Assembly: GCA_963678705.1 (NCBI GenBank)
Contig: OY783206.1
Coordinates: forward strand, 16,317,807-16,381,806
Origin: Panorpa germanica
Taxonomy: Eukaryota > Arthropoda > Insecta > Mecoptera > Panorpidae
Length of the DNA stretch: 64,000 bases
Direction: 5' to 3'
The notes under the pieces were generated by a model. The model was not told the origin of the DNA. It was given only the letters and a program-made list of their open reading frames with translations, and ran no database searches. Of the stretch, positions 1 to 64,000 are shown piece after piece. How positions within the stretch are numbered: position 1 is the stretch's first letter; every line of letters begins with the position of its first letter. The position numbers and the translations under genes are program-made.

Positions 1-58
1 TAGATATATGTTGTTTATTAATTGCTTGTTTTGTTTTGTGTTCATTCCAATAAAACAG

Positions 59-145
59 AAGAAAATTATCATCATGATCTGCCTGGGAATTCTTGCTGTA
101 ATTGTGGCTTCAACAATCGGCGGATATTTTGGACTTTCGTCGTAA
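59..145 (+). CDS. Syx1A: Syntaxin-1 C-terminal exon (partial gene)
   Basis: This exon encodes the membrane anchor of a syntaxin-1 type t-SNARE, which drives vesicle fusion at the presynaptic plasma membrane. A splice acceptor (AAAACAG) precedes an open frame of 28 residues reading KKIIIMICLGILAVIVASTI then GGYFGLSS and a TAA stop. The pattern (KKI, a hydrophobic stretch, ASTIGG, then FG) closely matches the end of animal syntaxin-1, where basic residues precede a C-terminal transmembrane helix. The SNARE helix and all earlier exons lie before position 1. The assignment rests on the tail alone, so another plasma-membrane syntaxin is possible, but the ASTIGG ending favours syntaxin-1. Confidence 0.72.
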   Translation, partial: KKIIIMICLGILAVIVASTIGGYFGLSS

Positions 146-361
146 TTTACGAACATCATCAGGCGATTTTTTAAAAATTAATTCTTCATTTTTGCGTGAG
201 TTTTGTGTGAGTGGTGCTGTAGGGCTCCTTTGGTTGCCCCCCTTTTCACTGTGTTTTTTTTTTAATATTTATTTAGTGTGTTTCAGTTACTATACATATA
301 ACTCCGAAATACAGTGCGTCTCAAAAGAAAGTCTCTTGATAAAGTCGTTATAAAGAAAACA

Positions 362-672
362 AGGCTTGTGTAATCATTTTTTAGAGGTCAGATGTCGGCC
401 ATATTTATGACGTAACATGTCTGTACTATTAAGAGTAGGTCAGTTATTTTTTCTAAGGATAAGAGTTCTGTGTTGAATATGCTATCTCTTTTACGATCTG
501 TTGTATAAAAGAGATAGCAACTTAGCGGACATGATGTCACATGTCTTGGAATGTTCTATACCGTTAGATCCCTTTGATAACTAAAGGGACACGATGTCAA
601 CAATTTTCATTGTTAATATCTCCTAACATATAACAAGTTATTAAAAAATAATTGGACATAGAACACAAGCCC
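362..672 (-). mobile_element. MITE family 1, internally deleted copy
   Basis: Ends read AGGCTTGTGT and ACACAAGCCC. Internal blocks match, in reverse complement, the 620 bp copies at 42708 and 48922. Shared blocks include TCATTTTTTAG near one end, a GTCGGCCATATTT block, a TGATGTCACATG block and TTATTAAAAAATAATTG near the other end. At about 311 bp it is half the length of the other copies, so it is a deletion derivative. No coding capacity. Confidence 0.65.
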
Positions 673-1936
673 ATTAAAAAACTTTTACTGATTATTATAA
701 TAAAGTAACCTTTTTTTAAATCCAGAAGAGATTGAACCGTTTTTAAAATATTAATTTTTCGGGTGTGTGATGTTCAAACCATATTTTTTGAATAAACTCA
801 GCATAATTTTGCAGTTTATTACAAAAATTACACATTACTGAACTATTTATAAAATTCTCCCTCTCAAAAAGCGACTGAATTCCCGAAATGCATACGTCTC
901 TCTGGTTATCTAATGAGTAACATTCTTTTGGGATACCCTGTACAACCTATTTTCTTGCTATTAGAATCATATTACTTCGTTTTTGTATTAAGGGGATTCT
1001 CCCGTGTGACGGCCTGTTTTTTAAGCATTTTTTGATAATCTTTTTTGACGTCCAATGAAATGATAGAACTTTGAGATTTTTATCAGTTATTTATTACTAT
1101 TTTAAAAGTATGTAAAACAAATTTCATGTAAAAATTTTCATTAGAACGTACAGGAAAACACCTGCCTCAAAAAAAGGGACGCTGACTTCCTCCACGATTT
1201 TGGCTAATTGGCTTATCAGAACGAAAGAAAAAAAACGGCGTATTTATCTATAGAATCATTTGAAAATATTGAAAATTGGGTTTTTAGCAGACTTCTGAAA
1301 AAAAAGTTTCAAATTTCATGACTTTTTTTCACTTTTTCGCTTCGAAATAATTAGAAATACTCGAAATTTTTGGAAGATTTTAGTTCATTCATGTGCTAAG
1401 CCTATCGTATAAATTTTAAGTGAATTGGTCAAACCGTTCTCGAGATATGATGGAGGAAACTTTGAAAAACACAGTTTTGAGAAAACGCGTTTAAAGTTCC
1501 TACCACTCAACTACGCGCTCCGAACATCTGCTTCTTCTAACTGCTGTGTCTTTATAACGACTTCGAATATAAAAAAAATCACTTTACCAGCATTTCCAAC
1601 AAATGTTAAGGAATAAATTTATGCAAAAATAAATCTATTTTTTGAACTCATTACACTGGAGAATCACCTTAACGAAGCGAAGACCTTTCTAACACTCAAA
1701 AAAGTCACAAAATGTCATTTAAAATAATAAAATTACAAAATATGACTATGTTTCATTAAAGTAAAATGTTACCATTATTTAACGTAATATCTATGGTAAC
1801 TATTGCACCTACTACCCTAATAATTCTGTAAAACACTGACATTTTTCTTTCTTACCTCACGTATTTTTCAATCCTCTCTAGCCTAAATGTTTGTGTGTGT
1901 GTTTCTTCTGTTTTTTCTTTTTTCTAATATTCACAG
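673..1936 (+). other. Intergenic or syntaxin 3' region, no gene seen
   Basis: AT-rich sequence without a convincing coding frame. It may be the 3' UTR of the syntaxin exon at 59 or an intron leading to the candidate exon at 1937. A short TG run sits near 1891, followed by a pyrimidine-rich tract. Confidence 0.4.
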
Positions 1937-2059
1937 AGCACTAAACAATGGCCTCACTTGGCCCCACTGATTCCTGTAGCGATGAGTGTCGCCCCCCGAT
2001 TCACAGCGCCCCTGAACTGCAAGCAGCCTTATTCATATATATATATGTCACTTATATAA
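1937..2059 (+). CDS. Candidate alternative last exon of the syntaxin gene
   Basis: A long pyrimidine tract (1905-1930) ends in TTCACAG and is followed by a sharply GC-richer stretch (1937-2030). Read in the same phase as the exon at 59, it gives 40 codons beginning STKQWPHLAPLIPVAM and then TAA. The product has no transmembrane helix, so if used it would make a soluble syntaxin. Another frame opens with MASLGPTDSCSDECRPP. I do not recognise either peptide. The evidence is only the splice-acceptor context and base composition. It could equally be a 3' UTR or part of an unrelated gene. Confidence 0.25.
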   Translation, partial: STKQWPHLAPLIPVAMSVAPRFTAPLNCKQPYSYIYMSLI

Positions 2060-2486
2060 ATAAAAATATATACAAAAAATATATGTTTTTCAAATATTTT
2101 TGTTGTATTTTTAACTATGTATATGTCTGTATTTGGATTTGTGTAGACGTTAAATGTTGTGTTTAGATTATTTGATGTTTTCGTCTTGAATACAAAATTA
2201 AATTAATCAGTGATTCCTCAACTAAATTGTTAAAAAAAATCTGCGCACAATACCGCGTATGTAGGTCTTCCGGTTTTTAATTTTTGAATTTCGTTTAGGA
2301 ATAACTGGTATATAATATAGAGCTTAAGAAAATTATTAAAGCATTTAAATAGAATGCAAATAGCTTGTACAGGGTGTCCAGAAAGGGTATCGGGTATTTG
2401 TTTTCGCGCCATATTCGAAACGGGGCGTCTAAAGGGTGCGGGGAGGGGTTCGTGGCGTCCGCCATTCTGTGGAGTTTTAGTCACGA

Positions 2487-2617
2487 TGGAACAGTACTCG
2501 GGGATGCATCGCGCATTTTGCGTACGAGCGTATTATCGTAATGGTGATTCAAAGTTAACAACGTTAACTGTAAGGTACAATAAAGACCTAGGAGGCTCAA
2601 ATTTTAATATGAGATAG
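2487..2617 (+). pseudogene. Mariner-like transposase, N-terminal remnant
   Basis: Begins at an ATG with a peptide starting MEQYSGMHRAFCVRAYYRNG, which resembles the N-terminal helix-turn-helix start of insect mariner-like transposases (typically an aromatic, Q, R, FCV-AY, NG pattern). The frame runs into the 185 bp duplication and ends at 2617, so the DNA-binding region is truncated. The protein cannot be functional. Confidence 0.6.
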
Positions 2618-2927
2618 TCTAGACACTCCTTTATAAAATTTATATAACGTTTTTATTAGGAGCCTTAAGGGGGCCACACTAGAGCCATGCATTCAATGGG
2701 TTGCAGAAGATAAGTTACATTCAACAATGACATAGCATGCTTACAACGTTAACTGTAAGGTACAATAAAGACCTAGGAGGCTCAAATTTTAATATGAGAT
2801 AGTCTAGACACTCCTTTATAAAATTTATATAACGTTTTTATTAGGAGCCTTAAGGGGGCCACACTAGAGCCATGCATTCAATGGGTTGCAGAAGATAAGT
2901 TACATTCAACAATGACATAGCATGCTT
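2558..2927 (+). repeat. 185 bp tandem duplication inside the mariner element
   Basis: The motif ACAACGTTAACTGTAAGG occurs at 2558 and 2743, and its start recurs at 2928, giving an exact period of 185. The two full copies appear identical by eye. The third start lacks about 12 bases and leads into the catalytic remnant. The near-identity suggests a recent duplication. Confidence 0.88.
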
Positions 2928-2962
2928 ACAACGTTAACTAAAGACCTAGGAGGCGAAATTTT

Positions 2963-3352
2963 TTGGTCCCAGAGTTGCAGGAGTTTGCAGGTTTCAACTC
3001 AAGAACGTGGTTCCAGCAAGATGGGGCCACTTGCCATACCTCAAATAACTCAATGGAAGTTGTTAACGAGTTATTCCCTAATAAAGTCATTTCGCGAAGG
3101 GGTAACATCAACTGGCCTCCCAGAAGCCCCGACCTTAGCCCGCTTGACTATTTTGCATGGGGATACCTTAAAAGTAAGGTTTATCAAAACAATCCGACGA
3201 ATCTAACCCAGTTAAAGCAAAACATCAGGTCAGAAATGGCAGCAATATCGATAGCTATGTGTCAACGTGTTATCGCCAATCTTCGTTTCCGTTTAGAAGA
3301 GTGCCAGCAACGTAACGGTCATCATTTGGATAACGTCATCTTTTCCAAATAA
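2963..3352 (+). pseudogene. Mariner-like transposase, C-terminal catalytic remnant
   Basis: A frame of 129 residues carries WFQQDGATCHTS and WPPRSPDLSPLDYFAWGYLK, the second and third catalytic blocks of the DDE/D transposase fold. The third acidic residue is Asp, and I count 41 residues between the two Asp residues, which points to a DD41D-type mariner relative. The first catalytic Asp is absent because of the internal deletion. An ATG at 2963 is in frame but is unlikely to be a native start. Confidence 0.82.
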
Positions 3353-3610
3353 TTCTCCAATTCATATGCTAATAATAAACAATAAACTTTTTTATTGCAT
3401 ACAAATAATTTTTGTTTCATTGAACTTACAAATACCCGATACCCTTTCTGGACACCGTGTATTTTACAAAGCAGTACAAATCCATTGGGCCATCCATTAA
3501 ATACGTGACGAAAAGAGGAAATGTATTGCCCTAAATGAAGGGAAGGGGAGTCAAATTTGTCTTTAAAAAAAATAGTGCAGGCGCTATAGGTAGTTGAGTA
3601 TGCAAAATGT

Positions 3611-3661
3611 GAGGACCGGCATTATTACCGGAGGACCGGATTAATGAGGACCGGATTAATT
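3611..3661 (+). repeat. Short GAGGACCGG repeat cluster
   Basis: GAGGACCGG is present three times (3611, 3631, 3646), the last two followed by ATTAAT. A CCGG-centred inverted relation also links the first two copies. GC content is well above the surroundings. Confidence 0.6.
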
Positions 3662-4380
3662 TATGGATGATCCTTAATAATTAATTAATGCTTTTAATTT
3701 AAAAGAGAAATGAATTAATTTATTTTCTTAAGCTCTGTAGTTTTGTGGATTGTACATTTATATTTTTGTATTAAAAATGTTGGGTTTTTTTTACGAAAAC
3801 GCAATTTTGTAATTTCCAACAAAATATAAATTACAAACAGTGCCGTCCCGTTACTTTGGGAGTGTTGCACTAACACTTTTTGAGTTGTGGAGATTTCTGT
3901 TCTATCTAAACATGTGTCAACCACGTTAATTTAACCAAACGTTTTTAATACAAAAATTACCATATTCCTATTGTTACTGCAATAATTGTTTTTCTGTATT
4001 AATAACGTCCTATCTGTCGGGAGTATATATGAGAATATAAAAGGCACGAAAGTATTTTCGGGTTTTTTAGTATAAACTAAAACTATTTTTTCTATGCAAA
4101 GGATAAATTTTAATCAATTGTATATTTTACATTCTGTTTGATGATCTTTCGCCATCCTTTTGGAAACTTCATAATTCCGCGATCATAGAATTTATGATCT
4201 TTATCAACTAAAGTAATATCTAACTAGCTGAAGTGATTGTCGTGCTGGAACATGATTCCTTTGCTAATTTAAAACTCACAAAGGGGGGCCACAACACAAA
4301 ACAATTAATATTTAGTTTTTCGAAGAAATAACTGTTTTTTAACTCTCACGGAAATTTTCATAAATCTACCTTTTATCTTA
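3662..4380 (+). other. Intergenic, no gene seen
   Basis: AT-rich sequence with no coding frame I can support. Confidence 0.4.
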
Positions 4381-5116
4381 CTAGAGTTTACCCTGTCGCA
4401 AGCGACGACTGTCTTTTGTATGTGAATTGAATTTCATTTCAAATTTTAATTACATTTTTAAATTAAAATATATAACTCGTTCCATATTTATTTTACATAT
4501 AACAACAAATAATTTTTCATATAAATTGACTAAAAAATATATATTTTTTTCAATTTGTTCATTATTTGACTAACTTTTTTTCAAAATTTGGGATTTTTTT
4601 TTCGATTTGAAAATTAGGTACCAAAGTTAGTCAATATATAAAATTTCAACTTTCTAGCCCTATTTTTAACCTCTGCAAAATCCGCCCCCGTGCCCCCAAA
4701 TATTTTTGTTGAATTTTGATTTTTTTTGTCTTAATAACATATTTCATTATTATGTAATACAAAATTTGAGTTTTCTCCAAAGTTTCCAACCGCGCCCCCT
4801 AATTTTCTCAAGGCTCCCTTTTTCAACTTTTTAATTTCTAATTTTCTTTTTAATACACATGCCAAATTTCAACTTTCTATCTTTTATGAATTAAAAGTTA
4901 TAGAGCAAAAAGAAAAAAAAATTTTTTTAGTTTTTCAAAATTCAGGGGAAAATCCGAGGACGCAAAAAGTCTTAGAATTTTTTTCTCTACAAAATAGGTA
5001 ATTTTCAGCCACCATACGTTTCCTTAGGTCGTTTTCGAGCCACCATACGAATCGCGTAAATATATAAACAAATAAATAAACATATAAACTTTCAGTTGGA
5101 ACATTATGATATAGGA
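4381..5116 (-). mobile_element. Solitary non-autonomous Helitron (short type)
   Basis: On the minus strand the element begins TCCTATATCATAATGTTCC and ends with a hairpin (GTCGCTTGCGAC), an A/G/T-rich spacer and CTAG. The bases outside are A before TC and T after CTAG, the canonical Helitron A|T target with no target duplication. The interior matches the short units of the 21-42 kb array, including the motifs around TTCTAAGACTTTT and the CCCGAATTT/GGGGGC blocks. No Rep-helicase is encoded, so it depends on a partner in trans. Length 736 bp. Confidence 0.83.
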
Positions 5117-6617
5117 TCTTTTTCACGCGTTAAAACAAAAACTTCTTAAAAAATTACAAAAAATTTGCAGTGTATAGAGGGTAGGGGAAAAGGGGTACAC
5201 CATAACTTATGCTTAGTGGTCCACCGATTCTAAACGGCACGGCAATTATCCAATACATTTTTTTTTTATAACTTTGATTTGGTTATGATCAACTTCAGTA
5301 GATCGACCAAAACGTGTTATTTTTTAATAAAATCTTTCTTAGTTTCACCGAAATAAAAAAGAGATTTGAAAATGCACGGACAAAATTTAAGCCATTACCA
5401 TTTGTAGTTTTAAGCTCATATTTCACTCAGACGAGACAGGACGTTTAATTTTTAATGTAACAGTTTGATATACTTGTAATTCTATGTGCAACGTTGCATA
5501 TACACTATAAACAAAACTAATACATTTTTGAAATTTCCACAGGTTCTCCAAATATTCATAAAAATCGACGTCATCATCGATATATCGATGCCATCATCAA
5601 TGATAATTTAAATTAAATAAATAAAAATAATGAAAAAAAAAATGAATTAAAAATAAAATAATATTAAAATATAAATAGGCGTTTCGACTTGCCATAACGT
5701 CGATTGGCTGTTCTAATGTTTATATATGTATATTATTATTGTTTTTTTAGCAATACTATTTATTTGTTTATTATTAGACCTATTTGTTTATTTATTAATC
5801 GTAGTAGGTATCTTTGTTAAACACGTAATGTAAATATTACATAACATTTACATAACTATGTTTAACTGGATTATTATTTAAGTATTAAAATCGCAATTGC
5901 TTCCCGGAACGCAAGATAGACAGATTCTAGTAGTTCAGTGATTCTGGTAAATACCAACATTTTTGCGTTTGTTTTGACTTTTTGGTTATGTATATGTCTC
6001 GTAAAATATCGTTATAAATATATATATATGTATAATTAACACAAAAAGGTCAATTATTAAAAGCCAATCCGATAATGTGATACAGTTGGCAAAAAAAAAC
6101 CAGACATTTTAAATTTAATTATCGGTATATTAGAAAATTAAAATTTTTAAATTATCCTTAAAATGTCGAATAAGCAAAACAAATTATATTTATAACGATT
6201 ATTTCTTAAATTAAGGAAGAGTCCTGAAAATTGCTAGACCTCTTACAGACAGCGTTGCTTTAAAGTAACTTATTTTGATATTTTTATTGTTATTATATGC
6301 AGAATCCCTCACTCGAAGTGTTACCAATTAAAGATGCTGTAGTTTCTTTCGATTATCAATCTTCTTAATTTATTTTTTTAAGACATCGTTGCAAATACAT
6401 TATATTTCACGAAAAACATGTCACTGTTCGAGATGGCTACCTCAGGGGCGGACGGTGGCATCAAATATTCCGATAGTCTGCACGAAGCGCTGTCTTCAAC
6501 GTTTTCATATTTTTTAGTTGAGCTTAGTTGAGTTTGATTTTAGCCTCCTAAATAAATGACCTGGGCTCCAATTTAGTGAGTATGGGGCTACTGTTACGAA
6601 CAATTGAACAAGAAACT
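5117..6617 (+). other. Intergenic, no gene seen
   Basis: Very AT-rich sequence. I see no coding frame, RNA gene or defined repeat here. Confidence 0.4.
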
Positions 6618-6747
6618 GGTTGCTGAACTCATAGTTATCGCTAAAGTTAGTTAACATGACTGCTGCAGTACCTGGTACAAGGTCTTACTGTTTCTATTTT
6701 ACTGATTATATTAATTAACTTTTGCGATAACTATAAGTTCAGCAACC
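6618..6747 (+). repeat. 130 bp inverted-repeat element (MITE-like)
   Basis: Starts GGTTGCTGAACTCATAGTT and ends with the near-perfect reverse complement (ATAAGTTCAGCAACC). The terminal inverted repeats are about 36 bp and continue through GCGATAAC-type sequence to TTAA-rich inner ends. A related single end lies near 62865-62885 (GATAACTATGAGTTC). Confidence 0.75.
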
Positions 6748-7459
6748 GCATTGTAAGATTACAAAAGCATATATAAATCTTGAAAAGAAATATTCCAAAA
6801 GGAATTCAAACACATGTCTTCATCCGTGCCAGATAGCCATACGATAGAACAATGTGTTATTTATGAAATTTAATGCATTGTTAACATTTTCTCAAAATAT
6901 TATATAAAAATATTCGTAATTGATAAAACCACAGCATTTTTAATATTTTTATTATCTCTGAATAATTTTGTTCAATTTTTCAGGACACTTCTTTTAATTA
7001 TATTATTAATTTAGTTATTTAGTTATTAATTCTATAATTAATTTCAATTTTTAGTAATTAATGCACTTATATCAATATCTAATAAATAATTAAAAGAATA
7101 AAATTTAAAATTTTTATAAGTTTGATGGAAATAGAAAACATGTTCTTCCATGGCTTCCACGTTTGACCATGATATTCTGAGCGGTACTTTCAGCAGACCT
7201 GGACTCTTATTAAGGCGAAGGTATCCCTCAGACATTTAATTATCATATAATATATTAAAAAATGAACTCTTCTTGATTTCCGCTAACGAGAAGTAATATA
7301 CTCTTAACAAAACTCTCCCGCTATTGCCTCTTAACTATTAATTATTTATTGGCCCATAAAAATCAAACTTATAATGATTTTTAAAAAACATTTTTGTAAA
7401 CATCAAAGAAAAAAACGAAGAAATTTTTATTTAAGAGTTTTTTTTCTATGCATGTAGGT

Positions 7460-7638
7460 GTCGCAAGTTGTTTTAGAGGATAAGCGTTCAGTGGATGCAT
7501 CGTATCGTCTGTATGGGAGATAGGGTTGCTTGAATGAAGATCAATAAAAATAGTTAAACACATATTAAAATAAAATTATCACGATGCCACGATGCATGTA
7601 GTGCGGACCAGTGAACGCTTACCTATGAAAGTCGCGAC
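7460..7638 (+). repeat. Inverted-repeat element, about 180 bp
   Basis: Left arm GTCGCAAGTTG, GATAAGCGTTCAGTGG, ATGCATCGT pairs with right arm ACGATGCAT, CCAGTGAACGCTTACC, GTCGCGAC. The arms are imperfect, with small indels. It is probably an old MITE. The minus-strand frame across it is a by-product. Confidence 0.6.
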
Positions 7639-8931
7639 TGTTACAAACACACCAAAAACATACTCTTGAATAAATCATTTCAAATAAATAATCAAAAGCC
7701 TAATTGTGAAACCTTTTGCTGTAGCAATAACACATTATACAGAAATCACATAATTTAACGAAAAAAATTATAACATTAAAAGAAAAAAAATTCGTGTATA
7801 AAATTATAATTATATATATACAAAAAATCAAAAAAATTAATATAAAAAATCTTAATTTTTGATTGTGATATACATAAAGAAATATAGCGAACCCTACAGA
7901 TTAAAAAAAATATCTTTACAAAAACTAAAATAAAATATTTCATCAAAACTATTGGTCATTTTAGTTGTGGCCTCGTATATGTAGTTTTGATGAAATTAAA
8001 GATTTATAAAAATATATCATTTAAACGAATATTAATATTTAGCTCTTTAATAAATTAGAACACTTGTTTCGTATAATCTCGAATAAAATGTAAAAATCTT
8101 TTGTATATAATATTTAAAGAAATTTTCATATTAACAAATATAGAGAAATGAAACAAAGCATTTACAACCATAAACATCGGGTCTGTGCTAGAAACGAAGG
8201 ACTCACTACAGAAAAACTTCTTCTTATTATCAATTACTTGTGGAAAAATTCTTTTTAATGTTATAAAAAAAACAATGGAGCAAATATCGGGATATACTTT
8301 TGCCTACGACTAGAACTCTGCAAAAGTACATATAGCTCGGAGCTCGGTGATCGGTGCTCGGTGCAGTTGTCTGAGTTTAGACCTTTATTCGTTAACATTA
8401 GGAAAAATATACACGCTCTTGGCTAAATTCCAATTTGGAACACAGCCAGAAACGAGATTCCAAAATCTTCCAGCTCCAGATTCAAGTAAATGCTTTGTTT
8501 CCACTTGTTTTTATAATTTAAAGAAAACTACGAATATAATGTATTTAAGCATTCAATAAATAAGAATATTTATTTGAGTTTTAGTCGGGGAAATCTGTCA
8601 TCTAAACCGTGCAATTTGGCTAGGCAGCTATTACCTTTTTCAAATTCATAACAGAGTCAAACCTAGTTTTTAATTTTAATTTTCAGGAAAATAAGATTGT
8701 AATAAATCTTTTCTATTTATCTATTACTCTAACTATAACTCTCACAAAAATTTGTAATATGTTTTTTATAATTTGATCTACATTTTTTTTACTTTAAAAC
8801 TTACAACAAAAAGTTATTAAAAAAAATTGTAGATAATATTATTATTAAAAAGAAATCTCATTGTAAATTTGTCGTGGGAGTTGTAATGTTAAAGATAAAC
8901 AAAAGAAACTGATTACAACCTTATTTTCAAG
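7639..8931 (+). other. Intergenic, low complexity
   Basis: AT-rich. A small cluster of CTCGG-type direct repeats lies at 8335-8362, and a block near 8790-8870 (ACAACAAAAAGTTATT) recurs near 51365 and 54885. No gene supported. Confidence 0.4.
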
Positions 8932-9000
8932 ATGGGGGTGTCGGAAGCGACCCCACCCCGAAAATTCAAGTACAAATCCAAGTTTGACCATCTTTCATGA
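8932..9000 (+). CDS. Candidate terminal coding exon, unidentified
   Basis: A good splice-acceptor context (ACCTTATTTTCAAG) is followed by a GC-rich island in very AT-rich DNA. One frame reads MGVSEATPPRKFKYKSKFDH then LS and a TGA, with GC-rich third codon positions. I do not recognise the peptide, and no partner exons are visible nearby. It could be the last exon of a gene with a long upstream intron, or a chance composition island. Confidence 0.22.
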   Translation: MGVSEATPPRKFKYKSKFDHLS

Positions 9001-10879
9001 TGGACCGATGGATTTCCGCGACTATTTATATATTAAATATTAATTATAATTGCAAAATATATTAAACAATTAATACCTTCACAGTTCACATAAAATACAT
9101 ATACACAAAACTATAAACAAATTAAATCGGGTAGTTGTCAGTGCTATACTTTGTTAAAACCAATACAATAAAAATTAAAGAGTAAAAAACAAAAATATTA
9201 TATACTAAAATCTTTGCCCTTGTATAAAAAATTAGTTACTAATTAAGAAAAGATAATTAAAATTTACAAAAATAAAAAAAAACAACCTAACATATTATCC
9301 TAATGTACATATTCTTCTATATGACATATATATATATAAAAATAAAGAAATATATATATATACAAACATAAAAAGAAATGTATTGATAAGAAATAATGAT
9401 AGAGCCAAATTAAAATACAACTGTTATTTTCAAAGTATTTATTTGGATAGAATAAACACCAATTTTCGAAAACCGTAAATATAAAATTTGTGTAAACATA
9501 AATATTTCATTATGTGCCTCTTAAAACTACAGCTCTCGACTAATTTTCAACACAATCGCTCACAAACTTCCAGTTGCCTAACTTTTCTGCAGAAGGCCTC
9601 CCTCTCTTCTGTTCAACAAGAATGTTTGTTTGTTCTTCCATCTTTAAATAATCGGATCAACACAGCACATGAATGTCTGCAACTGGCATACTTCATATAT
9701 GGATTTTTTATTGCAACACACATTTTGTGGGGTTGTCTTGACGTGCGAAAGTATAACACTTCCACCCTTACAGCTTATTGAGTCACCGATAGTGATTGTG
9801 TCGATATAACAATGACGGCAATTTGTTTCCGAACAGCTCTCATAATATTTGGTTTTGTATTTAGCGGATTGTTATTTCAATTTATTACACTTCTGCGCAC
9901 TTTCTGACAAAAATACTTTGAAATTAACGTTTTGTTTTTTTTCTAATTAATCTATAGTTTTAAATTCTCAATTATCAAACTAGGTAATTAGTATTTAGTG
10001 TTATAAAAGAATATATTTATGTATCATTTGTTAGGGATTGCAATATATATATTTTTAGAATTATATGTAGCTATTTTCAAATTTCAAATCGATTAAATCG
10101 ATATTTTGATAATTACTTTAAAACTATAGATCATATATAAATATTGGGGTGGTGCACATCATTAAATAAATCTCTGGAATTCTAATTCTAATAGTTTAGA
10201 AAAAAAATTAATATAAAACTTTTTGAAAAAATTACAAAAAAAAAATTATATATTATATCGTTGTTAAACAAATTTATTGGTTATTTCTTTAGCCGCCAAT
10301 TTTATCAAATAAAATATGGCGAAATTATTAAAATTAATAAACTAATTGAATTTCAAATTTATTCCAAATATACATATTTCAATAAGTAAAATTTCTCTCC
10401 CTTTTTATTTGGCGAGGGCAAATTCAGCATTACCATATTATGGTCTTCATAGTCCTTATGAAAAAATAAGCTTTCTTAAAAGCAGTGAATTGAGTTAAAG
10501 GAATTGATTCCAAGCAAATATTTATTTGGAACAAATTTGAAATAATAAAAATTTTTTGAATTAAAAATCTCTGGATGTTTTAATAATTACAAATTAATAA
10601 TATTTATAAGTGTAACACAATAATAAAAACAAAAATTATATTATATAATAATAATAATAATAATATAATAGTAATTCTAATAATAATTTAAAACAAAAAA
10701 AAGTAGCATGCTATTATTAATTATACAAAAAATGCTATAAATAAAAAAAAAATAAAAAAATGTTTTCAAATCAATTACATTTCATTTTGTAAAAAAAAAA
10801 ATTAATAAAAATTATAAAATATTATAGTATTTACATTTATAATTGAATTTTAATTTTGTTTTATTAAATTATTTTGAGT
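9001..10879 (+). other. Intergenic, microsatellites and AT-rich tracts
   Basis: Contains short TA runs near 9325-9362 and an AAT trinucleotide run near 10645-10672. A moderately GC-richer stretch at 9530-9850 has no frame I can assign. No gene supported. Confidence 0.4.
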
Positions 10880-11072
10880 AAGGCTGTTCTCACACTTCAA
10901 TAAGGTGTAGTAGTGTAGTTTCTCATTAGCACACTTTATGATGACCTGAAGTTTCTACTTTAATATTTATCAACACACCCCTGTATCGAAAAATAAAAGT
11001 ATTGATAAACATTAAAATAGAAGCTTCATCTTACGATAAAGTGGCTAATGCGAAACAACTTGAAGACAGCTT
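10880..11072 (+). repeat. Fold-back element, about 190 bp
   Basis: Left arm AAGGCTGT, TTCTCATTAGC, CACTTTAT, GAAGTTTCTA, TTTATCAA is matched by right arm TTGATAAAC, TAGAAGCTTC, ATAAAGTG, GCTAATGCGAAAC, ACAGCTT. The arms are about 80 bp with a loop of roughly 30 bases. It is most likely a MITE. A long hairpin transcript is possible but unsupported. Confidence 0.6.
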
Positions 11073-12018
11073 TCTGGAAAAGCCGGCGTCACAAGGAGTA
11101 TGTTGGAGTGTGAGTGCAGTGACGTCTTATCCGGTGGCGTAACATCAAGAGAACCTGGTGCTAAAGTTTGTAATAGGGCTCCTTCCCTGTTACACGACAG
11201 ACTTTCTAAGAAAAATGTTTTTGATTCAACAGAAATTCAACCGCATCCATTTAAGATTTCCGCTTTCTTAGGTGTAAACTTTATTTTCGGTCTAAAGTTA
11301 ATTTGTTTGTTTGTTAAACTCATTTGTTTCTACAGCACCTATAGTGGACCGTCACAGGCTCCACGGATGATACGCCACTGTGCTATTAATATTCTCATCT
11401 CAATATATGTTGCACAATTTTCACAGGATCTCTTAGGATTTTAAATGAAAGGCGGAAATGTAATTTTAACTATAAGAAATGATTATTTGGATTTGTTATG
11501 AGCTAGATTTTATTTCAAGAATTGTGCAAAATTTCTGTCTTCAGTGAAACTTTGCCTTTGATCAGCTTGACCTTCATCATATTTTTTTATTAATGAATTG
11601 CTTTATTGACTATATATTGTATATATAACTTGACTTATTTAATATTTAGTAAATTTAGTTACTCTTAGTTGTACAGCTCTAGTTTCATCCATGTAAATTT
11701 GTTAATAGCATTTAAAAAACTGTAATTTTTATGGAAGCATATTTAATAATATACAATAAAGCAATAAGATAAGTAACTTAATAAATATATTATTAATCCT
11801 TTATTTTAGAACATTCAGAAAGCCACAGCTATCCTGGTTTCCTAGTATCTCTTACCAATGATTTTATATAAAAGTTACATGTATTGACTACAGTCTACGA
11901 ACCACTTTACCTTACATGTATAAAATATCGGATTGTTAACGAGTGACATAAATAATAACTAGACTTAATTTGTTTAAAATATACTTTATTTTTAATTAAG
12001 TCGTTTTACATTACAATA
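11073..12018 (+). other. Intergenic, downstream of TRMT44
   Basis: No gene supported. The 114-codon frame at 11100-11444 has no recognisable domain. Its phrase GGCGTAAC...GGGCTCC resembles text seen beside the decayed hAT copy near 53.2 kb, so it may be a transposon remnant. Confidence 0.4.
11985..11990 (-). terminator. Polyadenylation signal of TRMT44
   Basis: AATAAA on the minus strand, 29 bases beyond the TRMT44 stop codon. It is the first such signal downstream, so it is the likely 3' end signal. Confidence 0.5.
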
Positions 12019-14282
12019 TTAATGTTTAAAACTACAATCACTTTCTTCTAGAGGACAACCATTTGGATGATTTTCATAAAACCAACATTTCTTTTGTTTT
12101 ACTTTTATTTCACTTCTTTTAACATTCTTTTTAACACCGTTTAAAACATCTTCAACAGTTTTGGGATATTTAAATTGTACATATCCTTTAATAACTTGAA
12201 ATATATTTTGATTTTTTAATAAAGTTTGAAGTCCACCACACTCTGATTTTAATTGTTGCAATTTTTCTTTAGGTAATATGTTAACAATTTCAGTTAAAGA
12301 TAAAATACCACCAGCATTCCATGATTGATTCATTTTTGGGTCGGTTAAGTATCGTTTCTTAGATAATAATTGTTGGACAACAATATCTCTAATATCTTCT
12401 ATTAGAGTTTTATCTAATTTTGTACAATTTTTAACCTTCTCCACAGATTCTCGAGGTTTAAAATCTTCCGACCAATTTGTACCTATTTCTTTGCCAGAAT
12501 CTGCAGCTTCACTGCTTTTACATTCGTCATTAATAAATTTCTGGAGTTTCAAGCAATATTCTTTAAAATTCTTTACGTCTTCATATCTATTCGTTCCCAC
12601 AAGACATATTCGTTTAGTGCTTGGAATTCGCATCTTATCCATCGATGTCTCAAATCCACAAAATTCGGATATGTGTTTTATATATAATAGGTATTCGTTA
12701 TATAAACTGTGAGACGAATTCTTTCGTTGATATTTTGATCCATTAAATTCATATGCGCAACAAGGAAGCACAAAATATCTGCAGGTTGTCGAACTCCTTG
12801 CAGCCATCACGGGAATCCATGGCGTTAACTCGTCAGAGTGATTCCCAATTAACCAATCCACATCAGGGAATAAGCAGTTGTCCGAAGGAGTTATAGCTTT
12901 CACCTGTAAATGCGAATCGATCAAATTAAGGAACACATTTATTAAGTTAGGTAAGGTTACATAACATAAGTTCGACATGAAGTTACGGTTTCTAACGGTA
13001 ATAAAGCTAATTATGTTATTCTTTTTAATGTTACATAATAAATTAATACATTAGTAAAAAAAATTTAAATGTTCATACCTCTAGCTTTGTTGTTATTGGA
13101 TAATCATCCCATATTTTTCGTTTTCTTAAATCGATTCCAAACCCAGGATGTCCTTCTAGCGATAAGATATGCACTAGGAGTCCGTTTCCACAACCTAAAT
13201 CAACAAATGACTGTTTCTTTGCAGAATTCAACTGTAGCCGTTCTTTTTTCCATAGAAGTAGAAGGTATGTTGCTATTGCAATATCTTCATATACAAATTT
13301 GGCTGGATCGGTATTTTCAGGCCAAATCTAAAGAATATTTGTTTACATTACATTCATACCATAATATACTTTTGCCCACGATTGTCACTGCCTTTAATAA
13401 TGTTAATAATACTTTGACCATATCCTGTCCATATTTTATTTTGAGGTGGTGGTACAACTCGGAATATTCTTCAACCTCCAGCAGCCCTAATGAAGGTAAT
13501 CTACTTATCTCGTTGTCCTTTTCAGTAATGATCATCCAAGAACAAATTTTAGGAAATACATTATTGGATAACCAGATCGCTGAACTATCCTCTGCTTTTC
13601 CTTAAATTAAAGAACGTATTATTATTAAAAGGATTCATTATTATTTAGATTTAATGGAATCTACCTGGAGGATATATATGCATACGAAGGTGATCATCTT
13701 CATAGCTTATTTTATATGGAAATGTCGGAGATATTGGTTTAGATCTATCACTACATTCAGCACAGCTAAAAAATGTTGCAGAATTTAATGTCTTATCTAT
13801 AAATAATACAGCAAAATGATTAAAAGGTTTAATGAAACGCTATATGAAATTATCAAAATGTTACCTATAATAGTTATTTGAAAATAAGGCTGTTGTATAG
13901 ATTCATTTCTAGGCATTAGTTTATTTACAACTAAATAGAAGGCTCTTGTTTCTAAAAAGTCATTATTGTGATCACTTTCAGAATTTAAATTAATAAATAA
14001 ATCACTAAAATGAAGAGGTTCAACAACAATGCCCTGTAACCCTAGAACTTCTTCAATTTGATCTATATTAACTAAGCACTGCAATGTGTCAAACAATTTT
14101 GATATAGCTTGATTTGTAAATCCATTTTCATGTTCTATTAATCTAATTCTTGAAGAGGAAATTAATTTAGAACCAATTAATCTTCGATTTACTACATGTG
14201 CTTTGTTTATCCAGACTTTTATGGCATTCCAAAATTCTCCAGATCCCTTTAAATCTTTTGATATTATTTCTGTAGGTGCCAT
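12019..14282 (-). CDS. Trmt44: tRNA (uracil-2'-O)-methyltransferase TRMT44 homologue
   Basis: Predicted to 2'-O-methylate a uridine of tRNA(Ser) in the cytoplasm using S-adenosylmethionine, by homology with TRMT44 and yeast Trm44. Five exons (14282-13865, 13796-13665, 13600-13413, 13327-13079, 12903-12019) join in phase through GT-AG introns to give 623 residues. Visible landmarks are a CAEC cysteine pair at about 151-154, the SAM-binding motif FVDLGCGNG at about 287-295, GIDLRKRKIWD just after it, DWLIGNHSDELTPWIP at about 345, and a C-terminal CCCH zinc finger (Cys602-His623, spacing C-x9-C-x6-C-x3-H). All are typical of this family. The start ATG at 14282 opens the first exon. The gene is head to head with MED19, 1.8 kb away. 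Confidence 0.93.
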
Positions 14283-16084
14283 ATTATATTTAGATGATTC
14301 ACATCTAAGATAATGTTGTCATTTGCCCAAAAAACCTTAGTTATACACTTAATATATTTAAACCAAACAATACCAGGCAAAACAGAACAAATCATTTGCA
14401 TTTGACAGACTTGACAGTTCTGCAGTTCTGCAGGAGGTACTTCAGTATAATGAAGTTGTCTAGTAAAAATTTGTAAATGTAAAATTAAGAAATAATGTCA
14501 AAGTAATGTCATGTCAGAGTAATTTAATTTTAAAATTACGTTACATTTCATAAAGTAACAATTTAAACAAATAAAGTAAATAAAATAAGTGTATTTTATG
14601 TTATCTTTAATCCATAAAATTATATTTCGTGTTTGTAAATATAAATTTTTAGTTGGCATTAGTTGATAACACATTTTTAATAGTTATTTACATCTCGATG
14701 CAACTTCATGATAATATAAAATCAATCATCAATCATGGCCGACAGCATGGTATAGGAACTAATATAGGGACAACTGGTACTATGATAACTTCATGTCGAA
14801 CGCTTATTTTATAAGAAAGTTTATAGGCTTGACTGTACATATTTTAGACATACGTCATTTAATCCAGGTACCACTTCAGAAAGAGTTATTTAAGTGCCCT
14901 AGAATATTAAAAAAATTAAATTATCTTATTTAAAAGGAAAGAAAAATGAACAGACATAGAAAATCAAAGAACCAAATATTTATATTTGCCTTTAATGTTA
15001 ATTTTAGTTATAATTATTTCGAATAAGTACTTTAGGGTCACCATTAGTAGAATTGTATCTTTTATATTAAGTATAGACGTAATTAATTACATTTTTTTAC
15101 AGATAAAATCAGGAAATGTTGTAATGTACAAATAATAATAGGTTTTTGAGTCTTTGCTTTAGATTACTTTGAGTATTTTAACAAAACAAGTGTGCTTTTA
15201 AAGAACGCCTTCAATGAAACTTCTAAATACGCCTCTTACTAATATACAAATTTATCTTAGTCCTCTGACGTCATATTTCCGAGCATCTCCGACTGATCTC
15301 CGAGTTTTATGCATATGGCTGCCGTACTGTCATATTTCTAAGTGATTACTGTTTTATTTCAATTAAAAGTAATAAATAGTTAAAAAGTGCAAATTTAATT
15401 GAAGTTTTTCGTATATTATACAAATAGCGATAAGAAAAATAATAGTTGGCAGGTAAAATATTAATAGTTGTTATTATCTTAAAGCAAATACACTAACTCT
15501 AACAGTGGCGTCATTGTTAATTATATATAACATATTATTATTTTATTAGACTTTATGATACTTTTCAGGACTATATATTGGGGCCAAAGCACTATATATT
15601 GGGAGCTGCCAAAGAAATGTAAGAGGCAATAGGCAGCAGATGAATTAACTAGCTAGCTAAACAACTACATCATCAAAAATCAAGAAGGACTTTGGTTTAT
15701 ATGCAATTACATTAATTAAATAATTTAATATTTTTGTTTTTTCAGGAAGAATTTGTATGTATATACAAATACATTAATTACAATAAACATTGTTAACTAA
15801 AAATTGCGGTTTTTTTTTTATTTATAAAATTTTTGATATTTATAATAATTCAAACATGTACTCATTCCCGCTTTTTTTGTGTTTTGCAAGAACTTCATGT
15901 CGAACGCAGTTACAAATACCATGAAGTTAGCATAGGACCAAAGCTTAACATGGGAGTTACCGATCTATAGTATATATCATCTTTGGCCGACAGTGTTGAA
16001 AGGTGTTGAAAGTAGGTTGTAGCTTGTATATTGTTTTCTACGTAATTAAAAAAAATTAAAAGCCAAATGTATTAGAGATAAACA
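14283..16084 (+). other. Shared upstream region of TRMT44 and MED19
   Basis: Divergent intergenic region of 1.8 kb that should hold both promoters. A CRE-like TGACGTCA block lies near 15266. A 17 bp perfect direct repeat, AACTTCATGTCGAACGC, sits at 14787-14803 and 15891-15907, and GGCCGACAG recurs near 14736 and 15984. No TATA element can be assigned with confidence, and no coding frame is supported. Confidence 0.45.
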
Positions 16085-16108
16085 ATGAGTTTACAAGATG
16101 ATGGCTGA
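16085..16108 (+). promoter_or_regulatory. Short upstream ORF overlapping the MED19 start
   Basis: ATG at 16085 in a favourable context (AACAATGA) opens an 8-codon frame including its stop (MSLQDDG then TGA). It overlaps the MED19 ATGs at 16098 and 16101 in a different frame. If it is in the mRNA it would reduce initiation at MED19 or make it depend on leaky scanning or reinitiation. Confidence 0.45.
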
Positions 16109-17528
16109 TCAGTATCGAAAAGTAGAGCCATATTCACCAAAATCATCTCCAAGAGGTGCTAGGTCACCTGTAGTATCAAGGCAAGATTCGTCTGGTACCC
16201 TTAAAACAACGATTTCACTAGGAAAAAATCCATCTATTGTACATAGTGGTCCCTTCTACTTAATGAAGGAGCCCCCAGGTTTGTTATAATTAATTATATT
16301 TATGTCTAAATAATACAATAAACATAATAAATTATGTTAACCTAAAAAGTTAGTGTAGTTAACTGTTGCTTGTATATGTATTTGACTTTGTTTAATTTCT
16401 TTTTAGGAGAATGTGAACTAACAGGGTCCACCAACCTTATGGCATATTATGGCTTAGAGCATTCTTATAGTAAATTTAGTGGTAAAAAAGTTAAAGAACA
16501 ATTATCTTCATTTTTACCAAACTTACCTGGCGTTATAGATGGCCCCGGACAACAGGTTAATAGTTTATCAAATGTATTTATTAGGAATAAGTTAATTAAA
16601 TGTATTGTCCATTTTACCATATGTTTATTGTTTGTTGTAGGATAATAGTTCACTACGTAGTGTAATAGAAAAGCCCCCTATCGGTGGGAAGGAGTTGCTT
16701 CCTCTAACAGGACTGCAGTTGTCAGGATTTCGTTTGCACCCTGGACCTGTAAGTACTCATTCCTCTACAAACTAACATTACTATCAATACGCTGACAAAA
16801 GTCAAACTCAAACATCAAATGAATTGACCTGGTCTTGTGGTGGTGTTCTTGCACTTTTTATATAGACAAACCTGTTAACTAGGAGGTCTATTCAGGGCTG
16901 TGGAGTCGGTGAACTAACATCCGATTCCGACCAAATGAAATACTAAACTTTTTAGGGAAATGGTTCAAAATTTGAGTTGAAATTCAAATTCAAATGAATC
17001 TATGTTTGTATTCCATTAAAAACTGAAATACTAAGCAACAGTTGTCGCTGACTTATATATTTTACTTATCTTAAATTAGGGGCAAACACCTTTTGTTTCT
17101 ACTGCAGGTATCCACCGACTTTATAAATGTTTATTTACCCAGGTTGTTAATGCTTACTTTTTCTTTTTCTCATTAGTTACCTGAGCAATATCGATATGTA
17201 AATATAACACCAGCTAAAAAACATAAAAATAAACACAAGAAACATAAACACAAGGAAGGAGGTCCACCAAGTCAGGACGCGACCCCCACTGGTTAGTATA
17301 GCAGCAGATTATCTAAGGAGAAGCTACAATTACATAACTTTTACTTAATAAACTTATCGTTCTGTTGTAGATTCCTCAAACCAAGATATTCATGAAAAGA
17401 AACATAAAAAACAGAAAAGACATGACGAAGAGAAAGAAAGAAAAAAAAGAAAAAAGGAAAAAAAGCGAAAAAAACAACGACATAGTCCTGAACATCCTGG
17501 AGCAACTCCTACACACATATTAACTTAA
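16098..17528 (+). CDS. MED19: Mediator complex subunit 19
   Basis: A head-module-associated subunit of the Mediator complex that links transcription factors to RNA polymerase II in the nucleus. Five exons (16098-16278, 16407-16555, 16641-16748, 17177-17291, 17371-17528) join in phase to 236 residues, close to the usual 200-340. The conserved core runs from about residue 40 (GPFYLMKEPP) through ELTGSTNLMAYYGLEHSYSK, FLPNLPGVIDGPG and LRSVIEKPPI to LTGLQLSGFRLHPGPLPEQY near 150. The C-terminal third is a lysine/histidine-rich basic tail (KKHKNKHKKHKHK, then KKRKKEKKRKK), the hallmark of metazoan MED19. Two adjacent ATGs (16098, 16101) could serve as start; I took the first. An AATAAA lies at 17813. 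Confidence 0.95.
16893..16945 (+). repeat. hAT-type repeat end in MED19 intron 3
   Basis: CAGGGCTGTGGAGTCGG followed by an ACTCCGAC-like inverted stretch matches the terminus of the repeat family with ends AGGGCTGCGGAG seen at 48559 and 55962. No matching right end is found in the intron, so this is a fragment. Confidence 0.45.
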
Positions 17529-18192
17529 AACAAAATACAAACATTCCTCAAAATCCATTAAAACAAAACAAAGAATGATTCATGGAAATATTTTTATCAT
17601 AAATTATCACAGTCAACGTTATTTAAACAAATCGTTTCATTAAACAAAATTATAAATTATTTGTTAATTAATTAATTAGACTATTAGTTAAATTAATCAT
17701 TTATCTATAAATTTTATATAATATACATAAAATCAAAGATCGATATTTAAATTTAAAACATAGTTATTCTATTATTTTATTGGTTTCTAGTGTAATTATA
17801 TAATTGTAAATTAATAAAAGTATTATCTATTTAAATGCCGCAATTGCAATTTAACTAGGAGTCAAGGGTCTATGTAGAAGAGGTTCAAGATATCTGAAAT
17901 TCAAATTTCCTGCTTTATTATTGAACTGTAAATATTTAGTTCAATGAACCAGTCATTGACATTTGTAAAATCAGAACCAAGAACAAAATGTCATGCAGGA
18001 AAAGGTGTACGCAGTAACATTATGTAAAATTAAATTTATAAATTAGTTGAAAGTTATATTGTTTAATAAAAGAGATAGATTTGAAAATATGCGATGTAAT
18101 AAATGTAGCATCCTTTATAATTAGTTATTTAGTATCTTAAAGCGGGGTTCTGACAGCGATTTTAGTCGTTCAGTAATTGCGTATTCATACAT
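17529..18192 (+). other. MED19 3' region
   Basis: AT-rich 3' UTR and downstream DNA. AATAAA at 17813-17818 is a plausible polyadenylation signal, 285 bases after the stop. No further gene seen. Confidence 0.4.
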
Positions 18193-18235
18193 AAGTTGAA
18201 TATTACCTGAAACGGATTCAGGTAATATTCAACTT
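18193..18235 (+). repeat. Perfect 19 bp palindrome with 5-base loop
   Basis: AAGTTGAATATTACCTGAA is followed by ACGGA and then its exact reverse complement. It lies 0.7 kb downstream of MED19. No T-run or promoter-like element is attached. Confidence 0.85.
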
Positions 18236-18403
18236 TTAAGATAAGATATTATTAATATAACATAATAATTTATATTGTAAATAAAAATTATACTTAATTA
18301 ATAATCTTATTCACATAAATGTGTTTTAATAAAATTACAAAATATATATATTTATAAGTAATGGTGAATTGGTTTGCTTCTTTGACGTTTAAAAAGTCCA
18401 CTA

Positions 18404-18592
18404 TCACAAAATAGATGGAAATAACGCGTTTACTATAGCAAAAATGTTCTTCTTCCACATAATAGATGGAGTAGTAATATTTAACAATATATATTTTTAT
18501 AAAGTATGGTAAATTCACAAAATAGATGGAAGTAACGTTAACTATAGCAAAAATGTTCTGTTCTCACATAATAGATGGCGGTAGTATTTGTA
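18404..18592 (+). repeat. Tandem repeat, period about 111 bp
   Basis: TCACAAAATAGATGGAA starts at 18404 and 18515. Both are followed by TAACG, ACTATAGCAAAAATGTTCT, CACATAATAGATGG and GTAGTA. The two units differ by small indels. Confidence 0.7.
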
Positions 18593-21196
18593 AAAAAAAC
18601 AGACTCCAGCTGCAGCAAAAAAAAAAACAGCGAAATTTTGCTAAATTTTCTTCAATTTTATTTTTATATTCTTTGTACATTTTAATCTAATATACAATCA
18701 TTTTTATTATATGGCTGGAATCTGTCACTGGTTGGGAGCTGAAATTAAAGAAAAAACAAATTTAGAAAAATAAATAACATTGTAATCAATAATTCTTTTG
18801 AACGATTATTTTTGTCAGATCTTTTCTTTATACGAATATATTTTAAAAGTAAGTTGTGTGCATATATATTTATACGTATATGTTCTTTACTTTATTAATA
18901 CAACTAACATGATATATGTTATGTCGAATGATGTCGTCAGTAATGCAGACAAACCAGACCGAAAGACGCGAAAGTCGTGGATTCACTGAAATCTATATGA
19001 AACATATACAAAATGAAAATAGCTAGCAAAAAGTATTCGTACACCAAACACCGCCTCACTATTACTTAATTTTGCCATTTGAGTTACGGCAGCATATCAA
19101 GGTCACGATGTTGAGAACAGTTGAAAATAAGGGTATAATCCAAAGATAATATATATAATGTAATCAGTCGTATAATCAGTTCTTTTGACGATTATAGCTT
19201 CCACAATAATTTTTTGAAGATCTTTTTTGTAGGTAATAATATCATGTACAACTTTTAGAACAGACTTATTCAATTCAATTGATAAAGATAATGGGACATT
19301 TGAGGTTCTGGTAGCAAACTTGATCAATAAATAGTACAGTCTTATAGAAACGAAGTTTCTTACACCCCAGTCTTACACCCCATTGCTCACGCAGGCTCAA
19401 TGCTCGATGTATCCCAATCAATTTAGTAGGCGTACGAAGACTTTTGTCATTTATGTTGAAGTCGCAGGAAATATACAAAACACGTCACATGCAATAAAAT
19501 ATTGATATTTTTAATTTAAAATATTGATATTGACAGATTCGCAACTGTCACTTCAATGTCCAGTAAACAATTTGGTGAAGTGTCCTATTTGGTGAAGTTC
19601 GAGTCACTCGTACAATTTTATTCTAACGCTTTACAAGTTCGAAGCAACAACACAGAAACCAATTTTAGTTAAAATTTATTCCCTACCTGTCAAGATTTTG
19701 TGAAATAAAATCTGATATATGTAGTCTTAGCAAGTTCGTTAATAGTTCAAAAGTGGTACACAAAAGTCGCTTTTAGTTAAAATTCATTCCCTACCTGTCA
19801 CAGATTTTTCATAATAATATTCTTTCTTTTTCCAACATCATTCATTAAGTATTTCTGTTCCTTTCACACATCGATATATTTTTTTTAACTTCACATTCAT
19901 TTCATTTATTACAAAGTACAATTAAAGTGAGAGAGAAACGAGATGTGTTAGACAAGCAAAATATATTTTTCACCGTTACACTTGTATACTTATAAAGTAT
20001 TTCGTTCAGGACAGTATGTATAAAGTATATGCTATCCTTTTTCAACAAATATTTCTTTAATGGTAATAAACAGACGCTGTCTCCCTCAATCCCCGAGAAT
20101 AAACGAAGATCTATTCAGCGTTGTTAAGACAGAGGTTTTAAACCTAACGCAGACCTGCCGATCGTAGATTTTTGAATCACCAGAACAATGTAAAAAACTG
20201 ATATAACCAGAATTGTTAAAGATGAAAAATATTCATTAAAAAAATCACGATCCGTACTAAAGATTACATCAATTTATTTCTTAATTTAAATATTTATATT
20301 TTGCAAATTTTAAAAAATGGAATTCATTAAGTTTTATACCCCTGATCATCCCCAACAAGTGGAACAACTGCGCCAACTAGCGATAACAAATGCTCGTCCT
20401 AACTATTATCTCTGGTCCTAGTGTCCTGTCAGTTACTAAGTTTCTTTGTGTAATATTTTGATAGTTTTGTGAAATAATATATGTTCTTAATCAGTTTTAA
20501 TACTGCATTAAAAAAACAATAATATAAAATAGTGTTCAAAGAAATTATAAGTTTCTTAAATTAAATGTTTGGTAAGTTATACATATATATTCAGTCGCCA
20601 TTTTATGAAGCATCTTATATACGTTTCTTCATCTACATACATTTCAACATTTTTCATTCAGAAATTTGTTTTAATTTTTCTCTTATATTTCAGACACAAA
20701 ATTAGACGGTACCCAAAAATTGTTGTAAGGAGAAATAAGAAGAACTTAATTACAAATCAAGATTTGATCTACTGATTTGATTTGATTACTGGTAAATAAA
20801 ATGGTATCCTTACAAGATATTATTTATAAGAGTTATTACTATATAAATATGTAAAGTACATGTAATTTCATTTTCAGAAACTGTCTCCTAGATAAAACTA
20901 AAGCTAAAGTTCAAGCCCAGTGTATATTCAAGTATATAGAATACTTAGTGTATGATTATTTAATGTTTAACAATGTAGACTAATGTTATATTAACAATTG
21001 ATCAAAAATAATGCTGTAAATAAATTAAATTTAATAAAATATTAATAAAATTCTTACATAAAGTTATTGTTTTTTTTCATTATAAATTTGTTTTCTAATA
21101 AAAATCGATTTTATTTTTCAAAATAAATACTCTGTTTAAACTTCCCGCTTAATTTTATTGTAATATCACTGACCAATCACAGCAGGGCATAAACTA
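18593..21196 (+). other. Intergenic, no gene seen
   Basis: AT-rich. A diverged direct duplication (period about 108) places TTTTAGTTAAAATT(T/C)ATTCCCTACCTGTCA at 19663 and 19771. Short frames, for example at 18798 and 20569, have no recognisable domain. The stretch ends at the host base A (21196) that borders the Helitron array. Confidence 0.4.
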
Positions 21197-21259
21197 TCTA
21201 CTTATTATAATGTTCGTAATGTTCCAATTTAACATGGAAAACCCATAAGAACTCATAGA

Positions 21260-21261
<2 letters not shown>

Positions 21262-21308
<47 letters not shown>
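21262..21308 (+). repeat. TA microsatellite in unit A
   Basis: About 23 uninterrupted TA dinucleotides, at the same place inside the Helitron 5' region as the TA runs at 26777 and 29713. Confidence 0.9.
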
Positions 21309-21312
<4 letters not shown>

Positions 21313-21600
21313 CGATATTTATATATCCGGTAACAAAATCGTATATGGTATCTTCTAAACGGCGCCTACAAAGTTCTTCAAATTTTGGTATGATGTAAAG
21401 GACGAATTTCTAAGACTTTCTACGTCCCTTAATTTTTCCCTGAATTTCCGTGGAAAAACTTATACTGGAAAAACTGGAAAATTCGAAAAAATATTTTTGC
21501 TAATATCTGACGAACTAGAAAAGATAGAAAACTGAAATTTGGTGTGTGTATTGAGATCATAATTGTGCACATTTGCCAATAGTTGGAAATTGGAAATTAA

Positions 21601-22700
21601 AGTTCAGTAGCGGCGCGAATTTCCGGGGGCAATGTTAGAATAGAGTTAGGACGTTGAAATTTAATATGTAGGCTCGCTGTAGACAGTTATTAATGAAAAA
21701 AAATAAACAGCCCCAAATTTCCAGTGGCGGCGGGAGTTGAGACAGTAAAAGCCAGAAATATTGAAAATGTAGTATTATAACTTAGGGTATGTATGGAGAC
21801 ACTAATTGCGCATGTTTGCCAATAATTAGATTACCAAAATTTTAATTCAGTAGCGGCGTGATTTTTTAGGGGCAATGTCGCAACAGAGCTAGAACGTTAA
21901 AATTTGGAACGGGGGCCATATATAGAGTGTCATTAAAGACACACTATAGAAATTTGCAACTTTCCAGAGGCGGCGGGCGCTGGGGGCCAAAAACCAGATA
22001 TTTGAAATATATGGAGATGAAAGGCTATAGTTTAGAATATATATTCTTAGATACAAATAAAATAGATCCTCGTGCTAAAATTTAACAAACTTGTTCAGTA
22101 GCGGAGGTTTGTGGGGGGTACTAATGCTAAAATATATATACAAAACTGAAATTTAGTATGCAGATATAGATTGACATTATTATTACGAAAATATAAAAAA
22201 AACTACATTTTCTTAAGTGCAACATTAGAGTGGCGGGTGATAAACCGAATATAAGAACAATATAGAGGTACAACGATGATATTTTGCATGTAGAATATTA
22301 AATAGAAGCTAAATAGTTCTCTATAAGTCAGATATTCAAATTACATTCAGTAGTAGAATTGGATTGATTTTTGGTGCGTTTGTTGTGCTGTGAAATCGAA
22401 CAGGAGTGAGAGGTATAGGGGGGAAATAGTTAACAGCCCCAAATATCAAAAAATAGAAAAAGTGAAAAAATAGAAACTATGCACGTGCATATTTGCGAAA
22501 ATAAATTTAACCTTAGTAGCGGCGTTAAATTGGGGAAGTGGGGGCGGGAAAACGCTTTGCCAAAGAACTCAATTTTGAAATTTCGATCATTTATAAAAGT
22601 AGGGGTAGATAAAGGTAGTGAGAGTTGTTACGAGCAAAATAGATTGCTATGCCTAAAATTTGACAATTTTATTTCAGCTGCGGGGATTAATGGGGAGACT
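21601..22700 (+). repeat. Diverged 120 bp modules with a CAGTAGCGGCG core
   Basis: Cores near 21603, 21721, 21846, 21966, 22095, 22346, 22513 and 22672 (CAGTAGCGGCG, CAGTGGCGGCG, CAGAGGCGGCG, CAGTAGCGGAGG and similar) are each followed within 10-20 bases by a G-run. Between cores a GAAATTTAGTATG-like phrase recurs. The unit is a degenerate tandem array, not a gene. The same series occurs in units D, G and N. Confidence 0.6.
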
Positions 22701-23685
22701 AATATTATAACGTAAATATAAATACGAAATATAGAGTGTAAGATTACAGTACAGTTTTAATCATGTAAATGAATTGCTGTAATAGCGAATTGGTAGTGTC
22801 TGATTGGAGAAGAGTGTGGCGCTGGGATTCAGTTCTAAGTAACAGTGATGTTACAAGTAGTGGCGATAGATTATAATGGCTCTGGGAGGTAACCGTATTG
22901 CAGAATATGTGCTTTGGTGCTGAAAGTGAGGGTGGCGGGGTATGGGGATTGAATCGAAAGTGCAATAACGGTAAGGAAAAGGCCTAGAGATGAGATTATT
23001 AGGAGCGAACTGCTAGGCTTTCTTAAAAACATAAATGAATTGATGTAATTAGTAGGTTTACATTGAAATTAGTGAAAATTTTATCAAAGATTTATCTTAT
23101 CGAATAATTATTAAAAAATAATGTACTTCTAAGGATGAAATTTAGTATGCTGGTTGCCAGTAAAGTATTAATTTGGAAAACTAATTGTTAAGAGATTAGT
23201 ACGCAGGGGGTGGAAGCGCAGAATTATTTAATGATTGCGCTAAACGGGGGGTATAGGAAAGTGCCCTAATAAGCGATGATGTTCAGTTAAGCTGTAGTGT
23301 TGCAAGTGGGCGCATTATGGCAAAGGTGCAGATGATTACATTTAAAAGTGCGAGAACGATACAGAGCATGGAGCCAAGAGGTGCTTGATGTTTAGGGGCG
23401 GGGCAGTGGACATTGTTCAATACTGTGCTTTATTATGGTAAATGATAATATTACGCAGCGGGGGCGCTGTGAAAGTACTGTAAGGACCGACGATGCTCAG
23501 GGAAGAAGCGATGCAGAGTGCTAAAAGTAGGAGGCGCTTTATGGCAGAAGTTTAGAGGAATCAAATTAAAAGTTCGGAAACGTGAGAGAGCCAAGAGGTG
23601 ACGATTGGGGCTTATGGGCGGGGGCACTGGAGACTGGTACAGTGCTTTATTACTGTAAATAAAGGAATTATAACAAAATAATATT

Positions 23686-24276
23686 TTGCATTTTATTTGC
23701 GATATATACAGCAGACTTGGAGGGGGTAATGGAAAGAGAACAAGATGGGGGGTGCTAATAGGAAGACACTACAAGATATGGACTTTAGCATACGCTGACG
23801 ATATAGTCCTGTTGGCAAAAAGGGAAGGAGAGCTGCAGGAGATGGCTCACCGGCTAGGGAGATATATAGACAGGAAAGGACTAGAGTTAAATGTGGAAAA
23901 GACAAAAATTATGGTATTTAAAAAAGGGGGTGGAAAAAGAAGACATAAAAGGTGGAAATACAAGACAGAGGACATTGAAGAAGTAGAAGAATTCAAATAT
24001 CTGGGCTACACTTTTAAAAAGAACAATGGAGAAGAGGCTCAGATAAGGGAGGTAGCAAAGAAGGCGGAGCTAGCAATGCGACGGGTATGTGGACTAAGGG
24101 AAAAGGTATTTGGGGGGGACATACAAAAGAGAATATGGATGTTTGATAGACTGATAGCCAGTATGATGTTGTATGGACCAGAGGTTTGGGGGTGGAAGGA
24201 GCAAGAAAAGTTGGCAAGAATACAGGTGAGATATATTAAATGGGTACTATGGCTGGACAGGTGCACGCCAGGATAA
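23686..24276 (+). pseudogene. LINE reverse-transcriptase remnant (first copy)
   Basis: Contains the catalytic YADD box and about 150 residues of the thumb region that follow it (KGLELNVEKTKIMVFKKG, EEFKYLGYTF). The part upstream of YADD is in another frame: a phrase reading ADLEGVMERE precedes a single frameshift near 23745. It stops at TAA 24274. The remaining C-terminal coding sequence continues with stops and shifts. Confidence 0.8.
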
Positions 24277-25000
24277 ATGGCTATGGAGGAGCTAAAAAGG
24301 GATAAGATACGAATTAAAACAGGGGAAAGAGCAGTAAAATACGAGGAGAAATTCCACAGAGCGGAAAGAAAAATTTTAAAGTAAATAAGAGAGGATAGCA
24401 TAAAGAATGGGGAAAGGAGGAGGTACAAAAAAGAGAAAATAGTACTTTGAAAGGAATGGAATGGCGATCAAGGAGGCAGAGAGGAGAAGAGAAGAAGGTG
24501 GAAGAGGAGCTAAGGAGAAGGGATAAGGAGATACAACAGCAGGAGAGAATGGGAAAAATAGAAAAAAGTAACTACAATAAAAGATATAAAAGGTTATAAG
24601 AAAATACTGTGCCTCAGTACCTTATAGAAAAAGACATAAAATACGTAAGAAGAATAGCAAGGTTTAGATTGGGAAATGAGGAAAAAGGAAACAGATACTG
24701 GGAAAAGAGTGAGGAAAGAAAGTGTAGAGTGTGCGGAGCGAAGGACGAAACACTGGAGCACATTAAGTTTGAGGGTAAGGAAAAAGTAGCTAGCGAAAGG
24801 AATATTGGCCAGCTATTAAAGGGAGGCAGTGAAGGAAAGAGGTGGATGGCGGAAATAGTAAGAAGGAAAGGAAAAACAGAAGAATAAATAAGTTGGTGGA
24901 GAATAATGTAAATTTAATTGTAAGTTGAAGTATATGAAATGTATTAAGAATGTAGATTGTAAAGCCGAAAGGCGAACAATAAACAATATTTCAGGATTAT
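23694..25000 (+). mobile_element. 5'-truncated LINE (non-LTR retrotransposon) inside unit A
   Basis: Carries the reverse-transcriptase block LAYADDIVLLAKREGELQEM, a following EEFKYLGYTFKKN, VWGWKEQEK and a terminal CCHC-type motif, in broken frames. The 3' UTR ends with a small stem (GCCGAAAGGC) and AATAAACAAT. The corresponding place in unit D (29500-29580) lacks this segment and reads straight from ATATTTTGCATT to ATTTTCAATTTATC, so the LINE is an insertion into an ancestral unit. Confidence 0.8.
24609..24887 (+). pseudogene. LINE C-terminal zinc-knuckle remnant (first copy)
   Basis: Contains CRVCGAKDETLEHIKFEG, the C-x2-C-x7-H-x4-C type motif found at the end of these LINE proteins, preceded by RFRLGNEEKGNRYW. 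The last cysteine is replaced by Gly here, whereas the second copy keeps it. Confidence 0.75.
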
Positions 25001-25076
25001 TTTCTATTTATCAAATAACTTTTATTTATTCACAAATATTAAATACACGTCGCTTTGCGACGGGGCGAAGCGCTAG

Positions 25077-25839
25077 TATATTATAATGTCCCAGGTGTTT
25101 GAATCTATTCTTATATGTTTATATGTTTGGTACTGAATTTTGTATGGCAGCGCGAAAACGGCTCCGGCGATCTTTTTAAAAATTTCCTATTTCGTAGAGA
25201 AAAAAATTCTAAGACTTTTGGCGTCCCCGGATTTTCCCCTGAATTTCCTGGAAACCCGTAATTTTGGAAAAACTGGAAAATTCGAAAAAATACTTTTGCA
25301 AATATCTGACGAACTAGAAAACATAGAAAACTGAAATTTGGTATGTGTATTGAGATTATAATTGTGCACATTTTCCAATAGTTGGAAATTTGAAATTTGA
25401 GTTCAGTAGCGGCGCGAATTTTTGGGTGCAATGTTAGAATAGAGTTAGGACGTTCAAATTTAATATGTAGGCTCGCTGTAGACAGTAATTAATGAAAAAA
25501 AATAAACAGCCCCAAATTTCCAGTGGCGGCGGGAGTTGAGACAGTAAAAGCCAAAAATATTGAAAATGTAGTATTTATAACTTAGGGTATGTATTAAGAC
25601 ACTAATTGCGCATGTTTGCCAATAATTGGATTACCAAAATTTTAATTCAGTAGCGGCGTGATTTTTTGGGGGCAATGTCGTAACAGAGCTAGAACGTTGA
25701 TATTTGGAACGTGGGCCCTATATAGAGTGTCATTAAAGACACACTATAGAAAACTGCAACTTTCCAGAGGCGGCGGGCGCTGGGGGCCAAAGACCAGAAA
25801 TATGAAATATATAGAGATAGGGCTATAGTTTAAAAAATA
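25077..25839 (+). mobile_element. Helitron array unit B (long-type start, truncated)
   Basis: Begins TATATTATAATGTCCCAGG directly after CTAG, without the usual leading TC. It contains the shared TTCTAAGACTTTTGGCGTCC region and four CAGTAGCGGCG modules, and stops abruptly at AAAAAATA where the next 5' end starts. The same truncation point recurs in unit J. Confidence 0.75.
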
Positions 25840-25888
25840 TCCTATATTATAATGTTCCAACTGTTTGAATCTATTTTTATATTCTTAT
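25840..25888 (+). mobile_element. Helitron 5' stub (49 bp)
   Basis: TCCTATATTATAATGTTCC plus about 30 bases, followed at once by another TCCTATATTATAATG. Only the 5' end of a unit is present. Confidence 0.7.
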
Positions 25889-26706
25889 TCCTATATTATA
25901 ATGTTCCAACTGTTTGAATCTATTCTTATATTCTTATATGTTTATATGTTTGGTACTGAATTTTGTATGGCAGCGCGAAAACTTAGAAAAAAATTCTAAG
26001 ACTTTTGGCGTCTTCAGATTTTTCCCTGAATTACCTGGAAACCCGTAATTTTGGAAAAACTGGAAAAAAATTGAGCCCTTTTTTGCTGTATCACTTTTAA
26101 TTCGTAAAAGATAGAAAGTTGAAATTTTGCATGTGTATTAAGGTATTCAAAGCTGACATTTCTCAAAAATTAAAAATTCAAAAATTGACAAAGGGGGGGT
26201 TTAAGAAATTCGGGGGCCCGGTAGGGAACTTTGGAGAAAGTTTATATTCTGGATTTTAGAATAAAATAAGTATAGTATTAAAAAAAAAAATTCAAAATTT
26301 CAAAATTTTATTTGGGGGCTAAAAAAAAATTGTGCTAAAAATTTGAAATTTTGTATATAAGCTAACCTTGGTAACTTATTTACGAATCGAAAAAAAAAAT
26401 CCCAAATTTTGAAAAAAAGTTGGTCCAATAACGAATAAATTGAAAATATTTTATATTTTGTTGAAAAAAATATATTTTTTTAGTCAATTTATATGTGTTA
26501 ATGTATATGTGTGCGAGTTTATTATTTCAATTTAAAAGTAGAGTTAATTATAATATGTAATTACAAATTATTTTATTGGATTCAAATGATACACGCCAAA
26601 AAGAACCTTTGTGACGAGGGTAAACTGTAGTGGAATTTAAATTTTTACATGAAGTTCAAGTTACACACAAAAGACAGACGTCGCTTGCGACGGGGGTAAA
26701 AGCTAG
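25889..26706 (+). mobile_element. Helitron array unit C (short type)
   Basis: Starts TCCTATATTATAATGTTCC and ends with GTCGCTTGCGAC, GGGGGTAAAAG and CTAG (26703-26706). 818 bp. It matches the solitary element at 4381-5116 along its length in opposite orientation. Confidence 0.82.
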
Positions 26707-26769
26707 TCTTACTATTATAATGTTCGTAATGTTCCAATTTAACATGGAAAACTCATAAGAACTCATAGA

Positions 26770-26820
<51 letters not shown>

Positions 26821-29645
26821 TAGCTGTCCCGGCCACGCGTTGCTGTGCCTAACGTAGCGCCATCTATTGAATATTTACTCAATCTAGTCAACAGATTTCG
26901 ATTTACTCAACAGAATATTTACTCAATCTAGTCAACAGATGTCGCCATCATCGTCGCCCGATGTCATATGTCATATACAGATAATTAATAGACAAATAAT
27001 TAGCAATAAGATAAATAAATTGAGATGTAAGGTATCCTATCTTTCAAGTTGGATCAAACTGGACACGGTGTACAAATTTCATTAAAATCGGTTAAGTAGT
27101 TTAGGAGTCCATAGCGGACAACACAGTGACACGTAATTTATATATATTAAGATTTCCGGTAACAAAATCTGTATGGTATCTTCTAAACGGCGCCTACAAA
27201 GTTTTTTAAATTTTGATATTATGTAAATTACGAATTTCTAAGACTTTCTACGTCCCTGAATTTTTCCCTGAATTTCCCTGGAAAAAATTATTCTGGAAAA
27301 ACTGGAAAATTTGAAAAAATACTTTTGCAAATATCTGACGAACTAGAAAAGATAGGAAACTGAAATTTGGTATGTGTATTGAGATCATAATTGTGCACAT
27401 TTGCCAATAGTTGGACATTTGAAATTTAAGTTCAGTAGCGGCGCGAATTTCCGGGGGCAATGTTAGAATAGAGTTAGGACGTTCAAATTTAATATGTATG
27501 CTCGCTGTAGACAGTTATTAATGAAAAAAAATAAACAGCCCCAAATTTCCAGTGGCGGCGGGAGTTGAAACAATAAAAGCCAGAAATATTGAAAAAGAAG
27601 TATTAAAACTTTGGGAATGTATTGAGATACTAATTGCGCATGTTTGCCAATAATTGGATTACAAAAATTTTAATTCAGTAGCGGCGTGATTTTTAGGGGG
27701 CAATGTCGCAACAGAGCTAGAACGTTGATATTTGGAACGTAGGCCTTATATAGAGTGTCATTAAAGACAAACTATAGAAAACTGTAACTTTCCAGAGGCG
27801 GCGGGCGCTGGGGGGCCAAAAACCAGAAATATGAAATATATAGAGATGAAGGGCTATAGTTTAAAAAATATGTTCCTAATATGCAAATAAAATAGATCCC
27901 CGTGCTAAAATTTAACAAACTTGTTCAGTAGCGGAGGTTTGTTGGGGTACTAATGCTAAAATATAAATACAAAACTGAAATTTAGTATGCAGATATAGAT
28001 TGACATTATTATTACGAAAATATAAAAAAGCTACATTTTCTTAAGTGCAACATTAGAGTAGGGGGTGATTAACCGAGTATAAGAACAATATAGAGGTACA
28101 ACGATGATATTTTGCATGTAGAATATTAAATAGAAGCTAAATAGTTCTCTATAAGTCAGATATTCAAATTACATTTAGTAGTAGAATTGGATTGATTTTT
28201 GGTGCGTTTGTTGTGCTGTGAAATCGGACAGGAGTGACAGGTATAGGGGGGAAATAGTTAACAGCCCTAAATATAAAAAAATAAAAAAAGTGAAAAAGTA
28301 GAAACTATGCATGTGCATATTTAACCTTAGTAGCGGCGTGAAATTGGGGAAGTGGAGGCGGGAAAAAGCTTTGCCAAAGAACTCAATTTAGAAATTTCGA
28401 TCGTTTATAAAAGTAGGGGTAGATAAAGGTAGAGAGAGTTGCTACGAGCAAAATAGATTGCAATGCCTAAAATTTGACAATTTTATTTCAGGAGCGGGGA
28501 TTAATGGGGTGACTAATATTATAACGTAAATATAAATACGAAATATAGAATGTAAGATTACAGTACAGTTTTATTCATGTAAATGAATTGCTATAATATC
28601 GAATTAATAGTGCCTGATTGGAAGAGAGTGTGGCTTAGTTCAGTACTAAGTAACGGGGTGTTAGAAGTAGTGGCGATAGATTATAATGGCCCTGAGAGGT
28701 AACCGTGTTTCAGAATATGTGCTTTGGTGCTGAAAGTGTGGGTGGCGGGTATGGGGATTAAATCGAAAGTGCAATAACGGGAAGGAAAAGGCCTAGAGAT
28801 GAGATTATTAGGAGCGAACTGCTAGGCTTTCTTAAAAACATAAATGAATTGATGTAATTAGTAGGTTTACATTGAAATTAGTGAAAATTTTATCAAAGAT
28901 TTATCTTATCGAATAATTATTAAAAAATAATGTACTTCTAAGGATGAAATTTAGTATGCAGGTTGCCAGTATAGTATTAATTTTGAAAACTAATTGTTAA
29001 GAGAATTGTTAGTACGCAGGGGGTGGAAGCGCAGGATAATTTAATGATTGCGTTAACGGGGGGGATAGGAAAGTACCCTAATGAGCGATGATGCTCAGGT
29101 AGCCTGTAGTGTTGCAAGTGGGCGCATTGTGGCAAATATGCAGATGAATACAATTAAAAGTGCAAGAACGATACAGAGCATGGAGCCAAGAGGTGATTGG
29201 TGTTTAGGGGCGGGGCAGTAGACATTGATCAATACTGTGCTTCATTATGGTTAATGAAAATTTTACGCAGCGGGGGCGCTGTGAAAGTATTTTAAGGACC
29301 GACGATGCTCAGGGAAGAAGCGATGCAGAGAGCTAAAAGTAGAAGGCGCTCCATGGCGGAAGTTTAGAGGAATCAAATTAAAAGATCGGAAACGTAAGAA
29401 AGCATGGAGCCAAGAGGTGACGATTGGGGCTTATGGGCGGGGGCACTGGAGACTGGTCAATACAGTGCTTTATAACAGTAAATAAAGGAATTATAACAAA
29501 ATAAGGAAATATAAATTTAAAAAATGATATATTTTTGCGAAAATTACTTAAAAATAATATTTTGCATTATTTTCAATTTATCAAATAACTTTTTTTATTC
29601 ACAAATATTAGATACACGTCGCTTTGCGACGGGGCGAAGCGCTAG
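26707..29645 (+). mobile_element. Helitron array unit D (long type, no LINE)
   Basis: Starts TCTTACTATTATAATGTTCG and ends CGCTTTGCGACGGGGCGAAG then CGCTAG (CTAG 29642-29645). It carries a TA run and a 0.33 kb foreign repeat near its 5' end. It lacks the LINE found in units A and G, so it serves as the empty-site reference. Confidence 0.82.
26819..27151 (+). mobile_element. Repeat inserted at the TA run of unit D
   Basis: Begins ACTAGCTGTCCCGGCCACGC and ends CACAGTGACACGTAATTTA then TATATTAAGAT. This start/end combination is widespread among insect interspersed repeats. It has no coding frame and has probably inserted into the TA microsatellite. I cannot name its class with confidence. Confidence 0.55.
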
Positions 29646-29708
29646 TCTACTTATTATAATGTTCGTAATGTTCCAATTTAACATGAAAAACTCATAAGAA
29701 CTCATAGA

Positions 29709-29793
<85 letters not shown>
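29646..29793 (+). mobile_element. Helitron 5' stub E with TA run
   Basis: TCTACTTATTATAATGTTCG and about 65 bases of the normal 5' region, then a TA microsatellite (29713-29790). No 3' end before the next 5' end begins. Confidence 0.75.
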
Positions 29794-29836
29794 TCATATA
29801 TTATAATGTCCCAGGTGTTTGAATCTATTCTTATCA
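29794..29836 (+). mobile_element. Helitron 5' stub F (43 bp)
   Basis: TCATATATTATAATGTCCC and about 24 bases, then A|TC of unit G. Confidence 0.65.
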
Positions 29837-32800
29837 TCTACCTATTATAATGTTCGTAATGTTCCAATTTAACATGGAAAACCCATAAGAACTCATAGAT
29901 ATTTATATATATAGAGCGATATTTATATATATATCCGGTAACAAAATCGTATATGGTATCTTCTAAACGGCGCCTACAAAGTTCTTCAAATTTTGGTATG
30001 ATGTAAAGGACGAATTTCTAAGACTTTCTACGTCCCTGAATTTTTCCCTGAATTTCCGTGGAAAAACTTATACTGGAAAAACTGGAAAATTCGAAAAAAT
30101 ACTTTTGCTAATATCTGACGAACTAGAAAAGATAGAAAACTGAAATTTGGTGTGTGTATTGAGATCATAATTGTGCACATTTGCCAATAGTTGGAAATTG
30201 GAAATTTAAGTTCAGTAGCGGCGCGAATTTCCGGGGGCAATGTTAGAATAGAGTTAGGACGTTCAAATTTAATATGTAGGCTCGCTGTAGACAGTAATTA
30301 ATGAAAAAAAATAAGCAGCCCCAAATTTCCAGTGGCGGCGGGAGTTGAGACAATAAAAGCCAGAAATATTGAAAAAGAAGTATTAAAACTTTGGATATGT
30401 ATTAAGACATTAATTGTGCATGTTTGCCAATAATTGGATTACCAAAATTTTAATTCAGTAGCGGCGTGATTTTTTAAATTAAAGACACACTATAGAAATT
30501 TGCAACTTTCCAGAGGCGGCGGGCGCTGGGGGCCAGAAACCATATATTTGAAATATATGGCGATGAAAGGCTATAGTTTAGAATATATATTCTTAGATAC
30601 AAATAAAATAGAACCTCGTGCTAAAATTTGACAAACTTGTTCAGTAGCGGTGGTATGTGGGGGGTACTAATGCTAAAATTTAAATACAAAGCTGAAATTT
30701 AGTATGCAGATATAGATTGACAATAACAATAAAAATATAAAGAAACTACATTTTCTTTAGTGTAACATTAGGGCAGAGGTAATAAACTGATAATAAGTAC
30801 GATAAAGAGGTACATATTTGGACTTTAATTCAGTAGCGGAGATATGTGAGAGGCTCTAATGCTAAAATGAACAAAACTGGAAAATTCGAAAAAATACTTT
30901 TGTAAATATCTGACGAACTAGAAAAGATAGATAACTGAAATTTGGTATGTGTATTGAGATCATAATTGTGCACATTTGCCAATAGTTGGAAACTAGAAAC
31001 TTAAGTTCAGTAGCGGCGCGAATTTCTGGGAGCAATGTTGGAATAGAGTAAGGACGTTCAAATTTAATATGTAGGCTCCTTGTGGACAGTAATTAATGAA
31101 GAAAATAAACAGCCCTAAATTTCCAGTGGCGGCGGGAGTTGAGACAATAAAAGCCAAAAATATTGAAAGAGAAGTATTAAAACTTTGGGTATGTATTGAG
31201 ATACTAATTGTGCATGTTTGCCAATAATTGCATTACAAAAATTTTAATTCAGTAACGCCTTGATTTTTAGGGGGCAATGTCGCAACAGAGCTAGAACGTT
31301 GATATTTGGAACGTAGGCCTTATATAGAGTGTCATTAAAGACAAACTATAGAAAACTGTTACTTTCCAGAGGCGGCGGGCGCTGGGGGCTAAAAACCAGA
31401 AATATGAAATATATAGAGATGAAGGGCTATAGTTTAAAAAATATGTTCTTAGATACAAATAAAATACATCCCCGTGCTAAAATTTAACAAACTTGTTCAG
31501 TAGCGGAGGTTTGTGGAGGGTACTAATGCTAAAATATAAATACAAAGCTGAAATTTAATATGCAGATATAGATTGACATATTTATTACGAAAATATAAAA
31601 AAAAACTACATTTTCTTAAGTGCAACATTAGAGTGGGGATTGATATACCGAGTATAAAAACAATATAGAGGTACAACGATGATATTTAGCATGTAGAATA
31701 TTAAATAGAAGCTTAATAGTTCTCTATAAGTCAAATATTCAAATTACATTCAGTAGTAGAATTGGATTGATTTTTGGTGCGTTTGTTGTGCTATGAAATC
31801 AAACAGGAGTGAGAGGTATAGGGGGGAAATAGTTAACAGCCCCAAATATCAAAAAAATAAAAAAAGTTAAAAAATAGAAACTATGCATGTGCATATTTGC
31901 GAAAATGAATTTAACCTTAGTAGCGACGTAAAATTGGGGAAGTTGGGGCGGGAAAAAGCTTTGCCAAAAAACTCAATTTTGAAATTTCGGTCATTTATAA
32001 AAGTAGGGGTAGATAAAGGTAGAGAGCTAAAAATATGACAAAAATTTAACAATTTTATTTCAGGAGCGGGGATTAATGGGAAGACTAATATTATAACGTA
32101 AATATAAATACGAAATATAGAATGTAAGATTACAGTACAGTTTTAATCATGTAAATGAATTGCTGTAATATCGAATTGGTAGTGCCTGATTGGAGGAGAG
32201 TGTGGCGCTGGGGTTCAGTACTAAGTAACGGTGGTGTTAGAAGTAGTGGCGATAGATTTTAATGGCTTTGAGAGGTAACCGTGTTGCAGAATTTATGCTT
32301 TGCTGTTGAAAGTGTGGGTGGCGGGGCATGAGAATTAAATCGAAAGTGCAATAACGGGAAGGAAAAGGCCTTGAGATGAGATTATTAGAAGCGAACTGCT
32401 AGGCTTTCTTAAAAACATAAATGAATTGATGTAATTAGTAGGTTTACATTGAAATTAGTATAAAATTTATTAAAGATTTATCTTATCGAATAATTATTAA
32501 AAAATAATGTACTTCTAAGGATGAAATTTAGTATGCAGGTTGCCAGTAAAGTATTAATTTTGAAAACTAATTGTTAGGAGATTAGTACGCAGGGGGTGGA
32601 AGCGCAGGATTATTTAATGATTGCGCTAAACGGGGGGATAGGAAAGTGCCCTAGTGAGCGATGATGTTTAGGTGGGCTGTAGTGTTGCAAGTGGGCGCAT
32701 TGTGGCAAAGGTGCAGATGAATACAATTAAAAGTGCGAGAACGATACAGAGCATGGAGCCAAGAGGTGATTGATGTTTAGGGGCGGGGCAGTGGACATTG

Positions 32801-33081
32801 TTCAATACTGTGCTTCATTATGGTAAATGATAATTTTACGCAGCGGGGGCGCTGTGAAAGTACTCTAAGGACCGACGATGCTCAGGGAAGAAGCGATGCA
32901 GAGTGCTAAAAGTAGGAGGCGCTTCATAGCAGAAGTTTAGAGGAATCAAATTAAAAGTTCGGAAACGTAAGAGAGCATGGAGTCAAGAGGTGACGATTGG
33001 GGCTTATTGGAGGGGGCACTGGCGACTGGTCAATACAGTGCTTTATTACTGTAAATAAAGGAATTATAACAAAATTATATT

Positions 33082-33549
33082 TTGCATTTTATTTGCGATA
33101 TATACAGCAGACTTGGAGGGGGTAATGGAAAGAGGACAAGATGGGGGGTGCTAATAGGAAGACACTACAAGATATGGACTTTAGTATACGCTGATGATAT
33201 AGTCCTGTTGGCAAAAAGGGAAGGAGAGCTGCAGGAGATGGCTCACTGGCTAGGAAGATATATAGACAGGAAAGGACTAGAGTTAAATGTGGAAAAGACA
33301 AAAATTATGGTATTTAAAAAAGGGGGTGAAAAAAGAAGACATAAAAGGTGGAAATACAAGACAAAGGATATTGAGGAAGTAGAAGAATTTAAATATCTGG
33401 GCTACACTTTTAAAAAGAACAATGGAGAAGAGGCTCAGATAAGGGAGGTAGCAAAGAAGGCGGAGCTAGAAATGCGACGGGTATGGGACTACGGGAAAAG
33501 GTATTTGGGGGGGACATACGAAAGAGAATATGGATGTTTGATAGACTGA
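33082..33549 (+). pseudogene. LINE reverse-transcriptase remnant (second copy)
   Basis: Contains YADDIVLLAKREGELQEM and EEFKYLGYTFKKNNGEEAQI. A base loss near 33483 shifts the frame. The continuation (frame at 33483-33833, with LREKVFGGDIRKRIWMFDRL and VWGWKEQEK) is in a different frame. Confidence 0.8.
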
Positions 33550-33833
33550 TAGCCAGTATGATGTTATATGGAGCTGAGGTTTGGGGGTGGAAGGAGCAAG
33601 AAAAGTTGGAAAGAATACAGGTGAGATATATTAAATGGTTACTAGGGCTGGACAGGTGCACGCTAGGATACATGGCTATGGAGGAGCTAAAATGGGATAA
33701 GATACGAATTAAAACAGGGGAAAGAGCAGTAAAATACGAGGAAAAGAACAGAGCGGAAAGCAAAATTTTAAGGAAAATAAGAGAGGATTGCATAAAGAAT
33801 GGGGGGGAAGGAGGTACAAAGAAGACAAAATAG
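33483..33833 (+). pseudogene. LINE C-terminal region after frameshift (second copy)
   Basis: Continues the thumb region of the preceding remnant (FDRLIASMMLYGAEVWGWKE, YIKWLLGLDRCTLGYMAMEE). It ends at a stop at 33831. The knuckle domain follows in yet another frame. Confidence 0.7.
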
Positions 33834-34007
33834 TACATTGAAAGGAATGGAATGGCGATCGAGGAGGCAGAGAGGAGAAGAGAAGGAGGCGCAAGTGTGG
33901 AAGAGGAGCTAAGGAGAAGGGATAAGAAGATACAACAGCAGGAGAAAATGGGAAAAATAGAAAAAAGTAACTACAATAAAAGATATAAAAGGTTATAAGA
34001 AAATAAT

Positions 34008-34244
34008 GTGCCTCAGTACCTTATAGAAAAAGACATAAAACACATAAGAAGAACAGCAAGGTTTAGATTGGGAAATGAGGAAAAAGGAAACAGATACTGG
34101 GAAAAGAGTGAGGAAAGAAAGTGTAGAGTGTGCGGAGCGAAGGACGAAACACTGGAGCACATTAAGTTTGAGTGTAAGCAAAAAGTAGCTAGCGAAAGGA
34201 ATATTGGCCAGCTATTAAAGGGAGGCAGTGAAGGAAAGAGGTGA
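34008..34244 (+). pseudogene. LINE zinc-knuckle remnant (second copy)
   Basis: Contains CRVCGAKDETLEHIKFEC with all motif residues intact. An in-frame stop (TGA) ends it at 34244, where the first copy reads Trp and continues 14 residues further. Confidence 0.72.
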
Positions 34245-34475
34245 ATGGCGGAAATAGTAAGAAGGAAAGGAAAAACAAAAGGATAAATAAGTTGGTGGAG
34301 AATAATGTAAATTTAATTGTGAGTTGAAGTATATGAAATGTATTAAGAATGTAGATTGTAAAGCCGAAAGGCGAACAATAAACAATATTTCAGGATTATT
34401 TTCTATTTATCAAATAACTTTTATTTATTCACAAATAATAAATACACGTCGCTTTGCGACGGGGCGAAGCGCTAG

Positions 34476-35295
34476 TCATATATTATAATGTCCCAGGTGT
34501 ATATTTATATTCTTATGATCTTATGATCTTATATTCTTATATGTTTATATGTTTGGTTCAAATTTTGTATGGCATCTCGAAAACGGCTCCAGGGAAGTTT
34601 TTGAAAATTTCCTATTTAGTAGAGAAAAAAATTCTAAGACTTTTGGCGTCCCCGGATTTTCCCCTGAATTTTGTGGAAACCCGTAATTTTGGAAAAACTG
34701 GAAAAAAAGTGATCCCTTTTTTGCTGTATTACTTTTAATTCGTAGAAGATAGAAAGTTGAAATTTTGCATGTGTATTGAGCTATTTAATGCTGACATTTC
34801 TCAAAAATTAAAATTTCAAAAATTGAAAAAGGGGGGGTTTAAGAAATTCGGGGGCCCGGTAGGGAACTTTTGAGAAAGTTCATATTCTGGATTCTAGAAT
34901 AATTAAGTATATTATTAATAAAAAAAAATTCAAAATTTCAAAATTTTGTTTGGGGGCACGGGGGGCAGTATTTGCCGAGAGTAAAAATTGTGCTAGAAAG
35001 TTGAAATTTTGTATATAGACTAACCTTGGTAACTTATTTACGAATCAAAAAAAAAAATTCCAAATTTTGAAAAAAAATTGGTCAAATAACGCATAAATTG
35101 AAAATATTTTTTATTTTGATAAAAAAAATATATTTTTTAGTCAATTTATATGTGTCAATGCATTTGTGCGAGTTTATTTATTATTTCAATTTAAAAATAG
35201 AACAGTGAAATATGAAATTTAATTACGAATTATTTTATTGGATTCAAATGATACACCCCAAAAAGACGTCGCATTCCGACGGGGGTAAACTCAAG
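34476..35295 (+). mobile_element. Helitron array unit H (short type)
   Basis: Starts TCATATATTATAATGTCCC. Its 3' hairpin reads CGTCGCATTCCGACG with one changed base, and it ends TCAAG instead of CTAG, so its 3' end is mutated. 820 bp. Confidence 0.78.
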
Positions 35296-36093
35296 TCTAT
35301 TATAATGTCCCAGCTGTATATTTATATTCATATATGTTTGTCTTTATATGTTTGGTTCGAATTTTGTACGGCATCTTGAAAACGGCTCCAGGGAAGTTTT
35401 TAAAAATTTCCTATTTCGTAGAGAGAAAAATTCTAAGACTTTTGGCGTCCCCGGATTTTTCCCTGAATTTCCTGGAATCCCGTAATTTTGGAAAAACTGG
35501 AAAAAAAGTGATCCCTTTTTTGCTGTATTACTTTTAATTTGTATAAGATAGAAAGTTGAAATTTTGCATGTGTATTAAGGTATTCAATGCTGACATTTCT
35601 CAAAAATTAGAAATTCAAAAATTGAAAAGGGGGTGGTTAAAGAAATTCGGGGGCCCGGCAAGGAACTTTGGAGAAAATTCATTTTCTGGATTCTAGAATA
35701 ATTAAGTATATTATTAATAAAAAAAAAATTCAAAATTTTAAAATTTTATTGGGGGGCACAAGGGCAGTATTTGCCGAGAGTAAAAATTGTGCTAGAAAGT
35801 TGAAATTTTGTATATAGGCTAACCTTGGCAACTTATTTACGAATCGAAAAAAAAATCCCAAATTTTGGAAAAAAATTGGTCAAATATCGCATAAATTCAA
35901 AATATTTTTTATTTTGATATAAGAAATGTATTTTCTTAGTCAGTTTGTATGAAAAATTAATTGTTATTAAATGTTAAATCAATATAGGACGAGTTTATTT
36001 ATTATTTCACTTTAAAAATGTAATTAAATTTTGACTTGAAATTCAAGCCACTCACAAAAAACAAACGTCGCTTGCGACGGGGGTAAAAGCTAG
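35296..36093 (+). mobile_element. Helitron array unit I (short type)
   Basis: Starts TCTATTATAATGTCCCAGC and ends GTCGCTTGCGAC, GGGGGTAAAAG and CTAG (36090-36093). 798 bp. Confidence 0.8.
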
Positions 36094-36858
36094 TCATATA
36101 TTATAATGTCCCAGGTGTTTGAATCTATTCTTATGATCTTATATGTTTGGTACTGAATTTTGTATGGCAGCGCGAAAACGGCTCCGGCGATCTTTTTAAA
36201 AATTTCCTATTTCGTAGAGAAAAAAATTCTAAGACTTTTGGCGTCCCCGGATTTTTCCCTGAATTTCCTGGAAACCCGTAATTTTGGAAAAACTGGAAAA
36301 TTCGAAAAAATACTTTTGCAAATATCTGACGAACTAGATAAGATAGAAAACTGAAATTTGGTATGTGTATTGAGATTATAATTGTGCACATTTTCCAATA
36401 GTTGGAAATTTGAAATTTGAGTTCAGTAGCGGCGCGAATTTTTGGGGGCAATGTTAGAATAGAGTTAGGACGTTCAAATTTAATATGTAGGCTCGCTGTA
36501 GACAGTAATAATTGAAAAAAAATAAACAGCCCCAAATTTCCAGTGGCGGCGGGAGTTGAGACAGTAAAAGCCAAAAATATTGAAAATGTAGTATTATAAC
36601 TTAGGGTATGTATTAAGACACTAATTGCGCATGTTTGCCAATAATTGGATTACCAAAATTTTAATTCAGTAGCGGCGTGATTTTTTGGGGGCAATGTCGT
36701 AACAGAGCTAGAACGTTGATATTTGGAACGTGGGCCCTATATAGAGTGTCATTAAAGACACACTATAGAAAACTGCAACTTTCCAGAGGCGGCGGGCGCT
36801 GGGGGCCAAAGACCAGAAATATGAAATATATAGAGATAGGGCTATAGTTTAAAAAATA
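36094..36858 (+). mobile_element. Helitron array unit J (long-type start, truncated, twin of B)
   Basis: Starts TCATATATTATAATGTCCC. It is nearly identical to unit B and is truncated at the same base, followed by the same 5' stub and a short unit. B-stub-C and J-stub-K are therefore two copies of one composite element. Confidence 0.8.
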
Positions 36859-36915
36859 TCCTATATTATAATGTTCCAACTGTTTGAATCTATTTTTATA
36901 TTCTTATATTCTTAT
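36859..36915 (+). mobile_element. Helitron 5' stub (57 bp)
   Basis: TCCTATATTATAATGTTCC and about 38 bases, a slightly longer version of the stub at 25840 because of an extra TTCTTATA repeat. Confidence 0.7.
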
Positions 36916-37788
36916 TCCTATATTATAATGTTCCAACTGTTTGAATCTATTCTTATATTCTTATATGTTTATATGTTTGGTACTGAATTTTGTATGGCAG
37001 CGCGAAAACGGCTCCATCAATGTTTTTGAAAATTTCCTATTTCGTAGAGAAAAAAATTCTAAGACTTTTGGCGTCCCCAGATTTTCCCCTGAATTTCCTG
37101 GAAACCCGTAATTTTGGAAAAACTGGAAAAAAATTGAGCCCTTTTTTGCTGTATCACTTTTAATTCGTAAAAGATAGAAAGTTGAAATTTTGCATGTGTA
37201 TTAAGGTATTCAAAGCTGACATTTCTCAAAAATTAAAAATTCAGAAATTGACAAAGGGGGGGTTTAAGAAATTCGGGGGCCCGGTAGGGAACTTTGGAGA
37301 AAGTTTATATTCTGGATTTTAGAATAATTAAGTATAGTATTAAAAAAAAAAAATTCAAAATTTCAAAATTTTATTTGGGGGCACGGGGGCAGTATTTTCC
37401 GAGAGTAAAAATTGTGCTAGAAATTTGAAATTTTGTATATAAGCTAACCTTGGTAACTTATTTACGAATCGAAAAAAAAAATCCCAAATTTTGAAAAAAA
37501 GTTGGTCCAATAACGAATAAATTGAAAATATTTTATATGTTGTTGAAAAAAATATATTTTTTTAGTCAATTTATATGTGTTAATGTATATGTGTGCGAGT
37601 TTATTATTTCAATTTAAAAATAGAGTTAAATATAATATGTAATTACAAATTATTTTATTGGATTCAAATGATACACGCCAAAAAGAACCTTTGTGACGAG
37701 GGTAAACTGTAGTGGAATTTAAATTTTTACATGAAGTTCACGTTACACACAAAAGACAGACGTCGCTTGCGACGGGGGTAAAAGCTAG
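36916..37788 (+). mobile_element. Helitron array unit K (short type, twin of C)
   Basis: Starts TCCTATATTATAATGTTCC and ends CTAG (37785-37788) after the GTCGCTTGCGAC hairpin. 873 bp. Unit C appears to be this unit with about 50 bases missing near its 5' region and a shorter central G-rich block. Confidence 0.8.
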
Positions 37789-38538
37789 TATTCTTATATT
37801 CTTATATGTTTGGTACTGAATTTTGTATAGCAGCGCGAAAACGGCTCCGGCGATCTTTTTAAAAATTTCCTATTTTGTAGAGAAAAAAATTCTAAGACTT
37901 TTGGCGTCCCCGGATTTTTCCCTGAATTTCCTGGAAACCCGTAATTTTGGAAAAACTGGAAAAAAAGTGATCCCTTTTTTGCTGTATTACTTTTAAGTCG
38001 TAAACGATAGAAAGTTGAAATTTTGCATGTGTATTAAGGTATTCAATGCTGACATTTCTCAAAAATTAGAAATTCAAAAATTAAAAAAGGGGGGGTTGAA
38101 GAAAATCGGGGGCCCGTTAGGGAACTTTGGAGAAAGTTCATATTCTGGATTCTAGAATAACTAAGTATATTATCAATAAAAAAAAATTCAAAATTTAAAA
38201 ATTTTATTGGGGGGCACGGGGGCAGTATTTGCCGAAAGTAAAAATTGTGCTAGAAAATTGAAATTTTGTATGTAGGCTAACCTTAGTAACTTATTTACGA
38301 ACCGAAAAAAAAAATCGCAAATTTTGAAAAAAAGTTTATCAAATAACGCATAAATTGAAAATATTTTTTATTTTGATAAAAAAAATATATTTTTTAGTCA
38401 ATTTATATGTGTGGCGAGTTTATTTATTATTTCAATTTAAAAATAGAATTAAATATGAAATGTAATTACGAATTATTCTATTGGATTCAAATCATACACG
38501 ACAAAAGGACGTCGCATTGCGACGGGGGTAAACTCTAG
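37789..38538 (+). mobile_element. Helitron array unit L (short type, 5' end missing)
   Basis: Begins TATTCTTATATTC, lacking about 45 bases of the normal 5' end. Ends CGTCGCATTGCGACG, GGGGTAAACT and CTAG (38535-38538). Confidence 0.78.
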
Positions 38539-39300
38539 GGATCTTATATTCTTATATATGTTTGGTAGTAAATTTTGTATGGCAGCGCGAAAACGGCTTC
38601 GTCAATGTTTTTGAAAATTGCCTGTTTCGTAGAGAAAATTTTTTTAAGACTTTTGGCGTCCCCGGATTTTTCCCTGAATTTCCTGGAAACCCGTAATTTT
38701 GGAAAAACTGGAAAAAAGTAAGCCTTTTTTGCTGTATTACTTTTAATTCGTAAAAGATGGAAAGTTGAAATTTTGCATGTGTATTAAGGTATTTTATGCT
38801 GACATTTCGCAAAAATTAGAAATTCAAAAATTGAAAAAGGGGGGGTTGAACAAATTCGGAGGCCCGGTAGAAAACTTTGGAGAAAGTTCATATTCTAGAT
38901 TCTAGAATAATTAAGTGTATTATTAATAAAAGAAAAATTCAAAATTTTATTTGGGGGGCACGGGGGGCAGTAATTTCCGAGTGTAAAAATTGTGCTAGAA
39001 AGTTGAAATTTTGTATATAGGCTAACCGTGGTAACTTATTTACTAATCGAAAAAAAATCCCAAATTTTGAAAAATAGTTGGTCAAATAACGCATGAATTG
39101 AAAATATTTGTTATTTTGATATAAAAAATATAATATATTTCCTTAGTCAGTTTGAATGAAAAATTAATTGTTATAATATGTAAAATTAATATAGGACGAA
39201 TTTATTTATTATTTCAGTTTAAAAATGGAATTAAATTTTGACATGAAATTCAAGCCACACACAAAAAACAAACGTCGCTTGCGACGGGGGTAAAAGCTAG
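38539..39300 (+). mobile_element. Helitron array unit M (short type, 5' end missing)
   Basis: Begins GGATCTTATATTC, also without the TC start. Ends with the GTCGCTTGCGAC hairpin and CTAG (39297-39300). Confidence 0.78.
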
Positions 39301-41724
39301 TTTATATATATTTCCGGTAACAAAATCTATATGGTATCTTCTAAACGGCGCCTACAAAGTTTTTTAAATGTTGATATTATGTAAAGGACCAATTTCTAAG
39401 ACTTTCTACGTCCCTGAATTTTTCCCTGAATTTCCCTGGAAAAAATTATTCTGGAAAAACTGGAAAATTCGAAAAAATACTTTTGCAAATATCTGACGAA
39501 CTAGAAAAGATAGAAAACTGAAATTTGGTATGTGTATTAAGATCATAATTGTGCACATTTGTAAATAGTTGGACATTTAAAATTTGAGTTCAGTAGCGGC
39601 GCGAATTTCCGGGGGCAATGTTAGAATAGAGTTAGGACGTTCAAATTTAATATGTATGCTCGCTGTAGAAAGTTATTAATGAAAAAAAATAAACAGCCCC
39701 AAATTTCCAGTGGCGGCGGGAGTTGAGACAGTAAAAGCCAGAAATATTGAAAAAGTAGTATTAAAACTTAGGGTATGTATTAAAACACTAATTGCGCATG
39801 TTTGTCAATAATTGGATTACCAAAATTTTAATTCAGTAGCGGCGTGATTTTTTAGGGGCAATGTTGCAACAGAGCTAGAACTTTGATATTTGCAACGTGA
39901 GCCCTACATAGAGTGTCATTACAGACAAACTATAGAAAACTGCAACTTTCCAGAGGCGGCGGGGGCTGAGGCCCAAAAACCAGAAATATGAAATATATAG
40001 AGATGAAAGGCTATAGTTTAGAATATGTGTTCTTAGATACAAATAAAATAGATCCCTGTGTTAAAATTTAAAAAACTTGTTTAGTAGCGCAGGTATGTGG
40101 GGGGTACTAATGCTAAAATATAAATACAAAGCTGAAATTTAGTATGCAGATATAGATTGACATATTAATAACGAAAATATAAAAATAACAACATTTTCTT
40201 AAGTGTAACACTAGAGTGGGGGGTGATAAACCGAGTATAAGAACATAATAGAGGTACAACGATGATATTTTGCATGTAGAATATTAAATAGAAGCACAAT
40301 AGTTCTCTATAAGTTAGATAGTCAAATTACATTTAATAGTAGAATTGAATTGATTTTTGGTGCGTTTGTTGTGCTGCGAAATCGAACAGGAGTGAGAGGT
40401 ATAGGGGGGGAAAAGTTAACAGCCCCAAATATTAAATTAAAAAAATAGAAACTACGCATGTGCATATTTGCGAAAAATAAATTTACCCTTAGTAGCGGCG
40501 TGAAATTTGGGAAGTGGGGGCGGGAAAAGCTTTGCCAAAGAGCTCAATTTTGAAATTTCGATCATTTATAAAAGTAGAGGTAGATAAAGGTTATAAAGGT
40601 AGAGAAAATTGTTACGAGCAAAATAGATTGTTATGCCTACAATTTGACAATTTTATTTCAGGAGCGGGGATTAATGGGGAGACTAATATTATATCGTAAA
40701 TATAAATACGAAAATTAGAACGTAAGAATACAGTGCAGTTTTAATTATGTAAATGAATAACTGTAATATCGAATTGGTAGTGCTTGATTGTAGGAGAGGG
40801 TGGCGCTGGGGTTCAGTACTAAGTAACGGTGGTGTTAGAAGTAGTGGCGATAGATTAATATTGGCTCTGGGAGGTAACCGTGTTGCAGAATAAAATTCTA
40901 TCGTAAATATAAATACGAAAATTAGAACGTAAGATTACAGTGCAGTTTTAATTATGTAACTGAATTGCTGTAATATTGAATTGGTAGTGCCTGATTGGAG
41001 GGGAGGGTGGCGCCGGGGTTCAGGACACCAAGTAACGGTGGTCTTAGAAGAAGTAGCGAAAGATTATAATGGCTCTGGGAGGAAACCGTGTTGTAGAATA
41101 TGTGCTTTGGTGCTGGAAATGTGGGCGGCGGTTCAGGGGATTAAATTGAAAGTACAATAACGGGAAGGATAAGGGCTAGAGATGAGATTATTAGGAGCAA
41201 ACCGCTAGGCTTTCTTAAAAACATAAATGAATTGATGTAATTAGTAGGTTTACATTGAAATGAGTGAAAATTAGTTTTATCAAGCATTTATCTTATCAAA
41301 TAATTATTAAAAAATAATGTACTTTTAAGGATGAAATTTAGTAGGTAGGTAGCCAGTAAAGTACTAATTTTGAAAAGTAATTGTTAATAGATTACGCAGG
41401 GGGTGAAAGCGCAAGATTATTTAATGATTGCGGTAAAACAGGGGCGATAGGAAAGTGCCGTAATGAGCGATGATGCTCAGGTGGGCTGTGGTGTTGCAAG
41501 TGGCCGCATTGTGGCAGAGGTGCAGAGGAATACAATTGAAAGTGCGAGAACGATACAGAGCATGGAGCCAAGAGGTGATGATTGGTATTTAGGGGCGGGG
41601 CAGTGGACATTGTTCAATACTGTGCTTCATTAGGGTAAATGATAATTTTACACAGAGAGGAGGAATATTATATACTCAAACAAATATTATATACTCGTCG
41701 CTCTGCGACGGGGCGAAGCGCTAG
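39301..41724 (+). mobile_element. Helitron array unit N (long type, 5' end missing)
   Basis: Begins TTTATATATATTTCCGG, so the 5' end and TA run are mostly gone. It has the module series of unit D, no LINE, a 207 bp internal duplication, and ends CGTCGCTCTGCGACG, GGGCGAAGCG and CTAG (41721-41724). Confidence 0.78.
40692..41105 (+). repeat. 207 bp tandem duplication in unit N
   Basis: TATCGTAAATATAAATACG starts at 40692 and 40899, and both are followed by the same TTAGAACGTAAG, GAATTGGTAGTGC, GGGAGG series. The copies differ at several sites. Confidence 0.75.
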
Positions 41725-42511
41725 TCCTATATTATAATGTTCCAAGTGTTTGAATCTATTCTTATATTCTTATGATCTTATATGTTTGGTACTGAATTTT
41801 GTATGGCAGCGCGAAAACGGCTCCAGGGAAGTTTTTAAAAATTTCCTATTTCGTAGAGAAAAAAATTCTAAGACTTTTGGCGTCCCCGGATTTATCCCTG
41901 AATTTCCTGGAAACCCGTAATTTTGGAAAATCTGGAAAAAAAGTGATCCCTGTATTACTTTTAATTCGTAAAAGATAGAAAGTTGAAATTTTGCATTTGT
42001 ATTAAGGTATTTAATGCTGACATTTCTCAAAAATTAGAAATTCAAAAATTGAAAAAGGGGTGGTTGAAGTAATTCGGGGGCCCGTTAGGGAACTTTGGAG
42101 AAAGTTCATATTCTGGATTCTAGAATAATTAGGTATATTATCAATGAAAAAAAATTCTAAATTTCAAAATTTTATTGGGGGGCACGGGGGCAGTATTTAC
42201 CGAGAGTAAAAATTGTGCTAGAAAATTGAAATTTTGTATGTAGGCTAACCTTGGTAACTTATTTACGAATCGAAAAAAAAAATCATAAATTTTGAAAAAA
42301 AGTTGGTCAAATAACGCATAAATTGAAAATATTTTATATTTTGATATAAAAAATATATTTTCTTAGTCAATTTGTATGAAATATTATTTGTTATTATATA
42401 TAAAATTAATATAGGACGAGTTTATTTATTATTTCAATTTAAAAATGGAATTAAATTTTGACAAGCCACACATAAAAAACAGACGTCGCTTGCGACGGGG
42501 GTAAAAGCTAG
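41725..42511 (+). mobile_element. Helitron array unit O (short type, last)
   Basis: Starts TCCTATATTATAATGTTCC and ends GTCGCTTGCGAC, GGGGGTAAAAG and CTAG (42508-42511). The next base is host T (42512). 787 bp. Confidence 0.82.
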
Positions 42512-42707
42512 TAATTTATAACTCCGGTCATAAATCATAAACCGACTCCGCTTTTAATTCACCAGTGAACCGTCGTTGCAATGTCTGTAGCTCATAAATA
42601 GGCCATTTCCTATGAACGAGTGAATAGAAAACGAACACGTTCCAGACAAAAAACTCATGAAATGTAATAGAAATTAAGTAGAATTTACTCCAAAATGTTT
42701 ACTGGGT
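42512..42707 (+). other. Short host gap between Helitron array and MITE
   Basis: Host sequence with no gene seen. A CGACTCCG block near 42543 resembles hAT-type repeat ends. Confidence 0.4.
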
Positions 42708-43331
42708 GGGCTTGTGTCCTATGTCTTAATTTCTATAAAAGTGTACTATATATTGATAAAATGGCTTACTAGAACCTCAAATGTTCAATTATTTTTTAAT
42801 AACTCCTTATATGTTAAGAGATAATAACAATTAAAAAAGTCATTTTGTCTCTTTAATTATTAGAGCGATTCAACGTTGTACACATTCCAAGTGCATGTGA
42901 CATCACAATCCTTATGTAAGGTTACCAACCTTACAGCTCATAAATCTCTGCTAATGTATTTAAATATCAAAATATCAAATTATATTTACAGCTATTTCAA
43001 GGAACACTCAAATTCCAAAATTATGTCTGTCTTAGCAGGGTTAAATAAAATTAAAACTTATTATTCTTTGACTTGACTTAATTATTTGACTACCAACAGC
43101 TACAAAACATTACCACAGCACAGACCTACTCAACAAATAACTGACGTTAAAATGCATTGCACGTCATACAAATATGGCCGACCATTTCTAGCGCTAAAAC
43201 TATAATTCAAACTTTTAATTGCCATATCTCCGCCAATATTTAGTAAAATAGACACGCCAATACACATTTATTAACATCAATTTTAATCAACAATTGAAAA
43301 ATCGACCACTAAAAAATGAGGACACAAGCCC
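42708..43331 (+). mobile_element. MITE family 1, full-length copy
   Basis: Terminal inverted repeats GGGCTTGTGTCCT / AGGACACAAGCCC. 624 bp, no coding frame. Similar along its length to 48922-49539 and, in part, to 362-672. Confidence 0.83.
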
Positions 43332-44095
43332 ATTCTCATCGTGTATTCGAGCCTTGAAATGTAAATATCTCTGACAATTTTTGTAAATCAAATAACACAA
43401 TGTATAACAATTAAGAAAAAATTAGAAAACATTTAAATAAAAAACACGACAATAAAACTTCACTATAAGAGTTAAGTTTGACAGATTACAGATTGACAGC
43501 TGTGATACAAATATACGACTCATTTTATGCAAGTAGCAAAAGATCAAATAATAATTATAAAATATATTTGTCAACAACACACATTTATGTAAGCCTACGT
43601 TTACTTTAAAAATAAATAATAAGTATTGAAACAAAAATAATTCCACTTTTCTAGTGCTTCCTTAGTCTCGCTGGTCTCTCGATACTGTGCTCGATACAAG
43701 GCCCTTGTACTCGCACTCCGCCATTTTGTATTTAAATGTTCAAATACATTGCAAGTTATATTGAAATTCTGCTGAACTAATATCTATTGCTGACAGGTCA
43801 CTCTCGGCGAGATATTTGTCAAAACATTTGTCGATGTGCAGAGATTTTCTTTGACTTGTGTCAATGGATCTCACCTGTCTCGGCGAGTGACATCTTATGT
43901 GGTTTGTGACTACACTATAATAAGCGATACAAACGTTAAGGATTTTAAAAATAGATGGACAAAAGTTTTTGTTGATGACATTTATCAAGCAACAAGCTTA
44001 AAGAGACTATAATATGTTAACTCCGTTTACAAAATATAACCTAACAAATTGATAACTTTAATTTATAATTTAGTGTTATAATTACATTTAAAATA
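43332..44095 (+). other. Upstream region of fused
   Basis: No coding frame supported. It contains a short inverted repeat, TCACTC(T)CGGCGAGA at about 43800-43817 and TCTCGGCGAGTGACAT at about 43878-43893. A CCGCCATTTTG block near 43717 could be promoter-proximal. The fused promoter should lie here, but no TATA or initiator is certain. Confidence 0.4.
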
Positions 44096-47000
44096 ATGGA
44101 AAACTACGAAATATTAGGGATGGTTGGAGAAGGATCGTTTGGCAGAGTGTACAAAGCAAAGCGAAAGGAAAATAATGAAACAGTTGCATTAAAAGTGATT
44201 AGAAAAGTATGTAAACAAACACTTAACAAAATTAAATCATTGAACAAATTGTTATAAACATATAAGAATATTTCAGCGCGGCCGTTCTACAAGTGAATTA
44301 ATAAGTTTTCAACGAGAATGTGAAATCCAGCGACATTTGTGCCACCCAAACATAATAAGAATGTTGGATTCTTTTAATACAGCTACAGAAATGGTTGTTG
44401 TGACAGAATTTGCTCACCGGGAGCTACACAGCATCTTAGCTAAAGAGGGAAGCCTGGGGGAAACTAGGGCTCAAGAACTGTCATGGGACCTGGTGTCAGC
44501 GTTATATTATTTGCATTCGCACAGAGTTTTACATAGGTAAATAATAGACGACTTGTTTTAGTCATTCAAAAACTGTATAAACAATAATTTGTAGGGATCT
44601 AAAACCTCAAAATATTCTTCTGGACTTATTTGGAAAAGCAAAACTCTGCGACTTTGGATTAGCCAGAAATATGACAACAGGAACACACGTGTTAACGTCA
44701 ATAAAAGGCACGCCACTATACATGGCCCCCGAGTTGATGGCAGAGCAGCCCTACGATCACCAAGTACGTAGCTTGAACAACTATTGAAATTATTTAAAAA
44801 AAACCTAATTACAAATAAACTCCTAGGCCGATTTGTGGTCTTTAGGCTGCATAATTTACGAGACGTTGGTAGGGGAGCCTCCTTTCTGCACAACATCAAT
44901 TTTACACCTAGTGCGATTAATAAAACATGAAAAAGTTCGATGGCCGAGTTTCATATCAGAAAATTGTATACTGTTCTTACAAGTAGGTAAAATGGAATGC
45001 GCCTGTAAAATATGCAACAGGTTTAACAAAATTCAAATTTTAGGGTTTACTTCAAAAGAACCCCTTTGAGAGAATGCCTTGGGCTGCAATCTTGGAGCAT
45101 CCTTTTGTTGCAGGTCATATACTTATTCTAGATGAAAAAATACCGGAATCCCCTTTCACGCACCCTTTATCAGCCTCCCAGAGCAAAGCGAAAGAACGAC
45201 AACATTCTTTAGCGATTGAAAATAAGTATGCCTATACTTTTTAATTGAGTCAGCAATATCTTTGTTAGATCATGTAAGAAATCAAATCCCAAATAACAAT
45301 TACTCAAATTTTAGACCCTCCCTTCAAGATTTTATAAATAAACCGGAAATAACTAATTTATCTTTACCGGATGTGGAAGTCCACACAACAGAAAACACAA
45401 GAATGGGTAGTACAGACAGCACGAAAGCTGTATTTACAGGAAGTCCAAAAGATAGTTTAAAAACGGATATAGAAGCCACACAAAGCGAATCGGAAGTTGA
45501 CATGCCCAAAAAAGTCGATAAAATTCTTAATGAAATTGAACCCAAACACAAAAGTAAAAATATTAACAAATTTGCTGTTTTAAATGCAAATAACTTGGTG
45601 GTAACAAATATGAACTCAAACATAAAAGAATTAAGTGAGCCCCCAAATAGTCACAGCCAGGCCAGGAGCAACCAAATTGGAAACCCTTCTCCTTGCAAAC
45701 AAAGCACAGATCGTAAATTTAAGAAAAGTTTTCTTGAAAAACGTAAATTAAGCCAAAATTTAGATAATTTCTCATTAAAATTAAATCAAGGTGACGCCAC
45801 GAAATCTAATGTTGTAGAAAAGGTTGTAAAAAATGTAATTAGATCAAAATCTGACTTGGTGAAGTCCAAAAATATCAAGGAGTCAACACAGTCCAACTAC
45901 AAGGGGGCACATTGCGTTAGAAGCCTAACAGAAAGAGTAAACGATTTAAATTTGGGTAAATTCTTTATCTACATTTAAGATAGTCACTTGTGACAATTAT
46001 AGGCAAAAGTATATTTCCATATAGGATAGTGTTTTACTTATTTCGAAGACTGTACTCAATAATTCAAGCTTTTATGTATAAAGACTAAATACAATCACAT
46101 TCTTGATAAATGTAGTAACATATTTACAGCTAACGTGCTATTTAAAAAAATAACTAGATTTTACTAGTGCTATATTTACTATACTTGAACAAATCCAATT
46201 TTTATGAAGTTAATCGTTTAAATATATTTCAGGAGTTGACCCCACCGTCGTTGCTACACCAGGAGTCGTTCCAGAACAACCAACTAATACTAATTCCTCA
46301 ATAAATGTAACATCAGAGTTAGTAGATATAAAAGAAAAAGAAACAAATGAAGAAAATGATACAGCAAATGGAAATAAGTCGGAAAATGAATTTTCATTAG
46401 GAACTGCTTGGGGATGTACGGAAGGTCCCATAGAAAATGATGAGTGGCTGGCTTTTTTGCATAAAACAATGGCTGAAGTTGTCGATGGTGAAATTGATTC
46501 ATTAAAAGAAAAAAATATTGTACGTTCTTTACACGCTAAACACAGTTACGTATAATTATTGTTTATTTAACATAATAAATGTTATCTTTATCGATATGAA
46601 TTTACATTTTCTAACGTTAATAAAGCTTTTTGTGTAAGATGTTATAAAGTTACATATTATCTATCTAAACCCCGCGACGGTTCGCTGTTACAATTACGGT
46701 TCGCTTTATACTGATATGAAATGAATGGAAAGTAAATAAAAAGAACATAAACGAAGATCAACTGTAAAGAAACGAAATAAATAAATTCGATTTTCGAAAA
46801 CAAGTTAATCGGTCTACTACTTTTCCAGTTTTGCGAGACAAACATACATTCAAAACTAGTAATAGATTTTTAACGCCTTTTGCCTTTATTTAATGCCAAT
46901 ATAACAGAATTATTTTAAACTTCGGTAAATAACAAAATATAACATTAAATAAAAAATATTACGTTAAATATTACATGAATTTACGTTTTGTGTTTAACGG

Positions 47001-48455
47001 GATATGTGATTATAAAAGCTTTACCGCATTTTATATAAATAATTCGTTATCTTTGAACGGTAGGTCAGCATTATTGTGTCCCCACTAAGACACCAAGGAG
47101 TTAGCTGCGCCGTGGCTAAAAGTGTTGCCGATATCCTAGCTCTTCCACTTGTACTTGGAAATAATCCAGATGACATTGACATTATTAAAAATGTAAGTAA
47201 TGTTACCACACTTCACATTTAAGCTACTGAATTGGAAGTTACCATACATAATGTTTTACCTATATCTACAGGTTTATTTAGAAGTTAAAACTGTCCCAAA
47301 TCTAATATACGCATCTACCTTATTGTACAAAAAGAAACAACAAAATAATTCGAAAGGTCTCACTACTTCCTGCACTAAAGAAACACAAACAAAGTAAATA
47401 CATTTATTTCAAGAATTTTAATCAAAATAAATATATTATTGATATGAATATTTGAATCAGGGGCCTATTAGAGCTTTCTATAGCAGAATTACAAGCTTTA
47501 GAGAGCATGTACCTCCTAGTTTGCCACCTGGTGCATTGCGGTGAAGAATTCGTATCACAATTTTGTGACGCTGTTGTTATTTTATCAGCAAAGAATTTAA
47601 TACAAAGTTTTCTATCGCTTGGTTAGTAAAAATAAAGAGAATTTGATTGGAGCTGGTGTCAGAGTGGTGTCTGAACTGTTCTTTTATTTTAGTTGATCGC
47701 AAAACTAAACTCGTGGGGGACGTTATTGCCATTTTAAGTCACACTCTTTGTTGTCTTCCCGAGAATGCTGAACTTGTTGAAGAAATTGTTTTAGAAGACG
47801 GGGCTATCCATCTAGTCTCATTTCTAAAGCACTCTAATGAAATATTGCGGTAAATTACATTTGAAATTTCTATACAATATTTTAAAAGTAAATCACAGGC
47901 AGGGTGGTTTATCCTCTTAATGAATCTCAACATGAATAATTTTAGAACTAGGACGTGTATTCTACTAAGGTTGTTAGGGAGATTTAGCTGTCGTGCTTTG
48001 CAAGCTAATTGGACAATGGAACTCAAAAATGCGTTGGAAGCTGTCTCGCAAGACACGGGAAGCACTTCTGCAGAGGTTTGTTTTGATTTAAGGTAGTTCA
48101 CCAGCGGCCATCGTAAGCAAAAGTATAGTCGGATCTTAAGTATACTCCATATAGGATAGTATTTAATTTTTTAAATCTTTAGAACCGTTTTTCAAGACAT
48201 ACGCTAAAACAATCAAGATATACCCTTTTTTATATTTTGTTGGCTTCCTGCATGTTAAATATGCGCACTTTAATTATTAATATTTCGCTTTACAGTTGCT
48301 CAAAACATTTGACTACGATTTTACTCGTGAACTACCTTAAAGTAATGTTTTCATATTCATTTAATTGCAATAAGGTGTACAACATTTATTTCCGTTTCCA
48401 GATGGCCGAAGAAACGATCGCAGAATTAAAAACCCTTCCGTTTTATTCTCCTTAA
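44096..48455 (+). CDS. fu: Serine/threonine kinase Fused (STK36) homologue
   Basis: Cytoplasmic kinase of the Hedgehog pathway that acts with Costal-2 on Ci/Gli. Thirteen exons (44096-44206, 44277-44536, 44595-44763, 44827-44982, 45044-45225, 45315-45955, 46233-46519, 47064-47192, 47272-47393, 47461-47621, 47693-47849, 47946-48075, 48402-48455) join in phase to 852 residues, near the fly length of about 805. The kinase domain (about 4-255) has the glycine loop GEGSFGRV at 11-18, Lys33, HRDLKPQN with Asp125, DFG at 143-145, [12 protein letters not shown] and [11 protein letters not shown], all intact. A low-complexity linker (exon 6, Ser/Lys-rich) leads to a conserved [19 protein letters not shown] and helical C-terminal region. 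The stop at 48455 is followed by AATAAA at 48495. Confidence 0.94.
48087..48341 (+). mobile_element. MITE in the last intron of fused
   Basis: Terminal inverted repeats of 15 bp, TTTAAGGTAGTTCAC / GTGAACTACCTTAAA, enclosing 225 bp. TTAA at each end could be a piggyBac-type target duplication. A related block (GCAAAAGTATA ... CCATATAGGATAGT) lies in the intron after exon 6 near 46003-46030. Confidence 0.68.
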
Positions 48456-48494
48456 GATTTAGAATAACACTTTACATGTATTTTATATTATTAT

Positions 48495-48500
48495 AATAAA
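48495..48500 (+). terminator. Polyadenylation signal of fused
   Basis: AATAAA, 40 bases after the fused stop codon, followed by a T-rich stretch. Confidence 0.6.
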
Positions 48501-48558
48501 TTTGTTCACATTGAAATTAACTGTTTTTATTTTACATCACCCTGTTGATAATAGAAAC

Positions 48559-48921
48559 CAGAGCTGCGGAGTTCGGAGTGGAAAAAATGTATCGACTGTG
48601 AGTTGCACTACGTACAGCTTAGAAATTAATTAAAATAATGCAAATAAAATAATATTGAATGAAAGTGTAGAGTGTAAGGACAGACACGACATTAAATGTT
48701 TCTTTAATCTTTTGCAAAGTTTCGTCCCTTTAATCATCCTGGTTCTTTAAACGAATATTTTAATTGCTTATATCTTCAATAATATTGCGACTATTTAAAA
48801 CAAATAACATTTGAGATACTGATAGTTAACTTTATCAGTACATGTAATATACACTTCTAGAATTTAAGATATTGTTTACACCCGATATTGAACTGTGTTA
48901 TCCTATGAGGAAAATGGCAAT
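48559..48921 (+). repeat. hAT-type MITE, left part, interrupted by family 1 MITE
   Basis: Starts CAGAGCTGCGGAG and matches the intact copy at 55962-56413 over its first 300 bases (shared phrases TTTTGCAAAGTTT, ATATTGCGACTATTTAAAAC, TTTATCAGTACATGTAATAT). The match ends where the family 1 MITE begins at 48922, so that element inserted into this one. Confidence 0.68.
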
Positions 48922-49539
48922 GGGCTTGTGTCCTATGTCTTAATTTCTATAAAAGTGTACTATATATTGATAAAGTGGGTTACTAGAACCTCTAATGTTC
49001 AATTATTTTTTAATAACTCCTTATATGATAAGAGATATTAACAATTAAAAAAGTCATTTTGTCACTTTAATTATTAAAGGGATTCAACGTAGTACACATT
49101 CCAAATGCATGTGACATCATAACCGCTACCAACCTTACAGCTCATAAATCTTTGCTATATGTATTTATATTTCAAAATATCAAATATTATTTACAGATAT
49201 TTCAAGGAACAATTTCAATATGATGTCTGCCTTCGCAGGGTTAAATAATATAAAAACTTATTATTCTTCGACTTGACTTGATTATTTGACTACCAACAGC
49301 TACGAAACATTACAACAGCACTGATCTACTCAACAAATAACTGACGTTAAAATGCATTTCACGTCATACAAATATGGCAGACCATTTCTAGCGCTAAAAC
49401 TACAATTCAAACTTTCAATTGCTATATCTCCGTCAACATTTAGATATTAATTAAAATAGTCACGCCAATACACATTTATTAACATCAATTTCAAACAACA
49501 ATTGAAAAATCGACCACTAAAAAATGAAGACACAAGCCC
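48922..49539 (+). mobile_element. MITE family 1, second full-length copy
   Basis: Terminal inverted repeats GGGCTTGTGTC / GACACAAGCCC, 618 bp, aligned along its length with 42708-43331. No coding frame. Confidence 0.83.
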
Positions 49540-50191
49540 ATTGTTTGAGGCTCTCTTTAATGGAGGAACTCTGATAGAAACAATAGCATAAAATAATTGT
49601 GTAATAAAAAACATGCATTGACTAACCTTGAAGATGATTCTCGTCTTGGCGATTTAAATCCAACAGCAGCTGCAGCTTTCACAAATCACAACATGTCCGA
49701 ATAATGATTTTTAATTTTAACAATAAGTGTTATTGCAGTAAATGTGTTCCTGATTTGGAAAATACTGAAACACAATTAGCATATATTTCTAATTGCACAG
49801 AAAAACTATTACTGAATATTGAGATAACCCCACAAAAAAATGAACAACAGAAATATGTTTTAGACAACCCGTATTTTTAACTATATTATCGCGAAGTACA
49901 CATTGTATTTAATTGTTACGTCGCATATGTTTGGTTTACTTAAAAATATATAGATATAAAAATAATGAAATATTTCACTAAATAATATCGATCTCGATAA
50001 GAAAATTATATCTAAATATACACGACGTCTTTATAAACGTATTTCACTAATTTCTAGAATAATTAATTACATATTTTTCACAGACGAAATAAAAATGTCT
50101 CCCGGTTGTTGATCTCAACACGTTTTAACAAGACAAATTAGATGTCACGTGACATTAATCACATGACCTTTTTTTTAAAGATAAATGCAAT

Positions 50192-50370
50192 TTAAAATTA
50201 CGAGAGTTTGTCAGCGACTCATGGTTAAAACAGGTTCTGCTTCTTTTTTCCATATTTTTTTGTAATGCATATTGAAACTAATAAGATACAATTCACCGTC
50301 GTATCACTATTTATGCGGTTCTTATAACCTCTTTCAGGCATAAGTCACCGCCGAATTCGCGCAATTTCGA
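50192..50370 (+). mobile_element. MITE family 2, copy 1
   Basis: Ends AAATTACGAGAGTTTGTCAGC and CACCGCCGAATTCGCGCAATTT, inverted with about 22 bp of match. Very similar to 59913-60093 in layout and sequence. 179 bp. Confidence 0.7.
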
Positions 50371-52116
50371 CTATACATAGAAATATTTTACAAGTACATA
50401 TACTGTTCAATTATAATATTATGACATTTTCTTTTTATTTGTGGTAACTTTAATTAATTGTACATTTAATTTAGCAACAGCTAAATTCTAAACACTTAGC
50501 AAATATATCATATAAAATAATAAATGAAAATATGTATGGTAGATATACACATTTTTAAAATTATGGAAAATTACAACGTATATCAATTTGATTTTGTTTT
50601 TTTTTTAAATATACAATTATTTTTACCTTATTTTGATTATTTATAACCATTTTACATAAACTATTACAAAGTATACAGACATATACTTGACAATTTATCC
50701 ATACAAACAAACACTAGAGGTTTGTCTTTATGAAAAAGGTTTTTTTCTCTAACATCACTTAAAATCTATTAATAAATAATATTTTATATTAATACAAATT
50801 TTAATTTTTTTAAATTTAATAATACATTTTTAATGATAAGTAATAACCTGAGGTGGGTGACGAGGAGGATAACCTTCTTAAATTAATCCAAAGAAACTAA
50901 TTGAAGAAATGTGTCTTAAAAACAATATCCTGAAATTTATATTAAAAGCTAATCGACATAATATAATTTAAGAAACAATAACTTAAATATATATATTTCT
51001 TGTTCAAACTGTTCCCATTATTAAATGAAATAATACGAATATATGTTTAGTATTTTAAGCTGTTTTTTAGATTATTAGAAATACTTAGGATTATATTTAA
51101 ACGACACTATGTCGAAGATGAGCATCGCCTAAGCAGAGTGAAGTCGGGAAAATTTGCCGTACGGAAAACTTCTTTTGGTTTAATTATGTAAAAAAGTCAA
51201 ATCTGGATTTAAATTTGAATTTTAGGGATAAAAAGCGCGCGCATTCGGTAGCCAGCTTAAAAATAAGAATGTAATCAGTTTATTTTCTTTATCTTCAAAC
51301 TATAAGATCCACAACATTTTTCTTAAGAACTTTTATGTAGATAATATGATCTACAATTTTTATTAATAACTTTTTGTTGTAATCTTTACAATAAAAAAGT
51401 TACAGCCAGAAATAAATCTGTGTAACCAACAGAATGTACCACAGTATCATCACCGCTTAATTTAAGATTTATTTTTGCTTATATCTTTTTTATTATAAAA
51501 TATAGAATAAAAAGTAAAAATAAAACTTATACATAATAGCAGAATTTCGCAGAAATATACCCTTAAATATTTTTAATAATAACATACACATCTAAAACAT
51601 TCCAATAACTATTACATAATTATTTTTAAAAATCAAATACATATACAATATTTTATAACAAAATTATATATGCACTTGTTTTTAAAATCATGACTATTCT
51701 ATTTATATGTACATTTAAAATTATAGTTTGTATATTTAATATTTATATATAAACACTGGCTCTAAGTAGGTTTTTTGTATCATAAGTATTTTCATCAAGT
51801 TTCTACCAAGCGTAGTTTTTTTAATGCATAGGTTTTTTTTTAATATCAATTTTTATTTAAAAAAGAAGGGAATGTTTCAAAGAATAAATAATTTTAAACT
51901 TAATACATAGTGTGTGAAAAATGATCATAAGATTGTTTTTCTTATGTGTAGAGTCTCTAAGATATGTTTCTTAATGTTTTATGATTAGAGTGACATAGAA
52001 CTACCTTTTTAAAATGAGAATAGTGATTACTAAATGGAAGGAATTATTTTAAATATATTAAATGTAGTTTTAGTATGAAATAGTGAATTTATGTGCCCAT
52101 GTAAATAGGAGAACAA

Positions 52117-52210
52117 TTCGAAAAGTAATCGCTATTGTTGTTTCAGCCTAATCTGTGACTCATTAAGCTTCCACCTGTGCTAATGAGAGCATTGTGCGTT
52201 ACTTTTCGAA
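52117..52210 (+). repeat. Nested palindrome, 94 bp
   Basis: Outer arms TTCGAAAAGTAATCGC / GCGTTACTTTTCGAA, inner arms CTCATTA / TAATGAG. It could fold into a two-stem hairpin. Mini-transposon or transcribed hairpin are both open. Confidence 0.65.
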
Positions 52211-53012
52211 CAGCCATCGCTTAATAACACACAACCGCATGATCATTTCCCCAAAATAATAGTTTAAGGACATAAAACTATTACAGACAATTAATAAACC
52301 GTTTTTTTAATTCTATATCAAATGTAGAAACGACACTTATTCCTTATCCTATTGATTACATGCGACCATTATCTTACGTTGTTTTCTTTATACATATTTT
52401 CTATATAATAATGGATACTCAATTTTTGTTCGCAATTGTTTAAACCATTTTTGAAAGCTAGTTTTTGTTTCATATTTTTTTCAACTTAGGCAGTGTTTTT
52501 TAGCCTGAATTTCGGTTCACAAATATTTTCAATCCATGACCATTTTCTTAAAAGTATTCTATTTGACTTATAATTACAAATTAAAATTTATCATTTTTAA
52601 TTTATTATTAAAATATAATAATTTATTTATCATTTAGATCTATTATTTTATTTTTATTTATAAAAAAATCTAGATTGTAAAAAATGAATAAATTATTATA
52701 GAAAAATAGAAAAAAAATGTTAAAAGTTATTAACTAAATTGTACAACAGACTGTGCTTCAACTAGAAAATATATAGTGGTACGAACAATGGAAGGGAAAG
52801 AAAAAAGTAAACATTTTTATGTTTATTTTACATTAAATAAGCTATGACTTTAAACAATAATTATATTTTTAAAATTGTGGCGTATCTAAACTACAGTCGC
52901 AGATAAGGAAACATAATTCTCAACACGGTGTAGTTAGATACTTCTGGAAAAGTATGGTTGCTTGGAAAGCGACTTTTCCGAAGTATACATTGCAATAATC
53001 TTGTTTCTGACA

Positions 53013-53155
53013 TTGCCAGTAACAGCAGCTGATGTTGAAAGGTCATTCACTAAATAGAAAATAATTAAAGCTTATAAAAGAAAGACGATCAGTCAACGTA
53101 CATTACATGAACTTGCCTTAATAGCCATTGAATATAAAGCAGCTGCGTTTTTGCG
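53013..53155 (+). pseudogene. Decayed hAT transposase C-terminal (hATC) fragment
   Basis: Reads LPVTAADVERSFTK, a stop, then KIIKAYKRKTISQRTLHELA then LIAIEY. This is the dimerisation region of hAT transposases (typically VERSFSKLKIIK...R...L..LALI.IE). The stop replaces the Leu of SKLK. No open frame upstream. An inactive relic. Confidence 0.75.
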
Positions 53156-55556
53156 AAAATTAATATTGTTCTGTATTTTCTAAATTATAATTAACTATAA
53201 CATAGAGGGCTTCGAGTATGTTTGTATAGGGCCCCGATATTTGAGTTACGCCACTAATTTGAAATAATAATGTCGCCTACTCAGTATGCAACTCTTATTA
53301 CAAATCGTAAATATTTTAAATGCACTTACTGCACCAGCTAGGTTTGTCCATAATTGCATTTAAAATATTAATAATTATGTTTAAAGCCAATCTGCAGTGC
53401 TTTATTTTGTTTACAATTCAGTGCAATAGGAACAGTTAGTTATATGTGCATCATTTTTTTATTTAAAAAAAAAATGCATCTTTTATTATATACTCATATA
53501 CCTTTTTGTGCATTCTCTTTAACTATATATATATATTTATTTATTTAATTAATACTTAAATAATTAATTAAAAATTCAGTCAAAATTAACATTTATAAAA
53601 AAAATTACGGTTTTTAATTATTATTTTTTTCTGATTTTTTATGTTTTTTCTTTTTTGTTTACATTTTACATACACTGGCAAATTTATGCATTTTTATTTT
53701 ATTTATATATTGTTTTTTTTTAAAGCTTATTTAAGAAGTATTTAAGTATGCTTCAAGTTGACTAGATATCGAGTTATTGATAGTGTTCTTTAACAAGAGG
53801 AGACAATACTTCATTCTAAAATTACGTCATTTTCTTTAAAATATTTACATTATTGTTCTGTGATACGGAATTTCTAATATAACAATAATAATATTGTATT
53901 TCTTTTGTATTCTTGAGCAAATATTAGTCAACAATCCGGCCGACGGGTTAATATTGATTTTACATGAAACTGTTTTTAATAAATATAATTCGTGACCTTA
54001 ATATGGGTGCTAAAAAGACTAATGCAGCCAATGTCATATTTTCTCTTCGAAATATTACATTTTTTTAAATATGAAATACATAATCAGATGCAAATACATA
54101 TGTGTACACATATGTGTAAGCCAAAGTGGAAAAAGATATTCTACTTTTTTTAAACTGAAATTAAAACAATTAGATGAATTTATTCATTCAATTGCATTTA
54201 TCAAAAAGCTGCCGAGTCTATAAATACTCACTCGTCCAATAAATAAAAAGAAATTTAGTATTGTCCCCAAATGTTTTTAACTTATTTATAAAATTATAAT
54301 AATTTTAAGTTTATTTTTTTAAAAATGTAATGTCGTTTTCAGATCACTGCAGAAGATATCGCAAATTTGTTTTTCAATTTGACAACAATCAATCTTTATA
54401 TATCTAATTATTTAATTAATATTTAATATATCTTATATTATAACATATAATTTATACGAATATTAATATTTCATTTTTATTAAATTTAATTCTAATATTG
54501 TAAATTGATATTTTTTTCAAATAATGTCTCAGACATTAATATATTTGAGTATTAATATAATAAGAAATTGATTGTTGTTTTGTTTATATATGTTTATAAC
54601 AATTAAGCATTGCTGTTTAATTTTAGCTTTTAGAAATATTATACAATGACATTATTAGTGATTAATTGCATAGTCTGCGAAATCCGTTGATAAAAAAGCC
54701 TAACCGTGCACATTGTGCTGCCATTTTATTCATCATTAAAAACGATAAACCTGGATTCATTTTTAAATTTTCAAAGTGCGGGGTCCCCTATTCAGCTGCA
54801 ATCTTGAAAACCAGAACTCACACACAAATTCTTTTAAGAACTATTTTGCAGATAATAATATCATCTAGAATTCTTATTAATAACTTTTTGTTGTAATTTT
54901 TACAATAAAAAATACAAGCAAAAATAGTCTATTCTGTAATCAGTCCGTTCATTCACCATTTAATTTAAGATTTCTTTTTGCGTATAACTTTCTTATTATA
55001 AAAGTTACAATACAAAGTTATGAATAAAAGTTGCAGATAATGTTATTATTTTATAAATCTTGTAGAAGGTGGACTACACACATTCATTTGGGCGCCTCAC
55101 CGTGTAAATGTAAATGTGAATCCAGGTGTGACTCCTTTACATGAGAGAAGGAAATAGTTGCCTACTCAAAATGCACGGTTCGACGACGGTTTTCCCGACT
55201 AGCGACCATATTATAAAATTTATATATTTAATGATTATATTTATAAAAATTTCTCAATCACAACCAAATTTAATCAGACCAACGTTTCTCAATCTATGAG
55301 CCGCATTTATTAGTCTAATTGACAAATATACAATACAAAACTACTGTTACGAAATCTGTCATGAAATTGTTTTCTAAATTTTGAGTATGAGTTGAAATAA
55401 AGAGTTTGTTAGGTTTATCTACCTACAACTTATTCTATGTGATAATTTTCAACATTTTCCTGATGATAAAAGAAAACTAAATGACATATTCCATACAAAA
55501 TGTATAAAAAATTAGAGAAATATAAAGTTTTATATATATATAATAATTAAATATAA

Positions 55557-55562
55557 TTTATT
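55557..55562 (-). terminator. Polyadenylation signal of the TMEM132 gene
   Basis: AATAAA on the minus strand, 41 bases beyond the second stop (55604) and about 300 beyond the first stop (55862). Confidence 0.45.
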
Positions 55563-55603
55563 TAAATATAATATTCATCCACTTACTTGGTTTATCCTAT
55601 TTT

Positions 55604-55861
55604 CTAGGCGTAAGATTCACTTAAACGATCGAAAAAGTATTCAAAGTTTTCGTTATTGTTGTTAGAAGTGTGGTTATGTATCGGTGACGTAGAAGATACT
55701 TGTTTAAATGATTGTAGGGATTCCTCACTTTGTAAATGATGCTCACTGTCATTGTAATTTCCATTTAACATATTTTCCAAACTAGCTGAACTAGCTGTGT
55801 TACGATATTGTGATTCGAATGTATCTAATATTTCGCGTATCTTTGCAATGATCTCGTTTAC
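55604..55861 (-). CDS. In-frame C-terminal extension after the dtn stop codon
   Basis: Directly after the TGA at 55864-55862 the same frame stays open for 85 codons and ends at TAG (55606-55604). The peptide begins VNEIIAKIREILDTFESQY, continues Ser/Asn-rich, and ends ENFEYFFDRLSESYA. That ending mirrors the main C-terminus, HYFDNLKESNA. The stretch is a candidate for stop-codon readthrough. Alternatively, AG sites at ACGAG (just after the TGA) or GCAAAG would join it in phase 0 to the previous exon and skip the TGA. The TGA is followed by GTA, not the strongest known readthrough context. See findings. Confidence 0.5.
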   Translation of the reverse strand, partial: VNEIIAKIREILDTFESQYRNTASSASLENMLNGNYNDSEHHLQSEESLQSFKQVSSTSPIHNHTSNNNNENFEYFFDRLSESYA

Positions 55862-58800
55862 TCAGGCATTCGATTCCTATAATAATTCACAAACTGTCAT
55901 TTGTCAGATAAAGGTTTGTAACTTGGAAAAAGTTTTATTACTCGGATTAAACCGTGTAACTAGGGCTGCGGAGTTGAAGGCGGAATAAATGTACCGAATG
56001 GAGAAATCAAATTTCTATTTACTTTACTAAAATATTTAAATGAAATAAAAAAAAAATATAATTAACTATATTCGTATATGACATTAAACGTTTCGTTAAT
56101 ATTTTGCAAAGTTTGTTCCTTTAATTATCCTGGTTCTTTAAATGATTGTTTTAATTGTTTTTTCTTCAATAATATTGCGACTATTTAAAACAAATCATAT
56201 TTGAGATCCTGATAGTTAATTTTATCAGTACATGTAATATACATTCCTAGAAATTAGATTATTGCTCACAACGCAAATTGAAATGTTATCTATGAGTTTA
56301 ATGGGTAATTATATAGGGCCCCATTTGTTTCATTTCTTTATAAATATTTTTCTTTTTTTAATGCACACACGAGAATATCTTAGAATTGAATATTTTACGG
56401 CCTCCGCAGCCCTGGTTGTAGTTAAGTTAAACATTTACCTTTAGATTATCAAAGTAATGCATGATTTGTTCGTAGTCCATGTCAAGATCATCGAGACCTA
56501 AACTTTCCCCAGGTCCTAGATCACTTTGTGGTGTTTGCGAGAACATGGGGTTCCCAACAATTGTGGCTTGTTTTACCTCCACAGCAACGCTTGATCTGTT
56601 TGATGAATTTTGTGTATTGGAGTCGCTGTAATCGACGAACTCCAGAAGTGCTTCATCAGTGGTATGAGACTGATTGTCGACTTCGACTCGAGTTCGCTTT
56701 GGACGCATTTGTACCTCTGCTAGACCTGACGCCAACATAGACAAAAGAACATGATGAGAATCGTTTTTATGTTAGTTAATAGGAATGGTTACAAAACTCA
56801 CCTATACCTGAGTCCTGCATGATATCGCGAGGGTCGTCTCCATCGGTCACGGCCTGCTTCTGATTATTTAAATTCTTAACTTGATGTTGAACAATATCTT
56901 TGTCAAATTCGAAAGCATTCTTCTGTTGTAATTGTTTATTTAGCAACTGTTCATCAAACTCATATCCATTTCGTTGATTATCATTGGCTGATCCTAATTG
57001 CAAGTCATTTTTAATTACTTGATGATTGTTCGGTATTACTTGGTTTACATTTTGTGATTTTCTGTTATTGACACCACCGCTGCTGCTGCGATGGTGTTTA
57101 ACGTGGTGATGATGCCTACGAGGTAGAACTGTTTCAGGTAGCGCTTGCTGTAACAAACGTATCACAAATATAACACATATAATTTATTTATTATAAACAT
57201 AATACTTACTCGAATATTACTGCTCATAGGTCTGGTTGAAACTCCGATATTTCGATGTGGAGGAACTGGAGGACGATATTCTTCGCTGTTGTTGTATTTC
57301 TGGTTATCCAGTTCAGCCACAGGAATACCATGTGGAGGTAGAGCAGGTGGAATATCCTCATTACTGGAATTTAAAAACAAGTATAATTTTTGAATTGGTA
57401 CAGAAATACATATTTTAAGAAATATACGCTTACGGTTGCCAATTATTTGGTATGTTGCTTTGTCTTGACAAATTTCTTTCGGTTGCTCTAGGAGGCCTGT
57501 CCTTTTTGCAATACGTTGAACTGTCTATAACGCGGCTGCTTCGAGAAGGTAATTCAATATGAGTTGGATTATCAAAGCTGGTCGCCATGTTTGCATCTGT
57601 TAATGCATCTTCAGGTTCGCAATAGTTTAAACTCAACGGATTATTCGTAATCCTAATTTGTTCATTTCCATTAACCTGGTCTGCGGTTTTACTCGTGGGG
57701 CCCCCTCGTTCCAGTGTCGCCCTACCTAGCCAGACCCAATCATGAGCATTTGTAGTTGATTCTCTGGGTTTTCTGTTGTTCTCTTTAGGGGTATTATTTG
57801 CATTATTAAAACTCAATGGGGTTGATGATTTAACGACAAGAACTCCTGGGGGTACGATACCACCGTCGAAGTTTGTAAAATCGTTGACTGGTTTGAATTT
57901 TGATGCGTAGACAACACAGGAGACGACGAAAACGACAATGGCGAAGCAAAAGGCGGCTAGCAGAACATACATTCCAATTTCTAACGACGTCATATCGGGA
58001 TGCCCTCCATGGAGTCGCGTTACACCAGATCCTATACTTCCAAGGTGTTGATGGGTTCGGTGTTGACGTGCCTGGACGGTTGGCTCGTGGTTGTTCTCAT
58101 CTTTCAAAGGAATTTCTGAAATTATTAACATCAAAGCAAAATAAAACACAGTAGACATACCACAGAAGAACAGTTTGATATGTAAACCTATAACCCACCC
58201 ACCTATAAGAATATCCTCCAGGTTAGCTAACTCACGACCTCCTTTACGATCTCGTCCAATATTTCCTCCGTCGTTTTGCAAAGAATCAACTCGTTGAGGG
58301 AGTTCTCCAGCTGTAAAATCAACTTCTACGGCAGCTGAAGAAGTAGCTAGTGGAGCAGCTTGAGACTTTGGACGATCTTTCGATAACGTAGAGCCTCTAC
58401 GGGGACGACATTCTTCAGACAGTAAGAGAGTAACTCGAAGAAGATCCCCATTACCTACAAATAACAAAAATGACAGTCATTATCAGCACTACAAGAAATT
58501 CAGTGTTATTTTTGTGAACACACCTTCTCCGACAGCAATAACCCTAGGATGATGCGATGCCAACATTGGGGCGAAGGCTACAACTTCCGGATCTAAACTT
58601 TCAACCAATAAGAAGTAATCTTCCACTTGGATGTCTCTGAGAGGAGTTTTAGTGCCGTCGGAGAACTCCAGGTCGATATCTAGGAGACCTTCTTGATATT
58701 GTGCCGTCAATCGTCGTGTTACAGAAGTTTCAGCGATATACCCGTTCTCCACAGCACTATCTGGTGAAATATTTAGTTGTAGTCCAGAAACCACACGCAC

Positions 58801-59288
58801 CAGGAGTCGAGTTATGCTGACTTTGTCACTGCCTACACGTATTTCCTTAGCGCCGATTACTCGGCCTGTTATTGGTGATAAAACTTGAATTTCTGTTCTT
58901 CCCATTGCACGCCCCTGAAAAGTTAACAGTAAAAAATAATTATAATTTAAACTAACTACCTAATGTGAGTTGTATGTATCTTCTTCTTTTTCTTACCTGC
59001 AGCACTCGACCACGTAAGCTGGCGATTCTCGGGTCGGATACCCGAAGCAGTGGTAGAACTAGATCGGTAACTCTTAGCCCAGTTCTTCTGCTGACTAGAT
59101 AGCTGGTGCTTCCGGAATCTTGGTCGACTGCGAGAAAGCGGGCATAGACATCTACAGGACTTTGTTGAAACCGTGCACGGCAGGAAGTCCTGTCCGAACC
59201 GACGCCATTATTGACATCATCCGCTGTATGCAACGGCCAGCCGCGGTGCTCATAAGCTCGTTTCTTCCGGCGGGACATTTTTGATCCA
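55862..59288 (-). CDS. dtn: TMEM132 family protein, detonator homologue (3' half)
   Basis: Single-pass membrane protein of neurons; the insect member is detonator. Exons: 59288-58997, 58914-58524, 58454-58203, 58115-57434, 57363-57210, 57147-56802, 56725-56439, 55876-55862, all in phase, giving 805 visible residues. N-terminal signal peptide and early exons lie beyond 64000. The extracellular part has CRARFQQSPVDVYARF, LQVLSPITGR-type and SGLQL, FSDGTKTPL, LVESLDPEVVAFAP blocks of the TMEM132 middle domains. The transmembrane segment is MYVLLAAFCFAIVVFVVSCV. The cytoplasmic tail has HDWVWLGRATLE, a His-rich PRRHHHHVKHH patch and ends MHYFDNLKESNA then TGA, the family's conserved end. The last exon is only 15 bases. 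An in-frame extension follows (55861-55604). Confidence 0.9.
55962..56413 (+). mobile_element. hAT-type MITE in the last intron of dtn
   Basis: Ends AGGGCTGCGGAG / CTCCGCAGCCCT, 452 bp, no coding frame. It fills most of the intron between 56438 and 55877. Same family as 48559 and the fragment at 16893. An 8 bp target duplication is not clear. Confidence 0.72.
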
Positions 59289-59689
59289 CTAAAAGAATTA
59301 AACATGTAGCAATAATTGCATCATGAGCAAAGCGCATATATACAGCACATATAAAATAATGTATAAGCAGAATGCGTCATAGAGAGACATTATTAAAGTG
59401 AAATAGAAGCATCAGGTAAAGCCCCTGGATGTCATCTACAATTGTAACATATGACAGGTTCTTTAGACCTTGAAGGAAATATAATATATCAAAAATAAAC
59501 ACCACACGAAATAAAAAGAGAAAATGAAAATAAAGAATAGAAGAGAACGGTTTCAATTTATTAATGTCATTTCAGCGACTAACATAAAATGAAATATATA
59601 TTGTGTGGTACTAACTATTCGCCCCGCTGTAAGGTTACGTATTCGATTTACCTATAATTTTTAAGTACTTGGAAAAGTTCAGTTGTCTA
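59289..59689 (-). other. dtn intron, no feature seen
   Basis: Start of the upstream intron of dtn on the minus strand. The intron or intergenic DNA runs to the end of the window without another dtn exon that I can recognise. Confidence 0.45.
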
Positions 59690-59912
59690 CAGAGATGTGC
59701 ACAAATGCTTTTCAAAAGCATTTAAATACAAAATGCAAATACCTCGTTATTTTCCTATTTTAAATACAAAATAAATTTCATGTTAGTATTTAAATACAAA
59801 ATACGTATTTTAAAAATACGTTTGAGAAAATAGAATACTCTTTATGTTACTAATACAAATGTTATTTTTTTTAATAATTATGAGAATTTACATAAAATAT
59901 ACATGTTATAGT

Positions 59913-60093
59913 TCAAATTACGAGAGTTCGGCGGCGATTCATATTTAAAACAAATTGTGACCTATTTTTTCACCTATTTTTCTATAATGTATATAGAAAC
60001 GAATAAGATAAAATTCATTACCGTATTATAGATTTATACCGCTCTTATAACTTCTTCTAAGTATAAGTCGCCGCCGAACTATCGTGATTTGGA
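59913..60093 (+). mobile_element. MITE family 2, copy 2, nested in the hAT element
   Basis: Ends TCAAATTACGAGAGTTCGG then CGGCGA, and TCGCCGCCGAACT then ATCGTGATTTGGA, about 24 bp inverted. 181 bp, matching 50192-50370. Confidence 0.75.
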
Positions 60094-60139
60094 CTATATT
60101 TATGTCATGGATTTTAATACCACTATTTGTTCAAATAAT

Positions 60140-60445
60140 TTATCTTTCATTTTTCGTCGATGAAACTATTTTCTTTATGTATGGATAATTAATTAAAGAA
60201 TCTATGTTAGTATTATTGTCTTTTAAATAGTGCAATGTTTCTAGTTCCAAGGTTGTGTTAACTATGGCCACTGGCTGTCGAAGAGTCCAAGTCATCCACA
60301 AACATATAATAAGATTCGTTCTTTTCCTTTTCTTATTACTTGTATCACATACAGTTTTTATATCTTCTTGTTTTATTTTCCGTACTAGACTAACGTCAGA
60401 GACTAACAATTCTTTTGCGTATTCCTTGTTTGGCTTCGCACCCAT
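60140..60445 (-). pseudogene. hAT transposase C-terminal remnant
   Basis: The 101-residue frame contains ETLHYLKDNNTNIDSLINY then PYIKKI, which resembles the region just before the hAT dimerisation domain (a YP.IKK(I/L)F phrase). It stops right after this point and lacks the ERLFS core. Frame start at 60445 may be the native exon or a chance ATG. Confidence 0.55.
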
Positions 60446-61090
60446 TTAAGTTAAAAATTGATAATGGAAAACTTAAGTATAGGCAGGTAGTTTTAACATT
60501 AATTATTTTTATTTTGTAGAAGGATATAATATATATAACTAGTTGGGTAGTTTAGGGATTAAAGCGGATAAGTGTTAAGGTTAGTAGGGAAAATAATATA
60601 TATTTCCGTAAGAAATATAGTGGAGTGATTGTCTTGTAGTAAAACAAATAATGAACGAGAAAATATGACAAATAAATTTAGGTAAATGAAAATCAGATGT
60701 CTGGTGGTGGGGGTAACAGGAAGGATAATAAAATAATAGGCACATCTATCATTTTAAATTAGAATTCTAAGACAATTGTGCAGATACTTTTAGATCATAG
60801 ATGGTGCTAAATTTCGTTGGGCTTTAAGTTTATATTCAAAAAATAATATTTACTGATTAACACTATGAAGTAACAAAAATGAAAAAAGTATTTTGTATTT
60901 TCTAAATAGGACATGGGTTGGTAAAATTTTTCAAATAAAATATAAAACTCTATACTCTTAAAAGATATTTAAATACAAAATAGAAAATAGGTATTTACTA
61001 TTTTGTATTTGCATTTTGAGTATATGCATTTAAAAAACGCATATCTCTGGTTATCTATATATTAATATTTTTTTACGTGCTTCTTAGACC

Positions 61091-62087
61091 CCGAACACAC
61101 TACGATTTAAATCGCGTTGATTCACAACACATGGAATCATATGAGCATGCACACACCACGGGTTTTTAATCTGAGCGACTTTTGTCGCAGCTACAGATTT
61201 CTTGCGGCGCATAGCGATTTCTCCTTATCGCGGCACATCTCGTTGTATACAGAACACAGTATTGTTGATATTATGTTTTGACGGTGCATTTCTTTGAATA
61301 TTTATTATTTGTTATTGTTATAATACAACAGATATCGAAATACAACAGTATAGATATAGATATAATACTGCATATAAACTGAATAATATATAATAGTCCA
61401 AGATCCCAGGCCCGGTAGACATCACTTATTTTCTGATGAACAAAATGTGTAAGATTGAGTAGTGTTAGTATGTACAATGATCGCCTATGATTCCTACCTG
61501 CTAACTTGACTAGGCGGCCATTTTCCAGGTATCATGTAATCAAGGTTTATGTCTCACTCACTCTCATGCGCACGGATGCCCTCTTGCTCCTACTTAAAGT
61601 GGAATTAAAATTGGGTCTAGCGGATATTTGGCCCTTTGGATCAATCTGTCCTCTTGTAAAACATTTTAAAACAGTTGTCTTGTAATACCGTGTATTACCT
61701 TGCAGACGCTTTAAAGCTGACAAAAAAATTACTTAAACTTACTTACTTATTTTCTGATGATCCATTTTTATATATGTTAGCGAGACAACTGTTTTAAAAC
61801 GTTTTACAAGAGGAGAGACCGATCCAAGTGGCCAGACATCCCCATAACCCAATTTTAATTCCGCTATGAGTAGGAGCAAGAGGGCATTATCCGTGCGCCA
61901 TACGATCATTGTACATACTAACACAACTCAATCTTACACATTTTGTTCATCAGAAAATAAGTGATGTCTGCCGGCTCTGGGATCTCACTCTATAAACATA
62001 TTAAAAACAAACCGACCGCGCAATTTAAATCGCAGTGTGTGCTAGGTATACAGAATTAAAGCCACGTGATTTAAATCGTAGTGTGTT
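61091..62087 (+). mobile_element. Large inverted-repeat (fold-back) element
   Basis: Outer ends ACACACTACGATTTAAATCGC and GTGATTTAAATCGTAGTGTGT are inverted. Inside, arms 61401-61680 and 61775-61985 are inverted copies (for example GACATCACTTATTTTCTGAT with AAATAAGTGATGTC, and GAGGACAGA/TCCTCTTGTAAAAC with GTTTTACAAGAGGA). A second TTTAAATCGCAGTGTGT copy lies at 62023-62040. No coding frame. Probably a MITE or Foldback-like element. Confidence 0.68.
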
Positions 62088-62916
62088 ACAGCTCTTAAAA
62101 CTAGATTGCTTCAGTACTGTACAGTAAGTACAGTAATGGCGGGTACTTTCTGAACAACCTTTGTATTATTTATATTAATATAAGAAGAGAGATATGTTAA
62201 TGTTAGCTGCAAAAGTAGAAATGGTCAATAAAATATTCTACTTCTTTGGAATTCTTTGCTGTTCTTTTATAAATCGTACATTACAACGCTGGATTAAATA
62301 ATTCTGTTTGAAAATAAAAAAAGAAACATTGCACAATTTTAAAACTTGCTTAACAATTCAACAGCGATGTAATGAACTCGAACTTTGTACAATGAACTAG
62401 TACATTTTATTGTGAGGGTTGGTTAACCCCTTCTTTCTTTCTCACTATGTTTTACAGAACGAATACTTCCGCCTTTGACTACGTAACCGCCACTCACACT
62501 CACCATTCCCCCCAGCTCCCACACAAATCCCCAAAAAAGATTTATTAATGGCGCTACGCCATGGCGTTTTGTTTCTACAAGTTAATTTTGTTCCAAGAAT
62601 TTATCTTAATATCAAATAATTAATTACATTTTCTTACACCGAAATATGATAGAAATATGGGAGGAAGGTTATGTACCCTCAAAATGGAGAAAATAAAGAG
62701 TGGGAGGGAGTTTAACTTGATCAAGATAAGGAGTTACGTAGGAGTAAGTTTACGACAACTAAGTTTGCACAACTAAGTTTACGACAGTAGTCAACGGTCG
62801 CATGTAGTCTGTTGCAGTGTGACAGTTTAGTGCCACATGCTGAGCTTATAGCTACCGCATATTTGTGATAACTATGAGTTCGGAAACGGGGAAATAGAAT
62901 GTGACTTCTACAAATA
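62088..62916 (+). other. No gene seen; short repeats
   Basis: Contains AAGTTTACGACA-type tandem motifs at 62735-62790 (AACTAAGTTT twice), a TGGCGCTACGCCATGGCG mini-palindrome near 62550 and an end related to the 6618 element near 62865. It should be dtn intron or intergenic DNA. Confidence 0.4.
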
Positions 62917-63981
62917 ACCCGGTCAAAATAAACAATAAAATATGGGTAAATTAGCTATAATTCGCATAGAGGTGAAAGTTGGTATACACCTTGGAGACAT
63001 CATTACAAATAAAATACTAAAAGTCCTCACCGATCGCACATCTGCATAAAAAGGTATTTAAGGTCAAAAGTCAATAAAAATGGGTTTTCTAATTTTTACG
63101 GTAAACGGCAAGTTTTATCAGAAAAATAGATTAGAACAAAGTTGTAGATCATGAAATTATCTATAAAAATTGTTCTTATACTTTTTTTTCTAAGAATCAC
63201 CATTCCTGAGATATTGCGATTCCAATTCACCGAAAACAATAATATGTACGCAGAACCGCCTTTATGGTATACACGCCATCGAATGTTTAATATGAGTAAA
63301 ACTATTGGTTTGTGTAACTTGTAAATACAAATTATACGATTTTGAGAATATACACATTGTTAAGGAAAATATGGACATTTCAAAGTGTTCCGAAATTACA
63401 CAGTGTGATTTGAATTGACTCTTTAAAGTAAAAGTTAAAATATTTTATGTAAAGCATCAATAAACTTAACACATGTTAAGATATTCACATAATACAAAGA
63501 TTATGAGATCATTTTACTTTCACGTGCTCAAGGATCTCTAGGATAACACCACAATAGTATTAGCTTGATTCAGTAATAGTCAATTTTTATCGCATACTAT
63601 TGACATTACCACAAATTAGATTCAAAAACAAACTCACAGATGGTGAGAAAATGTGTGCATATTATGTAGAATACGACTTCTTCAACTTTTATAATCGCAA
63701 TATCTTAGGAATGGTGATTCTTAGAAAAAAAGTATAAGAACAATTATTGTAGATAATTTTATGATCTACAGCTTTTGTCTGATCTGTTTTTATGATAAAC
63801 CTTACCGTTCACCTTAAAAATTGGAAAAACTATTCTTGTGTACCTTTGACCTTCAATAACTTTTTTTGCAGATGTGCGATCGGTGAGGACTTTTAGTATT
63901 TTATTTGTCCAAATCTCAGTCTGTACCAAATCTCAGCTCTATGCGAAATATAGCTAATTGAAATGTTTATTTTGACCGGGT
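62917..63981 (+). mobile_element. Tc1/mariner-type element with 300 bp inverted repeats
   Basis: Flanked by TA (62915-62916 and 63982-63983). Ends ACCCGGTCAAAATAAAC / GTTTATTTTGACCGGGT. The inverted arms run 62917-63222 and 63692-63981, for example CTCACCGATCGCACATCTGC with GCAGATGTGCGATCGGTGAG. The 470 bp centre has no coding frame, so it is non-autonomous. Confidence 0.75.
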
Positions 63982-64000
63982 TAAAAAGGAAGATATGTAG

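Follow-up and report, generated by a model that had tools for sequence, protein, structure and literature searches.

A 21-kb same-strand array of Helitrons in Panorpa germanica, probably built by nested self-insertion at a single host A/T site

The stretch of Panorpa germanica DNA analysed here (the window, 64,000 nucleotides) contains a 21,315-bp array at positions 21197-42511 in which every unit lies on the plus strand (Table 1; a slash denotes a junction). It was probably produced by a non-autonomous Helitron family inserting into its own copies, with some nine such insertions nested within a single host A/T site. In such a scenario copies would have been inserted serially, always at an A/T and in the same orientation. 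A copy that landed where a resident begins (host A/resident TC) would leave a CTAG/TC junction, while one that landed deeper in the AT-rich 5' end of the resident, by a few to roughly 145 nt, would split it into an upstream 5' stub and a downstream remainder that lacks the 5' end and starts with T. Some of the units would have been chimeric before insertion, by virtue of transposition commencing at an outer 5' end and terminating at a 3' end that was either internal or further on.

The complete units, such as U11, and the solitary copy possess the canonical termini of the Helitron1-type (5' TC, 3' CTRR; here TC...CTAG). The array has 11 3' ends of the hairpin type, in which a CGTCGC..GCGACG hairpin is separated from CTAG by 10 nt; this GC-rich hairpin is preserved in all but the end at 35295, where the stem is mutated and CTAG has become CAAG. 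Two types can be told apart among these ends: L, reading GCGAAGCGCTAG, and S, reading GTAAAAGCTAG or GTAAACTCTAG (CTCAAG at 35295). The bare hexamer CTAGTC is not enriched across the 64-kb window (15 observed versus 11.95 expected); hence, the evidence for the array rests on the hairpin context. Blocks of the array share long matches at 68-95% identity, a similarity far above the chance expectation. A segment of about 314-324 bp from 26820 is without a match to the two reference units, indicating that the array is not purely one Helitron family. As for a source of transposase, copies of Helitron_like_N are numerous in the genome (150 scored of 893 candidates). At one locus (L034), a reading frame of 1486 aa combines Helitron_like_N with PIF1, and the 3' end there, GTCGCGGGCAAAAGCTAG followed by T, resembles the S end; on this resemblance L034 is a candidate transposase partner for the array. 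Examination of two other loci (L033 and L035) for an S-like 3' end found none.

An earlier note on this DNA had described an array of one orientation bounded by a host A at 21196 and a host T at 42512, and our analysis bears out both the extent and the edges. T is the next base after 10 of the 11 3' ends. The same note took the inner junctions to be CTAG/TC, which holds for six of the ten internal junctions (units starting at 26707, 29646, 34476, 35296, 36094 and 41725) but not for the other four, where the next unit starts with TATATT (25077), TATTC (37789), GGATC (38539) or TTTATA (39301). Its further statement that inner junctions are G/T and not A/T does not stand, as an A precedes the inner 5' starts at 25840, 29794, 29837 and 36859, while those at 25889 and 36916 are preceded by T. 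Nor do independent insertions need an A/T between the units, as it had supposed: since the host A and the first T of the resident together make up an A/T target, a copy inserted there leaves CTAG/TC, with no A needed at the junction. The unit boundaries, the T after the 3' ends, the A before several inner starts, the apparent complementarity of stub and remainder, the dispersed chimeras and the closer relatives outside the array are observations, whereas the number and order of the events, the assignment of each stub to a remainder, the transposase and the reason why a resident in the same orientation is favored at its 5' end are inferred.

Table 1. Units, stubs and 3' ends of the array and the solitary relative in the window
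Feature	Description	Positions	Strand	Remarks
U1	A-type unit, starts TCTACTTATT, L-type CTAG end, RT fragment inside	21197..25076	+	host A at 21196 before
U2	chimeric: A-like body, B 5' stub (25840-25888) and full B unit (25889-26706)	25077..26706	+	
U3	A-type unit, AT repeat holding other DNA (~26820-27133)	26707..29645	+	
A stub	A-type 5' stub, broken off within (AT)n	29646..29790	+	
TCA	mini-stub ahead of second TC start	29791..29793	+	
B stub	B-type 5' stub, 40 nt, ending CTTA	29794..29833	+	read as head of B-B dimer resumed at 37789
TCA	second mini-stub	29834..29836	+	
U4	A-type unit, L-type 3' end, RT fragment inside	29837..34475	+	A before start
U5+U6	B-B dimer, inner 3' end mutated (CTCAAG at 35295)	34476..36093	+	
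U7	chimera of the U2 kind, inner B stub 36859-36915	36094..37788	+	94.7% identity to U2
U8+U9	B-B dimer remainder without first ~40 nt, inner junction CTCTAG/GGATC	37789..39300	+	
U10	A-type remainder without first ~119 nt	39301..41724	+	
U11	complete B unit, 787 bp	41725..42511	+	then host T
3' ends		25076, 26706, 29645, 34475, 35295, 36093, 37788, 38538, 39300, 41724, 42511	+	
Solitary relative	within window, between host A and host T	4381..5116	-	

Comparable flanks are seen across the genome. Exact ends of the S type, which is the main type, are followed by T in 2112 of 2119 cases; taken with the bases at the two edges of the array, this points to integration at A/T sites that leaves no target duplication. 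The bases to the left of 43 exact 5' starts from the window and 23 of 34 fetched loci (excluding L001, the window's own solitary copy, and counting one copy twice as L007 and L028 overlap) are A in 20 cases, CTAG in 13, C in seven (all TCC/TCC) and T in three. Exact CTAG/TCN junctions with the B 5' end number 502, with TCC being the commonest start after CTAG among the junctions listed. The junction of an S end with TATATTATAATG recurs 343 times and would fit insertion at TCA/TATATT. Doubled 5' triplets of the form TCNTCN total 870; among the first 100 listed the first N is A in 78, making TCA the most frequent triplet ahead of a second TC start.

The 5' stubs and the 5'-less units appear to complement each other in large part. 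Joining 29796-29833 to 37789 yields an exact match over 36 nt to L025, a host-flanked copy with the U5+U6 layout. Likewise, the 40-nt stub together with U8 amounts to 790 nt, and eight intact dimers, paired by hand from the lists on C1 and C2, measure 774-806 nt. We read the stub at 29794-29833 and the remainder at 37789 as rebuilding a dimeric copy in a pairing that is not unique: the stub at 36859-36914 joined to U8 gives 806 nt, which is also within the range of the dimers. Our first pairing, in which the inner stub of U7 (36859-36915) went with U8 and the 29796 stub with U9, likewise gave clean alignments because the joins sit in short AT-rich repeats; it was replaced because the U2-kind chimeras recur whole, stub included, and the U8/U9 junction is found many times over (see below), although by its length it is still a possible solution. 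The A-type stub (29646-29790) fits the A remainder at 39301, in a pairing that is again not unique, with the join lying inside the AT repeat. The 40-nt B stub could have arrived together with U4, given that L032 carries chimeras of a B stub, TCA and an A unit, and that the stub/U4 junction of the window, while lacking another exact match genome-wide, has three near matches at no more than two mismatches. Some observations stand against serial insertion, among them the T rather than A ahead of the starts at 25889 and 36916. U2 begins with TATATTATAATG, without a TCN, yet there is no TCA stub to the left of U1, where the junction reads AAACTA/TCTAC; accordingly, the junction at 25077 is not closed. 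Further, U9 begins with G rather than T, for which inheritance of the junction is the sole explanation.

Inheritance of preformed joints is suggested by the chimeras being dispersed in the genome. A single search recovered the U2-type chimera, to which U7 also conforms, at 30 near full-length places, of which 28 are outside the array on 11 contigs, with some inside other arrays. Similarly, the inner junction of the B-B dimer, CTCTAG/GGATC, has 116 exact occurrences genome-wide, including that between U8 and U9. Because the same chimeras recur elsewhere, the other odd joints in the array are best seen as inherited. The co-occurrence of two 3'-end types with 5'-less units and repeated 5' stubs, which the earlier note had found unfamiliar, is indeed present and would be explained by nested self-insertion in combination with such inherited chimeras.

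The divergence among the units bears on how the array grew. Units of the same kind differ by about 5-18% (82-95% identity), and neighbouring units (U5/U6 84%, U8/U9 82%, U7/U8 89%, U3/U4 92%) are no more similar than distant ones (U5/U8 91%, U1/U4 93%, U2/U7 95%). The best relatives of U11, at 91-93%, are on other contigs, and none of the 68 other places listed for it (40 scored of 4339 candidates) falls in the array. The best relative of U2 is likewise on another contig and, at 96%, exceeds the U2/U7 value of 95%, with the qualification that the unit-versus-unit percentages come from BLAST at settings of our own and are not strictly comparable with the genome-search percentages for U11 and U2. 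This nearness of U2 to another contig speaks against growth driven by homology, wherein a few insertions multiplied via unequal crossing-over or segmental duplication, a process we regard as unlikely in this array. There are higher-order repeats elsewhere that favor it, such as the one from C1:4073358 onward (spacings 2570, 1877 and 834 bp, period 5281) and the two-element block of L031 repeated at 98.9% identity; moreover, U5-U6-U7a aligns to U8-U9-U10a over 2.3 kb at 86%. However, the latter match is explained as two B-B dimers, each followed by an A-like body, and the corresponding units of the two dimers (91% for U5/U8, 88% for U6/U9) are closer than the halves within each. Crossing-over also needs no CTAG boundary, yet CTAG is precisely where most units of the array meet.

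The earlier note had offered two origins, of which serial growth at one host A/T is retained, while the second, a concatemer from one integration, is rejected for the array at 21197-42511 in light of the unit divergence and the closer relatives of U11 and U2 elsewhere. In the latter, a single circular intermediate would have been copied repeatedly by rolling circle, integrated once and diverged thereafter, which we deem improbable. The head-to-tail order, the single host A and T and the hundreds of exact CTAG/TCN junctions are what it would yield. But rather than near-identical units from one element the window has units of at least two kinds, rather than an exact 3'-to-5' join at every junction it has the four non-TC starts, and a circle predicts neither stubs with complementary remainders nor junctions shifted by 3 nt. 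It is possible that homogeneous tandem blocks such as those of L032 and L031 (98.9% identity; periods of ~3.75 and 5.02 kb) are concatemers. Noncanonical insertion at G/T behind the 3' end of a resident, with growth on the 3' side, would also produce CTAG/TC and the far-end T, and is one of two options for presence/absence data from maize (PMC2267711); nevertheless, it is very doubtful here, for it yields no stub/remainder pairs, no A-preceded inner starts and no CTAG/TATATT junctions. Least credible of all is an assembly artefact by which separate loci were joined or collapsed, as same-kind units 5-18% apart are distinguishable by long reads, like junctions appear hundreds of times over many contigs, and contigs of 10-48 Mb suggest a long-read assembly.

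Several elements of serial nested insertion have precedents. In maize, the sections of Du et al. (2008; PMC2267711) on adjacent head-to-tail Helitrons with a G/T junction consider three origins, namely a concatemer, insertion at a noncanonical GT site and insertion at a canonical A/T formed by host A and resident T, and thus already hold the model of insertion at the host A and the resident's T; their PCR-based presence/absence data are read as 3' GT insertion, or as canonical insertion if clean excision is assumed. There, as in the present array, CTAG/TC joins dissimilar Helitrons, but the maize case involves two elements at one locus, as opposed to a locus with some nine events here and hundreds of such junctions across the genome. 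The FoHelis of Fusarium oxysporum, as described in PMC5148889, resemble our array in inserting in the 5' end of a resident, and in starting at the leftmost 5' terminus and stopping at the first 3' terminus, so that a single 3' end is accompanied by several 5' termini. They differ in having Helitron2-type ends and being few, whereas the present elements end in canonical TC and CTAG, form long arrays and include a chimera at 30 near full-length places; the same source reports one case of three tandem copies from Metarhizium, open to the same two interpretations. One further paper relates nested Helitron copies to chimeras with mutated inner 3' ends, as here, and states that 99 of its 100 inner ends lack an intact CTAG; its main text never uses the word "tandem". 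In its introduction, PMC5876387 cites tandem arrays of bats and of plants in support of rolling-circle transposition; these share the head-to-tail order, but the present array is heterogeneous and nested. In the openly licensed literature, including passages of three papers on insect Helitrons (PMC6544945, PMC4344730 and PMC3789558), we found no description of insect Helitron arrays of this kind. Tandem Helitrons, G/T junctions, self-insertion and multi-terminus chimeras are therefore already published, and what stands out here is the scale and the same-strand bias. The choice between concatemer and successive insertion for head-to-tail Helitrons with G/T junctions has been debated since the maize and bat reports (PMC2267711). 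This genome, with hundreds of junctions of several kinds and with stubs and remainders recording landing sites, makes the question addressable by counting and dating, and suggests that a short non-autonomous Helitron can build chimeras which later spread.

The orientation bias presents a concrete mechanistic puzzle. Among the first 100 of the 2119 S ends, which all come from the part of C1 below 9.35 Mb (as do the entries of the other lists used in these counts), 41 of 45 neighbouring pairs are on the same strand. Of 12 abutting pairs, 11 share a strand. A palindromic A/T target does not predict such a bias, and A/T targeting alone fails to explain it. We tentatively propose that the target is the resident's own initiation site, with the transposase opening the plus strand of the resident by a nick at the 5' end, into which the incoming copy would be joined. 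If so, insertion would be strand-specific, always upstream and head-to-tail, thereby accounting for both the same-strand neighbours and the junctions that fall precisely at +0 and +3 relative to the resident. Helitrons of this family would then accrete in one direction at their own 5' ends far above chance, with the resulting chimeras spreading subsequently. Within the same 100 S ends and the same part of C1, TATATT comes next after 6 of 15 ends downstream of a TCATC start as against 14 of 85 others (one-sided Fisher p 0.046), a weak association in that 9 of those 15 ends are followed by something other than TATATT.

The array is bounded by a host A at 21196 and a host T at 42512, as the earlier note had described, and contains eleven 3' ends, all on the forward strand, ten of which retain an intact hairpin. 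Each closes one of eleven units (U1-U11, left to right), which belong to a long A type, a short B type or chimeras of the two; among them lie stubs, that is short 5' pieces of a resident (older) copy, and remainders, the 5'-less rest of such a copy. The uniform CTAG|TC pattern claimed for the internal junctions holds only in part: CTAG or CAAG followed by TC is seen at six of the ten, while the other four differ. We conclude that the array is a real case of successive insertion, self-insertion and chimera formation, processes that are already in print; what stands out is their unusual scale. The reverse-transcriptase (RT) fragments inside the A-type U1 and U4 were probably captured by, or inserted in, an ancestor of the A type, and the AT repeat of U3 is interrupted by about 314-324 bp of other DNA that opens with CTAGCTGTCCCGG and is perhaps another transposable element.

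Features of the array and its surroundings, by position in the window (G000:C3:16317807-16381806). A type: long, L-type 3' end GCGAAGCGCTAG; B type: short (750-820 bp), ending in the S-type sequence GTAAAAGCTAG or a near variant of it
Feature	Position	Strand	Remarks
185-bp unit	2558-2939		perfect tandem duplication (2.1 copies, 100% match)
Transposase-like frame	2942-3352		adjoins the tandem duplication; no match in a Pfam search
Array	21197-42511	+	
U1		+	A type
RT fragment in U1	23674-24276	+	RVT_1, C-terminal part; match spans 23674-24276
U2		+	chimera: A-like body, B stub, B unit
U3		+	A type
Other DNA in U3	26820-27133		
A stub	29646-29790	+	followed by TCA
B stub	29794-29833	+	ends CTTA; followed by TCA
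U4		+	A type
RT fragment in U4	33070-33833	+	RVT_1, C-terminal part; match spans 33070-33549
U5+U6		+	B-B dimer, mutated inner end
U7		+	chimera, as U2
U8+U9	37789-39300	+	B-B dimer remainder
U10	39301-41724	+	A-unit remainder
U11		+	B type
Repeat, two copies	42707-43334, 48921-49542		89% identical
TMEM132-type gene	57-59 kb	-	

The suggestion that the array is a concatemer from one integration is not supported by the identities of its units, since neighbours (U5/U6 84%, U8/U9 82%, U7/U8 89%, U3/U4 92%) are no more alike than distant units (U5/U8 91%, U6/U9 88%, U6/U11 89%, U1/U4 93%, U2/U7 95%). In searches of the genome (464 Mb, 249 contigs), U11 gave at least 69 matches (40 of 4339 candidates scored); among those listed the best non-self match, at 93%, lies on contig C5, and the array mates of U11 are absent. 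U2 gave at least 131 (40 of 7319 candidates scored), the best non-self match listed again being on C5 (96%), with its array mate U7 slightly lower at 95%. Outside the array, U2 is covered nearly end to end, at 86-96% identity, by at least 28 places spread over 11 contigs; several of them lie close together, so that not all are independent. The unit identities and these closer relatives elsewhere of U11 and U2 make a single concatemer unlikely. Two homogeneous head-to-tail Helitron blocks, each 98.9% identical, lie at L031 (G000:C1:9511000-9520000, period about 5.02 kb) and L032 (G000:C1:10876000-10883200, period about 3.75 kb); these may be genuine rolling-circle concatemers or the product of recent tandem duplication. 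The L032 repeat is a single TC...CTAG unit headed by a B stub, so that the genome may contain both nested arrays and true concatemers or local duplications. A higher-order Helitron repeat at G000:C1:4073358-4086490 (partly locus L029) has 3' ends 2570, 1877 and 834 bp apart and a period of 5281.

It had also been held that independent insertions would need A|T sites between units; insertion at the 5' edge of a resident leaves none. A newcomer entering between the host A and the T of the resident's TC would yield A|new...CTAG|TC resident, and since it uses the host A and the resident's first T as its A|T, no A stands between units. Genome-wide, T follows 2112 of the 2119 exact S-type ends. Exact junctions with a B-type 5' end (CTAGTCNTATATTATAATGT) number 502; in a second kind of junction, counted 343 times, the S end runs directly into TATATTATAATG, which is consistent with an insertion point three bases into the resident, at TCA|TATATT. 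Such an insertion would leave a doubled 5' triplet, TCNTCN, as its partner trace. This occurs 870 times, and in the first 100 listed its first N reads A 78 times, C 16 times, T 4 times and G 2 times, the kind of skew towards A to be expected from an A|T rule. Within the first 9.35 Mb of C1, 15 unique S ends lie downstream of a TCATC start, and 6 of them are followed by TATATT, compared with 14 of the other 85 (p 0.046), a weak association in the predicted direction, with nine of the 15 lacking TATATT.

On the left-to-right reading given in the table, stubs and remainders of the array close on a last-in, first-out basis. When the B stub is put in front of 37789, 36 nt spanning the join agree with the dimer at locus L025; the combined length, 40 nt of stub and 750 nt of U8, is 790, inside the 774-806 measured in eight intact dimers. 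The A stub and A remainder meet inside an AT repeat, where they are compatible and an exact join is impossible. The stub inside U7 could be paired with U8 instead, giving 806, also within the dimer range, and the joins of this alternative first pairing likewise aligned cleanly. Moreover, the B stub might have come with U4, because L032 holds a repeated chimera of B stub, TCA and A unit; the B stub-U4 junction has one exact occurrence in the genome and three further with at most two mismatches. No stub accounting for the missing TCN of U2 was found left of U1, and two 5' starts in the array are preceded by T.

Some composite units appear to have arrived ready-made. The inner junction of U8, CTCTAG|GGATCTTATATT, occurs 116 times on many contigs, the array's own counted, which makes it very probable that U8+U9 was inherited as a dimer. 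At L025 there is a host-flanked dimer with CTCAAG|TATATT and the same layout as U5+U6. In both kinds of dimer the inner ends carried along are altered (CAAG, CTCTAG|GG), as is also described in a published account of maize Helitrons (PMC3288121). Transposition that begins at the outermost 5' end and halts at the first working 3' end would explain both chimeras, U2 and U7; the same mechanism has already been proposed for Fusarium Helitrons (PMC5148889).

The published processes leave unexplained why insertions should favour the 5' ends of residents, and do so in a single orientation. A|T is palindromic, so target choice alone predicts no strand bias. Of the first 100 S ends, which are all on C1, 58 belong to clusters on one strand in which no gap exceeds 5 kb. 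Neighbours within 5 kb form 41 same-strand versus 4 opposite pairs (about 5 in all expected at random), counts that include duplicated blocks, one cluster repeating at period 5281; counted per cluster, the figures are 17 versus 4 (p 0.004). Similarly, 11 of 12 abutting pairs among the U11 matches listed share orientation. In the sole opposite pair (G000:C7:2537270-2538113), bases 1-40 of a reversed copy come directly after a complete one, an arrangement that would agree with insertion on the other strand at a similar inner site.

Helitron_like_N matches were scored at no fewer than 150 places (150 of 893 candidates), with many open frames exceeding 1000 aa. An S-like end was sought at the autonomous loci L033 and L035, where none was similar. 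The autonomous locus L034 encodes Helitron_like_N and a PIF1-type helicase and has the 3' end ...GTCGCGGGCAAAAGCTAG|T, close to the S end. While the TMEM132-type gene marks the DNA as animal, the lepidopteran look of the L034 ends suggests an insect, perhaps a moth or butterfly. From the resemblance to the S end we would guess at L034 as a candidate for the partner transposase of the array family.
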